From Daphnia pulex (taxonomy: Eukaryota > Arthropoda > Branchiopoda > Diplostraca > Daphniidae), in assembly GCF_021134715.1 (NCBI RefSeq), contig NC_060018.1, forward strand, positions 1,426,001 to 1,490,000: a stretch of 64,000 nt of DNA, read 5' to 3'. The notes beneath the pieces are model-generated. The model ran no database searches, was not told the DNA's origin, and saw nothing but the letters and a program-made list of their open reading frames with translations. This document shows positions 1 through 64,000 of this stretch, piece by piece. The stretch's first letter is position 1. Each line of letters opens with the position of its first letter. Position numbers and translations under genes: made by a program.

Positions 1-579
1 CCAATTACTTGTCTTGTCTGATTCGAGCGCGCGGAATATACTGACCATCATCGACCTCTGTCGTTTTGCTGGGCTCGGTACTCTTGGGAACTTTCCGGTG
101 TTATTAGACAAGAATTTGCGAGTCCTCTTGAGTTTCAAAACTACGTCTTTAGCACCGATCAAACGAGCAACTTTTATCCATGATGTTATGAACGACTCGG
201 ATTTCGCCTTAACTTCGGGTAATACGGAATGACACACCACATTTCGTCCTCTTATGGCATGTCGGATGATCTTATCGACAGCACATATGCTTTTTCCATT
301 CCGTTGGAGACTTCCATTTGAGACGTTTTGAAGGTTGTAATCGACAAGTTTATAAAGAAGATCCTGAGTGTCATCTGATGTGACCATCCTTACGCCTAAC
401 TGCTTTGAAAGAAAACGTTTCAATGCCGGACTGAGATATTTAGTCATTGGCCGAAACAAGAGTTTTAGCATGCGGATAGATTTGATTTCGTCCTTCTTTG
501 TCATTTTCACTCGCATTTTCATTTTCTTCAATCTTGCCAATCGTCGTCTTCTTGCTGCTTGCTTGTTTTTATTAGACAT
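1..579 (-). CDS. Partial basic protein of unknown function (5' part, runs off window)
   Basis: An uninterrupted minus-strand frame starts at ATG 577-579 and stays open for 193 codons to base 1, so the 3' end lies outside the window. The N-terminus is very basic (MSNKNKQAARRRRLARLKKM), followed by a Lys/Arg-rich, moderately hydrophobic region with no motif I recognise. No signal peptide or membrane segment is evident. A palindromic TATA sequence, CTTATATAAG, lies about 110 bp upstream of the ATG and could serve either strand. The basic start suggests nucleic-acid or nucleolar binding, but that is inference. The frame length makes chance unlikely. It could be a lineage-specific gene or a transposon-encoded protein. 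Confidence 0.55.
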   Translation of the reverse strand, partial: MSNKNKQAARRRRLARLKKMKMRVKMTKKDEIKSIRMLKLLFRPMTKYLSPALKRFLSKQLGVRMVTSDDTQDLLYKLVDYNLQNVSNGSLQRNGKSICAVDKIIRHAIRGRNVVCHSVLPEVKAKSESFITSWIKVARLIGAKDVVLKLKRTRKFLSNNTGKFPRVPSPAKRQRSMMVSIFRALESDKTSNW

Positions 580-687
580 ATTGGAAGTCTAAATGTTTCC
601 TTGTAGTTACGGTTGTGTTTTATCAAGTTACCAGAAACCAATGAGGTGATATGCGTTGATATGCTCATTATTCAGCTGAGTGAAGGG

Positions 688-698
688 GCTTATATAAG
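688..698. promoter_or_regulatory. Palindromic TATA box upstream of the basic-protein gene
   Basis: CTTATATAAG reads the same on both strands and lies about 110 bp upstream of the minus-strand ATG at 579. It is a plausible TATA box for that gene. A plus-strand transcript is also possible, but the plus ORF at 775-1029 has no recognisable product. Confidence 0.4.
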
Positions 699-853
699 GG
701 ATGCAGTATGCGGAACTCGTCAGCAAGAGTCAATCGTGACGGTTATTGTACATTTTGGGAATTATCTTATTTGAGTGACTAAAAATTATTTTTATCTCTG
801 TGATTATACCACATTTTCAAACATTATTCAAAAAATTCTATGTCAAAAGAGTG

Positions 854-1187
854 TTTCATTCATTAATAAATTTCTCTTTTCATTGACCAAGATGGGAATC
901 TTTCACGGCGCATCGTCCACGATCGTCCACTATAGTAGGCTTAACATGGCTGAGACTGCCGAGTATACAATGCGGCTGTATCGGGAGCTTTTTTTTAAAT
1001 ATTTTATCAACATTCGCAAACGAAAATGAGTTCAATTAAAATTTAATAATTACAGTATCTAATCATTAAAAATTTTAAGTCCTCTTGGTTGCTTGACCAT
1101 TTTGTGATTGTTTGATTGATTACTCAGTCATACCTAGTGGACGATGCACCATGGAAGATTTTCAAAACATAAATTTATTAATGAAAG
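854..1187. repeat. Imperfect inverted repeat, possible MITE
   Basis: The segment TTTCATTCATTAATAAATTT (854-873) and GCATCGTCCAC (910-920) recur as reverse complements at 1171-1186 and about 1138-1148, in the nested order expected of terminal inverted repeats. Spacing differs between the arms and identity is patchy. This may be a decayed miniature inverted-repeat element; no target-site duplication was identified. Confidence 0.3.
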
Positions 1188-1450
1188 ACCCTATAAAATT
1201 ATTTGAATGTTGTTAGAAATTTTACGTTCAGTAATAAAAACCCAAGATATTATCTTAAAAAGCAGTAATGAAAACTTTGATTCTACATTAATTTTTGGTC
1301 TATTAATTTTTTGTAAACTTAGGGTTGTTTTCCCGTAATAATTAAACATTGATAGTAAAATAGAAATAAAGTTCAATAAAAAAACAAATTTCGAGCAACA
1401 ATTTTGTTTACGGTGAAATTTATAATTTAATCGTATCACATTTAAGTGAT

Positions 1451-1541
1451 GGAGCAGGTGGGTGAGTCGAATAAGGCGTCGCATGAGGATCGGGGCATTG
1501 TGGTACCCGAGTTCGATTCTCCTGGTGAGCATAGTTGCTCC
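1451..1541 (+). repeat. tRNA-like sequence (SINE head or tRNA pseudogene)
   Basis: GGAGCAG at 1451-1457 can pair with TTGCTCC at 1535-1541, like an acceptor stem. The D-arm region GGTGAGTCGAATAAGGCG resembles the GAGTGGTTAAGGCG A-box region of Ser/Leu tRNAs, and GAGTTCGATTCTC resembles a pol III B box. The anticodon arm does not fold cleanly and the T-stem is interrupted, so this is not an intact tRNA gene. The following 350 bp, including a GGGTC...GACCC pair near 1847-1862 and a T-rich end near 1900, could be the body of a tRNA-derived SINE. Confidence 0.4.
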
Positions 1542-2617
1542 CACATCTAGTTGCAGCAGACGCCATATTCTGTATAATTACTTCTATGTACCCATTCATA
1601 TAATTAGCTTTGTTCACCTATATTCATTGTGGAAAAGACGAAAAGCATAAGATTGACTCAGAACCATACATCGTGCTACATCTCGGGTGCCTGCAGTTAA
1701 TTGTCCGAAAGGACAAGGATACGAATGGGATTGTTACTTGGCTGTTCGGCTAAAGGTTCTCGAACACGCCAATAACTGTTATAATATAATGCGAACCGTG
1801 GTATGCGATTATTGTCTCTTATGACTTATTAGTCTTATTACACCGGGTCTAGGGTCGACCCGTGATGACCGTAAAGACGATGTGAACTAAATGAAAATTT
1901 TTTTCTAAAAAGTATTACGGCAAGAGCGCCAGGAAAAGGAGATATCTTTTTTTTTCTTTTATTCGCAAATCGATTTTCCGCATACATTTTATAAATATAC
2001 GTACTACGTAGCCTATATTTTATTTAAATACTAAATCAATTGGGAACTAAACAAAAATTGGAACACCACCTACTGTTAACATTATATTTAACATCCCGTC
2101 CATTTCGTCGTTCGTTTTACGTTTGTAAAACAATGGATGATAGCACTAAACATTAGATCATTAGATGGATTACTTGTAAGATGCACTCAGACACTTTGAG
2201 TATGCACCTGAATTTAAAAAAAAACAATTGAACAACCATATTGGGAAAAGCTCGGTATTATTTTGTTTAATAGCCTTTTTCCGTTAATGGACGCACGTAC
2301 GTATGAGAAAATTATTACATTGCGCTAACGGTTATTTCCAAACACATACGATTGACACAAATGTATTTCAACGATTTTCACACAGTTTATAGTACTGAAA
2401 CGTAAAAGATGTTGTCGATTCGTCAGAATGGCAGCCTATTTTACAATAACAATAGAAATGCAATTTTCTAGTAAGGTGAAAATCAAACAAAGAGCTTGGT
2501 TCTTTATCATGGAAACAAAATAGCAGCACATTGAAATAATTGGAACGATACCAAGTTGCACAAAATTTATAATATCGATACTCTTTATAGATTGGCATTT
2601 CATGGATATTTTAGGAT
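1542..2617. other. Non-coding stretch 3' of the rolling stone-like gene
   Basis: AT-rich sequence with no convincing coding frame. Its first 350 bp may be the body of the SINE-like element described above. The remainder is the intergenic or 3' UTR region of the minus-strand gene ending at 2618. Confidence 0.4.
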
Positions 2618-3730
2618 TTAGGCTTTAATCACTATTGCGCTGTTGTCACCCCCAGTCTCATCCGGGACGAAAGCAGGATTCCAGCGACTTTGGTAATAGT
2701 CGTTCTGCTCGTCGAATTTTCTAGCGCATTGAATCACACGATCTCTTAACACATGCAGAGACCAGATGACACCGTGGACAAGTGGCAAACCGATCGTCAG
2801 TCCCACCAAGACAAACGGAACGGTCAAACTGAGATTCTCCCAATTGAGGATCGGGTAAATATAAGAGAGTCCGTTTTCTCTCTGACCCCCCGCCGCCCAA
2901 TAGATGGCACTGAACACGACGTACGGTCCTAAAGCGGCGAACGAGTGATGAAAGTGCAACATTCGGCAAGGTCTCTTGCTGATAAATATGTCGCAAATCG
3001 ACATGATACTGTTTAGGGCGTGGACTAGGATGTCCTTGTCTTTCAATCCTCGTCCTGCCAAAGAAATTGACAAAATTTTTAGAATAAAAGAAATCAAATC
3101 AATTGGCGGACTATATGCGCAAGACTGACCTGGAACAAAGAGGACGGCCCAGAAAACAGCTGAAATAAGCAAACTGAGTAAATTCGTTATGTTGTACAGG
3201 AACCAGGAGAACTTCAAGAGCGTCGTGTTGTTGCTATCGACTTGTCCTGAAAAAACAAACAAGAAATCGATTGCCAATGTTGGCGGGGTTGTTGTATGTT
3301 TTCTGTATAGGTATAATATTGAACGCGCTATCTATGCAGATATTATACGGTACCTCTATGGGACAACAAAAGAAGTTGTACTGGCACAGCGGCACTTAAC
3401 GCCAAATGCAAAGTTTGCAGGATGAGACCAATGTGGCTGAGATAGATGAGCCAATATTCCGGATGATGGCTCCTGGCTCCGCAATAAACGACCACCGATA
3501 AGAAGAGAGCGGCTGCCAAAAATCGATACACGATGTAAGGTCCCGACACTTGATCCCGCTTCGACTGCTGCCACTATTTATCGAAAAGATAAGCTACGTT
3601 TAACTTTATATAAGGCGATATTATAAATTGTCAGCAAACTTACCGAAAATACTGCAAAGTCGTAGGGTTGATCGTAGCTGAAACCGAATTGCTGGCACAA
3701 GGGATACTTTTGATTAGCGTTGGGCAACAT
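2618..3730 (-). CDS. rost: Rolling stone-like multipass membrane protein
   Basis: Four coding exons on the minus strand (3730-3644, 3573-3354, 3246-3130, 3054-2618) join in phase through GT-AG introns into 286 residues. The start is the first ATG (MLPNANQKYP) upstream of QFGFSYDQPYDF. The family hallmarks seen are WQQSKRDQVSGPYIVYRF, the loop ALNSIMSICDIFISKRPCR, the segment YVVFSAIYWAAGG, and IYPILNW before the last membrane segment. About six or seven hydrophobic stretches are spread through the chain, as in Drosophila Rolling stone, which acts at the plasma membrane in myoblast fusion. The C-terminal tail from about residue 255 is hydrophilic. Length and topology fit the family. Function in myogenesis is an inference because the family has several members in arthropods. 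Confidence 0.85.
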
Positions 3731-4007
3731 TTTATTCGGGTATATGTATCGATGTTGCGGCGGGATCCGTCGCTTGCGAAGAACGGCGATCAACTGGCGG
3801 GAGCAACCGGAGACGCACGGAGAAGATCGAATTTATTATTTGTTTTTTGTTTTTGCCAGTCGCCTTGACGTTTAACCTTTCACTGACGTCTTGGTATCAA
3901 TAAAAATACGCCACTCAAATTTTTAAAGGGAAACTGAAACGTCCCTTTTCGTCAGGGGGGACGCCAACTCAAAGTAAACTAACTCGTTTTGGGTTGTTGT
4001 TCACAGG

Positions 4008-4015
4008 TTTATATA
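4008..4015 (-). promoter_or_regulatory. Candidate TATA box for the rolling stone-like gene
   Basis: On the minus strand GGGTATATAAACC lies about 280 bp upstream of the ATG at 3730. No in-frame coding exon is seen between them, so transcription starting near 3980 with a 5' UTR of about 250 nt is plausible. The assignment rests on motif and position only. Confidence 0.35.
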
Positions 4016-4099
4016 CCCTTGGTTGATAATACACGTATAAGAAAAAGCTGGGACCATGGGAATTTGTAAGAAAAACGCATGCAAGGTCTCCCTCTCTTC

Positions 4100-7000
4100 G
4101 TGTGCAGGTTCCCCTCCGTGTCCTCATTTTGAAACTCCTCCTCCGTGATACTATAATATAAACGTCCGTGCTCTCTTCACAAAAGAATAGAATTCAGGCC
4201 CCCCGCTCTTTTCGAATTGACTGTCGAATAGAATGGCGCACATATACATAAGCATTTGACCGCTGACGGACCTTGCCAAAATATCAATCTATTACAACCT
4301 ACTGTTGAGAGCGTGTTTCACGCGTGCTGCAGATATAACGGGAATATTTGTAAGAAGAACACTGGAAATTGCGATGCGCAAATTCGCCAGAGAGGCACTC
4401 GAACTCAAAGTAGGTTAATTCCGGGGGAATTCAACTCTCTGGCTAATAAGCAAATTGCAGGCCATCTCATCCGTTGCGATTTCGAATTTCAACCTCGGAG
4501 CACACGTCAACTCGAATTATTTTTGAAAAGGTATCTAAACCAAATTAAGGACACGGCAATTCATCGGGGAGATTTCTTTGGACATGTGTGGGGTAATAAG
4601 TAGGCCTATTATATTCATGCACCAGTGTATCTTATTATATTTAAAAAACGGTTGTTTGACAAGCTCTCCCCTTTCAAGGTAAGTCTGCTTATCCGCCAAT
4701 GAGAAAGCTCAAGGTCGAGGCCCAGGTATACTACCATATAAAATGCATATTTCAATTCAGCATAGAACTTTCACTCTCTTTTTTTTTCCAGCTAAGAGGG
4801 GTGTGATGGATAGAGAGATTATAATAACTCGCTGAAAACTTTCATCCGTTTTCTTTTTTTTTTTTGTATTATTTTTCAATTGTGACAAGTCTGAGGCTTT
4901 CCGCAGCAGTCAGTAACTTTCTCGGAGAGAAGCTGAAAAGCTTCCAAACGAACAATGCGCTTTTGTTTCAGCAGTCAAGAATTGAACAACTTAAAAAAGG
5001 AAATTATTGATAACACAGCGCAAACGGTTTCTCACGATTTCGTGACTTTTTTTCCCTTTTCTTTGGCCTTTCTCCCGCGTTCGTCACCAAAAGTTATTTT
5101 CATAGAAATAATTCAGCGCGCGGCTGCAGCTATTATAGTGGATTGACGGATGAATAAATGCAAATCGGATGTTATCATTTCATTTTCGAGTTTAGCATTT
5201 TGAGCGGCGAATGTTTTGGGGAATCGGTCGCCTTGGTTACCAAGTCCCGCAAAGAGATCTTCAGCTAAACAAGTTGCTTATAGTTGATGAAGAATCCATA
5301 AGAGGGCACGAAGGAGTAGGAGCCGCAGCTAAATATAGGCTGCTGTATATGTACGACGAACGGTAAATGGGGCGCGCAATGCATTCAGAGAGTCAGAATA
5401 TTTGATGAATGTGCGCAAGCGACATTGACCGACATGTGTAGCATCGGATATTTATACCGGACGGATGGGACAGACGCATCCGCATCGATCCGAAACTCTT
5501 CTTTTATTGCCGACCGGCAACCGCGACAAGATTTCATTTAAAAAAGAAAACATTGAATGTGTTTTATAAACAATCGCCAAATCTTTTTACTTCTTCAGCT
5601 GCCGGATGTTTTTTTTTTCTTTTAAAACGGAAATTGCTGCCGTCGTTATACAGCAAATCCGGATGAGAAACGCTAATAAATTTATGGCGATGAAATCTGT
5701 CAAAATTCTTGACAGCCCAGAAAACCAATCTGCTCGTGTGCAGCGCATCACGATGACTGTGCAGTTTTATATAAAGAAAAATTCTTCCTGTCGTATATAA
5801 AGCATCATGTTTTTTTTAGTTGTTACACAATGGAAACCAACATTGATAAGGACGATGTGTATATAAGGCTGCAATTAATTTGTTTGAACTATATGTACAG
5901 CACCTCGGCTGCTGCAGGCGCGATTAATATGCGCGCGCACACTACAAAGGTTTCAACCAGCATCATTTCCTGTAAAAAGTACCGATTTTCGTATAGCGAA
6001 TAGGCTAACGCATATTGTTACATGCTTCAAATTGATTATATTTTTTTCTTCTATTTCCTGCCTCAATTATGGTAGGTCATTGGGCTCTGTTACAGCATAT
6101 AGCTCTTGATTTCCTGATATCGATGGTTTGGACAAAACTGAGATGCATGTTCAATAGGAAAACTTTTTTCGGTGTGGGGGGTTTCCATTCATCCGCTTCG
6201 GGCGGATGTTGAAATGATTATTATATCTTTTTAAAAACCGTGAACTCGCGCTCTATAGAGTCCGTGAGATGGGATAGAAATAAGCCAATCGATTACATCA
6301 TATTCGTTCAATAAACGAAAATAACGAATAGAAATATACCGATGCAAACCAGATCATAGAACTTTTCCCCCATTTTTCAGTGTTATTATTATTATGGGAT
6401 AAGAGTCGATATTCCAGCTTCTTCCAGCTATAGATAAAATCGGAGAAATGTATAGAAAAATGGATGCGATGAGAAAATCCATAAAAGTCGCAAGAGCTCT
6501 ATACTAGGTCGCCGCCCCTGTTGAGTAATAATTTCCAGTTGAAGATATATCCGGGTGGGATTAGACGATTGGCACAAGCCGTACATCAAAACACGCACTG
6601 TGCGTGTGTGCATTTTCCCCCGTTCAGCACTGTTCACTGATGGTGTTGATGCAAGGGCCACCCCAGCAAACAGCAGCAGCAACTTTTTCTTTCTTTTCTT
6701 TTCATTTGAAAATACCAGAAGTGAAATATTAGACAAATAAGTTATGACGTCCCGCTAGCAATATTTCAGCGTCGTCCTCAGACACGTGAATAGTATCCAC
6801 AAGAAGCGGCGTGCGGATCCGCGTTGTCATGATGACGGATTTGTGCTGCTCCGGCCTTTATTCTGTATAGATTAGATGATACCAAGGGGTTACATACATT
6901 TGGGGTCGAGGGGGTGGGGGGAGGAAATAAGACATTTTTTTTCTTTTGACAACAACAACAACAACAACCGAAAGAATAGTAACTGGGTTAGTCGGCATCA

Positions 7001-8700
7001 AGAATTGGGATCGACCTCCTTTTTTTCTCCTTCATCACAAAATTGGCCCTGCGCTCTGTGGTACAGTCGTCCCATATAACAAAAGTATCCTAGCGTGTTG
7101 TTAAAGATGCACACAGGAGCCCATATAGCAACGACGCTGTTAAAGCGCCAGCATCAAAAAAGATATATACACTAGGCCGTATATGTATAGTAGTAGTAGT
7201 GTGCTGGGTAAAACCGAAACGGCGCATATATCCAGCACATCGATTTTTATTCTAGCTAGAGTTTTCTTTCTCCCTTTGAACCTTTCTATGCTAGTCTAGA
7301 AGTTGGTGTATTATTCTCCGTACATATAGATACACACACACAGACAGAGAGAAGAGAGGCCTATGGCTTACTTTATCCTTATATGGCCGAGACGCCAGTA
7401 AGAGTATATCGCATCGCATCGCAGCACTCGCCAACTTCTTCTATATACGGCCCACTGTCTATTTTTACGACGTAGTACGACAACTTTAAATGCGTATGGC
7501 ACATCACATACTGCACAAGCACTTGTGTGTGTGTATCTCTCTCTCTAATACGCAATATATTGTGTGTGTGAACGGGGTAGGCAGCAGCAGCAGCAGCACT
7601 GTTAATGGCAGACAAGCGTGACAGCGACAGAGAGACCCGTCCCGCTTTTCTGTTTCGGGTCCCCGTTAATATACGACGGGTCGGATGACTATTGGAGGTC
7701 TGGCCAGTCGCCACCTTGATGAGAAGATGACATATTACTGACACCTACTACTACTATATTACTCGGGATCAAAACTTCAAGCACAATTGCGCATCTCCAC
7801 ACCAGCCGGCATCGCATCGCCTTATTGGCGAATCGCGCAATTAATTCCCTTTCCGCGCCCACAAACTCGACCGAGATAGTATCTATCCCTCAAATTAATA
7901 ATAATAAGCATCTCTTCTGATCAAGACTATACAAGCGCGCAGCTCATCCATCAACCTTCTTTGTGGGCCTTTTTGACGCATTTCATTTTCGTCCACAATT
8001 TTTTAGCCATTTTGTTTTTCTATCCACATCCTTTGGCTTTTTTATTTTAGATTTTTCTTTTCTTTTTGGGTCCATCCAAGCTGCTGTTGCCCGTCGTAGA
8101 TATTTTTCATCATCGCTGGAAGAATGTTGTGTAGTAGTATCTGTTTGATTTTGCTAGATTTCATTTCCTATATACGGTATAAGACACGCCCGATTAAACC
8201 GATCCTAGGCAGGAGTGTATATATATCTCTACCACCTTAAAATGAGAAGCAGAGTCTCTTTTGACACTATCGCCAAAAAGGAAATCATAAAAAACAGACG
8301 CCAAAATGATGATGATTATTATTTTTCCTCTTTTTTTAAGATCAAGTGGAGCTAAAAAAGAAAGAAAGAATATCAAATAAGTGCGGAAAGCTCCTCTTCC
8401 AGGACCGGTCGTTGTTGGAAGAAAAACTCCCCGGATCGTTTGTGCGCATGTGGGACTGAACGAACGGTCGATACAGCCCAAGACGGCGACTATACTACGC
8501 CGTCAAGCCTAGACCCGTTCACCGCCAATCGATTTGAACCCAAATCTCTCCTCCAAACTTGGCTAAACAGCAAGTTCAGAAAAAGAAGATGAAATTTGAA
8601 TAAATAATTAAAATTATTCTTTAAAAACATTTAAAATAGAAAATTTCTCGGTAAAAACTGCGAAATGAATTCAATTTTGAGTTTTTGACTCGAGTTGTGT
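4100..8700. other. Long intergenic region with simple repeats
   Basis: No open frame here has a plausible start, splice signals and protein-like composition. The region contains short tracts such as (CAA)n at about 6951-6968, TAGTAG at about 7189-7200, AGC triplets near 7583 and CTCT runs near 7535, plus scattered TATA-like words. It probably holds regulatory sequence and untranslated exons of the downstream calcium-channel gene, but nothing specific can be assigned. Confidence 0.4.
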
Positions 8701-8989
8701 GGGGGGAAAGTGGAAATGTTGTCAAGTGACCGCAGCGCTTAGTCTTGACGGTAGAGTGCAGTCCCCATCACTGGCTGCCGACGTTCGCCGCCAGAAGTGT
8801 GCAGTGGGACTCTATTAGCATCAGACAGTGGTCCGAGCCTATTGTTGTTGGGAAAACGTGACCGACTTCATCATCTCAAGTGGCCAATCTTCTGTTTGTA
8901 ACAGTGTTTGCTGTGGTCTCACTATACTTTTTAAGACGTACACCAATGGTGGACTGACTTGCATTATAAAAATTACATTGATTCGGCCA

Positions 8990-9012
8990 AAGTTGTGTGT
9001 GTGTGTGTGTGG
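8990..9012. repeat. (GT)n microsatellite
   Basis: A run of alternating GT interrupted by single bases, about 400 bp upstream of the first coding exon of the alpha2-delta gene and possibly within its 5' UTR. Confidence 0.6.
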
Positions 9013-9415
9013 CGTAAAGGATATATAAAAGTTGCGTAACTTAGCACACCGACACAGCACACCATCATTGGTGGTGCAGCAGCAGCTCTTCTTCCTATAG
9101 CTTTCAGTGTGTCTATACGTGTGTGTAAAAGGATCTCTAGTCACACGAATACGGCGCGTGAAACGGGTTGGGGGAAATGTGAGATCTTCGTGCAGTGCAA
9201 ATACCCCTACACACCGACACACAGTCGTCTGCTTAGTTGCCTATCGTCGTGCTACTGCTGCCTCCGGTCTAAAAATACGACAACCAGTGTTGTTGGGGGG
9301 CGGAAAAAAAATCAAACTGATGAGTGAAACACCTTGTTCGGGATTACGTTGCACTGCATTATTTACCAGGGCTCAGAGCAGCGAGGCTCGGCCAGGGAAA
9401 TCTGCGTCAACGACA

Positions 9416-12400
9416 ATGACGTCGTCTGCATTGATCTGCTTGTTCTTTTCTGTGGCTGTGATAATATCGTCGTCGGTCGAAGCTGCCGAAACGGATCTAC
9501 CTCATGTCGAGTAAGTTGCCCTTAGAATATCATTATAGAAATTGCATTTGAAATTAAATTGATTTTCGATTGATGACCGCAATTATCTGACAGGATATCG
9601 AACTGGGCCATCCGCTTCGGCGCACAAATGTGGGAGATCGGCAAGCAAGTCACCAGGATACGGGAAATCAGAGAGGTACGTCTATTTTACCAATCGAACA
9701 AATTATAGAATAGACATTTTTTGATCTCCGGGATTTTAAAAACGCCCATCCGTAAAACACGATCGTCATTCGGTTCGAAATGATTGATTATTAGTCTCTC
9801 GTGTAATTGGTTGGTAAATGGTTTCGACCGGAACCTTGGTCCTATTAATAGCTACTGAACTGTGTCTAAGCAAGTTTCGACAGTTCGGTTATTCTGTGCC
9901 GATTTCTCCGACATTGCTCCGCGCCGATTCGATCAACAAACGCTGACGTCACTCCTTTAGATATATTTAACCGTAGTTGCAGATGTGCTTTATAGATTCG
10001 CCTGGCGATGAAGGTCGGCAAATCAATGACGCCATTCGCAGCTAGAAAAGACAGTATAATCTAGATTTGGCAGTATAGAAAGAAGAAGAAGAAAGTCCTT
10101 GATTAGTTTGTATCGTTTTTTATTAGCTCAACTTTATGTGTATAGTCTATCACCTTTTTTCGTTTTCTTCAAAAAAAAACTGATGGTCGTATTGATGAAC
10201 TTGCCACGGAACAGCTTGTCACACTATTCCTCGGAAGTGGAATGTGAAGTCAAGGAATGAGTTGGATACTCTGGTTATTATTTCGTCTGCCTTTTTCCAT
10301 CAGATAGTTTGGGGGAGGGGGTGAAATGTGTGTAAAAGGCGAAAGAGCCAAGTGCGAAGAAAATGTGAACGGAAACATCTCGAAGAGGCGACTGCTCCCC
10401 ATTTCTTCCTTATTCCGCTGAATAAGGAACTTGTATTATATAAAACCCCACACACCGTCGTCTAGAAGGGAAATATCTATAAGGACTAGTGGGCGATAGC
10501 CATCGCCATAACACTGGAGGAGAGCTAGATAGAATCCAGGGGTGGAGTCCGCCCGTGTGGAAAAACGCCGAAGTCTGAAGGAGCGGCTTTTTTTTCGGCT
10601 GGAGGAGAGAAGATCTGGAGCTGACACATCTCGGCGTCGCGTATCCTCTTGTACAATCGAGATGTAAACGAGAAAAAAGTAGATATCAGGATAGAGGGGA
10701 AAAACATATATACGGTTGCATAGGATATAAGGTACAGGGGGGGAACTATAGAACAGATGGTGTAGAAAAACTGTCCATACTTGTATATATCGACCGGTCA
10801 TTTCGAGTGTGTTAGTTTGGCGAGCCTTTTCTTCCGCCTTATTTGATTCGCTTCTTTTTTTTATTATGGAGAGTAGTAAACTTTATTTGCAAGCTAAAGA
10901 ATTAAGTATTCTTCTATTTTTTGGGGGGACTGGAGTTATTAGAAGAAAATTGACACTAGAAAGTTTAGTTCTAGACATAAAAGACACTGTGTACGACTCA
11001 CGCTATCCTAGTTTGGCGTGGGTTTTTTTTTTTTTTAAAGGGCGCGTAATTCAAACTTTCAAAGTGGCGTCACAATCAAAACAAAATGAAGGTTCAAAAT
11101 CAAGTTTTCTCCCAAATTGTTGGTTTGATTCCCAGAAATCACGAATGGGGGAATAGCGTCTCGAGTGTCTGGAATTCACGAGCGGATGTACCCGAATTGC
11201 GTCTTTTGGTCTTCAATCTAACGATTGGGATAATCAATACTCTACACAGCACCTGTTTTCTACGTGTTATTGACGTAATGGCTCACGAGATTGATGGATG
11301 AACAACCAAGGAATTGTTGTATTATTCCGATAGCTGGGCTCTCTCTCTCCATTAAGTAGCCCATGGCGGAAATGTTGGGCAAGTGCATCCGAGAAAAAAA
11401 AAAACCCAAAAATACCATCACCCCACGTATATAGTCGTGGCTATTCATGCCTGGTACATAATCGATTGCCTATCATTGATCACCGTGAATCTATCTGCGG
11501 TGGTCTCTGGCGGGGATAACAACAACGTTTGTCGCCACGTCCTCCCTCCACCCCCATCTTGATATATCCAGCAGCTCCTGTAATACTTAGAAACACAACC
11601 TACACATCTATAAATATATATATAGCTATAAGAGATGTGTGTGTAACACGGGATAGACGTTGCGGGCAAATCTACCGCAGTATCAACGAACACGGCGGCC
11701 GTTCCAGACTTGTACTATAGACTCGGCTATAAATCTGATTTTGGCTCAAGAGACAGAAAAGAGACAAAGAGTAAGATGGAGAGAGAAATGCAATCTCCCT
11801 TATATACGTGTACGTCCATACTACTATAGACGTGACAGATTTTTATAGGGGGGAGGGAGGGGGGTCCGGCGCCGTCTAGGAGATATTACATCATTTTGTC
11901 ACCATGTCTGTACGTTATACCAGTAGTGCCCCGACACGTAAGGAATCATGTACTATTACCGGAAGAGAAGCAAGCGTTGGATATTGTTGGAAGGGGGAGG
12001 TTAAATGACGTCAGGGCTTTTTGTTTCTCCCACCCCTTCATTTCTCATTGTTATTTACGTCACCGCCCCATCTATGAATTTTTACGTGGGCAACAATAGC
12101 CTTTTTTAATACTCGAGTGCGCGATTTATAAAAGGGGCGGCCATTGTTGCGATATAAGTCTGAATTCAAGAGAGTCTTTTATAATCAACAGTTTCGTATT
12201 TTATTTGCCTTGAGAGTATTTCATCAAAATTGCCAAGCGGTAGATATACTATTTGTTTGTTTCGGTCGACCAAACCTGGGCGGGTTGGCATTTGAATCGA
12301 TCAGAGAAAAACTCGGCAAAGAATAACCCTCCGCCCGCTGGATAGAAAAATAAAAGGAATGCGGATGCATTGCTGGCACACACGCTGAGAGCTTAGCTAG

Positions 12401-15400
12401 ACTATACGTATTGTTGCAGGACGGCATTCTCGATGCTCACACAACCAGCTTAACTGAGACGATCCTGGATGGATGGCCAGCTGGCCTATATATATGTATC
12501 TCTCTCTCGGAAGCAAACAGTCCCGATTGCGTAGAGTGTGTGTGTGTCGGCGGGAGAGACCCGGCGTGACAGCAGCAGTATGTAAAGAGAGACGGACGGA
12601 CGGGAGGGAGAAGGAGTGAGAATTGAGAGCGAAGCTGGCGGGATCTTCTTATATACTTTTCCGACCATTCTTTTTTTCCTATATAGTAGCTGGGATAGAT
12701 ACTTTTCTTTTTCTTTTTTCTGTTTTCCTTTTTCCTTTCCCGCAGCTTGATCGATACGTGTGTCCAAAGACGCCGCGCTCTTCTTCATTTTCTCCGGCGC
12801 TGGCAGAGAACGGCAGTTGAGACAAACAAACAGCAGCAGCAGCAGGCCCAGCAGCCCCTAACGGGTTTCACGCCATTTTGTTTTTTTGATAAGAGAAAAA
12901 GAAACCAACAGTGGAAAATCAATTGCAAGTTGGGGGTGGCTGTGGGATTTGGCGTGTCAGTCTGTAGGGGAAAAGAAGAAAAAAGGAGAGACTGAGACTG
13001 TGAGAGCAACGGGCGCTGGGTTGAAGTTGATGGGAACGGATTTGCCCGGCTTGGGCCGTCAAGAAATGGGAAAGGATAAACAAGTCTAAAGGTATATATA
13101 TATGGGCCTATCTATATGCATTTGTATATATGTGTAGGCGACATATATACTTATGCTGCTGGGATACTCTATAGTTATGCGGAGCGGGCGCGCATGGCTG
13201 GGAATAAGACGTCATCAATGCCAAGAGGATATAGACGAGTATAACAGACTATAAAAAAGAAGAAAGGCGAATTGTACTATTTTCTTTCTTTCTTCTATCA
13301 GATGATTATCCCAAAAAAAAAAGAAAAAAAAGTATTGACCTTATGGAGCTGGGGAGAAAGCGATTATCAACAGCTTTATTATTTGAACTGGCAAACATTG
13401 AATATAGAGTCGAAAGGAGAAATATTTATTCTGGCATTTTCCAATAACCCCCCATCCCTGCAGCGTTCTGTTGACGCGTCTTCGTTATGTCAATACGCAA
13501 TCATTTCCAAGAAAAGAAATCCTGCCAATTGCCAAAGTCCCCCTCCAATTTATTCACCGAGATTTACTTACGTATCGATTTCTTTGTCTAGCCAAGTTTG
13601 GGCTGTAAACAGCAGATATTCATCGAATTACACACGTCTCGATTTGAATAGACGGCGACATTTCAGGTTCACTCGGTTGTGACATGTGCGCCATTTTCAG
13701 AGTGAATATGCCACTTAACCGTCTCTCAAAGTTTGAAATTTTGTTCAGAACTTTAGGTAGTACACGCTGGAGCTTATACAGAGGACCAAGACGGTACAAT
13801 AGTCTAGACGTATTATATAAATGCCCGGGGAGCCAAAGAGACTCTGCTGTGTAGCCTAGTAGTAGTTATTAGGGTTAGTTTTAGCTGTAGAGAGAAGAAT
13901 AGGGAGTCCGGATAATGCCAGGGAACAGATCCTTCCAGTTTGCTGGGCTCTTCATACAATAGGCAAAAGAGCGAACGGAAACTCTTTTTCAAGTTGGAAT
14001 CTTATCTGCCAAGGGCTTCGTGATCGATTGTATTCCCTCAACTGATTGGAAGACATATCAAATAGTATAACGTTAGCCTATTGTTAACATGATTTCGATC
14101 GCCCATTATTCGGGTGGAGGACACCAGGAAATGGACTCGGCAACCAAACAATAGCGCAGTGACGTTAGTTTCGATTTAAATGCCAATCAACTGTTAGTTC
14201 CACGTCTATACATTTTGACGATTGTTGGACCAGCTCAATCGCTCTCGTTCTCCCTTTTTCATCGCTTGACTAAGCGGCATTAAAGCACACACACACACAC
14301 AAGAATAAACTAATGACAAATAGTTGTTGCTACCTAGCAATATCGTGAGTGTATTCAACTGTGTCTACACAAAAATCAGCCAGTGAAATGTTTTTCTCTC
14401 TACCGAGCTCGAATTTTGGTTTCACCAGTGCGCTAGCCGCCGCCCTTTTGCGCAGATGAATCCTTGGTACTATAGGATCGATAACCTTACAATATGTTAG
14501 AGCTCCCGCCCTTCTTTCTTTTTTTTTCCAAGAGTAATAGCCCCAAGTTGATCGAAGCAATCAAGGCAAAAGGTCGGCGGCAACATCAGGCCGGATGGCA
14601 TTGTCCTTGTCCATCAAATTTTGACTTGATCACATCTGCTGCTGCAAATGGGATTAAAGTATACAGTCGCATTGTAGGTCGGGATTCTTTCCCAGAAGTT
14701 CCCCCCCGGCCCATTCGCCCTACACATTTATTTTCTCCATTAGCTCTAAAAAGGTCTAAAAATTGGATGTAACATAATTTGATTTTTCTTTTTCTTTCTT
14801 TGCAGCGTTACCAGAGTGAAGCCAAAATCGAACAGGTGGACGGATTCGCCATGGTTAAAGAGATGGCCGAGGAGATGGAGAACATGATGGGCGACAAGAT
14901 CGAAGCTATCAAGGTAAAAACAAGTGACAAAACAATCAGAGCTTTTCTCCCATCAGAAATTCTAGACAAGGCCGTTATACTTGATGGGGGTAATCTTTTT
15001 TGACGCCTCGTGAAAAGTCGTTTTATTGAATGAGGTGAGGCACGTCGTTTCATGAATAACCTAGTACTCACAGCCCTTTTCTTTATATACAAAGAAAAAT
15101 TGAGGCCTCTGTTTAACATGGCCAAGATGTATAGAGGAGTACAAATGGTGAAGCTTTGGCGCAGCGGCATCGATCCGTTTCTTGGTGTAGTATAGTGTAG
15201 TAGGGCGGGACACCAAACGGAAACCATCTTTCAGCCAGATGACGTACGAGATGTAGAGCTCTCACGTTTCTCGGAACGGGTTTCTAATTGTATTCCAGCC
15301 GAATTTAATCCCCTTCAAAATAGAAGCAAATGAGATTTTATTGCAGACGTCTAGCGCGACTTTAATAACTCTCCTTGTTTATGGGCAAATATGCACAAGT

Positions 15401-18400
15401 CAATGTGTAATACTTTACCCAGCTATAAGAATTGGCAGCTGAGGAAAGTGGGATACAAAAAAAAAATAAGAAATAACAAGGAAAGTACAAGACGTGTAGA
15501 ATAACAGCAGCCATATGAGATTGGGTGGAGCCGGTTGCAGAGTCACGCAACGTCCATGTGTGTGTGTGGGCAGCAGGAAAGGAGATCGCCTTGGAGACAG
15601 AACGTCTCCCATTGGGTGGGGTTTTTGGCCGTTTGCCTTTTGCTGGATAGTAGTACTCACTCTCTATATGTTTGGGCTATACTGCACACATTTACCGGCA
15701 GCTGTACATACCCGTGGCTTATATAATAAATGGGCTATACTCTCTCACTGGTCTAGTAGTGTAGTTGTGTGTGTGTATATATCCGTGGGGCTGGCCAATC
15801 GGATTAAACTCTCATTTATGTTGGACGGGACTGCGCATGCAGCGGCTAGGAAATGGACTGGGCTCTCTCTCTACTTGTGCTGCTGCCTTCTTTGAGATTC
15901 TCTTCATCTATTTATCTCTTGCCTTATTGGCTTGCCTCGGCTGGCCCTTATTGGCCACGTCTGAGTTTGCTGGCCCTCTTATCTTTATGTGAATATAACA
16001 TAACCCTCAAGGTTGTTTCTGGCCTGGGACTGATGACTGGACGAATCTAAAAAGTCTACACCGAGTCCAGTCATGTTCGAATGGTACAGAAACAACTTGT
16101 CTAAGCAAATCAGGTTTGTGTGAAACAAACAAGACTTTTTATTGGAAGAATAAGCGCTTTGAATCTACCGATGAAATCAAGCGTCCGGATTATTGATTTG
16201 TTTCTCACCCCCTTATTTTTGTTTTATCTTTTTGAACTTGACAGCGGATTATGGACGCGGCTGAACATCTGTCCGTCTCACATTCGCGATTAACACGGCA
16301 AGATTTGTACGAGATGAAGCAGCGCAACGAGAATATCGATTACTACAACGCCAAACGTCTCAACCAGTACCATAAAGCCGGGCCGCTGGCCGGTGAGCTG
16401 CTCGAGAACCACAAAGCGCTCATCATGTCAAACAGTCTGCACTTTGGCAACGTGGGCATCAACACCAGCGTCAGCGCCGTTCACGTTCCCACCAACGTTT
16501 ACGACGGAGGTAAATTTGATTTAACTACTTTATATTTTCCCCCCGTATAAAATATGGCCCGTTTTGAAATTTAGTCAACGCCAGTTGTTTATAAGCCTGT
16601 ATACAGGAATCAGAAAAATAAGTTGAGAGAATTTTGTGCAGCTATCCGACCGTGTTCAGCCTAAGCTAGCGTAATGTACAATCGGATCGGCTCTGGCGAG
16701 TGCTTCCTCTTAAGAGCCGATATACATACTATTGCGTCACACGAGCAAAGATATTGGAGGCAACCGAATAAAAAAGGCTATCCCCTATGTGTGTGTCTAT
16801 ATGTATTGGTAATCTCTCTACATTAAACCGTTCGATCAATCTTTGTGAATTCATGGTATGGCTATACTCTAGTTTAATGCGACCGTATTTTTACAGCTCC
16901 GGACGTGCTGAATGGCATCCAGTGGTCGGAGCAACTGGATCGCATCTTTATGACCAATTACGAGTCGGATCCGTCACTAACTTGGCAGTACTTTGGCAGT
17001 TCGACAGGATTTATGCGACAGTATCCAGGTACGTGACTAGGGTTACTTTTAAAGTAAATAAATGGCAATTGATTAAATGGGTTTTGACAGCCACCAAGTG
17101 GGGCCAGGGCGAATGGGAACCCGACTTGTTCGACTGTCGTCTAAGACCCTGGTATCTCCAAGCGGCTGCCAGTCCCAAGGATATGATCATCTTAGTGGAC
17201 ACTTCTGGCTCCATGACTGGAGTCCGTAAAGAGATTGCTAAACACGTCGTTCTCACGTTACTCGACACTCTCTCGGAGAATGACTTTATCAACATTTACA
17301 AGTTCAGCGAAGTTCCCGTCCCAGTCGTCCCGTGCTTCAAAGACAAAGTTGTCCAGGTACAAGGGGGACAATTACATTATTCGCCTAAACAAAAGGAGCC
17401 AATTCAATTGAGTGACATAACCTCGTCATTATTTCTATATAAAAGGCCAATTTAGAGAATCTGAGGGAATTGCGCAATGGCATGATTGAAACGGAGACGA
17501 GCGACATTGCCAACTTCACGTCGGCTTTCACGACGGCCTTTGAAATTCTGCAAAAGGTTTGCCAACTGCTAATTTTATACTACTCCCGTCTTCTGCATTT
17601 GTGAAATCTTTTGTCGAGGAAAAACGGGCCCACGTGCTGGCATATCAAACAGTTTAGTTGGAGTTCATTTTATGATTTGTCTTGAAAATGCAGTACAACC
17701 GAACCATGCAAGGGTGTCAGTGCAACCAGGCGATTATGTTGGTGACAGATGGGGCTCCCGAAAATTACAAGGAACACTTGGAAAAATACAATTTGCCACA
17801 CAGGCCAGTACGAATCTTCTCCTACGTCATCGGTCGGGAGATCATCGACACTTCTGCCACCATTAATATGGCATGTGAAAACAAAGGTTTGTTGAAGAAA
17901 ACTCTGTCACATTTTACTTAAGATATATATGTATAATTCGATGTGTTAAAGGCTATTTTGCTCGAGTCACATCCCTGGCTGAAGTTCGTGAGCAAGTGCT
18001 CAAATATATTCCAGTCCTCTCTCGTCCCATGGTTATGTACCAAAAAGATCATCCCGTCATCTGGACTTCAGCTTACATCGACATAGCGGTAAGCCTTCAA
18101 TTTTACATTGGAATGGAATTATTTTGACAGTTTCTGCCACATGTTGAATATTTCTTTAGTTATCGTAAACTAATTTCACTGAAACAGCTAATGTTTAGCC
18201 ATTTCTCCAGCCAATAAGGAAATGTTGGTACAATTCGTAGAGTGGGGGTGCCCAATAATGGTGAATGCATACATTCTCTGTTGGTGGACTCTGTGACCGT
18301 TCCAATGATTTGTCTCTGTATATCCTCATGTAGTTCCTATGACCTTTGACCATCGACATTTCCATTCCAATTTCTCCCATTGTTTACCTTTTGTCAAGTG

Positions 18401-21400
18401 TCCATTGTGACCCAGCAGAGGATTCATTGCCAACAAAGGTATTGGTGGAAAATACGATTCGAGAAACGAAGGTCCCCTCCATTATTTCCTCGTGAAAGCT
18501 TCGCGAATATTTGCTGTTGCATAATAGTTAGCCTAAGATACATCAACGTGCTCATTCTAACTCCCTTTAGATGTCAAAACTATTGACAAACAAATAATAA
18601 CCCCAACATTACTAGTGAGAGTGATTAAACTTAGAATTTAAGCCTTGATTTAGATTTAACTCCCAGCCACGTGATTTTTAGTTTTTTTTTTTTAACGAGA
18701 TGTGCTTGACATGTGCAATTACCTTCTTTTGAGTGAATGAAATGGAGAAATATCCCCTTTGCATGACCCATACCAGGAACCCAAATTGAGTGACTGGCTG
18801 TGGGAGATAAGAGAACGTCGGAAGCAGCGGGATCGTTCGCTCAACTACCGTGCTCTCTTGCGGTTGATCAGCGATCGGAACAACGCCCAAAGCGACGACA
18901 CTTCAAACGTGACGACCAACAGTAGTCGGGATGCCAGTGGCAGACCCACCATCAGTATGACAGTTGAACAATATTTGACCTATGGCAACCTCGTCAATGA
19001 GGAGCGGCTCAATGCTCATCGGATCAAACAGGAGCGCGAAGAAGCAGCTATTCCTGCCGGCAACCAGCAGAATAACCGTCAAGGCGTCAGTCTCTTTGAT
19101 TTGAATACTAATTTCGTAGCTTTGACGACTTAATAATGCAACTTTTTTCAAGTTTATCTTTTCAGTTTCCAACCGTTTTAACGTGATTTTTTCGGTTTTG
19201 TGCATGCTGGATGTGGGGGAATGCCCCTGTGCAATTTGCATGTGTCTGTACGTCTGTGACGTGATTTGGTGGTCCGTCCAACGCATGTTGTCCAGATAAC
19301 CAGCACCACTCCCCGTCCAGTGTTACCTCCTACTCGAAATCCTGATGGACCGCGAGCTGAGGCGCTTGTCAAGCCTGAGACTCTCAGAGCTTGGCTCAAA
19401 CGAATCGACTATGAGGTCCTTGTGTTTTTTTTCTTATTTTTATGCCGATGCGCACATCATATGTTCAGTAAAATTACGTCACTACGCCTTTCGTGCTCAT
19501 ATATTCTTTTGACTTTTCACTTTTAGCCGTTTCATTTTGATCGTCACGTTTTTCTCGCTATATTTCGTTCTTTAGAAGCTCATGTTTCGGACACGACACT
19601 TAAATGTTCGATCTATTATTTGATGTTTTTTATGTTTATACTCGGTGTTTGGTTGCAAGTTGGGGTCAAATTTGTTGTTATTTTACTTTAAACAAAATTT
19701 TAATTCCGACATTTGAAACTATGCAGACTCGGACTAAACCGAAATTCTTGATGGCGGTCTCGGTGGCTACTCCAGTTTACGACCGCAAGAATGAATCGGT
19801 AAGACAATCATAATTTTTTTTTTATTTTACGTCTCTTTTTTTGTCTTTTTTCTTTGTCTGAATTTTTCAAACCGTTTCATTTTTTAAAAAAAGAAAACCT
19901 CTTGATAGTCTTTTTGAACTTAACATGCTGATTGACATTTGATATTTATAAAGTCAATTGACACTATTTAAAAACACCAGTGTAACCGATGCTGGGGATA
20001 CATAAAACAAAGAATTTCTTCTGTACAATAGAATATCATTGAGAAAATACTCATCAACGACATCTGGGAAGAGAAAACGCGAACGGTAAAGAAACGAAAC
20101 GAATCAAAGCAGATATAATTGCAGCCGCCGTAGAGCTTGTCAATAGATAGTCCACAGTTATACATATACTACATATCTTAGACACTTTTTCGTAGCTCTT
20201 TTTGACCTTGTTTGATTCCGCTGTCAAGGCTTGGAATCTTCCATAACGCTCAGACATTTGCGATTTTTCTTTTGTTTTATTTGCAACAAAAATTCTCATT
20301 TCAAATCACGGAAAGCTGCCAATGTAATCAAGCGTTTATGGAAGAGGCCAACTCTTTGACGTATAGACAATTTCATATGGAAACAATGCCGCAACATTTG
20401 CATGATGGGATTTTGGTTTGATCCTACTGATACTCTGCGTAGTGCTGCTGCAACCGCCGCTGCTGCTGCTCCTACTCCTACGTGAATTTTTTCGACAGAC
20501 TCGCATATCATCTTTTATCTAGACATAGTTGAAGCGGCCATTTGAACGGGCAATGACAGGCTTAGATCAATTTGGCTGTATACTCGTGTAGGCTATTGTC
20601 ACCCTATGGTTGGAAACGTATAACCGAAATATTATCCGTTTTGCCATTATATTTACGTACATATGTAGCCTAGCCGTTTTCACAGTTTGGAAACTTGTGT
20701 AGTCTTTGAGTTGTGTATCAAAACGTGGTGCAGTTGCCTACAACCATAGATTCCAGTAGACGTTTTTCAAATTAAATAACGAGTGGCGAGGTACAACACA
20801 TCCAGTACAGGGTGTGAATGTCGTTTGATTGATTCATTATCCATATCCTTGATCTCTAGCGTAGACTAAAAGTATCTAGTGATGATGCCACACACACACA
20901 TCAGTCTATAGCGTCCATTTGATTGTGCTGCCGAAGAATTTTGTCTTCGTGCAACCATTTACAAGTAAATGCTGCTGCTGCTGCTGGTATGCTCTAGTCT
21001 CCATTTACCGTCTTGTATAATTAGTTGAGGCGTTGAGCCAAAACGTTCATCAGATCCATTTCTACCCCCATATAGTACATACTGTATAACATTGCACGAC
21101 GCTGTTCTAGACGGTAGAACGTAGAATTTCTTAGTCGCTCCCTATCTCGCAATGAACTGTGCTGTGTAGGAGTGTGGCTAGAGGTGGAGTTTCCCTCTCT
21201 CTCTCTCTCTCTCTCTGATTTTAACGAGATCAAACAAATTCGTAATTCAATCTTCGTGGCGCCATGATCAGGTAAGGACCGCCAATCTTCTTGGAGTGGC
21301 CGGTACGGACATACCCGTCACGGAACTGAAGAAACGAACGCCCGCCTACAAGGTATGTTCAGTCGTGTGTTATAATAATCATTTCCTTCCTAATGGATTT

Positions 21401-24400
21401 TGTCGGATCCTTCTATTTAAAAAAATACTTAAAAATCCAGTTGGGTGTTAACGGGTACTCGTTCATCGTCAACAACAACGGCTACGTTCTCTACCATCCC
21501 GATCACCGACCCCTGGTACGAAAGTGGTTATCCAATCATCAAATTAAATTAAGACTAATCTCTCTCATTTGACGACGGATGGATCGATTTGAAATAGGAC
21601 GCGGACGGACTCCTGAAACCCAACTACAACACGGTCGATTTGTCCGAAATTGAGTTGGTCGATTCAGACGGCGGTCCGCGTGAAAACGACACGAATCTCA
21701 TGACCGTAAGTTGTGATTGAATCATTGCTGAAATGTGGCGTAACTCATTTCATTTGAATTGAAATGAATAATTCAGATGCGCCGCGACATGATCGAGCGG
21801 CGCGAGGGTGAGATGACGTTCAAAGTGAGGATTCACCACGATGGCATGGTAAGTTTGGAAATTTGATTTCAACAAAAATTCCAGCGGTTAAAAGCCAAAT
21901 GTTATTCAATTGTAGAAGAGAGTCAGCGTTCGTCGGCAGCGCTATTATTACCGCGGGCTGAAGGGTACCCCTTATAGCCTCGGTTTGGCGCTGCCTGATG
22001 GATACGGCGATTTTCGCATTGCGGCTGAAACCGAAGTCAAGCGTCTGTCGGCTGATCACAACATCAACGGTATAGTCAATATTATTTTTAGATCGTAGGT
22101 TATTGTTACCGACTCTTTGTGTCCTATTTGGAACAGTTTCGTCCTTCTTCTCCGGCAAGAATTGGAAAATTCACCCCGACTGGTAATGAAAAGCCCCGCG
22201 AAACTTTGAAGATTTCAAACGGCCATCAGTAAGCTTATATTGATTGCTCTCTTGGCAAACAGGATCTACTGCCGCTACAACTACGACCATCTGAAATCGT
22301 TCGATACGCCCGAGGCTCAAGTGCTGCACTTTGTCGGCCGGACGCAGCGGGAGCGATGGCGTTGGAACTCGAAGCACCCGCGGCCTTCCCACGACACTGT
22401 CCGCTGTAAGAAATATGAAAATCCTTTTAGGAACTTATTTGGCCATAACGTTTTTTAAACTTTTTCTTCTGGACTCCCTAAGCTCACAAACAAGAAGACA
22501 ACTACTACTGTAAGTCTTTTTGTCTAATAAATAACTTAATCAAATTTATTTTAATTATTTCTTTTTCTTTCCTAGGCGACAAACATTTGATGCAATCACT
22601 GATTTTTGACGCCCAAGCCACCGAAGTGTTCGACAAGAACATTTCTCTTAGCATTGACCGACAAGATCCGTAAGTGTTTCCTTTTATATGTCCTTTTTAA
22701 ACGAATAATATTAGATTAATGTTCACTCACGATCACACAACATGCACGAAATCAAACACGACAACATTCTTAGCTTTAATTTGATGTCATCACGATTTTT
22801 CCATGAGCACCACTAATCCATTGCATCATTTTTTTGCATTTCAAAATCTATTTTTTCCTTCCAATTTTCTCTTTTTGTGTCACCGGCACTTAATCACACA
22901 GAGGTTTAGGCATGCTTATGGCACTACTAGCCAGGTAACGTATCACGAACGTAAAGTAACCTTGACTTCACGTTGCCGTAATTTGGCACATCACTGTCGC
23001 TCTTTCGATGCTCCCCACTTAGGCCCGTTTTTTAAAAATGAACTTTTATATGTTTGCTTTGAAATTACTTGCGCTTTGAATTTAGTATCGCACAGAGTTT
23101 CAGTACTAATAATGTATAGCTTTTTATTCACAGGAAACGACTAACTGAAAGTGAAACAATTTTAAAATAATCTTTAATTTTTCTCTTCTCTGCTGCTCTT
23201 AATAATTATTACATTGTCCCAATCGCTGCCAAAGAAGGATTGGAATTAATCATTCATGGTCTATCATGCCGCTCCAAGGATTGGAATTAATCAAATGATC
23301 TTCTCTATTGTGCTGCTCTTTTATTATGTGATTGTGGCATTTGTTCGCAATGTTTTGCGTGTATTATAACATGTTTGGTTATATTATGGCGTTGAACTGT
23401 ATTTTGCCAGATAATCCCACCTCGTCTAGTGTAGGGCCGCTAAGAGAAAACTTGTGATTGATCACATGGAAGTAATATTTTGGCATTTCTCCTTTCATTT
23501 TCTATACAGGCACGCCATGTTTAAGCTGTTTGGTATATCGGTCGCCTTTGTCGCCACTCGCAGTGGCCTCTTACGTTGGCAGGACATCAGCACCATTGAT
23601 GACAAGTAAGTGTTAAATTTCGTGTATAATGGCATGACGGTCCGTTAAAAGTTGTCATCGTAAAGGGAACGAACTCGGTTGATTAAAATACTTTAGTTAG
23701 TTATTGATAATGGCATTAATAATATAACTGCGACATGTTTACGGGCCTCAAGTTTGCATGTGGTACGTCGGAGGCATGCCCAGTGGGATCGGCAGACGAG
23801 AAGAGTGAAGCGTGCTCCACGGAAACCTTTCCAGTTCAAGAAACGTTTCCAAAGTAGAATTTTACGTAAAACGATTCGCTTAGATATTCCGTTCATCATA
23901 CGAAGACGAAAACCGGCGAGGTATATATGTCCGCTTCGAGAGGAGTTCAGAGTACAGTAGATGCAAGTTTGAACTTGGTATAGATGGGCTAACATGGAAA
24001 GACGCTTTCGCCATTAAGCAGCCAGTCATCAAGTATATGGTAGATTCTGTTTACCCGCTTATCCCTTGCAAAACTCAATAGGCTGACGAGCTTAATAGTC
24101 TACTTGAAAGTATTATTGATATGGCTGCCTTTTACAAACTCTTGCATTACGCTAGACCTTATTGTTTACTCATACGGCGGTTTCTTCATCATTTTTGTTG
24201 TTTTCCCTGTTGGATGCAGGCATTTTAGCGAGGCCAATCTCAACGCCATCGACCAGACTTGGTACAAGAGGGCCGTCGATCAATACTCTGTAGAACCGGA
24301 TAGCTTTGTCTACTCGGTGCCGTTCAGCACGGGTACAGGTATGTGAAGAGTCCACGAGTAATTAGTCAAACGTTTGTCTGAGATTCATTATCACTGTGCA

Positions 24401-25920
24401 CATATTAGGAGTAACCAATGAGAGTGTAGTTACTGCCTCTCATGCCATTTTCGTCGAGAAGGGCGGCTACAAAGCTCCCGCCGCTGTCGTAGGACTTCAA
24501 TACAAGAACAGCGCCTTCCGAGAAACTTTCTTCAACATCACGTCGGGGGTAAATTTGATTGACAAGCTACAGAGTTTAAACAGCATTTTTAAACATATTT
24601 TTTTGATTATTACAGTGCACCGGTTAGTATACATTTATATATATCCTATCCTACTTAGTAGTTGTAGTAATCCTCCGTGGTAAGTTATCCTAGGCCGAAG
24701 GATTACTACTACTAAAAAATATTTGTTCATTTGATGGTTTTGTTACGCATACCTACCGATGCAATGCAAAATAGGAGGAGTTCAATGCAGGCGAACTTGC
24801 AGTTCCGGTGATTTGTCGTGTTACGTAGTGGACAATCACGGATACATCGTGATCTCAAAGGAGGAGAGAGACACAGGGCGCTTTTTTGGTGAAATCGATT
24901 GGCTTGTTATGGATTCATTGATCCATTACGGTGTCTTTAAAAGGTATAAAATATATTAAATAGCCAAGCCACTTTCTTGTTCGCTCGATTTCCTCATCGG
25001 GGTTGCTTTATTTCTGCAGGGTCCGCATCTACGACTATCAAGCTGTCTGCAAGGATATGCAGGGGCACCGCAGTGCTGCCAATTTCTTGCTAACACCATT
25101 ACGTTACATGAAGTGGTTCGTTCAATGGATGGTTGGTCGCGCCTCTTGGATAATGCTCCAAACTCAGATTGCTCATTTGATCAATCCGGACTGGGCCTGG
25201 GGCATGGAACAAGAGCAATCGGATTACCACTACGAGGATAATGATGGTAGTCCCGGTAAGGATGCATTAATGAGATCTTTCTTTACAGAATCAATTCTAT
25301 TTTAAAATCAACCATTTCAGGACCGGTTCCAACGGGTGGAGAATTCATGGCCGACGGAGATATTTCAATCATCGTCCACGACGAAGCTGTATCAATGGAA
25401 AACGCATATGCCAATAAATCCCGACCGAGACCATGTGACCAACAGGCAGACTTGTATGTGCTGCAACCCGAAAAGCTATTTAAAGGCGACAAACCCGACT
25501 CGGTCAAAGGAAAACAGAACTGCAACTCGAACAATTTGGGCGCCCGCCAATGCGAAAGACACTACAGCACCCACAAGATACCCCACTCGAATTTGCTACT
25601 ACTAGTCATTGACACAACTTGCAGGTGTGAAATACAGAAGCAAAAGATTGAAATGGAGGAAGTCAAAATGAACGAGTCGTTACGCTGCGAACGACCTCAG
25701 GAAAGCTTGTACCGTCAGCGTCCCTCCGTCTGTCTCAGTTATCATCCAGAGGTAAGTGAGAATATTGCAGAGATGACTGGCAGCATAATATTCTTGTTTC
25801 TGCATTTTCTTATCGCCTTAGGAGGAGGAAATCAAACAGTGTGGTAAAGGAAATAATTTACTGCCGTCTCCCATTCTACTTACAGCAACCTTAATCTATT
25901 CAGTTTTAAAATGGATTTAA
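9416..25920 (+). CDS. CACNA2D: Voltage-gated calcium channel alpha2-delta subunit
   Basis: Extracellular auxiliary subunit that traffics CaV channels and supports synapses. Exons: 9416-9510, 9594-9675, 14806-14913, 16245-16509, 16897-17028, 17091-17356, 17446-17556, 17694-17886, 17952-18088, 18777-19085, 19296-19415, 19727-19798, 21272-21352, 21441-21515, 21598-21705, 21777-21848, 21916-22069, 22137-22182, 22263-22405, 22483-22509, 22576-22669, 23510-23605, 24220-24338, 24409-24548, 24616-24622, 24775-24943, 25020-25255, 25321-25751, 25822-25920. They join in frame to 1328 residues. Seen: signal peptide (1 to about 23); VWA_N region; VWA domain with MIDAS DTSGS at 264-268; [15 protein letters not shown] and [10 protein letters not shown] of the Cache/VGCC_alpha2 region; TGRFFGEID and YDYQAVCK; Cys-rich delta part; hydrophobic C-terminal tail of about 20 residues compatible with GPI anchoring. 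It is longer than vertebrate forms mainly through exons 10-11 (residues 464-606). Exon 10's donor is weak. It is closest to the alpha2delta-3/4 and Drosophila straightjacket group. Confidence 0.93.
9676..14805. other. Intron 2 of the alpha2-delta gene (5.1 kb)
   Basis: This is by far the longest intron of the gene; most others are 60-1500 bp. It carries microsatellites (AC run near 14287), CT-rich tracts, and a cluster of CRE, half-CRE and TATA motifs near 12006-12134. No coding exon was found in it. Size and position fit a regulatory first-intron region. Confidence 0.6.
12006..12134 (+). promoter_or_regulatory. Candidate internal promoter: CRE motifs plus TATA box in intron 2
   Basis: A full palindromic CRE, TGACGTCA, lies at 12006-12013. 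A second CRE-like TTACGTCAC occurs near 12055, and TATAAAAG at 12127-12134 is followed by a GC-rich stretch. The arrangement resembles a cAMP-responsive promoter and lies inside intron 2, so it could drive a shorter or tissue-specific transcript. Motifs are seen; function is inferred. Confidence 0.35.
20974..20989. repeat. (TGC)n microsatellite
   Basis: Short trinucleotide run within intron 12 of the alpha2-delta gene. A second CTG-type cluster lies near 20446-20470. Confidence 0.6.
21191..21217. repeat. (CT)n microsatellite in intron 12
   Basis: An uninterrupted CT run about 55 bp upstream of exon 13. It adds to a long polypyrimidine-rich approach to the acceptor, so length changes could affect splicing, which is inference. 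Confidence 0.65.
22902..22934 (+). other. Possible 33-nt in-frame cassette exon
   Basis: Between exons 21 and 22 a 33-nt segment is flanked by a CACACAG acceptor and a CAG/GTAACG donor. Its length is divisible by three and its phase matches both neighbours. Inclusion would insert about 11 hydrophobic residues (roughly [11 protein letters not shown]) just before HAMFKLFG. Splice signals and phase are seen; use of the exon is unproven. Confidence 0.3.
24616..24622 (+). other. 7-nt microexon of the alpha2-delta gene
   Basis: The sequence TTACAG/TGCACCG/GTTAGT defines an exon of only seven bases. Without it the downstream exon would be read in a frame that stops within about 20 codons. With it the protein reads [15 protein letters not shown], restoring the Cys-x5-Cys arrangement seen in the delta region of the family. 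It encodes residues 1016-1018. Confidence 0.8.
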
Positions 25921-27001
25921 TTTGATTTCACCGGTCCCGCATGTCTTGTTGCATCATTTTGATTGAGTGAATGGGTGATTCATAATTCTCGGGTCCTCAA
26001 AATTTTTATATTATTTGGCTAGTTTATTAGTCTCCCGATGTATGGTGGTCGACATGTATCAACAGCTCTTATTTATTTATGGATCTAAATTGATGACTTT
26101 AGTGTGCGTGTTGGTGATACCATGGGTTATGAATGTGCATAGTGTGAGCGACATTGGGCTTAAAAAAAAAGACGACTTCCCAACAAAGTATTCAGCTGGA
26201 TAAGAAAACGTACTAAGCCTACTTCATACATATCAATTGTTATAAAATGTTCTGGTACGGAGCGTGCTTCTTCATCTGGCTGGTAAATGGTGCGTAATTG
26301 TTTGTCGTGAGCTCTATGGACTAATTGTGGTGGTGACTGACAAGCTTGTTATTTCTTAATTTTCAAATTGTTACAGTCCTGAAATGTTAAATTTATTTAA
26401 AACTCTCACATTGACGTTTGATATTCTAATTTCAACCAGCAGTAATCGAATGCTTTTTGTTTTGGAGAGGGGACATAAGGTCCTTTTCATGTGCCCGTTA
26501 CTGCAAATACGATTCTTCTCGTTCCATCTGCCGTGGGTAATGCGTGTCATCCTTTTTGTTAGTGCTTTTTTTCATGAAAAAAAAACTCATATTCCCTACT
26601 GATGCTTTGACTGAAACTGAAAATTTTCAAATTGCCCTTGTGTGTTTGAATTCCCCTTGTTTGATTTTAGATAGCATTTTTTTTTTTTTACATTTCCTAT
26701 GAGGATGCCAATGGTCTACATTTCTAGTAAGATCTTCGGTCCAATTATTTAAAAAATGTTCTCTAATAAAAATAATCTTATCATTTGAATACATTCAAAA
26801 ATAAGAGAAACGTACATAACATCACTGGTGGCCTTACATTCATTTCATTTGACTTCCTTGTAACTTGTCGGACTTAAAGGTAAGAAAAAAATTCTCTTTA
26901 AAAAAAGTTAAAAATCACTAACTTCCTCCATGTTATGTATTTTGCCTTTGAAAAACCAATAAGATGTAAAACATATTTAAAGGAGGTAAAGCATCGGATT
27001 T
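25921..27001. other. Convergent 3' region between alpha2-delta and eIF3l
   Basis: AT-rich sequence between two convergently transcribed genes. It must contain both 3' UTRs. An AATAAA occurs near 26764 on the plus strand, but I cannot assign a polyadenylation site to either gene with confidence. Confidence 0.4.
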
Positions 27002-29244
27002 TTAAACTTTTTGTGTCTTCAATACGCGGTTAATTTCCTCGAATTTATGGATTTGTCTAATGAAGTAATCACCATAGCGCCGAGCTACTTTCGTGTCAGC
27101 AATATGGATCATTCCGCCATCGATATAGAAGTCCACCTAATGCGAGCAAAAGCGTAAATAAGATACATTCCACTAGAACTACAATTCTAAGATATTTCAC
27201 CTCAGAGCCTGATTGGAGTTCACCGTCCAATCCAGAGGTGCCTTTAGTCCAAACGACGTTCTTCATCTTATGTTTGAAGCATAGCAGATGGGTGCGGAAA
27301 TCAGTATCGGGCATTTCCAAAAACGCAGCCATTTTGGCGACAGGCATAGTAGTGTACAAACGTAGATAACTAAACAGAAAATTTATGTTAATAATACTCG
27401 GACATTCAAATCTAATGTTGAACAAATACCTGCGAATCGTTGGCAAAGTAAGTTGCTGTTGTACTTCATCCATGAAAACTTTTGCCAACTGTTGAAATGG
27501 TTCACGGCGATGATCGGCAGGTGGTGCTTCGACAGGAGGTGGAACAGGAGACAAAAATTTCGGAGAAGCGAAAGCGAATGCATTTTCGAATTCCTAACAT
27601 AATTGAACAAATTTAAATTGTTGCTTTAACTTTAAAAAATATCAACAGAAACTCACTTGAAGTTCTCCCTTTTGCATCCGCACGATGCGTTCGGCATGAG
27701 GTTTCTCTCGCAGGATCGCCTGTAGAGATTCGTCGATGCGCTGAGGATGAAGAACGAGGCACACCGACAGTAGAACGTACATTTTTTCGGTTTGTTTGTT
27801 GATCTATAAACACAAAAAAGGAGATTAAGATTTCAGTATTTCATTTCACTTAAATCTAATTGACCTGGTCATTTTGGTATGTTTTAGCCTGGTATAATGG
27901 CTTAGTGCGCTGGACGTAGAGTAGAATATGGGAAAACGTCCGAATAGCATCAGCATACCGCCTCATCATCAAATAAGCAAAACCAACATAATAGTAAGTT
28001 GAGATTTGGCAGGCAGGTACTCTGGAGTACAGAGTCTAAAATGAGATTGATGGATTACGTTTACAAGCAATGCAAATCATTTTTAATTTTGCGCTTACCT
28101 TTTTATTGAGTTCCATATTTTCAAGAACCTTAACAGCTTGATAGAAATCTCCTAATAATGAGTGGAGTCTCAGTAATCCAACAAGACTGAAGTAACCCAA
28201 CATTTTATAAAGAGGTCGGCGGCCAAATTCTCCTGCTACGGTATCGGGATCATCACCTTTGGCGTATACCTACATATCGATTGTATTAATTTTAAATTAC
28301 AACCAATAATGATTCTCTCCTTCTTACTTCCAATTGTTGGTTGATATTGGATTTGTCAACCAAAGAATACAACACATTCAATACAGAATGAATGTTCCAC
28401 AAAGTTGGGTTGATTCTGATGAATTCAAGTTCTTCAGCTGTAAAAAAAAAAAAAAAATGGTGAGAAAAGAAAAGATGGAGCATAAGATGATGGGTGTACC
28501 TGATTTCTTATGAAGAGAACAACGAAAAAGAGCAAAAGACTGGAACTGGTAGACAAATTCATCAATTATTTCCCACAGCCATTGATGAGGAAGCTCCAAA
28601 ACAACTGGACTTTTAGCACCTGTAGTAAAATGGTTTATGAAGGCTTTGGGCAAACATCTAAAAATTAGTGAAGTTAGTACTCAAAATATGGTTGAAAAGT
28701 TGACAGTAGTTGTAGTAAGACTCAAAACGTTGTTCAATTGTTGGTCCTCCTTGGATTCGTGCATAAATGTGGCGATAGTAAAGTTCCTTGTAGAGAATCA
28801 GAAACGGTTGATCATCATCCACTAATGGGGAAACTTCATCTGCATCAGGCCAAGGGGATGATTTGAAGTGCTCTTCAGTTAATTTTGGAAATCTAAATGG
28901 AGTAAAAAACAATGGATCAACAATTCAACTTTGTCTGACAGGCACTGTGGTGGGCTTACGTGTTCTCGTAGACATTCTGAATTTCATACAACTTTCCAGA
29001 GTTTACCATCTCTCGAAAATAAATAATGAATTTCTTGATCACATCCGGCATGCTATATTGAGCATATTGGGGAGCACTTCCATAGCTAGTGTATCGTTCA
29101 TTTTCAGCATCAAGCCGTGGATCCCCGGTTGGCTCATAGGCATCGGCTTCATACTCGTACTACAAATGAAAAAGTTTTTGATGATAGGTACAGAACATGT
29201 TGTAATTATTGTACACTTACATCCTCAAATTCTTCGGCATACAT
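27002..29244 (-). CDS. eIF3l: Eukaryotic translation initiation factor 3 subunit L
   Basis: Eleven exons on the minus strand (29244-29221, 29159-28960, 28892-28681, 28619-28500, 28437-28328, 28269-28099, 28035-27865, 27803-27657, 27593-27430, 27369-27201, 27136-27002) join in phase to 540 residues, close to the roughly 564 of the human protein. It is a cytoplasmic subunit of the eIF3 complex, which helps recruit the 40S ribosome to mRNA. The match is visible along the whole chain: [71 protein letters not shown], then the C-terminal PCI domain with [27 protein letters not shown] and [15 protein letters not shown]. The first coding exon is only 8 codons (MYAEEFED). The residues linking exons 3 and 4 rest on a 61-nt intron chosen for phase. 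It looks intact. Confidence 0.95.
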
Positions 29245-30560
29245 CTTTTAGGTTTTTCAATACCGATAGTTATTAAATTTCAATTGAAAATTGCGGAAAA
29301 TTGAGAAAAGTCCACGAGTAAGATTACTATTTCGATTACTAGTGGCTCTAGTGTCAAATAATAGTAGCTGCACAGCGTTGCCGCATGTACTCAACAATTT
29401 TCCAAAAGATCATCTGTCAAAAATTCGAATGTAAAAATCGATCGTCAAACTTATTTACTCCGGTTGAGATTAATTTACCTTAAACTTAACAGATTTCAAT
29501 GCTAAACGGGACTGCCATTACAATTCTGTTTTTCTGTTTTATAGCAAGTATATCAAATCATGATCAAAAGTTGATCAGGAAGTAAATATTCAAAGAAAAT
29601 GGTTACCAAAATTGTTTCAAATTTACGGATGAAGACATCAAGCACTCCAATAGCTGCATTCAGGCTGTGTTTCCCAGGAACCATAAAAACACTGCTGAGG
29701 TGGATTTGTTGCAGTTGCAGGATGGGTTGTCTAGACACATAAGTATTGATCGTGTCTGGCAGAGGTCTGCTACAACTGGGACCGAGTTTTTACGTTTCTC
29801 GCCGGCTCCGGCTCGTCCCCTGTCGCGTGATTCACCGGCATACATGTGTGTACTGCTGTCATGGTGATTATTTGCCATGTTTGGAATAAGTGTTTTGTGG
29901 TTTCATGTGACCATTATGCCTAATGCATTTAAGCAGGATTACATAAAACTATGCTGGAGTCAATGGTTAATAGTGCCGAACAGGTTTTATTACTTTGAAA
30001 TCAACTCGAAAATCGCAAACCATGATGCCGTACAAACTGGTTTTTGAATTTATACGGTTCCCGGTTTTCTTTCCTTTTAGAGACGTAATTGGCAATATTT
30101 CAATCACATACCAACCACGGAAAAGGAATGAATTTTCAAAGCGTGTTATTTCTTACCATATTCGCCACACCGATGACAATAAGTGGGTTATCTTATCTTT
30201 AATCGAAACTTTATATTTAATTCTAATATTTTACTGAACTTAAATGGAAGCAGGCATTTTTTGAAGTTTAAGATTATAACGTTCAATAAAAGGAACTAGA
30301 GACAAACCAAAAACGTTGCCCTGCAAATATTTCTCTACTTATTTAGAATTTTGATTGGGTCATATCTCCGTTTTTTAATATTCAGCCAACTATATACAGA
30401 AACATATAAACTCTGCATCTCTAGGAGCAAAAAATAACCGAAACGCGCGGACGCAAATTTCGAATCTCCCAATAAGGATTTGGCTTTCATGTTTGATTTC
30501 GTGGACCAATGGCAATGCGCAACACAATCAAGCTCCGCCCTCTTGCACCCAAGGCTGTTC
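29245..30560. other. Divergent intergenic region between eIF3l and beta-tubulin
   Basis: Contains the 5' flanks of two divergently transcribed genes. A minus-strand ATG frame of 72 codons at 29660-29878 is present but has no recognisable motif, splice context or conserved look. I regard the region as regulatory or non-coding. Confidence 0.45.
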
Positions 30561-30574
30561 ATGAGGTTATAAAT
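30506..30574 (+). promoter_or_regulatory. Beta-tubulin promoter: CCAAT and TATA boxes
   Basis: A CCAAT box at 30506-30510 and TATAAA at 30568-30573 stand about 120 bp upstream of the beta-tubulin ATG at 30688, with the spacing expected of a strong pol II promoter and a 5' UTR of roughly 90 nt. Confidence 0.6.
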
Positions 30575-30687
30575 GCCAGTCCCATTGCAAACGGAAATTC
30601 ATATCCAGAGGATTCCAGCGCGAGGCACGTTGACCGTTAAACTTGAGAGTTTTTCTCTTTCAATTTCATTTCGAAAAATATTAGAAA

Positions 30688-32794
<2,107 letters not shown>

Positions 32795-33742
32795 AAATGC
32801 AATTTTGCCCTCTCCGTCCTTGATAGAACTGCCGAAATATGTGGGAGAAATGTTTTCCATCTACTGCACTCCCAGACCGCCCTTTAGTCCAGCTGCTGAT
32901 GTCCGTGCACTTTCTTCACTTTTTAAAAACTACCATGCCTTTCGCTTCCTATCCTTTTATGCTTTCCTGACTATCTTTTCCTTTTTAGAACATCCCCTAG
33001 CAACTCTTTCGTATTTCTCCACATTCCTCGCTCTTTTTTACGTTCCCTGTTTTTATTAAGAAACAACATCCAGATCTGATCTCCTTCGACTGGACTGTCT
33101 CCCTGTGTACATTCATCTCTCTGCGCAACCATTCTGAACAAAATAAATGCAGGTTAGCCAAGTCACCAGCTGAATTCAATTTCCTCTTTCTTGCTTAATT
33201 AACCCTAATGATAATTAACACCACTTTTGCTATCTGGCATTCAGTATTGCTGGCGTATGCTTGATGCACAAAGCCTCGTTTCCATTGGTGAATTAGAGAA
33301 ATGCGAGTTTTACTTTTCCTCCCCGAAATGGAAAGGCTTGTGACTCATGTAGAAAATAACCCGTTGGGTGAATAATGCGCACGCAGCTCTAACGAACGGA
33401 CCTGCTGAGGCGGTGAGTCGTTTTGGGCATCGCCCTTGATGACGTTCATTTCAGATATCCTTGACAACGTAATTGTGATGAGCGCTGTGGCGACTGTAGG
33501 TCATCCAACACTATTGTGTCACCGACGCTGCCGATGGGATAGGCTAAAAATCTAGTATGTCTTTTATTGGACTCTATCATCCTTATATAATCCGTCTAGT
33601 TTTATTGCATTTACAGTAACGACCACGTACGGTTGAAAGGGGCTTTGTGTGAGAGGTCGTAATGTAGCCAACGAAAGGGAGCCGCTGGACTGCTGTTGTT
33701 TTATGGAAGATATGAGAAAATAAGGGAGGTAGTAAATTAAAT
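32795..33742. other. Beta-tubulin 3' UTR and intergenic region
   Basis: Pyrimidine-rich 3' UTR ending near the AATAAA at 33142-33147, followed by about 590 bp without a credible gene. A TATATAA at 33594-33600 precedes the small locus at 33743. Confidence 0.5.
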
Positions 33743-34252
33743 ATGACTAGACGTTTTGGTTGGAAAATTCCGCGGTTTCATCTCCATGACGACGACCAGG
33801 AGGCGGTTTCCAAAGCCCGAATCGAGCGGCAGCTTCACTTCGATCACCTGTTCCATAATGGTTTCATCAAACTACCAAGCAACAGCGAAAATAGGGCGAA
33901 GGACACCCATAGAAAACAATGGATCGATTGAAAACTACTACATCAAAAGTCATGCAAGCGATGAGATCAACGGTCAGTAAGAGCTGTTTTTAGTTTATTC
34001 ACGCTATGGTTATGTATGACTCATTCTTCTAAAACTGCTAATAATAAAAAATCAAGGGGAAATGTGACAAATGTCCCCCTTTCAGGCGCATCGAAATTGA
34101 TAGAACTGACAGACGGAGAGTGTCGAAAGCGAGGGGTAACGTTTTTTGGGGTAAACAATTATACACAGGAAGAGAAGAATCATGCAAAGGAGCAATCAAC
34201 AAAAGAGAAACACCCTATCAGATGGCATCATAATGCTACCAGGTTACCATAA
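33743..34252 (+). pseudogene. Small hypothetical locus, apparently frameshifted
   Basis: A TATA-like sequence at 33594 precedes ATG 33743, which opens a protein-like frame (MTRRFGWKIPRFHLHDDDQE...) ending at 33931. An overlapping frame then continues to a GTCAGT donor after 33972. It joins in phase across a 113-nt intron with a CCTTTCAG acceptor to a second exon, 34086-34252, reading GASKLIELTDGECRKRG and ending in TAA. No single frame spans both good halves, so there is either a frameshift (decay or sequence error) or a start in the second frame at ATG 33786. No family is recognised. Confidence 0.3.
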
Positions 34253-34522
34253 CAACAGACTAGTCGTTGTTTGATACAAATGACCCCCCAACAGCAATTT
34301 TTCTCAATCTTATTAAGTTAATAGTTTTCCTACTTTTTAAAATATGAGCATAGTATTCTGGGTCATTTTTATTCCCTTGCTGCAGCGCTTAAAAAAAATT
34401 ACAAAAACAAATATCCGGATATCAACGCGTAGATTATAAATCTCCTTATCTCCCGATTGATTGGCTGTTGATTCAAGTAGGTTGTTGCACCATTCAGTCA
34501 CATACAATCGCAGCATTTAAAA

Positions 34523-34732
34523 ATGTCGGAAAAAAGTGAAGTTGACAAACCTCAGCAATTAGCTCGTACGATTCTTTTGATATTTTTTTTCTGATACATC
34601 ATTAACATCTAATTTTGCACAGCTTCTCTATTTGGAAGTTGCCGATTGACAATTGCCTTAATGTGCGCGGTAGCATCTTTTGGCGCCTTCTTCATGACTA
34701 TAAATCTCGGAATGGTGATACAGAAAGCATAA
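34523..34732 (+). CDS. Putative 50-residue membrane micropeptide, SLC17-like N-terminus
   Basis: Two exons (34523-34565 and 34623-34732), separated by a 57-nt GT-AG intron, encode 50 residues starting MSEKSEVDKPQQLA. After the hydrophilic start comes FGSCRLTIALMCAVASFGAF and then MTINLGM, resembling the first transmembrane helix and the following RINLS/RVNLS motif of SLC17 (sialin/phosphate cotransporter) proteins. The frame then stops at TAA. A polyadenylation signal AATAAA lies 40 bp downstream (34772-34777), and an initiator-like TCAGT is at 34494-34498. So it looks like a complete short transcript rather than a random fragment. It may be a truncated duplicate of an SLC17 gene or a genuine micropeptide; I cannot tell which. 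Confidence 0.4.
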
Positions 34733-35262
34733 CAGAGCATACAGTAAATATATAACTGGAAGATGTAGAAAAATAAATTTTTGTATTTATTTCCTCCTTC
34801 CATTCCATGCCGCAAAATATGAACATATTAAACTTTAAATGGGCAGCGTAAAAAAAATGTCCCAAAAAGCCCCGGTCTCCCCTCCCCTCTACAAATATTT
34901 AAAACAAGAATAACTCTACACTAGGCCTATAACAATTAGAAATACCGGTCCTTTACAAATTACCCCTTTGCTTCGTAGAGTTCGTACGGTTTTGCAATCG
35001 TGAGTTTACTGCCGTACTGGCTCCCATCATGAATGAATTTATTCTTGTAATTAATTTAACTGCACCCTAATCATTGACATTTCGAATACGAACACCTTTT
35101 GTTGACGTAAATCTCCTTCTTACAATTTAAACGTAACAATTTTCGTTTAATGTTCAACATAAAATCAGCTAGAAAGCTAGAAATTTGGTTTTTCCTCTTC
35201 CGCTTATCTGAGAAAAATGAATGACAAAACAAGTTAAAATGATTTGAGATTTAAGATGAAAC
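34733..35262. other. AT-rich intergenic stretch
   Basis: Contains the AATAAA at 34772 of the preceding small gene and otherwise no coding frame or repeat that I can support. Confidence 0.5.
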
Positions 35263-35268
35263 TTTATT
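35263..35268 (-). terminator. Polyadenylation signal of the 117-residue membrane protein gene
   Basis: AATAAA on the minus strand, about 90 bp downstream of the stop codon at 35357. Confidence 0.6.
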
Positions 35269-35356
35269 TGTATCGAATAAGAGTGAACATGAAAATCATA
35301 TAGCCGAAGCCGTTGTTGCCGAAGGTGTTTGTGTTTCGGTCTTTCGACTGAATAAG

Positions 35357-35710
35357 TTATAACCAGGGACGTATACGTAATGGTCCTCCTCCATGAGTGA
35401 TATCATGCCATACCTGCCATGCCAACAAAACAATTGTAGCCAAAGCCCAAGCGCAGCAAAGTGCAAAATTTCCGATCATTTCTTCCTCAGTTTCATGCCA
35501 TAGCATCCATGCAATCCATGCCCAGAAAACAATTGAAGCGAAAGCCCAAAGTGCCAAAATTCCGCCCACCAAATTTCCTTCCGCAGTTGCATAGACCATG
35601 AAAAGAAGGCAAAGGCAACCAAAACAAACACCAAGAACACAAACCAAGAAAACCAAGAGCATTACCAAAGCCATTGCGAAAACCGAAGCCGTTGCCAAAA
35701 TTTCGACCAT
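35357..35710 (-). CDS. Small Trp/Cys-rich multipass membrane protein, unknown function
   Basis: A single-exon minus-strand frame of 117 residues starts at ATG 35708-35710 (MVEILATASVFAMALVML). It has a very long hydrophobic N-terminal stretch (about 5-42, possibly two helices), a second segment around 50-72 with repeated Trp (LWAFASIVFWAWIAWMLW), an acidic HETEEEM loop, and a last segment around 80-102 (CCAWALATIVLLAWQVWHD). It ends in a basic, proline-containing tail. A strong minus-strand TATA box (CTATATAAAGG) lies about 75 bp upstream, and AATAAA lies downstream at 35263-35268. This gives a complete intronless transcription unit, perhaps retroposed or lineage-specific. No family is recognised. 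Confidence 0.6.
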   Translation of the reverse strand: MVEILATASVFAMALVMLLVFLVCVLGVCFGCLCLLFMVYATAEGNLVGGILALWAFASIVFWAWIAWMLWHETEEEMIGNFALCCAWALATIVLLAWQVWHDITHGGGPLRIRPWL

Positions 35711-35783
35711 TCTCACGGTCTCACCACTGGTAGGTAGGATGTTTCCGTGTTTGCAATTAAAACTACTATTGTCGTTGGGGCTG

Positions 35784-35794
35784 CCTTTATATAG
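35784..35794 (-). promoter_or_regulatory. TATA box of the 117-residue membrane protein gene
   Basis: CTATATAAAGG on the minus strand, 75 bp upstream of the ATG at 35710, leaving a 5' UTR of about 45 nt. Confidence 0.6.
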
Positions 35795-36085
35795 ACTTTG
35801 CCAGAGGAATCCCGTTCCGCACTGTCCATTTCCACTGTTTTAATTAGATTCCTAATTATGTTTATGCTGTTTAACTTTTTGTATTGATTGTAATTATACT
35901 TTATGAGCTAACGAACATTGTTCAATTAGTTTTAAATGTATTGCAATTCATTTTAATCATTTAGATGCATTTTGAAATAAGGTTTTCGGAATCTCGGTCT
36001 GGAAAACGACGAGGCACCCATAGCGGCAAGTTCACCAACTAAGAAGAATGGAAGTTTAAGAATGTCTTATTATTTTTCATTGAAT

Positions 36086-37985
36086 CGGCTGTGTTTTATT
36101 TGGGCAACACCGCTTCACAATTCTCATGACAGTTCGTCTGCACGTTAATGGTTCCCGTAATTCCGTTCCTCGTCGAAGTCCTAAGTCCTAACATAAAAAT
36201 TTTCGTAGGATTTTCAATTAAGCATCATGTTATTTTAAAAAAAGTCAGCCATGTCACTGTCAGCATGTCAGCTATGGAATTGTTTTATGTGGAATGCGTT
36301 GTAAAATTTTCTTTTCGTTTTTTCTAGTAGTTTCTCTACTGCATGATCAATCGTAATTCATTTGTTAGACACTTAAACAAGTCACGTTTTAAGGAAATGT
36401 TTGAAACCACTTTGGATTCCCAGACTGCATCGTGAACCACATCGTGTGACTACAACAGTTGAAGCATGAATTCTTCTTGTGTGCATCGGATTTTCAATCT
36501 CTGTTCTGTAAGTGGTGGGTGTTGCAAGAAATTTATTTTCTCAGGATCTGTGTCTGGCTATCATCTGGCTGCTTCAACAACTCAATGCAAAAGTTTAACT
36601 GTGAACGTGAGTCTTGAGATTATTGGGTAAGGCTTATTAAGCTTTTGATTTGTGCATACTTAACATTTTCTGTAGATTAAAATTCCTCATATCTCTATCT
36701 CTTATTTCCCCAAATGTATCTAGGTTCACAAGTGTGAGTGGCAAGTAACACTCTGACTTCTCCCCAGAAAATGTATCAACTGCCAGCAACCATGCAGATG
36801 ATGGATTTGAAAAGATTATAGCTTTGAAAGCTTTTCAGTTTCCTCCAGATCTCAATTTTGGTAATCAAGTTTAAGCTCTCCTTCATCAGGTAAATATTTC
36901 CTGAAAAGTCTTATTGTTTTATGTAAGAGTATGACACAAAAGAACTGCATTCTTTCTAAATGATTTAATGTTTTCATTAAAGGGTGATGTGACGAACCAT
37001 TTAAATTCGGCTAGTCAACATTCCGTTTTTATGTAAGGTTAGGCTTGATAATCCCGTTTTTGCTTAATAGTACCGCACAGAAGTTTTCCCTTATTTTGAT
37101 CACTTCATTTCCTCAACCTAATTCCCTCTTAGCGCGTGTGTCTCTCCCCTACCCAATATATTACTTGTTCTATCCTATTCAATTCCGCGTACACCGTTTA
37201 AAGAATTAAGGTGGCTTTCATCCTTCTTTCATCTTTCGGTATTCTTGCTTTTTTTCTTACACAGAGATAAAATCTGTCTTCTAAAAATATTTTGGGGAAG
37301 GTCGGGTAAAGATGAATTAAAATTGCTTTTGTCAACTGGTGGTGGTGACTATTAAACGCACTGCAGATTTAAATTTTATTGCATTACAAAAAAGTAATCC
37401 ATTTACATAACAATTTTCGTTTCAGGCTTATCCGTTTGGAGTAGGAAATCTCTTATTACTCAAATATATTTACTGAATAATTATTCAGTAAAGACAGTTT
37501 ATCCCGTTTCCCCCGACTCGTGTGCTTGAACCTCTAAGACGCGACTTACTTGAAAGACAATATTGCGCAAACGATGTAGGAAAAGAAGAGGGCGAGAAAA
37601 ATAACGCGGTAATGTCCAAACACTGAAACCTGTTAAGCGAAGGTGAAATTGAAGTGAAATTCAGTCTATTCCGTTTCTTTTATTGCGAAATCTATTCCTG
37701 TCACTCCACTCGCATCTGATCTAGGTTGCTGTATTGAGTAGCGCATCAAAACGGAGTTTAGTTCGTCTTCTGTTCACTGTCTTACTAATTCGTTCCATAC
37801 ACTGGATGGTACCGTCCATCAGATTGGACCTGCAGAACGCACAGTCGCGGAAGTAAGGCGGTTGTGCTGCCACATCTTTCTACAGTAAATGCAATGGCAG
37901 GTTGATCATCTATGTCATCCTCCAATTAGAATTGGTATGAATCTAAAATGTTTTCGTTCTTATTTTTTTCTTATTGACTTTTGAT
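36086..37985. other. Outer left arm without a recognised gene
   Basis: No protein-like frame is supported. Several GT-AG-like segments (for example near 36544-36607 and 36724-36890) could be exons of a non-coding transcript. A perfect 24-bp palindrome sits at 37469-37492. The mirror region is 56539-58430. Confidence 0.4.
37469..37492. repeat. Perfect 24-bp palindrome (left arm copy)
   Basis: TTTACTGAATAA followed directly by its reverse complement TTATTCAGTAAA. The same sequence is kept exactly in the right arm at 57032-57055. Confidence 0.7.
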
Positions 37986-38189
37986 TCATTTAATATGTTT
38001 AACCGAGTAGAAGGTGAATCTGGACTTTCGGCCAGTGTAGCAAAGACCGGACGCCAGGTTTTGTTCCAACTCCACAACTTGCCAAACATCTGGCAGCCTG
38101 TCTTCAATCCTAAAAGTTACGCACCCTTTCCAAGCCGTTAGAAAGTGATATTTTCTATGTTTTGAGCGTTCCCCCGTCGTATTAGCCAA
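37986..38189 (-). other. Unassigned 67-codon frame (left arm)
   Basis: The frame reads ...LTAWKGCVTFRIEDRLPDVW... and LCYTGRKSRFTFYSVKHIK before a stop. It has fairly protein-like composition but lacks a convincing ATG; the frame opens at TTG. The translation is unchanged in the right arm (56335-56538), although the outer arms have diverged. It might be an internal or last exon of an unrecognised gene. No domain is identified. Confidence 0.25.
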
Positions 38190-39403
38190 TTTTGATTCCG
38201 ATTTTTTTACCGACTGTTATCTGATGTGAATTTATCGGATGAAGAACCGGAAAAGAAGTCGGAATTGGTGACTCTAGTAATGCTACAAGTTTTCCTTATT
38301 AAAGTGACGTTAACGTGACTTTATCTGTGGTCACAAAATGACTAGCAGCAACCGCTGTGGCTCTCTTTAGTCTTTAGTTCTTTACAAAGATGCGGACGTT
38401 TTTTTTTTTTTTTTTAATTGCGTAATAGGAAATGGCAATGTTGTTCGTTCCTTTAAATATGGCTGCTAGTATTCGACACGAGAATCGACAGCAACTGACA
38501 GCACTACGTAGAAGCCGTCCCGTCATGTTTGTAGAAGATATACTCCATTTAAATTTTTGATTCAAACAGCAGTGTAACAGCCGAGCTTTCTTATGTAGTT
38601 GTCAGTTTTATGTGAAATGTTTGGCTGGACGCCAAATTAGAACCGTTCGTGAATGTTGAGAAATGTATCGCTTCTATAGGTGTATTTGTGTCTTACAGGT
38701 GGCGGAGTGTCTGTTCGTGAGTGAATGAAGCAAGTTCGCCATTTGCTTTTGAGACGGTGGACCACAGGTGGACGGAAATGTCAAATGTGATGCTGTGTTT
38801 TTTGTTTTTTTTTTTACATGTTAAAATGCTGAAGTAATTTCACACAATTCGACCAAGCTGAATCGAAAGTGAACAACTCTTAAAGCAAGTAAGTGAACCG
38901 TGAGAGCTTTTACTTTTCAAAAAATCCATTTTCTAATCTACTTGGATTTATTTTGTAAAAGCATGTCGAAGATCTTCTTTCTTCTGCCTTTTTCTACGTG
39001 ATAGCTGCCATGTCATAAAGATGCGTCTTTGAGAGAGTCTCACTATATTGCAAGACAAAAGTGTGATGAAAATAGGAATACTGAAATGGTAATGTACTTT
39101 TAAGATAAATCAAGTAGGTTAGCATTTTGTTCTTGATGTCGAAGACAAGTGACATCTTATTTCGTGCTTCTAAATAAGAGCTTTTGTGTAAAGTTCTTGT
39201 TAAGAGTTGTAAATTTATTTTAATCGGTCAGTGCATAGAAATTCCCTTTATTCTTAAAAACTTGAAATGAAAGCTTAACAATGTCATGAACTTTGGTCAT
39301 CTTGATTTATTTTTCTTGAGTTTAGTGTACATTTCAAGTATATCATTATTGGTATCTTTTTTACAATTCAAATTGTTATTGTTCTTTTGCTTTGTAGATT
39401 TCC

Positions 39404-39808
39404 ATGGTCAGTTTGATGTTTGAGCTGCCTATGGTGTTGCTGTTTGGTGTACAGTGGTTTTGCAGTCATTTTCCAGTTGAGAGATATTCTGAAATGGAGC
39501 TTGTGGAGACTTGCAGTTCAACATCATACTATAATGTGTTATTTGCCTATGTTGGTGTCCATGCAGTATATGCAGTGATGAACAGTTGGGCTAGTCAATG
39601 TTGCCTGTGGCCGTCTGGCTTATTTTATCGGCTGCATTTTGTCGATATGTCTTCTCTTGCTACCTGTACCGTCGTTGAGGTAATGCCTGATGTACAGCCT
39701 CATTTAATTATTGACTTGAAGTTAATATCTCCGTTTTCATTTCAGTTGATTCGTTTGCCGCCGTTCCTTAGACTTGATCCACCGGTGAAACTAAGAAGAC
39801 GTTGCTGA
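39404..39808 (+). CDS. Hypothetical small hydrophobic protein (left arm copy)
   Basis: The coding exon follows a TTTGTAG acceptor, and an upstream AAGCAA/GTAAGT donor near 38888 suggests a leading untranslated exon. From ATG 39404 (MVSLMFELPMVLLFGVQWF) the frame runs to a GAG/GTAATG donor at 39679. It then joins in phase to 39746-39808, ending KLRRRC, for 112 residues. The 66-nt intron has no stop, so retention would give 134 residues. The protein is Cys/Tyr-rich with hydrophobic stretches at about 1-20 and 45-62. It is convergent with the secreted-protein gene at 39921 and has an equivalent copy in the right arm. No family is recognised. Confidence 0.4.
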   Translation: MVSLMFELPMVLLFGVQWFCSHFPVERYSEMELVETCSSTSYYNVLFAYVGVHAVYAVMNSWASQCCLWPSGLFYRLHFVDMSSLATCTVVEVMPDVQPHLIIDLKLISPFSFQLIRLPPFLRLDPPVKLRRRC

Positions 39809-39920
39809 AATTCAAGATTGATCAAAAAACTATGTAGATAAATTACAAGTGCATAATCTGGGCTCCCTTCTTCAGTGGCCCCGTTTCCCTAAATAACCAC
39901 TAACCAACGCCCGCCGGTGG

Positions 39921-40454
39921 TCACTCACTCGCTGCGACAACCAGGAGGAAGGGAGATGTTTGGTCGAACGGGGACTTGCAAGCCGCTTGATTCGATGAAA
40001 TCTGTTGGAGGGTCATGAGTCTAAGCCGGAAGTCTTCTATGATGCATTGCTCTCTTAAAAACTGTTCCTCGACTCTCTTCGCTCTATTTCCGGTTTCTCT
40101 TAACCATGGCCGGGTAATCTCCCTGGTCGAGTCAGTCGGGCAGTGTCTTCCCCTGCTTGACTGGCTGCAGTTTGAACCGGACGGTCTGTTAAAATAAGAA
40201 TTTAAATCTAGAACAACGCCTTTGAGCGGCCCGGACAATCCTGAATCCTTTAGGGTTGCCATTCCATCGAGGCTTAAACGAGGGTACGTAATTACACGTT
40301 AGTCAAATTGCTAAAGCTACAAATTCAATTGTTTGTATTACCCAGATGACGCGGAGGTGTTGCCCATTGAGGGGTTTTGGTGACAAGGAGTCAATGAACG
40401 AAATGCTAAACCAAATAAAAAAAATATTAAAAAAGGTAATGCTAGATACGACAT
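39921..40454 (-). CDS. Two-exon secreted orphan protein (left arm copy)
   Basis: Exon 1 (40454-40342) starts with a clear signal peptide, MSYLALPFLIFFLFGLAFRS, followed by LTPCHQNPSMGNTSASS. Exon 2 (40272-39921) joins in phase through a 69-nt GT-AG intron and continues GLDGMATLKDSGLSGPLKG. It goes on to a Ser/Arg/Cys region (GSNCSQSSRGRHCPTD), a charged, possibly helical segment (RAKRVEEQFLREQCIIEDFR) and a hydrophobic end, giving 154 residues. A TATA box (TATATAAAG, 40507-40515) lies 53 bp upstream of the ATG. The protein is presumably exported; its role is unknown. The right-arm copy is one codon longer. The helical segment before a Cys faintly recalls growth-factor propeptides, but I do not claim that. 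Confidence 0.6.
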
Positions 40455-40506
40455 GAAGCTTTTGCTTTCGCAGAGAATAATGTGTATTTGTGTGCAACCA
40501 ACGATC

Positions 40507-40515
40507 CTTTATATA
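40507..40515 (-). promoter_or_regulatory. TATA box of the secreted orphan gene (left arm)
   Basis: TATATAAAG on the minus strand, upstream of ATG 40454 and preserved at the mirror position 54002-54010 in the right arm. Confidence 0.6.
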
Positions 40516-41329
40516 TCCGAGCCGAGTCCTTTCCATCTATTCGGTGTGAAGAGAAAAACCCGAATTTCAACACATTTTACTGCTTAGCAACGAAAACAAA
40601 GCGAGTGTCAAAACATCGTTTTACTTGCGCATACTTTATTGCGGTAGAAACGCGTTGATCATGTAACAGGGTAAATTTTTTCCCTTTTGTTCATGCAGCA
40701 CCAAACGACACGCGATAGGTTCCGGCGGTCATCAACTATTCAAGATGGTAGACCTGTCGATGTAAAAGACAGGGTAAGGATAGCTCCTGTAAATGTTATT
40801 CATTTATGTTAAAAGCTGCTAGTAGGATCGCATGGTTGAATCTGCGGTTACAAAATCCATGGGCCTAGAGTTCAGGTATTGTCAATCTATCATTCGATTT
40901 GTGTTTTAGATTCTCCTTAATCAGTTGTGGAAATACGAGCATCATTTAAGTTCATTTTTGAGTTAGCGTTGTGAACGTAACGGACGAACTCTGACAGTCT
41001 ATCGAGCTTTAGAAATTTCGTCAAATTTCTTATTTTATTAATTTTATTTAACCGTTTTATGAGAAGCTTCGATTTGTATTTCTTTTTTTAAATTAATAAT
41101 TTACCTTTTTTTAAATCTCTATTTTGAGATTTTTTCCTCCGGTTGCAGGTACAAGGGTTATGTGTTTGAAACTTAGATAAGGTTGCAGTAGAATATTTTC
41201 AAAAAAGCCAATTGTTCAAACGGTTCGAAATTGAAGATTTATTCATTCACTGAATAAATGACTCAAATGTCAATTGGTATAAAGTGACTAAAGTTTAAGC
41301 CATTATCATTTATGATTTAATATTTATTT

Positions 41330-41726
41330 TGATATTGGATTTTGTAGACCCATCCCCAGCAACGTCAACCTGCAGAAAGAAAAAGGCCAGTTTCTATGGC
41401 CTTCAGACTCGAAGATCGCGGAGATAACTACGTAAAACTGGCATGGGGTGGCGTAGAGGTTGGGTGAGAATGACACGTTTTTCAACATTATCAAGCAGGT
41501 AGAATAGCCGCAAGGGTAAGCTATGTGGTATTCATTTTGATATTTTGGTTTTTGTAGACCCATCCCCGGCAAAGTCACCTGCAGAAGGAAAGGCCAGTTT
41601 GCATTTCAATTGAAGGTCATGGAGATCATTACATAAAAGGTGTTATGTAGTGGTGTAGAGGTTGGGTGAGAAAGGGACGTTTTGCATCATTATCAAAAAG
41701 GTAAAAAAGCCGCAAGGCATAAGAGG
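41330..41726. repeat. Diverged tandem duplication of about 200 bp upstream of the YYT-repeat gene (left arm)
   Basis: Two consecutive units share TTTTGTAGACCCATCCCC, a CCTGCAGAA...AAAGGCCAGTTT block, GTAGAGGTTGGGTGAGAA and GCCGCAAGG in the same order, about 200 bp apart. The second unit ends close to the TATA box at 41745. This could be a duplicated upstream regulatory module. The mirror copy is at about 52791-53187. Confidence 0.65.
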
Positions 41727-41744
41727 AGGGGTGAGAAAAAGTCG

Positions 41745-41779
41745 TATAAAAGGCGAGAGAAAATTTGACAGGGATCAGT
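41745..41779 (+). promoter_or_regulatory. TATA plus arthropod initiator of the YYT-repeat gene (left arm)
   Basis: TATAAAAG at 41745-41752 is followed about 30 bp later by TCAGT (41775-41779), the arthropod initiator consensus. The ATG of the first exon follows at 41841. The mirror copy on the minus strand has its TATA at 52765-52772. Confidence 0.6.
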
Positions 41780-41840
41780 CGAGCGAGTATCTCCGACACG
41801 GCAACAGCTGCATTCTTCGTCGTAATATCAGTTCGTTATC

Positions 41841-42208
41841 ATGGGTAATTTTGAGTCGGAAATCTATTCTATCTTTGTTGTTAGTTGTTCATACGACTAG
41901 TTACATTCGAAAAATAATTTCCAATTGTTTATTGCATAGTTAATTATGGTGTAGTGTTGCTGTTGTGTGTCGTATCGTTGATGTCGACCACGAGAGAAAA
42001 TCTTACAGAAGGAAAGAGAAAGGGCAACAGAAGTCAATCGAGTGAGCATCTCCGACCCGGCAACAACTGCATTCTTCGTCGCATCATCAGGTCGCAATTA
42101 CGGGTAAATAAATATTCTGTATTTCTACGTGGAATTTTGTATCAATTTCTATTTTTTCTATCTGATAATCTGTCCGTTATTGTTGAATATTTCATATTGT
42201 CTGGTTAA
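41841..42208 (+). pseudogene. First unit of a tandemly duplicated secreted-protein gene, chimeric (left arm)
   Basis: Exon 1 ends ATGG/GTAATT at 41844 and splices in phase to an exon at 41956, giving a signal-peptide-like MVLLLCVVSLMSTT. After that the frame runs into sequence that is the 5' UTR of the next unit. The words GCATTCTTCGTCG, found upstream of the first ATG, recur inside this reading frame at about 42070 and again at 43870. The expected repeat-rich second exon is therefore missing from this unit. It is probably a non-functional product of tandem duplication. Confidence 0.4.
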
Positions 42209-42217
42209 CTATTCCGT

Positions 42218-42600
42218 CGTGCTGTTATTGGATGTTGTATCATCGATGGCTGGGTCGACCACTGGTACCGATGTCTCCTGGATAAGGCGGATACCAAACT
42301 GCAACGCTGCCGCCTTACTACACAACAATATACGCAACGACCAGTTACTACACCGAGGTTGCACAGTTTGGTTTACAGTTAAACCACCAAGGATCCAGAT
42401 CATTACACCACAACTTGTGCTGCTCCTCGAGCTACACTACCAAAGCGCTAGAGTACTACGCCGAGGCTCCTAAGTACTACACCACCAAGGCACCTAAGAC
42501 TACGCAACTACGTATGCTGCCCCAACCTACGACACCGAGGCTTCAGCTTATTACACCACCAAAGCTGTCGAATACTACACAGGAGCGCCCAAGTACGATA
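42218..42600 (+). pseudogene. Degenerate YYTTKAP-repeat exon, copy 1 (left arm)
   Basis: Codons for the repeating pattern YYT-(T/E)-(K/E)AP are recognisable (YYAEAPKYYTTKAPK in one frame), but the frame shifts several times. The start of the exon aligns with copy 2 (VLL...VVSS..GS.TG). Such Tyr/Thr/Pro/Lys repeats are typical of secreted matrix, cuticle or adhesive-like proteins. No intact reading frame remains. Confidence 0.55.
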
Positions 42601-42775
42601 GAAATCAGTCGAGTGAGCTTCTCCCGACACCCATCACGGCAGCCCCGAAGTTTCGAATAAACTTCGCTTCAAACAGTGGAACGGCAAACAGTGAAGGTGA
42701 GCTCTTTATTATTGGAATTATGTGGAACATGTACTAATGACTTGTTTTCCTTCCTTGTCTGTTTTACGAACAAGA

Positions 42776-43835
42776 ATTCTACTGCAATCGCGTCGAATTG
42801 AATAGCAACGATAACACATTCGTACGTGTACACCGTGTTAACTTGACATGGTTGGTCGGAAAGCCAAACTTAACGATGGCGGTACCATCACCTACGACAA
42901 GTGCGTTATTGCCACAGGTAAACATTTTATTCCAAAAGAAATTCGTCTTTAAAAGTCTCAATGATTACACCTTTATGGAATGTTGAATAACTTTGATAAT
43001 CTTCCTGCTCGATAGTATCTAAGAGTCTTTTTAAACTGCTAGCAATTTATTTCTGTGAATTAGTTCTACGAATAGAATTAGTTCTACGAATTCCTCTAAA
43101 AATGGCCTTTATTTTCTTGTTAGGTGGTAAACGAAAATCTTTTCCAATCCCTGAGCGGTGCCCTTAAAGATGCCCACGAGCACGTAACGCTATTCCGCAA
43201 CATCGATGGCGGTAACATAGGCCGAGTTCTCCCTAAATATTTGAGCCAATGGATAACCGAGAAGGTGAAAGCGGAAAGTGTTAATGTGTTGCCCAAAGCT
43301 AATGTTGAGGTTGCAATTTTGCAAGACTACAAGGTCGCATTGACCTTAAACGATGGTCAAAAGGTAAACAGTTATTTCAGTACATGTTTTAGCGATGTTA
43401 ATTAAAATCTAAAAATTATTTTAGCAGATTTAAACCGAGTCGTCGCTGCTGCTGTCGGTTGGGACGCAAACACGGATTTGGCTGTCGCTTTTGGTTTGGA
43501 AATAAATTCCAATTTTGGTGGTTATTGAGTCAATACCGAGCTTGAAGCACGATCGAACGTCTGGTTGGTAAGGATCTTTGAACATTTTATTTCATATAAA
43601 TTGTAATACTTGTGACTAAAACTTAACCAACATTGACCGCTCTGATGTTGTTGTTAGATAGTATGTGCAGTTCTTGTTAAATTAGATTCTAATTATTGGG
43701 TATGGATTTTATTTTTTACTAGGCTGGAGATGTTGCGTCTGTTTGTGATATCAAATTGGGTCGTCGTCGTATGGAACATCATCACTTTGCTGTTGTATCA
43801 GGGCGATTGCTGGAGAGAAGAATACTGACAACGAA
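42776..43835 (+). pseudogene. AIFM1: AIFM1 (apoptosis-inducing factor) pseudogene (left arm)
   Basis: Four exon-like blocks match mitochondrial apoptosis-inducing factor. Block 1 (to 42917) reads VGRKAKLNDGGTITYDKC then VIATG. Block 2 (43124-43363) contains EHVTLFRNID joined directly to GRVLPKYLSQWITEKVKAE. Block 3 (about 43424-43567) reads VVAAAVGWDANTDLA and EINSNFGGY, then a stop where Arg is expected, then VNTELEARSNVW. Block 4 (from 43723) reads [20 protein letters not shown]. The NAD-binding segment between LFRNID and the KVLPEYLS-like motif is deleted, and there are at least two frameshifts. It is therefore a fragment of a duplicated intron-containing gene, not a functional oxidoreductase. 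It lies between two copies of the YYT-repeat exon. Confidence 0.8.
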
Positions 43836-43999
43836 ACATGGATGAACAACTGCAGTGCACTGTCACCAAGTGCATTCTTCGTCGTATTATCAGTACGCAA
43901 TCGGGTAAATATTCTGGTTCATGGAATTTGCATCAATTATTTGTTTTTATCTGTTAATGTACCATATTGAATATTAATGTTCAAATCAATTACCGCCTA

Positions 44000-44770
44000 T
44001 TTGATTGTAGTGTCGTGCTGTTGCCGTTTGTCGTATCGTTGAAGGTTGGGTCGATCACTGGTGTACCCATGTCTCCTGGTTATGGCGGATACCAAAGCAC
44101 CACGCCGTCGCCTTGCTACACAACGACAACATTCGCACCAACCGGTTACTACACTGAGGGCCACAATTACTACACCACCAAGGCTCCAGATTATTACACT
44201 GCAACTAATGCTGCCCCAAGCTAAATCACCAAAGATCCTGAGTACTACGCCGAGGCTCCCAAGTATTACTCAGTTCCTAGCTACTACACCGAGGCTTCAA
44301 CTTATTACACCACCAAAGCGGCTGAATACTACACCGAGCCGCCCAAGTACTTCACCACCAAGGCTCCAGAGTATTACACCACAACTTGTGCTTCCCCGAG
44401 CCGCTACACCGAAGCCCCGAAGTATTACTCTGCCCCAAGCTACACAAATACAACTGAGGCGTCCAAGTATTACGCAGCCCCGACTTACTACACAGCGGCT
44501 GCTCCCTTCGTACTACGTTGAATCGGAATACTACACCGAGGCTCCAGTTTACTACACCACAACCTACGCTACACCTAGCTACTACACCGAGGCCCTACAC
44601 TACCAAGGCACCCGAGTATTATAACACTACTTAAGCTGTTCCGACCAACTACACCGAACCTCCGAAGTATTACTCTATCGGTCTATCCCGATTTACTACA
44701 ACACTAAGGCACTTAAATATTACACCCCCCCTACGCTTCTCCAACTTATTACAGGGACGTTTCTAAATAC
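44000..44770 (+). pseudogene. YYTTKAP-repeat extracellular protein, copy 2, decayed (left arm)
   Basis: The first frame gives a hydrophobic VVLLPFVVSLKVG stretch, MSPGYGGYQSTTPSPCY, and then repeats such as YYTTKAPDYYT. A TAA interrupts at 44222 where TAC is expected. The same frame resumes with about 100 residues of YYTEAP/YYTTKA repeats before a frameshift near 44505, after which a third frame continues the pattern. An upstream unit at 43870-43905 repeats the 5' UTR motif GCATTCTTCGTCG, but its start codon context has decayed. Both lesions are also present in the right arm, so the copy was dead before the arms separated or was homogenised afterwards. Confidence 0.6.
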
Positions 44771-45115
44771 TAGAGTCGAATTTTCAATTTTAATAATTAT
44801 GTTCAGATTTGTCGGTAATATCTTAATAATTACTAGTCACTGGGAATTGTTGATCTTTAAAGAGAAATAAATTTTGTTTAACCTGGGTAATCATTTTGTA
44901 CGACTTCTCTTGCCACCTAAAATCTGGAGATGACCTATAACTTATGTAAAACTTCAAAGTTGTAAAAAATATACAAGTCGTGAACTAAAAATTTTTTTAT
45001 TATAAGTTATAAGACACAGCAAACAAAAACATTAAAAGGAATTGCTTTATTGTCCCACCTCCACCCACAATTCTACCACATTTTACAATCACATACATAC
45101 ATACACTTAAGTTAA

Positions 45116-45424
45116 CCCGTTGGCTGCCACGCCATACAACCCGTAGGTTGTACTCTACTGCTCTACGCGCCACGTCTGAAGGATCCGTGACCAAAGTGGG
45201 ACTTGCCATTGCTGACAAGTCCGGGCTGACACGGTGACAGGAGAATCCATCACCGTATCGACAAGGGGGAAGTCCCTATAGTGCATTGCCTTATCAGGCG
45301 CCTTGCGGCAAGTTTTGGGCTGGTGCGACTTTCCGACCCCGCGGCATGAAAACCACGAGACCGAACAGCGCACGCAGCCCGTGCTAAGTAGCTAGGGGTG
45401 GACAAAGGCGTGGCAGACAACGGG
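45116..45424. mobile_element. piggyBac-like MITE, 309 bp (left arm)
   Basis: The element starts CCCGTTGGCTGCCACGCC and ends with the inverse GGCGTGGCAGACAACGGG. The terminal inverted repeats differ at one base over 18. It is flanked by TTAA on both sides (45112-45115 and 45425-45428). TTAA target duplication and CCC...GGG ends are diagnostic of the piggyBac superfamily. There is no transposase frame, so it is a non-autonomous MITE. Confidence 0.85.
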
Positions 45425-45692
45425 TTAACTAACACTAACACAAACATATTACCAACAACAAATGATGATCCGCGCTGACACTTTGGAGATACCGGCGACG
45501 TTATGGTGTCCATCTTCTCGAAATTTCCTCTGCATTACCTGAATAAAGAGAAAACAATTCTTATTTACTGACATGCCAATAAAAGTTACATAATACAGAA
45601 AGAAACCATAATCAGGTTTTTTAGCTCAAAGATTTAAATATGCAATTTTTTAAAGTTTAAATCAAGCTTGCAATGTTGAGAACTGTTAAGAG

Positions 45693-46074
45693 AACAAAGC
45701 TCACTTGCTAGTCTTTAAAAAAAATTCCGGAAGTATACCGGAAGTAACCACAGCGCCTCAACCATTGAGCTGTCGTCAAATTAAACCACATATTCGTGAT
45801 CCCCATGAAATTTGGGGTCGATTAGGTGTGATTTAAACGAAATCCAAAATTTGGCCAAAATCGAGAATTTTCCTGAGTTCAGGAAAATTTTCGAAACCGG
45901 AAGTACGAATACGTAAAAAACATAACATGAACTTTACCACAAATTTGACGAGGATCACGAATATGTGGTTCTTTTGTGCGTCAGATCAATATTTACTAAA
46001 CAACAGACAGAAATGAGAAAACCGGAAGTAGAATAAAAAACACATTTTTAAAAATCTAACAAGTGAGCTTTGTT
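45693..46074. mobile_element. 382-bp TIR element spanning the palindrome's inner left junction
   Basis: The ends are inverted copies of AACAAAGCTCACTTG (45693-45707 and 46060-46074), with similar A/T-rich and CCGGAAGTA-containing sequence just inside. Internally, CCACATATTCGTGATCC (about 45786-45802) also returns inverted near 45955-45971, so the element is largely a hairpin. No transposase is encoded. The left arm's homology with the right arm stops at 45876, near the middle of this element. Confidence 0.7.
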
Positions 46075-47168
46075 GGGGGAATAGTTATCGTTAGTTATCA
46101 CTAAATATTTCAACAAAATAACTGCCAATAAATGTTTAAAAAGATGTGCAAAGTTACTGAAACTGACTGTTTTGACAGCTAAAAATGATCGAAAAGCCAT
46201 CTAGTGTTAGAAAAAAGAAACTTCCAAGTAAAACTTTGTTTGCGCGCAAGAAGGGCCTGATTTTGGAATTATTACACAGACACAGAGTTTAACGCAACTA
46301 TATTATTAGTAGATAATCTACGAAAGTAAGTCAATTGTCGGGTACCTGGGCATAATCCCGTGGTGAGAAACTGTAGGTGTGTATCAGCAAAGGGTAGCGA
46401 CCACTGAAGTGTTCCAACTCGTCGGTGAAGTAAGACACTCGTCGGTGAAGTTGTAGCAGCAAAAGCAGTGAAGCTAGATGAGTGTACGACGGGAAGATAA
46501 GGATGGAGCAGAACGTTGCTGGATGTCCCTCTTCCTTCATGGACAAAGGTCAGCATTGGCTTAAGGATCTATTACGTGCTCTGTAAAAAAAATGTATTGC
46601 ATTAATGAATTGAAAATATAACAGTTAATAAAGCATTTCAATCTTTACCTATACTAAGAAGCACACTGAAGATTTTCATGTTAAAAACCGCAAAAATGGA
46701 ATCACAGCAACCAACAGCTTACTCCTTAGGTGTAAATTTCCTGATGCTAACGAAAGTGTCATGAAGTATTGCAGTAGCGTGGTGATAGGTTATATTGATG
46801 CTTACCTTTATCATATGGGTGAATGGTGCTGAATTTAGTATGGCATTTGACGTGGTGTGGTTGGTGTTGTAGCAGTAATGGGGAAATACCTTGTCTCCAC
46901 ACATTTGTATTCCACGATATGTGAGCTTCACACATGAGCTTTATGCTTTTGACAACATGATGGGTCTATTGGAGGGAAAGTGACTGAGCGCTAAGTCAGC
47001 TTTTTGGAATGACTGACAGAATGCATCTAAAATTTGAAGAAATAAGTTAGTACAGCATAAAAATAAGGAAATTAGGTAAACCTACATATGATACGAAGTT
47101 CAATTTGGTATATGAAATCACAGGAATATAAGTATTAATTAGCATCCAATTGTTTCGCCCATTTTGCC
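46075..47168. other. Palindrome spacer, non-coding part
   Basis: Unique sequence between the TIR element and the retrotransposon fragment. A short direct duplication of CGTCGGTGAAGT occurs near 46421-46450. I see no supported gene. Confidence 0.45.
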
Positions 47169-48341
47169 TTGTTTCACGATGTAACAACAACAAAGGCGAC
47201 ACTGGCGAAATCTGGTAACTCTCACTCGGCTTTTCTCTTTGCTGACAGGCGGGCGGGTGGACTGGGGGCTTCCCAGCTCAAGTTGGATGCGGACGTTTGG
47301 ATCATCGCGCGTGCCGCCCAGCTACTGGACAGTCAGGACCCAGTCGTCCGCCTTTCTGCCCGCTCCCAACTGGAACAGCACATCTCGAAGGGCCTCGGGA
47401 GCTCATGCGGTGCATCTCTCCCCCTCTCCGACTTCCTATCTGGCTCTACACGCGGGGGTCTTTATGACTCCCGATTCTACAAATGCGGCCCTAACACCTG
47501 GTCAAGAGCTAGGAAAGCGGCCCGAAGGCTGAATGTCAGGATCGACGTATCCGGCGACGAATCGTCCACTAAAGTGGTTGCCGACGACGTCTCCTGCTCC
47601 TCAGCCAAAGCCGTCCGGGGCCTCCGCTCGGCCATTCGGGCCCGCTGGACTGCCTCACTTGCCAGTGCGCCGCATCAGGGTAGAGTCGCCCAGGGCCTCC
47701 TGCTGGACTCGTCCAACGACATGGCGAGACTAACTTCCAGCCGCACCTCTCTTTCCTTCGATGAGTGGAAGCTCATACACCAGAGCCGGCTTGGCATCCT
47801 CCCTCTTCTGGGCGCCCCTGGTATTGCTCCACCCGACCGAAGGTGCCGTCGCTGCAAGGAGGACATTGAGACCACTGCCCACGTCACCAGCCACTGTCGA
47901 GTCAACCTTCCATCCATCGGCCGCCGGCACGACGAAGTGTTGGAGGAAATTGTCAGCACCATCCGGAAGGCTGGGCACGATTTCCAGGTCAACCAGGTTT
48001 TCCGCGACACATCCCTCCGACCAGACATCGTCGTCTTCTCGACCACGCCGCCTACCATAATTGACCTTACCGTACCCTTCGACGCCCCGGAATCCCTCGT
48101 AGCTGGCTACAACCGGAAAGTGGAGAAGTATGGTCAGCTTGGGCCTACTCTTCCATTCGTGATTGGCGCGCTCGGCTCGTGGCTTCCGTCCAACAACTCT
48201 ATCGCCAGTTCCCTGGGCATCCGCCCGGGTGCCTGGACTGCCCTACGTCGCAAATGTCGTCTCCTGGCAATCCGAGGGTCCATAAGTATCATCTCTGACC
48301 ACATCCGCCGTAACGATCGACCAAACCCCATCATGCCATAA
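47169..48341 (+). CDS. C-terminal region of a non-LTR retrotransposon protein (zinc knuckle plus restriction-like endonuclease)
   Basis: The frame of 390 codons opens at TTG because the N-terminal part is lost; element homology seems to start near GGLGASQLKLD at about residue 30. A CCHC zinc knuckle is visible (C226-x2-C229-x8-H238-x4-C243). It is followed by a restriction-like endonuclease core: RPD with D286, then IIDLTV with D299, and K317 or K320 in RKVEKYG. This order (reverse transcriptase, CCHC, PD-(D/E)xK endonuclease) is that of R2, R4 and NeSL clade elements, whose endonuclease nicks target DNA to prime reverse transcription. The frame is open to its TAA, suggesting a fairly recent insertion. 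Without the reverse transcriptase it cannot be autonomous. Confidence 0.85.
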   Translation: MFHDVTTTKATLAKSGNSHSAFLFADRRAGGLGASQLKLDADVWIIARAAQLLDSQDPVVRLSARSQLEQHISKGLGSSCGASLPLSDFLSGSTRGGLYDSRFYKCGPNTWSRARKAARRLNVRIDVSGDESSTKVVADDVSCSSAKAVRGLRSAIRARWTASLASAPHQGRVAQGLLLDSSNDMARLTSSRTSLSFDEWKLIHQSRLGILPLLGAPGIAPPDRRCRRCKEDIETTAHVTSHCRVNLPSIGRRHDEVLEEIVSTIRKAGHDFQVNQVFRDTSLRPDIVVFSTTPPTIIDLTVPFDAPESLVAGYNRKVEKYGQLGPTLPFVIGALGSWLPSNNSIASSLGIRPGAWTALRRKCRLLAIRGSISIISDHIRRNDRPNPIMP

Positions 48342-48631
48342 CATCAGCCATCATTTTGTCTCTTTCTGTCATCCACCTTCACCTTGCCATTCATCACTTT
48401 TCTCATGCTCTTGCTTCATGCCATTCTCACGCCTCATGCTTCACTCATGTTTCATTTCATGCGCTTCATTCCACTCTCATGCTCTTCTCATGCCATTCAT
48501 CACTCTATTCATGCCCCACTTGTGCTCTTGTTATCGTGCCTGTAACATGTACCATATTGCTTGTCTTCTCACTCGTTTGTATTTGTCAGATATCACGTTG
48601 TCACCAAATAGTGAAATACAGATTCTATGCA
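47169..48631 (+). mobile_element. 3' fragment of an RLE-type non-LTR retrotransposon
   Basis: Covers the endonuclease-encoding frame (47169-48341) and a 3' UTR rich in TTCATGC/CTCATGC words (48342-48560). Upstream reverse-transcriptase sequence is missing, so the copy is 5'-truncated, as is usual for LINE insertions. It fills more than half of the spacer and does not extend into either arm. Its GC content is clearly higher than that of its surroundings. Confidence 0.8.
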
Positions 48632-48815
48632 TCAGGAAAATTCTCGATTTTGGCCAAATTTTGGATTTCGTTTAAATCACACCTAATCGACCCCAAATTT
48701 CATGGGGATCACGAATATGTGGTTTAATTTGACGACAGCTCAATGGTTGAGGCGCTGTGGTTACTTCCGGTATACTTCCGGAATTTTTTTTAAAGACTAG
48801 CAAGTGAGCTTTGTT
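48632..48815. mobile_element. Half copy of the 382-bp TIR element
   Basis: Mirror of 45693-45876. It has one terminus (AACAAAGCTCACTTG on the minus strand, ending at 48815), but the inner half is replaced by spacer sequence at 48631. Confidence 0.75.
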
Positions 48816-49083
48816 CTCTTAACAGTTCTCAACATTGCAAGCTTGATTTAAACTTTAAAAAATTGCATATTTAAATCTTTGAGCTAAAAAACCTGATTAT
48901 GGTTTCTTTCTGTATTATGTAACTTTTATTGGCATGTCAGTAAATAAGAATTGTTTTCTCTTTATTCAGGTAATGCAGAGGAAATTTCGAGAAGATGGAC
49001 ACCATAACGTCGCCGGTATCTCCAAAGTGTCAGCGCGGATCATCATTTGTTGTTGGTAATATGTTTGTGTTAGTGTTAGTTAA

Positions 49084-49392
49084 CCCGTTGTCTGCCACGC
49101 CTTTGTCCACCCCTAGCTACTTAGCACGGGCTGCGTGCGCTGTTCGGTCTCGTGGTTTTCATGCCGCGGGGTCGGAAAGTCGCACCAGCCCAAAACTTGC
49201 CGCAAGGCGCCTGATAAGGCAATGCACTATAGGGACTTCCCCCTTGTCGATACGGTGATGGATTCTCCTGTCACCGTGTCAGCCCGGACTTGTCAGCAAT
49301 GGCAAGTCCCACTTTGGTCACGGATCCTTCAGACGTGGCGCGTAGAGCAGTAGAGTACAACCTACGGGTTGTATGGCGTGGCAGCCAACGGG
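49084..49392. mobile_element. piggyBac-like MITE, 309 bp (right arm)
   Basis: Mirror copy of 45116-45424 with the same CCCGTTG... termini and flanking TTAA (49080-49083 and 49393-49396). Insertion at the same site in both arms shows that it predates the inverted duplication. Confidence 0.85.
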
Positions 49393-49737
49393 TTAACTTA
49401 AGTGTATGTATGTATGTGATTGTAAAATGTGGTAGAATTGTGGGTGGAGGTGGGACAATAAAGCAATTCCTTTTAATGTTTTTGTTTGCTGTGTCTTATA
49501 ACTTATAATAAAAAAATTTTTAGTTCACGACTTGTATATTTTTTACAACTTTGAAGTTTTACATAAGTTATAGGTCATCTCCAGATTTTAGGTGGCAAGA
49601 GAAGTCGTACAAAATGATTACCCAGGTTAAACAAAATTTATTTCTCTTTAAAGATCAACAATTCCCAGTGACTAGTAATTATTAAGATATTACCGACAAA
49701 TCTGAACATAATTATTAAAATTGAAAATTCGACTCTA

Positions 49738-50508
49738 GTATTTAGAAACGTCCCTGTAATAAGTTGGAGAAGCGTAGGGGGGGTGTAATATTTAAGTGCC
49801 TTAGTGTTGTAGTAAATCGGGATAGACCGATAGAGTAATACTTCGGAGGTTCGGTGTAGTTGGTCGGAACAGCTTAAGTAGTGTTATAATACTCGGGTGC
49901 CTTGGTAGTGTAGGGCCTCGGTGTAGTAGCTAGGTGTAGCGTAGGTTGTGGTGTAGTAAACTGGAGCCTCGGTGTAGTATTCCGATTCAACGTAGTACGA
50001 AGGGAGCAGCCGCTGTGTAGTAAGTCGGGGCTGCGTAATACTTGGACGCCTCAGTTGTATTTGTGTAGCTTGGGGCAGAGTAATACTTCGGGGCTTCGGT
50101 GTAGCGGCTCGGGGAAGCACAAGTTGTGGTGTAATACTCTGGAGCCTTGGTGGTGAAGTACTTGGGCGGCTCGGTGTAGTATTCAGCCGCTTTGGTGGTG
50201 TAATAAGTTGAAGCCTCGGTGTAGTAGCTAGGAACTGAGTAATACTTGGGAGCCTCGGCGTAGTACTCAGGATCTTTGGTGATTTAGCTTGGGGCAGCAT
50301 TAGTTGCAGTGTAATAATCTGGAGCCTTGGTGGTGTAGTAATTGTGGCCCTCAGTGTAGTAACCGGTTGGTGCGAATGTTGTCGTTGTGTAGCAAGGCGA
50401 CGGCGTGGTGCTTTGGTATCCGCCATAACCAGGAGACATGGGTACACCAGTGATCGACCCAACCTTCAACGATACGACAAACGGCAACAGCACGACACTA
50501 CAATCAAA
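49738..50508 (-). pseudogene. YYTTKAP-repeat protein, copy 2, decayed (right arm)
   Basis: Mirror of 44000-44770, with the same premature TAA (at 50284-50286) and the same later frameshift. Translations of both arms are identical over the frames compared. Confidence 0.6.
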
Positions 50509-50672
50509 TAGGCGGTAATTGATTTGAACATTAATATTCAATATGGTACATTAACAGATAAAAACAAATAATTGATGCAAATTCCATGAACCAGAATATT
50601 TACCCGATTGCGTACTGATAATACGACGAAGAATGCACTTGGTGACAGTGCACTGCAGTTGTTCATCCATGT

Positions 50673-51739
50673 TTCGTTGTCAGTATTCTTCTCTCCAGCA
50701 ATCGCCCTGATACAACAGCAAAGTGATGATGTTCCATACGACGACGACCCAATTTGATATCACAAACAGACGCAACATCTCCAGCCTAGTAAAAAATAAA
50801 ATCCATACCCAATAATTAGAATCTAATTTAACAAGAACTGCACATACTATCTAACAACAACATCAGAGCGGTCAATGTTGGTTAAGTTTTAGTCACAAGT
50901 ATTACAATTTATATGAAATAAAATGTTCAAAGATCCTTACCAACCAGACGTTCGATCGTGCTTCAAGCTCGGTATTGACTCAATAACCACCAAAATTGGA
51001 ATTTATTTCCAAACCAAAAGCGACAGCCAAATCCGTGTTTGCGTCCCAACCGACAGCAGCAGCGACGACTCGGTTTAAATCTGCTAAAATAATTTTTAGA
51101 TTTTAATTAACATCGCTAAAACATGTACTGAAATAACTGTTTACCTTTTGACCATCGTTTAAGGTCAATGCGACCTTGTAGTCTTGCAAAATTGCAACCT
51201 CAACATTAGCTTTGGGCAACACATTAACACTTTCCGCTTTCACCTTCTCGGTTATCCATTGGCTCAAATATTTAGGGAGAACTCGGCCTATGTTACCGCC
51301 ATCGATGTTGCGGAATAGCGTTACGTGCTCGTGGGCATCTTTAAGGGCACCGCTCAGGGATTGGAAAAGATTTTCGTTTACCACCTAACAAGAAAATAAA
51401 GGCCATTTTTAGAGGAATTCGTAGAACTAATTCTATTCGTAGAACTAATTCACAGAAATAAATTGCTAGCAGTTTAAAAAGACTCTTAGATACTATCGAG
51501 CAGGAAGATTATCAAAGTTATTCAACATTCCATAAAGGTGTAATCATTGAGACTTTTAAAGACGAATTTCTTTTGGAATAAAATGTTTACCTGTGGCAAT
51601 AACGCACTTGTCGTAGCTCGTAGGTGATGGTACCGCCATCGTTAAGTTTGGCTTTCCGACCAACCATGTCAAGTTAACACGGTGTACACGTACGAATGTG
51701 TTATCGTTGCTATTCAATTCGACGCGATTGCAGTAGAAT
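50673..51739 (-). pseudogene. AIFM1: AIFM1 pseudogene (right arm)
   Basis: Mirror of 42776-43835, sharing the deletion of the NAD-binding part, the in-frame stop before VNTELEARS and the frameshifts. In addition, a 7-bp tandem duplication (TACGAGC unit near 51615) breaks the ITYDKC block only in this arm, so it arose after the duplication. Confidence 0.8.
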
Positions 51740-51914
51740 TCTTGTTCGTAAAACAGACAAGGAAGGAAAACAAGTCATTAGTACATGTTCCACATAATTC
51801 CAATAATAAAGAGCTCACCTTCACTGTTTGCCGTTCCACTGTTTGAAGCGAAGTTTATTCGAAACTTCGGGGCTGCCGTGATGGGTGTCGGGAGAAGCTC
51901 ACTCGACTGATTTC

Positions 51915-52297
51915 TATCGTACTTGGGCGCTCCTGTGTAGTATTCGACAGCTTTGGTGGTGTAATAAGCTGAAGCCTCGGTGTCGTAGGTTGGGGCAGCA
52001 TACGTAGTTGCGTAGTCTTAGGTGCCTTGGTGGTGTAGTACTTAGGAGCCTCGGCGTAGTACTCTAGCGCTTTGGTAGTGTAGCTCGAGGAGCAGCACAA
52101 GTTGTGGTGTAATGATCTGGATCCTTGGTGGTTTAACTGTAAACCAAACTGTGCAACCTCGGTGTAGTAACTGGTCGTTGCGTATATTGTTGTGTAGTAA
52201 GGCGGCAGCGTTGCAGTTTGGTATCCGCCTTATCCAGGAGACATCGGTACCAGTGGTCGACCCAGCCATCGATGATACAACATCCACGACGGCAGCA
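51915..52297 (-). pseudogene. Degenerate YYTTKAP-repeat exon, copy 1 (right arm)
   Basis: Mirror of 42218-42600. Small differences, including a short change near 52285-52310 (CACGACGGCAGCACGACGGC), distinguish it from the left copy. Confidence 0.5.
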
Positions 52298-52308
52298 CGA
52301 CGGCATAG

Positions 52309-52676
52309 TTAACCAGACAATATGAAATATTCAACAATAACGGACAGATTATCAGATAGAAAAAATAGAAATTGATACAAAATTCCACGTAGAAATACAG
52401 AATATTTATTTACCCGTAATTGCGACCTGATGATGCGACGAAGAATGCAGTTGTTGCCGGGTCGGAGATGCTCACTCGATTGACTTCTGTTGCCCTTTCT
52501 CTTTCCTTCTGTAAGATTTTCTCTCGTGGTCGACATCAACGATACGACACACAACAGCAACACTACACCATAATTAACTATGCAATAAACAATTGGAAAT
52601 TATTTTTCGAATGTAACTAGTCGTATGAACAACTAACAACAAAGATAGAATAGATTTCCGACTCAAAATTACCCAT
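52309..52676 (-). pseudogene. First unit of the tandem secreted-protein gene, chimeric (right arm)
   Basis: Mirror of 41841-42208, with the same ATGG/GTAATT exon end and the same MVLLLCVVSLMSTT signal-like start running into 5' UTR-derived sequence. Its promoter is the TATA at 52765-52772. Confidence 0.4.
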
Positions 52677-52764
52677 GATAACGAACTGATATTACGACGA
52701 AGAATGCAGCTGTTGCCGTGTCGGAGATACTCGCTCGACTGATCCCTGTCAAATTTTCTCTCGC

Positions 52765-52772
52765 CTTTTATA
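52765..52772 (-). promoter_or_regulatory. TATA box of the YYT-repeat gene (right arm)
   Basis: TATAAAAG on the minus strand, mirror of 41745-41752, with the same TCAGT initiator about 30 bp downstream. Confidence 0.6.
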
Positions 52773-52790
52773 CGACTTTTTCTCACCCCT

Positions 52791-53187
52791 CCTCTTATGC
52801 CTTGCGGCTTTTTTACCTTTTTGATAATGATGCAAAACGTCCCTTTCTCACCCAACCTCTACACCACTACATAACACCTTTTATGTAATGATCTCCATGA
52901 CCTTCAATTGAAATGCAAACTGGCCTTTCCTTCTGCAGGTGACTTTGCCGGGGATGGGTCTACAAAAACCAAAATATCAAAATGAATACCACATAGCTTA
53001 CCCTTGCGGCTATTCTACCTGCTTGATAATGTTGAAAAACGTGTCATTCTCACCCAACCTCTACGCCACCCCATGCCAGTTTTACGTAGTTATCTCCGCG
53101 ATCTTCGAGTCTGAAGGCCATAGAAACTGGCCTTTTTCTTTCTGCAGGTTGACGTTGCTGGGGATGGGTCTACAAAATCCAATATCA
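52791..53187. repeat. Diverged tandem duplication of about 200 bp (right arm)
   Basis: Mirror of 41330-41726, with both units preserved. Confidence 0.65.
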
Positions 53188-54001
53188 AAATAAATATTAA
53201 ATCATAAATGATAATGGCTTAAACTTTAGTCACTTTATACCAATTGACATTTGAGTCATTTATTCAGTGAATGAATAAATCTTCAATTTCGAACCGTTTG
53301 AACAATTGGCTTTTTTGAAAATATTCTACTGCAACCTTATCTAAGTTTCAAACACATAACCCTTGTACCTGCAACCGGAGGAAAAAATCTCAAAATAGAG
53401 ATTTAAAAAAAGGTAAATTATTAATTTAAAAAAAGAAATACAAATCGAAGCTTCTCATAAAACGGTTAAATAAAATTAATAAAATAAGAAATTTGACGAA
53501 ATTTCTAAAGCTCGATAGACTGTCAGAGTTCGTCCGTTACGTTCACAACGCTAACTCAAAAATGAACTTAAATGATGCTCGTATTTCCACAACTGATTAA
53601 GGAGAATCTAAAACACAAATCGAATGATAGATTGACAATACCTGAACTCTAGGCCCATGGATTTTGTAACCGCAGATTCAACCATGCGATCCTACTAGCA
53701 GCTTTTAACATAAATGAATAACATTTACAGGAGCTATCCTTACCCTGTCTTTTACATCGACAGGTCTACCATCTTGAATAGTTGATGACCGCCGGAACCT
53801 ATCGCGTGTCGTTTGGTGCTGCATGAACAAAAGGGAAAAAATTTACCCTGTTACATGATCAACGCGTTTCTACCGCAATAAAGTATGCGCAAGTAAAACG
53901 ATGTTTTGACACTCGCTTTGTTTTCGTTGCTAAGCAGTAAAATGTGTTGAAATTCGGGTTTTTCTCTTCACACCGAATAGATGGAAAGGACTCGGCTCGG
54001 A

Positions 54002-54010
54002 TATATAAAG
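54002..54010 (+). promoter_or_regulatory. TATA box of the secreted orphan gene (right arm)
   Basis: TATATAAAG, 53 bp upstream of ATG 54063; mirror of 40507-40515. Confidence 0.6.
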
Positions 54011-54062
54011 GATCGTTGGTTGCACACAAATACACATTATTCTCTGCGAAAGCAAAAGCTTC

Positions 54063-54599
54063 ATGTCGTATCTAGCATTACCTTTTTTAATATTTTTTTT
54101 ATTTGGTTTAGCATTTCGTTCATTGACTCCTTGTCACCAAAACCCCTCAATGGGCAACACCTCCGCGTCATCTGGGTAATACAAACAATTGAATTTGTAG
54201 CTTTAGCAATTTGACTAACGTGTAATTACGTACCCTCGTTTAAGCCTCGATGGAATGGCAACCCTAAAGGATTCAGGATTGTCCGGGCCGCTCAAAGGCG
54301 TTGTTCTAGATTTAAATTCTTATTTTAACAGACCGTCCGGTTCAAACTGCAGCCAGTCAAGCAGGGGAAGACACTGCCCGACTGACTCGACCAGGGAGAT
54401 TACCCGGCCATGGTTAAGAGAAACCGGAAATAGAGCGAAGAGAGTCGAGGAACAGTTTTTAAGAGAGCAATGCATCATAGAAGACTTCCGGCTTAGACTC
54501 ATGACCCTCCAACAGATATCATCATCGAATCAAGCGGCTTGCAAGTCCCCGTTCGACCAAACATCTCCCTTCCTCCTGGTTGTCGCAGCGAGTGAGTGA
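54063..54599 (+). CDS. Two-exon secreted orphan protein (right arm copy)
   Basis: Exons 54063-54175 and 54245-54599 join in phase to 155 residues. The signal peptide and sequence match the left-arm copy, except that QQISSNQ becomes QQISSSNQ through a 3-bp insertion near 54520. Because the change adds a whole codon, both copies stay open. The splice sites, TATA box and stop are all kept. The protein is probably secreted. It contains four cysteines after the signal peptide (in LTPCHQ, SNCSQ, RHCPT, REQCII), plus one near the end (AACKSP). No family is recognised. Confidence 0.6.
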
Positions 54600-54711
54600 C
54601 CACCGGCGGGCGTTGGTTAGTGGTTATTTAGGGAAACGGGGCCACTGAAGAAGGGAGCCCAGATTATGCACTTGTAATTTATCTACATAGTTTTTTGATC
54701 AATCTTGAATT

Positions 54712-55116
54712 TCAGCAACGTCTTCTTAGTTTCACCGGTGGATCAAGTCTAAGGAACGGCGGCAAACGAATCAACTGAAATGAAAACGGAGATATTAACT
54801 TCAAGTCAATAATTAAATGAGGCTGTACATCAGGCATTACCTCAACGACGGTACAGGTAGCAAGAGAAGACATATCGACAAAATGCAGCCGATAAAATAA
54901 GCCAGACGGCCACAGGCAACATTGACTAGCCCAACTGTTCATCACTGCATATACTGCATGGACACCAACATAGGCAAATAACACATTATAGTATGATGTT
55001 GAACTGCAAGTCTCCACAAGCTCCATTTCAGAATATCTCTCAACTGGAAAATGACTGCAAAACCACTGTACACCAAACAGCAACACCATAGGCAGCTCAA
55101 ACATCAAACTGACCAT
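54712..55116 (-). CDS. Hypothetical small hydrophobic protein (right arm copy)
   Basis: Mirror of the gene at 39404-39808. Coding exons on the minus strand would be 55116-54841 and 54774-54712, giving 112 residues, or 134 if the stop-free 66-nt intron is retained. The translation is identical to the left copy across the whole frame. It is convergent with the secreted-protein gene ending at 54599. Function is unknown. Confidence 0.4.
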   Translation of the reverse strand: MVSLMFELPMVLLFGVQWFCSHFPVERYSEMELVETCSSTSYYNVLFAYVGVHAVYAVMNSWASQCCLWPSGLFYRLHFVDMSSLATCTVVEVMPDVQPHLIIDLKLISPFSFQLIRLPPFLRLDPPVKLRRRC

Positions 55117-56334
55117 GGAAATCTACAAAGCAAAAGAACAATAACAATTTGAATTGTAAAAAAGATACCAATAATGATATACTTGAAATGTACACTAAAC
55201 TCAAGAAAAATAAATCAAGATGACCAAAGTTCATGACATTGTTAAGCTTTCATTTCAAGTTTTTAAGAATAAAGGGAATTTCTATGCACTGACCGATTAA
55301 AATAAATTTACAACTCTTAACAAGAACTTTACACAAAAGCTCTTATTTAGAAGCACGAAATAAGATGTCACTTGTCTTCGACATCAAGAACAAAATGCTA
55401 ACCTACTTGATTTATCTTAAAAGTACATTACCATTTCAGTATTCCTATTTTCATCACACTTTTGTCTTGCAATATAGTGAGACTGTCTCAAAGACGCATC
55501 TTTATGACATGGCAGCTATCACGTAGAAAATGGCAGAAGAAAGAAGATCTTCGACATGCTTTTACAAAATAAATCCAAGTAGATTAGAAAATGGATTTTT
55601 CGAAAAGTAAAAACTCTCACGGTTCACTTACTTGCTTTAAGAGTTGTTCACTTTCGATTCAGCTTGGTCGAATTGTGTGAAATTACTTCAGCATTTTAAC
55701 ATGTAAAAACAAAACAAAAAACACAGCATCACATTTGACATTTCCGTCCACCTGTGGTCCACCGTCTCAAAAGCAAATGGCGAACTTGCTTCATTCACTC
55801 ACGAACAGACACTCCGCCACCTGTAAGACACAAATACACCTAGAAGCGATACATTTCTCAACATTCACGAACGGTTCTAATTTGGCGTCCAGCCAAACAT
55901 TTCACATAAAACTGACAACTACATAAGAAAGCTCGGCTGTTACACTGCTGTTTGAATCAAAAATTTAAATGGAGTATATCTTCTACAAACAGGACGGGAC
56001 GGCTTCTACGTAGTGCTGTCAGTTGCTGTCGATTCTCGTGTCGAATAAACGAATACTAGCAGCCATATTTAAAGGAACGAACAACATTGCCATTTCCTAT
56101 TACGCAATTTAAAAAAAAAAAAAAACGTCCGCATCTTTGTAAAGAACTAAAGACTAAAGAGAGCCAAAGCGGTTGCTGCTAGTCATTTTGTGACCACAGA
56201 TAAAGTCACGTTAACGTCACTTTAATAAGGAAAACTTGTAGCATTACTAGAGTCACCAATTCCGACTTCTTTTCCGGTTCTTCATCCGATAAATTCACAT
56301 CAGATAACAGTCGGTAAAAAAATCGGAATCAAAA

Positions 56335-56538
56335 TTGGCTAATACGACGGGGGAACGCTCAAAACATAGAAAATATCACTTTCTAACGGCTTGGAAAGGG
56401 TGCGTAACTTTTAGGATTGAAGACAGGCTGCCAGATGTTTGGCAAGTTGTGGAGTTGGAACAAAACCTGGCGTCCGGTCTTTGCTACACTGGCCGAAAGT
56501 CCAGATTCACCTTCTACTCGGTTAAACATATTAAATGA
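56335..56538 (+). other. Unassigned 67-codon frame (right arm)
   Basis: Mirror of 37986-38189 with an identical translation (LTAWKGCVTFRIEDRLPDVW...). There is no clear ATG and no domain. The surrounding bases of the outer arm show several differences between arms, so the preserved frame may be meaningful, but this is weak evidence. Confidence 0.25.
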
Positions 56539-57031
56539 ATCAAAAGTCAATAAGAAAAAAATAAGAACGAAAACATTTTAGATTCATACCAATTCTAATT
56601 GGAGGATGACATAGATGATCAACCTGCCATTGCATTTACTGTAGAAAGATGTGGCAGCACAACCGCCTTACTTCCGCGACTGTGCGTTCTGCAGATCCAA
56701 TCTGATGGACGGTACCATCCAGTGTATGGAACGAATTAGTAAGACAGTGAACAGAAGACGAACTAAACTCCGTTTTGATGCGCTACTCAATACAGCAATC
56801 TAGATCAGATGCGAGTGGAGTGACAGGAATAGATTTCACAATAAAAGAAACGGAATAGACTGAATTTCACTTCAATTTCACCTTCGCTTAACAGGTTTCA
56901 GTGTTTGGACATTACCGCGTTATTTTTCTCGCCCTCTTCTTTTCCTACATCGTTTGCGCAATATTGTCTTTCAAGTAAGTCGCGTCTTAGAGGTTCAAGC
57001 ACACGAGTCGGGGGAAACGGGATAAACTGTC

Positions 57032-57055
57032 TTTACTGAATAATTATTCAGTAAA
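57032..57055. repeat. Perfect 24-bp palindrome (right arm copy)
   Basis: Same TTTACTGAATAATTATTCAG-centred perfect palindrome as at 37469-37492. Confidence 0.7.
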
Positions 57056-58430
57056 TATATTTGAGTAATAAGAGATTTCCTACTCCAAACGGATAAGCCT
57101 GAAACGAAAATTGTTATGGAAATGGATTACTTTTTTGTAATGCAATAAAATTTAAATCTGCAGTGCGTTTAATAGTCACCACCACCAGTTGACAAAAGCA
57201 ATTTTAATTCATCTTTACCCGACCTTCCCCAAAATATTTTTAGAAGACAGATTTTATCTCTGTGTAAGAAAAAAAGCAAGAATACCGAAAGATGAAAGAA
57301 GGATGAAAGCCACCTTAATTCTTTAAACGGTGTACGCGGAATTGAATAGGATAGAACAAGTAATATATTGGGTAGGGGAGAGACACACGCGCTAAGAGGG
57401 AATTAGGTTGAGGAAATGAAGCGATCAAAATAAGGGAAAACTTCTGTGCGGTACTAATAAGCAAAAACGGGATTATCAAGCCTAACCTTACATAAAAACG
57501 GAATGTTGACTAGCCGAATTTAAATGGTTCGTCACATCACCCTTTAATGAAAACATTAAATCATTTAGAAAGAATGCAGTTCTTTTGTGTCATACTCTTA
57601 CATAAAACAATAAGACTTTTCAGGAAATATTTACCCGATGAAGGAGATCTTAAACTTGATTACCAAAATTGAGATCTGGAGGAAACTGAAAAGCTTTCAA
57701 AGCTATAATCTTTTCAAATCCATCATCTGCAAGTTTGCTGGCAGTTGATACATTTTCTGGGGAGAAGTCAGAGTGTTACTTGCCACTCACACTTGTGAAC
57801 CTAGATACATTTGGGGAAATAAGAGATAGAGATATGAGGAATTTTAATCTACAGAAAATGTTAAGTATGCACAAATCAAAAGCTTAATAAGCCTTACCCA
57901 ATAATCTCAAGACTCATGTTCACAGTTAAACTTTTGCACTGAGTTGTTGAAGCAGCCAGATGATGGCCAGACACAGATCCTGAGAAAATAAATTTCTTGC
58001 AACACCCACCACTTACAGAACAGAGATTGAAAATCCGATGCACACAAGAAGAATTCATGCTTCAACTGTTGTAGTCATACGATGTGGTTCACGATACAGT
58101 CTGGGAATCCAAAGTGGTTTCAAACATTTCCTTAAAACGTGACTTGTTTAAGTGTCTAACAAATGAATTACGATTGCTCATGCAGTAGAGAAACTACTAG
58201 AAAAAACGAAAAGAAAATTTTACAACGCATTCTACATAAAACAATTCCATAGCTGACATGCTGACAGTGACATGGCTGACTTTTTTAAAATATCATGATG
58301 CTGAATTGAAAATCCTTCGAAAATTTTTATGTTAGGACTTCGACGAGGAACGGAATTACAGAAACCATTAACGTGCAGACGAACTTTTATGAGAATTGTG
58401 AAGCGGTGTTGCCAATATAAAAAACAGCCG

Positions 58431-58662
58431 CATACGAAATTACCGACCGAATTTACAACGATTCTTTCTCAAGAAACAACGTAACAATTTTTTTTCTTTT
58501 CTGTATTAGAAAACACACAAAAAATTATCTTGTTTAAATTAGCTTAAAAACATAAGACAGCATGAAAAAAAACCGCTTTTGGTTTTGAGAAGGGAAAACG
58601 AATTCAACAGGCAATTCGAGAAAGACTAACATTAAGATGAACAGTCGATTCATGAAATCCAA
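58431..58662. other. Right flank of the palindrome
   Basis: Unique sequence between the end of the right arm and the stop codon of the MYND-finger gene. It is AT-rich and presumably contains that gene's 3' UTR. Confidence 0.5.
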
Positions 58663-61600
58663 TCAAACTTTCTTGCAAACAATTTTATGCTGCGACCAGT
58701 GTTGATGTTGGCATTCCACGCTACAATAAACAGTGCTTCGGCAACGGCTGCAGCGTTTTAGACTTGGTGAAACTTTATTGCAAGCGGCGCAGCAGTTGCT
58801 GTCATTCACGGATCTACCTAGAGTCGACCTATTTAAAGATTCAACATTCAAATGTGGGTTATCGGTATAAAGTGGTGAGGCGAATGTAGCCAACCATGGA
58901 CTTTCTTCTCCTAGCATGAGGTTTTTTTTCTGCCATTTGCTGGGTGTGATCTTGGTTCTGTTGAGCCGCAAGACGAATCTCAAAAGCTGCGAATCTTCAG
59001 CCGTTTGAATCGGAATGCTCGTTCCTTTCATGCCGCCAGGGAAAATTCGCTGGAAATTCTCTTCATTCTTTTCCTCGCTCAATTTGCCGCCAGCAATGAG
59101 TTTTAAAGCCAATTGGAAATCAAACGCCGAAAGCAAAAGGAATGGTCTGCCCGTCGGAGTTGTTGAAACAGGACGATGGACTAGAAAGATCCAGTCGGGT
59201 GTTGGTGCATTCGTCCGTTTGATGGTGAAACAACGAGAGGGCTTTTTACGAGAGATATCCGAAAACAGAACATTCATAACAAATCGAACAACATTCAAAG
59301 GGGATTGTTTCATTAGGGAAACATTATTCACAACATTAATGTTGAACTGGTTTCTAATGTGATTCTTCAAAGAATGTTGGAGGGATTCTTCTTTCCAAGG
59401 TTTTAGTTGATCTGGATCTAAGACGTTGTGCAAATTGTCAGCAGGTCGGTACTCACACGGCCATGGTTCCCACAATGCTTTCTTTAGCACTAAATCAACA
59501 TGGCGGCTTTTGAGATTAAGGGTAGCGCGGATGCCATCGACAAGGATTGGATAAGGAAGTGAAAGCACTAACGGCTTGAAATTGTCAGGCTGGTTCAGTG
59601 ACAAAGTAATCTCGTGGCAGGATTCACAAGGCGCCCGAACATTCGTTTCTACTTTTAAGCCTACAAAAAAACAAAAAAAAAAAACAATTAACCGATGAAA
59701 TGGCAAAAACGTTCACAAACCCACCTGAGACACTTTTGGATGAAATAACATTTATTTTCAGATGGAACTGATCTTCGGACTCGACGCAACTGTCAACCTC
59801 CATGTGAAATTCTTCAGGAGAGGGATCCTCTCGTTGGTTTCTCGAAGGAATAAACGGATAAGGAAAACTCCAGTCCTCGACCTGCACTGATTCAAACGAC
59901 TCAAAGACGAGAAATTCTGATCCATTCGTTATATCAACGATGATGGCACGATGAGTTTCTTCGAGCCCGTGATTAGGAATCAGGAGAAAGGAAATTGAAA
60001 CGTTTTGGAATCCGGTTGAGGTCTTCTCCAGTTCCAATTGAAAGTTGTCGATGAAATGGACATCTGGTCCAAAAAATTCATAGCAGTTCCCTTTCTTCGC
60101 TTTTGGCAGGAGTATCAATCGAATGCTTGGAATCCCTATTAGAGAAGACAGTTTGTTTGAAGACGCAGTAGGAATAGTTGCGGAGATTTTAAGAATCTTC
60201 TGGCCATCTTTCCAGGAATCAAGTGTTTGTCTAGCTAATTGAAAATGAGGATGCATCTCGGCCGACCGGACATCTTTCTTCAACCAGTGGTCTCTTCCAA
60301 GCCGTTGAATCATCGAGTTCACTACGTAGCTGAACGTTTGCGGGGTATACAGCAACATGCCACATCCGGCTCCGGGAGGGATACCTGTGATCTGTAAAGG
60401 AAACTTTGCATCAAAGCAAACGTTCGCTAACTGATCCAGGAACCCGCTAAGTGCAGAAGAGGGTGACATGACAACGTTACGAAAGGGAGGTGCTCGTTGC
60501 CAGCAAATGTTAATGGGCGCCATCAAACGTCGCAGCAACTCAGGCAATCCTAGTTCGATGCGGCTTTTGAGACGCAATCCATATGTAGTTGGGATCATGC
60601 TCAACGGGCAACAAAGGGCGTTCTCGACGTATAACTTCACTGATCCCATTCCAAAGTCGAACCAATGAAAAGTTTCGGTGAACAACATTGCTGATGGATT
60701 ATCGGACAACTTCCCGCTGCATGCGAGGATCAAATTCGCTAATCCGACATGATCTGCAATGTTAGAGCAGTCAATTACGTCGAACTTGTTGACGTTTTCA
60801 GAATAGCAGAACTCTATGGCATCCTCCAAATAGAAGAACAATTCGAAGGTTTTCCCGTTGATGAGGCGTTTTCGATAAAAAGAAAGAAGCTTTTTGAGAA
60901 TTTTCTGGCAGGAACGTATCATCATCTTGCTCTTGATTGAAGTGTCCAGTTCTTCTTCAAGTAGCGGCAAGTATCCATCAAAGGGGCACAGGGAACTTTG
61001 AAGATTATAGCTGAGCGTTTCTTGGTCAAGCAATGTTGGATTAAGACACACGAGCTTGATATCGTTTTCAAGTCGACAGCTACCTTTTTCAAAATAGCGC
61101 TTAGCTTCTTCACGGATATTCTGCCTCGCTGAATCTTTTAACCCTTCAAGCCCAATACTTTTTTCCAGGCTAGAAGCTAATACATCAATGATCGTCGAAA
61201 AACCAACATTTTTCGCGTTTTCCATTTTCCCTTCAGTGATGTGGCCCCAGTGTTTACAGACATTCAGTTTCCTGGAAAATAAAAGATGGTTTAGTACTTC
61301 AATCTAGTTATAAGCTTGAAAAAAATTTACCTTTCCAAGCCTACTTTTTTCACTAAAAAACTATCTTCAGATTCAGTTTGTGACAAAACAGAAAGCCAAG
61401 AACTCCACACCTTCTTCAACATTTCAGAATGTTTAGTTTTGGGGACTGAGACATTTTCAGGGAACGAATCATTCAACAGGTCCTTCAAAACTCCTTGAAA
61501 TCTCTTACGGGTGACTTTTGGCCATTCAAGATTATACCAAACATCCCAAAGGAAAGCAAAGTCTTCACCGTCTTCAGGATTGAAATCAGGGGCTGATATT

Positions 61601-61950
61601 ATTTCCAAAATAGTGATGTTCCGAGCTACCACTGATGGATTTAGGTTGGTAAGATGGATTTGCATGCCATCGAACCTATCATTTCTTGCTACCTGAAGAG
61701 TGTTACTAAGGTCAAAACTGCCCAGAAAAAGAACCTAAATGCAAGTGGTCCAAATCAGAAATTAGTTTTCAGTCTAACAGATTAGTCTGCTGTTGGTTAC
61801 CTTCAAGGATGAAGTGCAAGGACCTTCTTCGCAACAGAAGTCTTGCAACACATTTTTACTTCGGGTATTACCAAAGGGGTAGCTAATTGGGTAAACTTCA
61901 TTTAGGGTACGTTGTACAGAAGTCAACATTGTGCTTTGTGCATTAAGCAT
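58663..61950 (-). CDS. DUF4470-like and MYND zinc-finger protein
   Basis: Four exons on the minus strand (61950-61801, 61734-61331, 61271-59725, 59660-58663) join in phase to 1032 residues. The N-terminus has the look of DUF4470: ISYPFGNTRSKNVLQDF, LFLGSFDLSNTLQ, HLTNLNPSVVARNITILEII and LWDVWYNLEW. The C-terminus is a complete MYND finger (C991-x2-C994-x9-C1004-x2-C1007-x5-C1013-x3-C1017-x7-H1025-x3-C1029), a protein-protein interaction module. The long middle has no domain I recognise. Proteins of this architecture are poorly characterised. The start is the ATG giving MLNAQSTMLTSVQ; a run of upstream near-repeats (CATCAAGCAT) precedes it. The gene diverges from the TMEM64-like gene and ends 230 bp from the palindrome. 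Confidence 0.85.
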
Positions 61951-62680
61951 CAAGCTCAAGCATCAAGCATAAAACCATAAAACATTAAAATGAAATCAGA
62001 GCAATAGATGCCTGGTCGGTTCACGGCTGTGTTGGATGAAATGAACAACTAGAGAATAAGGGCTTCCACTGGCTTCCAGACACTTTTCGCGCTTTTCGAG
62101 AAGGGGTTTCTTCTTTACTTTAGAACGTTGCCAGACCAAAGGCAAACCCTTACAAAAAAATCCCCAGAAATCCGAAAAATTCGAAATTCAGAAATTAATT
62201 TTACCATGGATTTTAAATAAAAGTTCGAAATTAATAATCCATATATTCATTAACTTTTAATAAAATATAACAAGAAATTCTTTGTACTTTTGTCAAAATG
62301 TTTTTTTGACCGCGATAATTGACCACTTGGTGGCTCTCATAACATGTCCATAGACAAAGACCACTTCTTTGACCGTCTTCTTTGGACTATAGTATTCTAT
62401 AGCTCTGCCTACGCCATCTATCGTTTGTTTGTTTCTCTCTTTGGTCGAACCAGGAAGTTGAATGCGCCGCTTATTGCTTCCTTTTTTCAATAGCAGTCGT
62501 CAAAAGCGAGCATCGTCGTTGAGTGACCTTCATCACAAATTTCTCAAATGTTGACAGAAACCGAACTCTAAAATACCAAAACAATTTGTGCCCCTCCAAC
62601 GTGCACCTTAATGTCAGTTACGCTAGACTAGTTTCGCTTTCTTTTTATGTCGTATCACGAACACAATTAAGTTGTAAAAC
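61951..62680. promoter_or_regulatory. Divergent promoter region between the MYND gene and the TMEM64-like gene
   Basis: 730 bp separate the two start codons, so both promoters and 5' UTRs lie here. No TATA box is evident near either start. A minus-strand frame at 62293-62490 lacks an early ATG and is not supported as a gene. Confidence 0.5.
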
Positions 62681-63679
62681 ATGGGACCTCCAAGTCCCTT
62701 CAAATCCACGACAGCTGTATTCTCTCTGGATGAGGAAAATAACTACAGTAGTCTTAATACGATTTCACTCAACAGATCTTCGTTTGTCTCTGGGCCGATG
62801 TGCCAGTGTCTCCTTTCGTTGTTAACACTAGCTATCATGGCTTGCTTTGTATTTCTGTTTCGTGATTCCATCTATCATGTTCTGTTGTGGATAGAAAAAC
62901 AGGACACCTGGGTTACGTGCATTATGTTTACTGCTCTGTTCACAATTGTGTCACTCCCGTTGACGTGGGGTTATATTTTGCTCAATCTTGCATGTGGGTA
63001 TTTATTTGGTATGATGGCCGGCATCTTGGTTGTTAGTACCACTGCAGCTGTTGGTGTATTTTTTGCTCATGTTATTGTGAAGCAGCTCTGCCTTGGATTC
63101 ATCACTACAAAGCTTCTCAACTCCCACAGCCTCCGTGCATTTGTCAATGTCATCTCTGGACCTCAAGCATTTAAAGTTGTTGCTTTTGCAAGACTGACCC
63201 CCATTCCATTTGGGCTTCAAAATGCCATCTTTGCCGTACTTTTTCAAAATTGATTTAATCTTTATATTTCATATATTAATCTTTATTTTTGGTTTGCTTT
63301 ATTAGGGGAGTTCAATTGGTGTTGGACGATACATGTTGGCAACAGCCATGGGATTGTTGCCTACTCAAGTAATCAACGTTTATTTGGGTAGTACATTGAG
63401 ATCTATGCGAGATGTCCTGACTGACGATAATACTGCAACTACAGGGTACATCGTATTCTGCATACAGGTAATTTTAAATTGGAAAATAGCTTTTAAATTT
63501 ATGTGTTCCAGTGTTGTTCTACTTTTTAAAATCAGGTGGCTATCAGCATTGGATTGATGACCTATGTGGTTAGGAGGGCCAGACAGGAACTGCAAAAAAT
63601 AGTTCTGTTAACCACCAACACACTACATAAAGTGGAGCTGGGTTTACCCGAACACGAAACATTCAGCAACAAGTGTTGA
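62681..63679 (+). CDS. TMEM64: TMEM64-like VTT-domain membrane protein
   Basis: Exons 62681-63235, 63306-63467 and 63536-63679 join in phase to 286 residues. The hydrophilic N-terminus (to about residue 42) precedes several hydrophobic helices. The VTT/SNARE-associated signature is clear: SLPLTWGYILLNLACGYLFG, FKVVAFARLTPIPFGLQNA, then GLLPTQVINVYLGSTLRSM. The spacing follows vertebrate TMEM64, which is larger because of a longer N-terminus. TMEM64 is a multipass endomembrane protein linked in vertebrates to SERCA2 calcium handling and Wnt signalling. The related TMEM41/VMP1 group are lipid scramblases, so a lipid-transport role is possible but inferred. The gene looks intact and diverges from the MYND gene. 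Confidence 0.9.
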
Positions 63680-64000
63680 CTATTGAAGCACAAGCTTATT
63701 ATAAAGAAAAACTGTATGCACTTCAATGTATCCGATATTCACTCCTTATGATCATTAGTTGAGGCGCATAACTTTTATTTCCCTGTGTTCATCACAATGT
63801 ATTTTAGCAATAATTCCTGCTACCCAGTTTCCCCTGGTTGAGCTGGCTCTCAATTCACATTTCGCGGGTCTCGACTGCTTTTTACTGTTGCGCGAAATAT
63901 TTATTGTATTTTTGTTAACTGACAAATTGACAATCAAGCTCTTCCCTTGCAGTGCCTACAATTAACAAAGTATTTAACTAAACTTGCAGTACGTTCACCT
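63680..64000. other. 3' flank of the TMEM64-like gene
   Basis: No coding frame or clear AATAAA signal is seen before the window ends. Confidence 0.4.

What the first reader, a model, noticed from the sequence alone, without database searches (positions are those of the whole stretch)
36086..58430. A 22 kb near-perfect genomic palindrome with about 9.8 kb arms
The sequence of 36086-45876 returns in reverse complement at 48632-58430, with mirror coordinates summing to 94508-94524 throughout. Large palindromes with near-identical arms are best known from sex chromosomes and amplified loci. Here the palindrome carries small orphan genes and decayed gene copies between ordinary single-copy genes.
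Basis: seen in the sequence. Interest (0 to 1): 0.9.

Follow-up and report, generated by a model that had tools for sequence, protein, structure and literature searches.

The report
Dispersed palindrome family, arms kept alike
The 22 kb mirror-image stretch is real and is one of a family of related DNA palindromes spread over several chromosomes of a probable water-flea genome, whose two halves appear to be kept alike by copying each other rather than by any gene they carry.

Summary
The palindrome is confirmed: 36086-45876 and 58430-48632 align over 9,811 columns at 99.28%. It is not a lone oddity. Its inner arm ("core", 44934-47219) recurs in the same 133 Mb genome: of 50 places tallied, 22 are inverted pairs facing one shared centre. 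The window's "spacer" is not a true spacer: its first 1,343 bases are inner arm; the rest is a 5'-truncated R2-like retrotransposon in place of the matching inner arm on the right.

Trees of half-palindromes separate two ages. Near the centre, halves at several loci pair with halves of OTHER loci, so the palindrome predates its dispersal. Farther out, the two halves of the same loci are identical. That is the mark of arm-to-arm gene conversion within a locus. In the window 41 of 49 differences lie in the outer 3 kb. The outer 2.56 kb is found whole only at this locus, yet on both arms, so arms seem able to take in flanking DNA. Cargo is decayed gene pieces and mobile-element remains. An assembly artefact is unlikely. 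It is a known kind of process in an unusual form.

The parts
36086..45876 (+). left arm as reported
   Evidence: self-BLASTN
48632..58430 (-). right arm as reported
   Evidence: self-BLASTN
36086..38643 (+). outer 2.56 kb of the left arm: found whole only at this locus (both arms); carries most arm-arm differences
55877..58430 (-). mirror of the locus-specific outer part in the right arm
   Evidence: C2:1481877-1484430
38644..44933 (+). arm part shared with other loci (77-98% identity by piece), decayed gene pieces
44934..47219 (+). core: inner arm, with pieces at 50 tallied places; no coding signal
48632..49574 (-). what remains of the core on the right arm (943 b, 100% identical to the left)
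47220..48631 (+). 5'-truncated R2-like non-LTR retrotransposon (within open frame 47139-48341, plus 3' tail) where the right inner core and the centre would be
45770..45990 (+). imperfect hairpin (about 227 b in other copies), the least variable stretch of the core; its tip is the retrotransposon target; 6 b missing at the tip here
43124..43402 (+). fragment related to apoptosis-inducing factor 1
   Evidence: PDB 4fdc, E 1.5e-9
43958..44870 (+). broken Tyr/Pro/Thr-rich repeat reading frames (YYTEAPKYY-like); no Pfam match for 44225-44518
35748..36085 (.). left flank: piece of a multi-copy family, cut off exactly at the arm boundary
58460..59712 (-). right flank: MYND-finger gene, with relatives mostly on C12

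Best explanation
This is one member of a dispersed family of old inverted duplications. Shown: at several loci a palindrome with a common centre and two different sides is older than its copying to those loci; the parts of the arms farther from the centre were later made alike within the locus, while the stretch next to the centre often kept its old differences. Inferred: the two arms of one locus pair and repair each other (intra-chromosomal gene conversion, probably long tracts started by breaks in one arm). Inferred: a repair copy sometimes runs past the end of the arm into the flank, so local DNA becomes mirrored and the palindrome grows. Inferred for the window: an R2-like retrotransposon inserted at the hairpin tip of the right core and the inner half was lost, which turned a nearly spacer-less palindrome into one with a 2.75 kb middle. 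The structure most likely has no gene function of its own; likeness of the arms is a by-product of their geometry.
For: Recurrence: 50 core places tallied, 22 with both strands, all 22 in the same facing order. Trees and AU tests: in segment d2 the halves of C2_2176, C7_174 and C7_267 are rejected as sisters (p 1.6e-71, 1.7e-4, 1.4e-47), while in the neighbouring segment d1 the two halves of each of these loci are identical; conversely two side groups seen in d2 are rejected in d1 (p 0.024 and 9e-56). In d1 arms differ by under 1% at 13 of 16 loci and are identical at 9 of 16. Over the 13 loci with all three segments, arm-arm divergence relative to between-locus divergence is 0.20 (d1), 0.64 (d2), 0.83 (p, nearest the centre); p exceeds d1 in 12 of 13, Wilcoxon p 0.005. 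C7_267: no mismatch and one gap in 16 bins of 500 columns, then 79 mismatches in the last two bins, about 700 columns. Window: 41 of 49 differences in the outer 3,053 of 9,791 bases, binomial p 4e-14. Outer-arm tree: both arms identical or sisters at 4 of 4 loci with both. Locus-specific outer arm at two palindromes: the window and C7_267, where 97 of 104 listed matches of that part (two of them its own arms) lie on the same chromosome (40 of 66 candidates scored). The left-flank family sequence stops exactly at 36085 in 7 matches, though four relatives read go on alike for at least about 300 bases.
Against: Not all loci are homogenised: C7_1911 arms differ by 11.6% in d1, C7_1621 by 2.5%, C2_12892 by 1.7%. 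d2 and p do not differ from each other (p 0.34). At C2_903 the segment nearest the centre is more alike (0.8% different) than d2 (3.1%); at C7_1319 the differences sit mainly at the outer end of the stretch compared. Exact identity over kilobases could be helped by assembly polishing, though polishing would hardly remove 5-10% divergence. No reads, alleles or second assembly were seen. Flank capture rests on two loci, with no ancestral state; the direction of copying is not shown.
Confidence: 0.74

Rival explanations
1. Assembly artefact: two haplotypes or a fold-back read joined head to head.
For: Arm difference of about 0.7% is near what heterozygous haplotypes can show (recalled). A survey of parthenogenetic genomes warns that misassembly makes false palindromes (PMC7953838, passages).
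Against: The same core and centre occur as inverted pairs at 22 of 50 tallied places. Arm divergence ranges from 0 to 18% by locus and segment. In the window the two flanks differ and the middle holds a retrotransposon piece on one side only. Side types near the centre are shared between loci.
Confidence: 0.06
2. Each palindrome formed anew and recently by fold-back (hairpin-primed) duplication of a single half, the centre being a fragile site.
For: 28 of 50 tallied places show one half only in the hits used, and three more diverged halves without a partner in the stretch fetched were read on C12, C9 and C1. Two palindromes include locus-specific flank, as fold-back would give.
Against: Side types near the centre are shared across loci. 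One single half, C2_525, keeps a mirrored stub of a lost half (read by eye). In the window the outer ~400 bases of arm are about 5% diverged and the inner 3 kb hold no difference, which a single event does not give.
Confidence: 0.14
3. A transposon with giant terminal inverted repeats (foldback type, such as Galileo), moved by transposase as a unit.
For: Dispersed, inverted, short loop, arms of variable length and alike within a copy; foldback elements look like this (recalled; listing only).
Against: No fixed outer end: shared sequence stops at different points in different loci, and C2_405 and C2_1945 share further outer sequence that the window lacks. No matching short duplication by eye at the window's two outer junctions. 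The continuation of the left-flank family sequence is absent from the window. No transposase match among the frames scanned.
Confidence: 0.06

Closest known systems
Large palindromes of mammalian X and Y chromosomes with arm-to-arm gene conversion (PMC8981503, passages and one section)
   Same: Long inverted arms over 99% alike, conversion within the locus, unstable spacers, arm in one species being flank in another.
   Different: Here many palindromes share one core and lie on several contigs; loops are mostly about 50 or 200 bases where intact; cargo is decayed; the stretch next to the centre often escapes homogenisation.
Human Y palindrome P8 with VCY: loss of an arm, growth by recruiting adjacent sequence, new palindrome nearby (PMC6790999, abstract and passages)
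   Same: Death of one arm and growth by taking in flank are the events that are inferred here.
   Different: There seen as variants in living men with breakpoints read; here inferred from one assembly.
Palindromes of Adineta vaga and Folsomia candida (PMC7953838, passages)
   Same: Palindromic arrangement in small invertebrate genomes.
   Different: Called there from gene colinearity; D. pulex could not be screened for lack of annotation. No shared core is mentioned in the passages seen.
Foldback / Galileo transposons (listing only; rest recalled)
   Same: Long inverted arms, dispersed, arms alike within a copy.
   Different: No fixed ends, no short target duplication at the window's junctions, no transposase found.
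R2-clade and other target-specific retrotransposons (PMC4640811, passages)
   Same: Related to R2 proteins in the C-terminal part; insertion at one exact base of a repeated target.
   Different: The target is a palindromic hairpin tip of a dispersed repeat; the passages name rRNA, spliced-leader, tRNA and U2 genes, microsatellites, telomeric repeats and transposons as targets.

Membership tests
Gene-converting palindrome | two inverted arms, near identical, short or moderate spacer | tested here: met
   for relatives
Gene-converting palindrome | arms of one locus more alike than copies at other loci, with signs that this came after duplication | tested here: met
   not at C7_1911 and only partly at C7_1621
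Gene-converting palindrome | lies on a sex chromosome and carries germ-line genes (mammalian type) | not testable with these tools
   contigs are unnamed, no expression data
Foldback / TIR transposon | common outer termini in all copies | tested here: not met
   on the few loci whose outer ends were held
Foldback / TIR transposon | target-site duplication | tested here: not met
   window junctions only, by eye
Foldback / TIR transposon | transposase in an autonomous copy | tested here: inconclusive
   none among seven arm and core frames of the window scanned with Pfam; other loci not scanned for it
R2-clade retrotransposon (47220-48631) | R2-type C-terminal endonuclease region | tested here: met
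   PDB 9nl3 and 9dou (R2 proteins), E 1.8e-7 and 2.8e-7 over residues 234-385 of the frame; that this part is the endonuclease is recalled
R2-clade retrotransposon (47220-48631) | site-specific 3' junction | tested here: met
   same base in the window and 6 of 7 other 3' ends read letter by letter; C4 copy at the same tip in the other orientation
R2 proper | insertion in 28S rRNA genes | tested here: not met
   3' flank of the window copy is the hairpin core

The most novel reading that the evidence does not exclude
The palindromes are a self-renewing target for their own parasite. An R2-like retrotransposon cuts at the perfect palindrome at the hairpin tip (present once per half); these cuts start the break repair that copies one arm onto the other, keeps the target sequence uniform, and sometimes drags flanking DNA into both arms. 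The family would then be an rDNA-like safe haven built of scattered palindromes. In favour: the hairpin is the least variable stretch of the core; in the window the right tip holds an R2-like copy and the left tip lacks 6 bases at the very same point; 13 other R2-like 3' ends run into this hairpin by alignment. That cuts drive the copying is untested.
Probability: 0.14. Interest if true: 0.78.

Novelty: new variant of a known kind. Interest (0 to 1): 0.55.

Why it matters
Palindromes that convert are best known from mammalian sex chromosomes, each with its own contents. A family of at least 22 related palindromes sharing one centre gives replicates: it allows the question of how far from a palindrome's centre conversion acts, and what happens when the centre is broken, to be asked with numbers. 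It also warns that near-identical inverted arms in an invertebrate genome need not be assembly faults.

Tried and rejected
Coding role of the core: variable sites show no codon-phase signal; indel lengths are multiples of three in 16 of 218 (d1), 18 of 432 (d2) and 60 of 132 (p) cases. I rejected a coding role, though p by itself is not decisive. Known RNA gene: no Rfam match in the window at gathering thresholds and no tRNA. Structured RNA in the hairpin: 30 distinct copies, 1,761 of 1,768 cells paired but no pair with a change on both sides among 59, so no evidence either way. Transposon with fixed ends: rejected on the loci held. Direction of flank capture in the window: undecided; the left side is cut inside a family sequence, while on the right the family likeness fades near the boundary by itself. 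Ionotropic-receptor nature of the C7_267 outer arm: one frame has a weak Lig_chan match below cut-off; the right-flank frame gave no alignment to another arm frame and no Pfam match, so that reading is by eye only. Literature: no report of such palindromes in Daphnia among the listings (20 of 64 papers listed; 13 of 14; 5 of 5), titles and abstract starts only; one Daphnia gene-family paper searched inside holds neither 'palindrom' nor 'gene conversion' (PMC12102780).

Species: 13 contigs, one carrying cox1, 133.19 Mb; a GH7 cellulase exon is 94 of 101 residues identical to PDB 4xnn, which I recall to be from Daphnia pulex; I also recall that the KAP4 assembly of that species has this size (papers name KAP4 as GCF_021134715.1, but I saw no size). 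So a Daphnia of the pulex group is likely, not proven.
Full report
OBSERVATION. Self-comparison of the window returns one large inverted pair, 36086-45876 against 58430-48632, 9,811 columns, 99.28%. The ends are sharp. A global alignment gives 49 events in the arm (40 mismatches, 9 gaps). From the outer end inward they number 24, 5, 12, 2, 0, 0, 6, 0, 0, 0 per kb; 41 of 49 lie in the outer 3,053 of 9,791 bases (binomial p 4e-14).

WHERE IT LIES. The window is C2:1426001-1490000 of a 133,188,837-base genome of 13 contigs; contig 13 carries cox1, so 12 chromosomes plus mitochondrion is likely. A cellulase exon on C11 is nearest to PDB 4xnn, 94 of 101 residues identical. I recall that entry as Daphnia pulex, and the genome size as that of its KAP4 assembly; identity of the species is inference.

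A FAMILY. Searching the genome with the left arm, the spacer and the inner part gave 117, 72 and 100 matches (lower bounds, because only the best candidates are scored). The first 1,343 bases of the supposed spacer (45877-47219) are arm sequence in other copies. I call 44934-47219 the core. Core positions chosen fall at 50 places: 18 on C2, 20 on C7, 4 on C6, 3 each on C4 and C8, 1 each on C5 and C11; 22 of 50 hold both strands, all 22 in the same facing order. A place counts as single where only one half was among the hits typed in, and small pieces near the centre were left out, so 22 is a lower bound. Three more halves, 73-88% alike by piece, were later read on C12, C9 and C1 with no partner within the 2-3 kb fetched beyond their inner ends. 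Where the centre is intact the loop is mostly about 50 or about 200 bases (coordinates; sequences). One single place, C2_525, keeps a short mirrored stub of a lost half (read by eye).

WHAT HAPPENED TO THE WINDOW'S CENTRE. Bases 47220-48631 carry the C-terminal part of an R2-like protein (PDB 9nl3 and 9dou) and match C9:4629080 at 80%. The 3' end sits at the tip of a hairpin in the right core; the empty site on C1 reads ...CCTGAACTATAGT|TCAGGAAAA.... The 5' end abuts the inner end of the left core at 47219/47220. So insertion with loss of the right inner core and loop turned a palindrome without much spacer into one with 2.75 kb between the reported arms; the order of these steps is inferred. 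The left tip lacks six bases (ACTATA) that most other tips listed have.

CONVERSION. I split the core into d1 (45034-45876), d2 (45877-46851) and p (46862-47219, next to the centre) and compared 39, 39 and 38 halves; two halves in d2 and one in p that covered 80% or less of the segment were left out. Both halves were held for 19 of the 22 paired places. In d1, arms of one locus differ by under 1% at 13 of 16 loci and are identical at 9 of 16, the window among them. In d2 and p there are groups made of one half from each of several loci: C2_2176_L with C2_272_R and C2_5046_L in d2, against C2_2176_R with C2_272_L and C2_5046_R in d2 and p; C7_267_R with C7_174_L; C7_1621_L, C7_1748_L and C7_1911_L. 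Forcing same-locus halves together in d2 is rejected at C2_2176, C7_174 and C7_267 (p 1.6e-71, 1.7e-4, 1.4e-47); in d1 the halves of each of these loci are identical, and two of the side groups are rejected (p 0.024, 9e-56). Three further tests could not be run because rows were identical. The side groups were named after the trees were seen, the same-locus pairs were not. So a palindrome with two different sides is older than these copies, and the parts away from the centre were later made alike within each locus. Over the 13 loci with all three segments, arm-arm divergence is 0.20, 0.64 and 0.83 of between-locus divergence for d1, d2 and p; p exceeds d1 in 12 of 13 (Wilcoxon p 0.005), d2 exceeds d1 in 10 of 13 (p 0.008), p and d2 do not differ (p 0.34). 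Exceptions: C7_1911 is 11.6% different in d1, C7_1621 2.5%, C2_12892 1.7%.

SHAPE OF THE TRACTS. At C7_267, 16 bins of 500 columns hold no mismatch and one gap; there are 14 mismatches in the outermost bin of the stretch compared and 79 in the last two bins (about 700 columns) toward the centre. At C2_405, 11 bins hold none, with 17 in the outer 1 kb and 10 in the last two bins. In the window, whose centre is disrupted, identity runs right up to the inner junction; the same is true of C2_13035, whose right half is cut short at the centre (2,139 of 2,139 identical). A third disrupted centre, C7_1319, does not fit so cleanly (19, 2, 2, 8 mismatches by bin), nor does C2_903 (0.8% in p against 3.1% in d2). 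I read this as conversion by long tracts that often stop short of an intact centre. Whether pairing near the centre is hindered, or whether fully symmetrical centres break and are lost, cannot be told from this.

ARMS THAT GROW. The outer part of the window's arms (36086-38640) has no other full copy: 22 matches, two of them the arms themselves, the other 20 at most 261 bases long and above 73% identity only where 100 bases or shorter. At C7_267 the arms reach C7:257558 and C7:278454, and L017:390-2500 is again found whole only in its two arms; 97 of 104 listed matches, the two arms included, lie on C7 (40 of 66 candidates scored). One frame there has a weak ligand-gated channel match below cut-off. 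The simplest reading is that flank was mirrored into the palindrome after it arrived. At the window's left boundary a family sequence stops exactly at 36085 in 7 matches, while four relatives read stay alike for at least about 300 bases more, and that continuation (one relative tested) is absent from the window: a true breakpoint. Growth by recruiting adjacent sequence has been seen directly at human palindrome P8 (PMC6790999, passages).

CARGO. Core: no coding signal, with the reservation for p given under what was rejected. Arms: a fragment of apoptosis-inducing factor, repeat-rich broken frames; none of seven arm and core frames scanned has a Pfam match above cut-off. I see no reason to think that the arms are kept alike because of a gene; expression was not examined.

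THE RETROTRANSPOSON. In one search, besides the window, 13 places show the R2-like 3' end running into the same hairpin arm by alignment coordinates (40 of 562 candidates scored). I read seven other R2-like 3' ends letter by letter: six run into the hairpin at the same base, C9:4630 runs into other DNA that shares TCAGGAA and CTCGATTTTGG. At C4 the element sits at the same tip in the opposite orientation relative to the hairpin, as a symmetrical target allows. Target-specific elements of this kind are known; the passages seen of one paper (PMC4640811) list rRNA, spliced-leader, tRNA and U2 genes, microsatellites, telomeric repeats and transposons as targets, so a repeat as target is not new in kind.

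VERDICT. Real; an old palindrome family kept alike by copying between arms, with growth and decay. Known process, unusual form, and a good set of natural replicates.

Noticed in passing
47220-48631; L056, L057, L058, L059, L060, L062, L064: R2-like retrotransposon that inserts at one exact base, the tip of a palindromic hairpin in a dispersed repeat (6 of 7 other 3' ends read); also at C4:274 in the other orientation.
   Followed up: partly
C12:411928, 417131, 422334: Three R2-like matches at a regular spacing of 5,203 bases on one strand, as if in tandem.
   Followed up: no
45112-45428: Within the core, a stretch bounded by TTAA with near-matching inverted ends, like a piggyBac-type MITE; read by eye, class name recalled.
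   Followed up: no
45876: Left-arm hairpin tip lacks ACTATA at exactly the point where the right arm carries the R2-like insert.
   Followed up: partly
C7:1837200-1843035 and C7:1911379-1917143: Two copies about 70 kb apart in opposite orientation with nearly equal match scores to the arm, as if a palindrome on a larger scale.
   Followed up: no
31380-32791: Tubulin gene in at least two open pieces a few kb left of the palindrome; looks beta-type by eye.
   Followed up: partly
C1, C7, C8, C11 of G000: 30 GH7 cellulase matches, in line with a Daphnia-like genome.
   Followed up: partly
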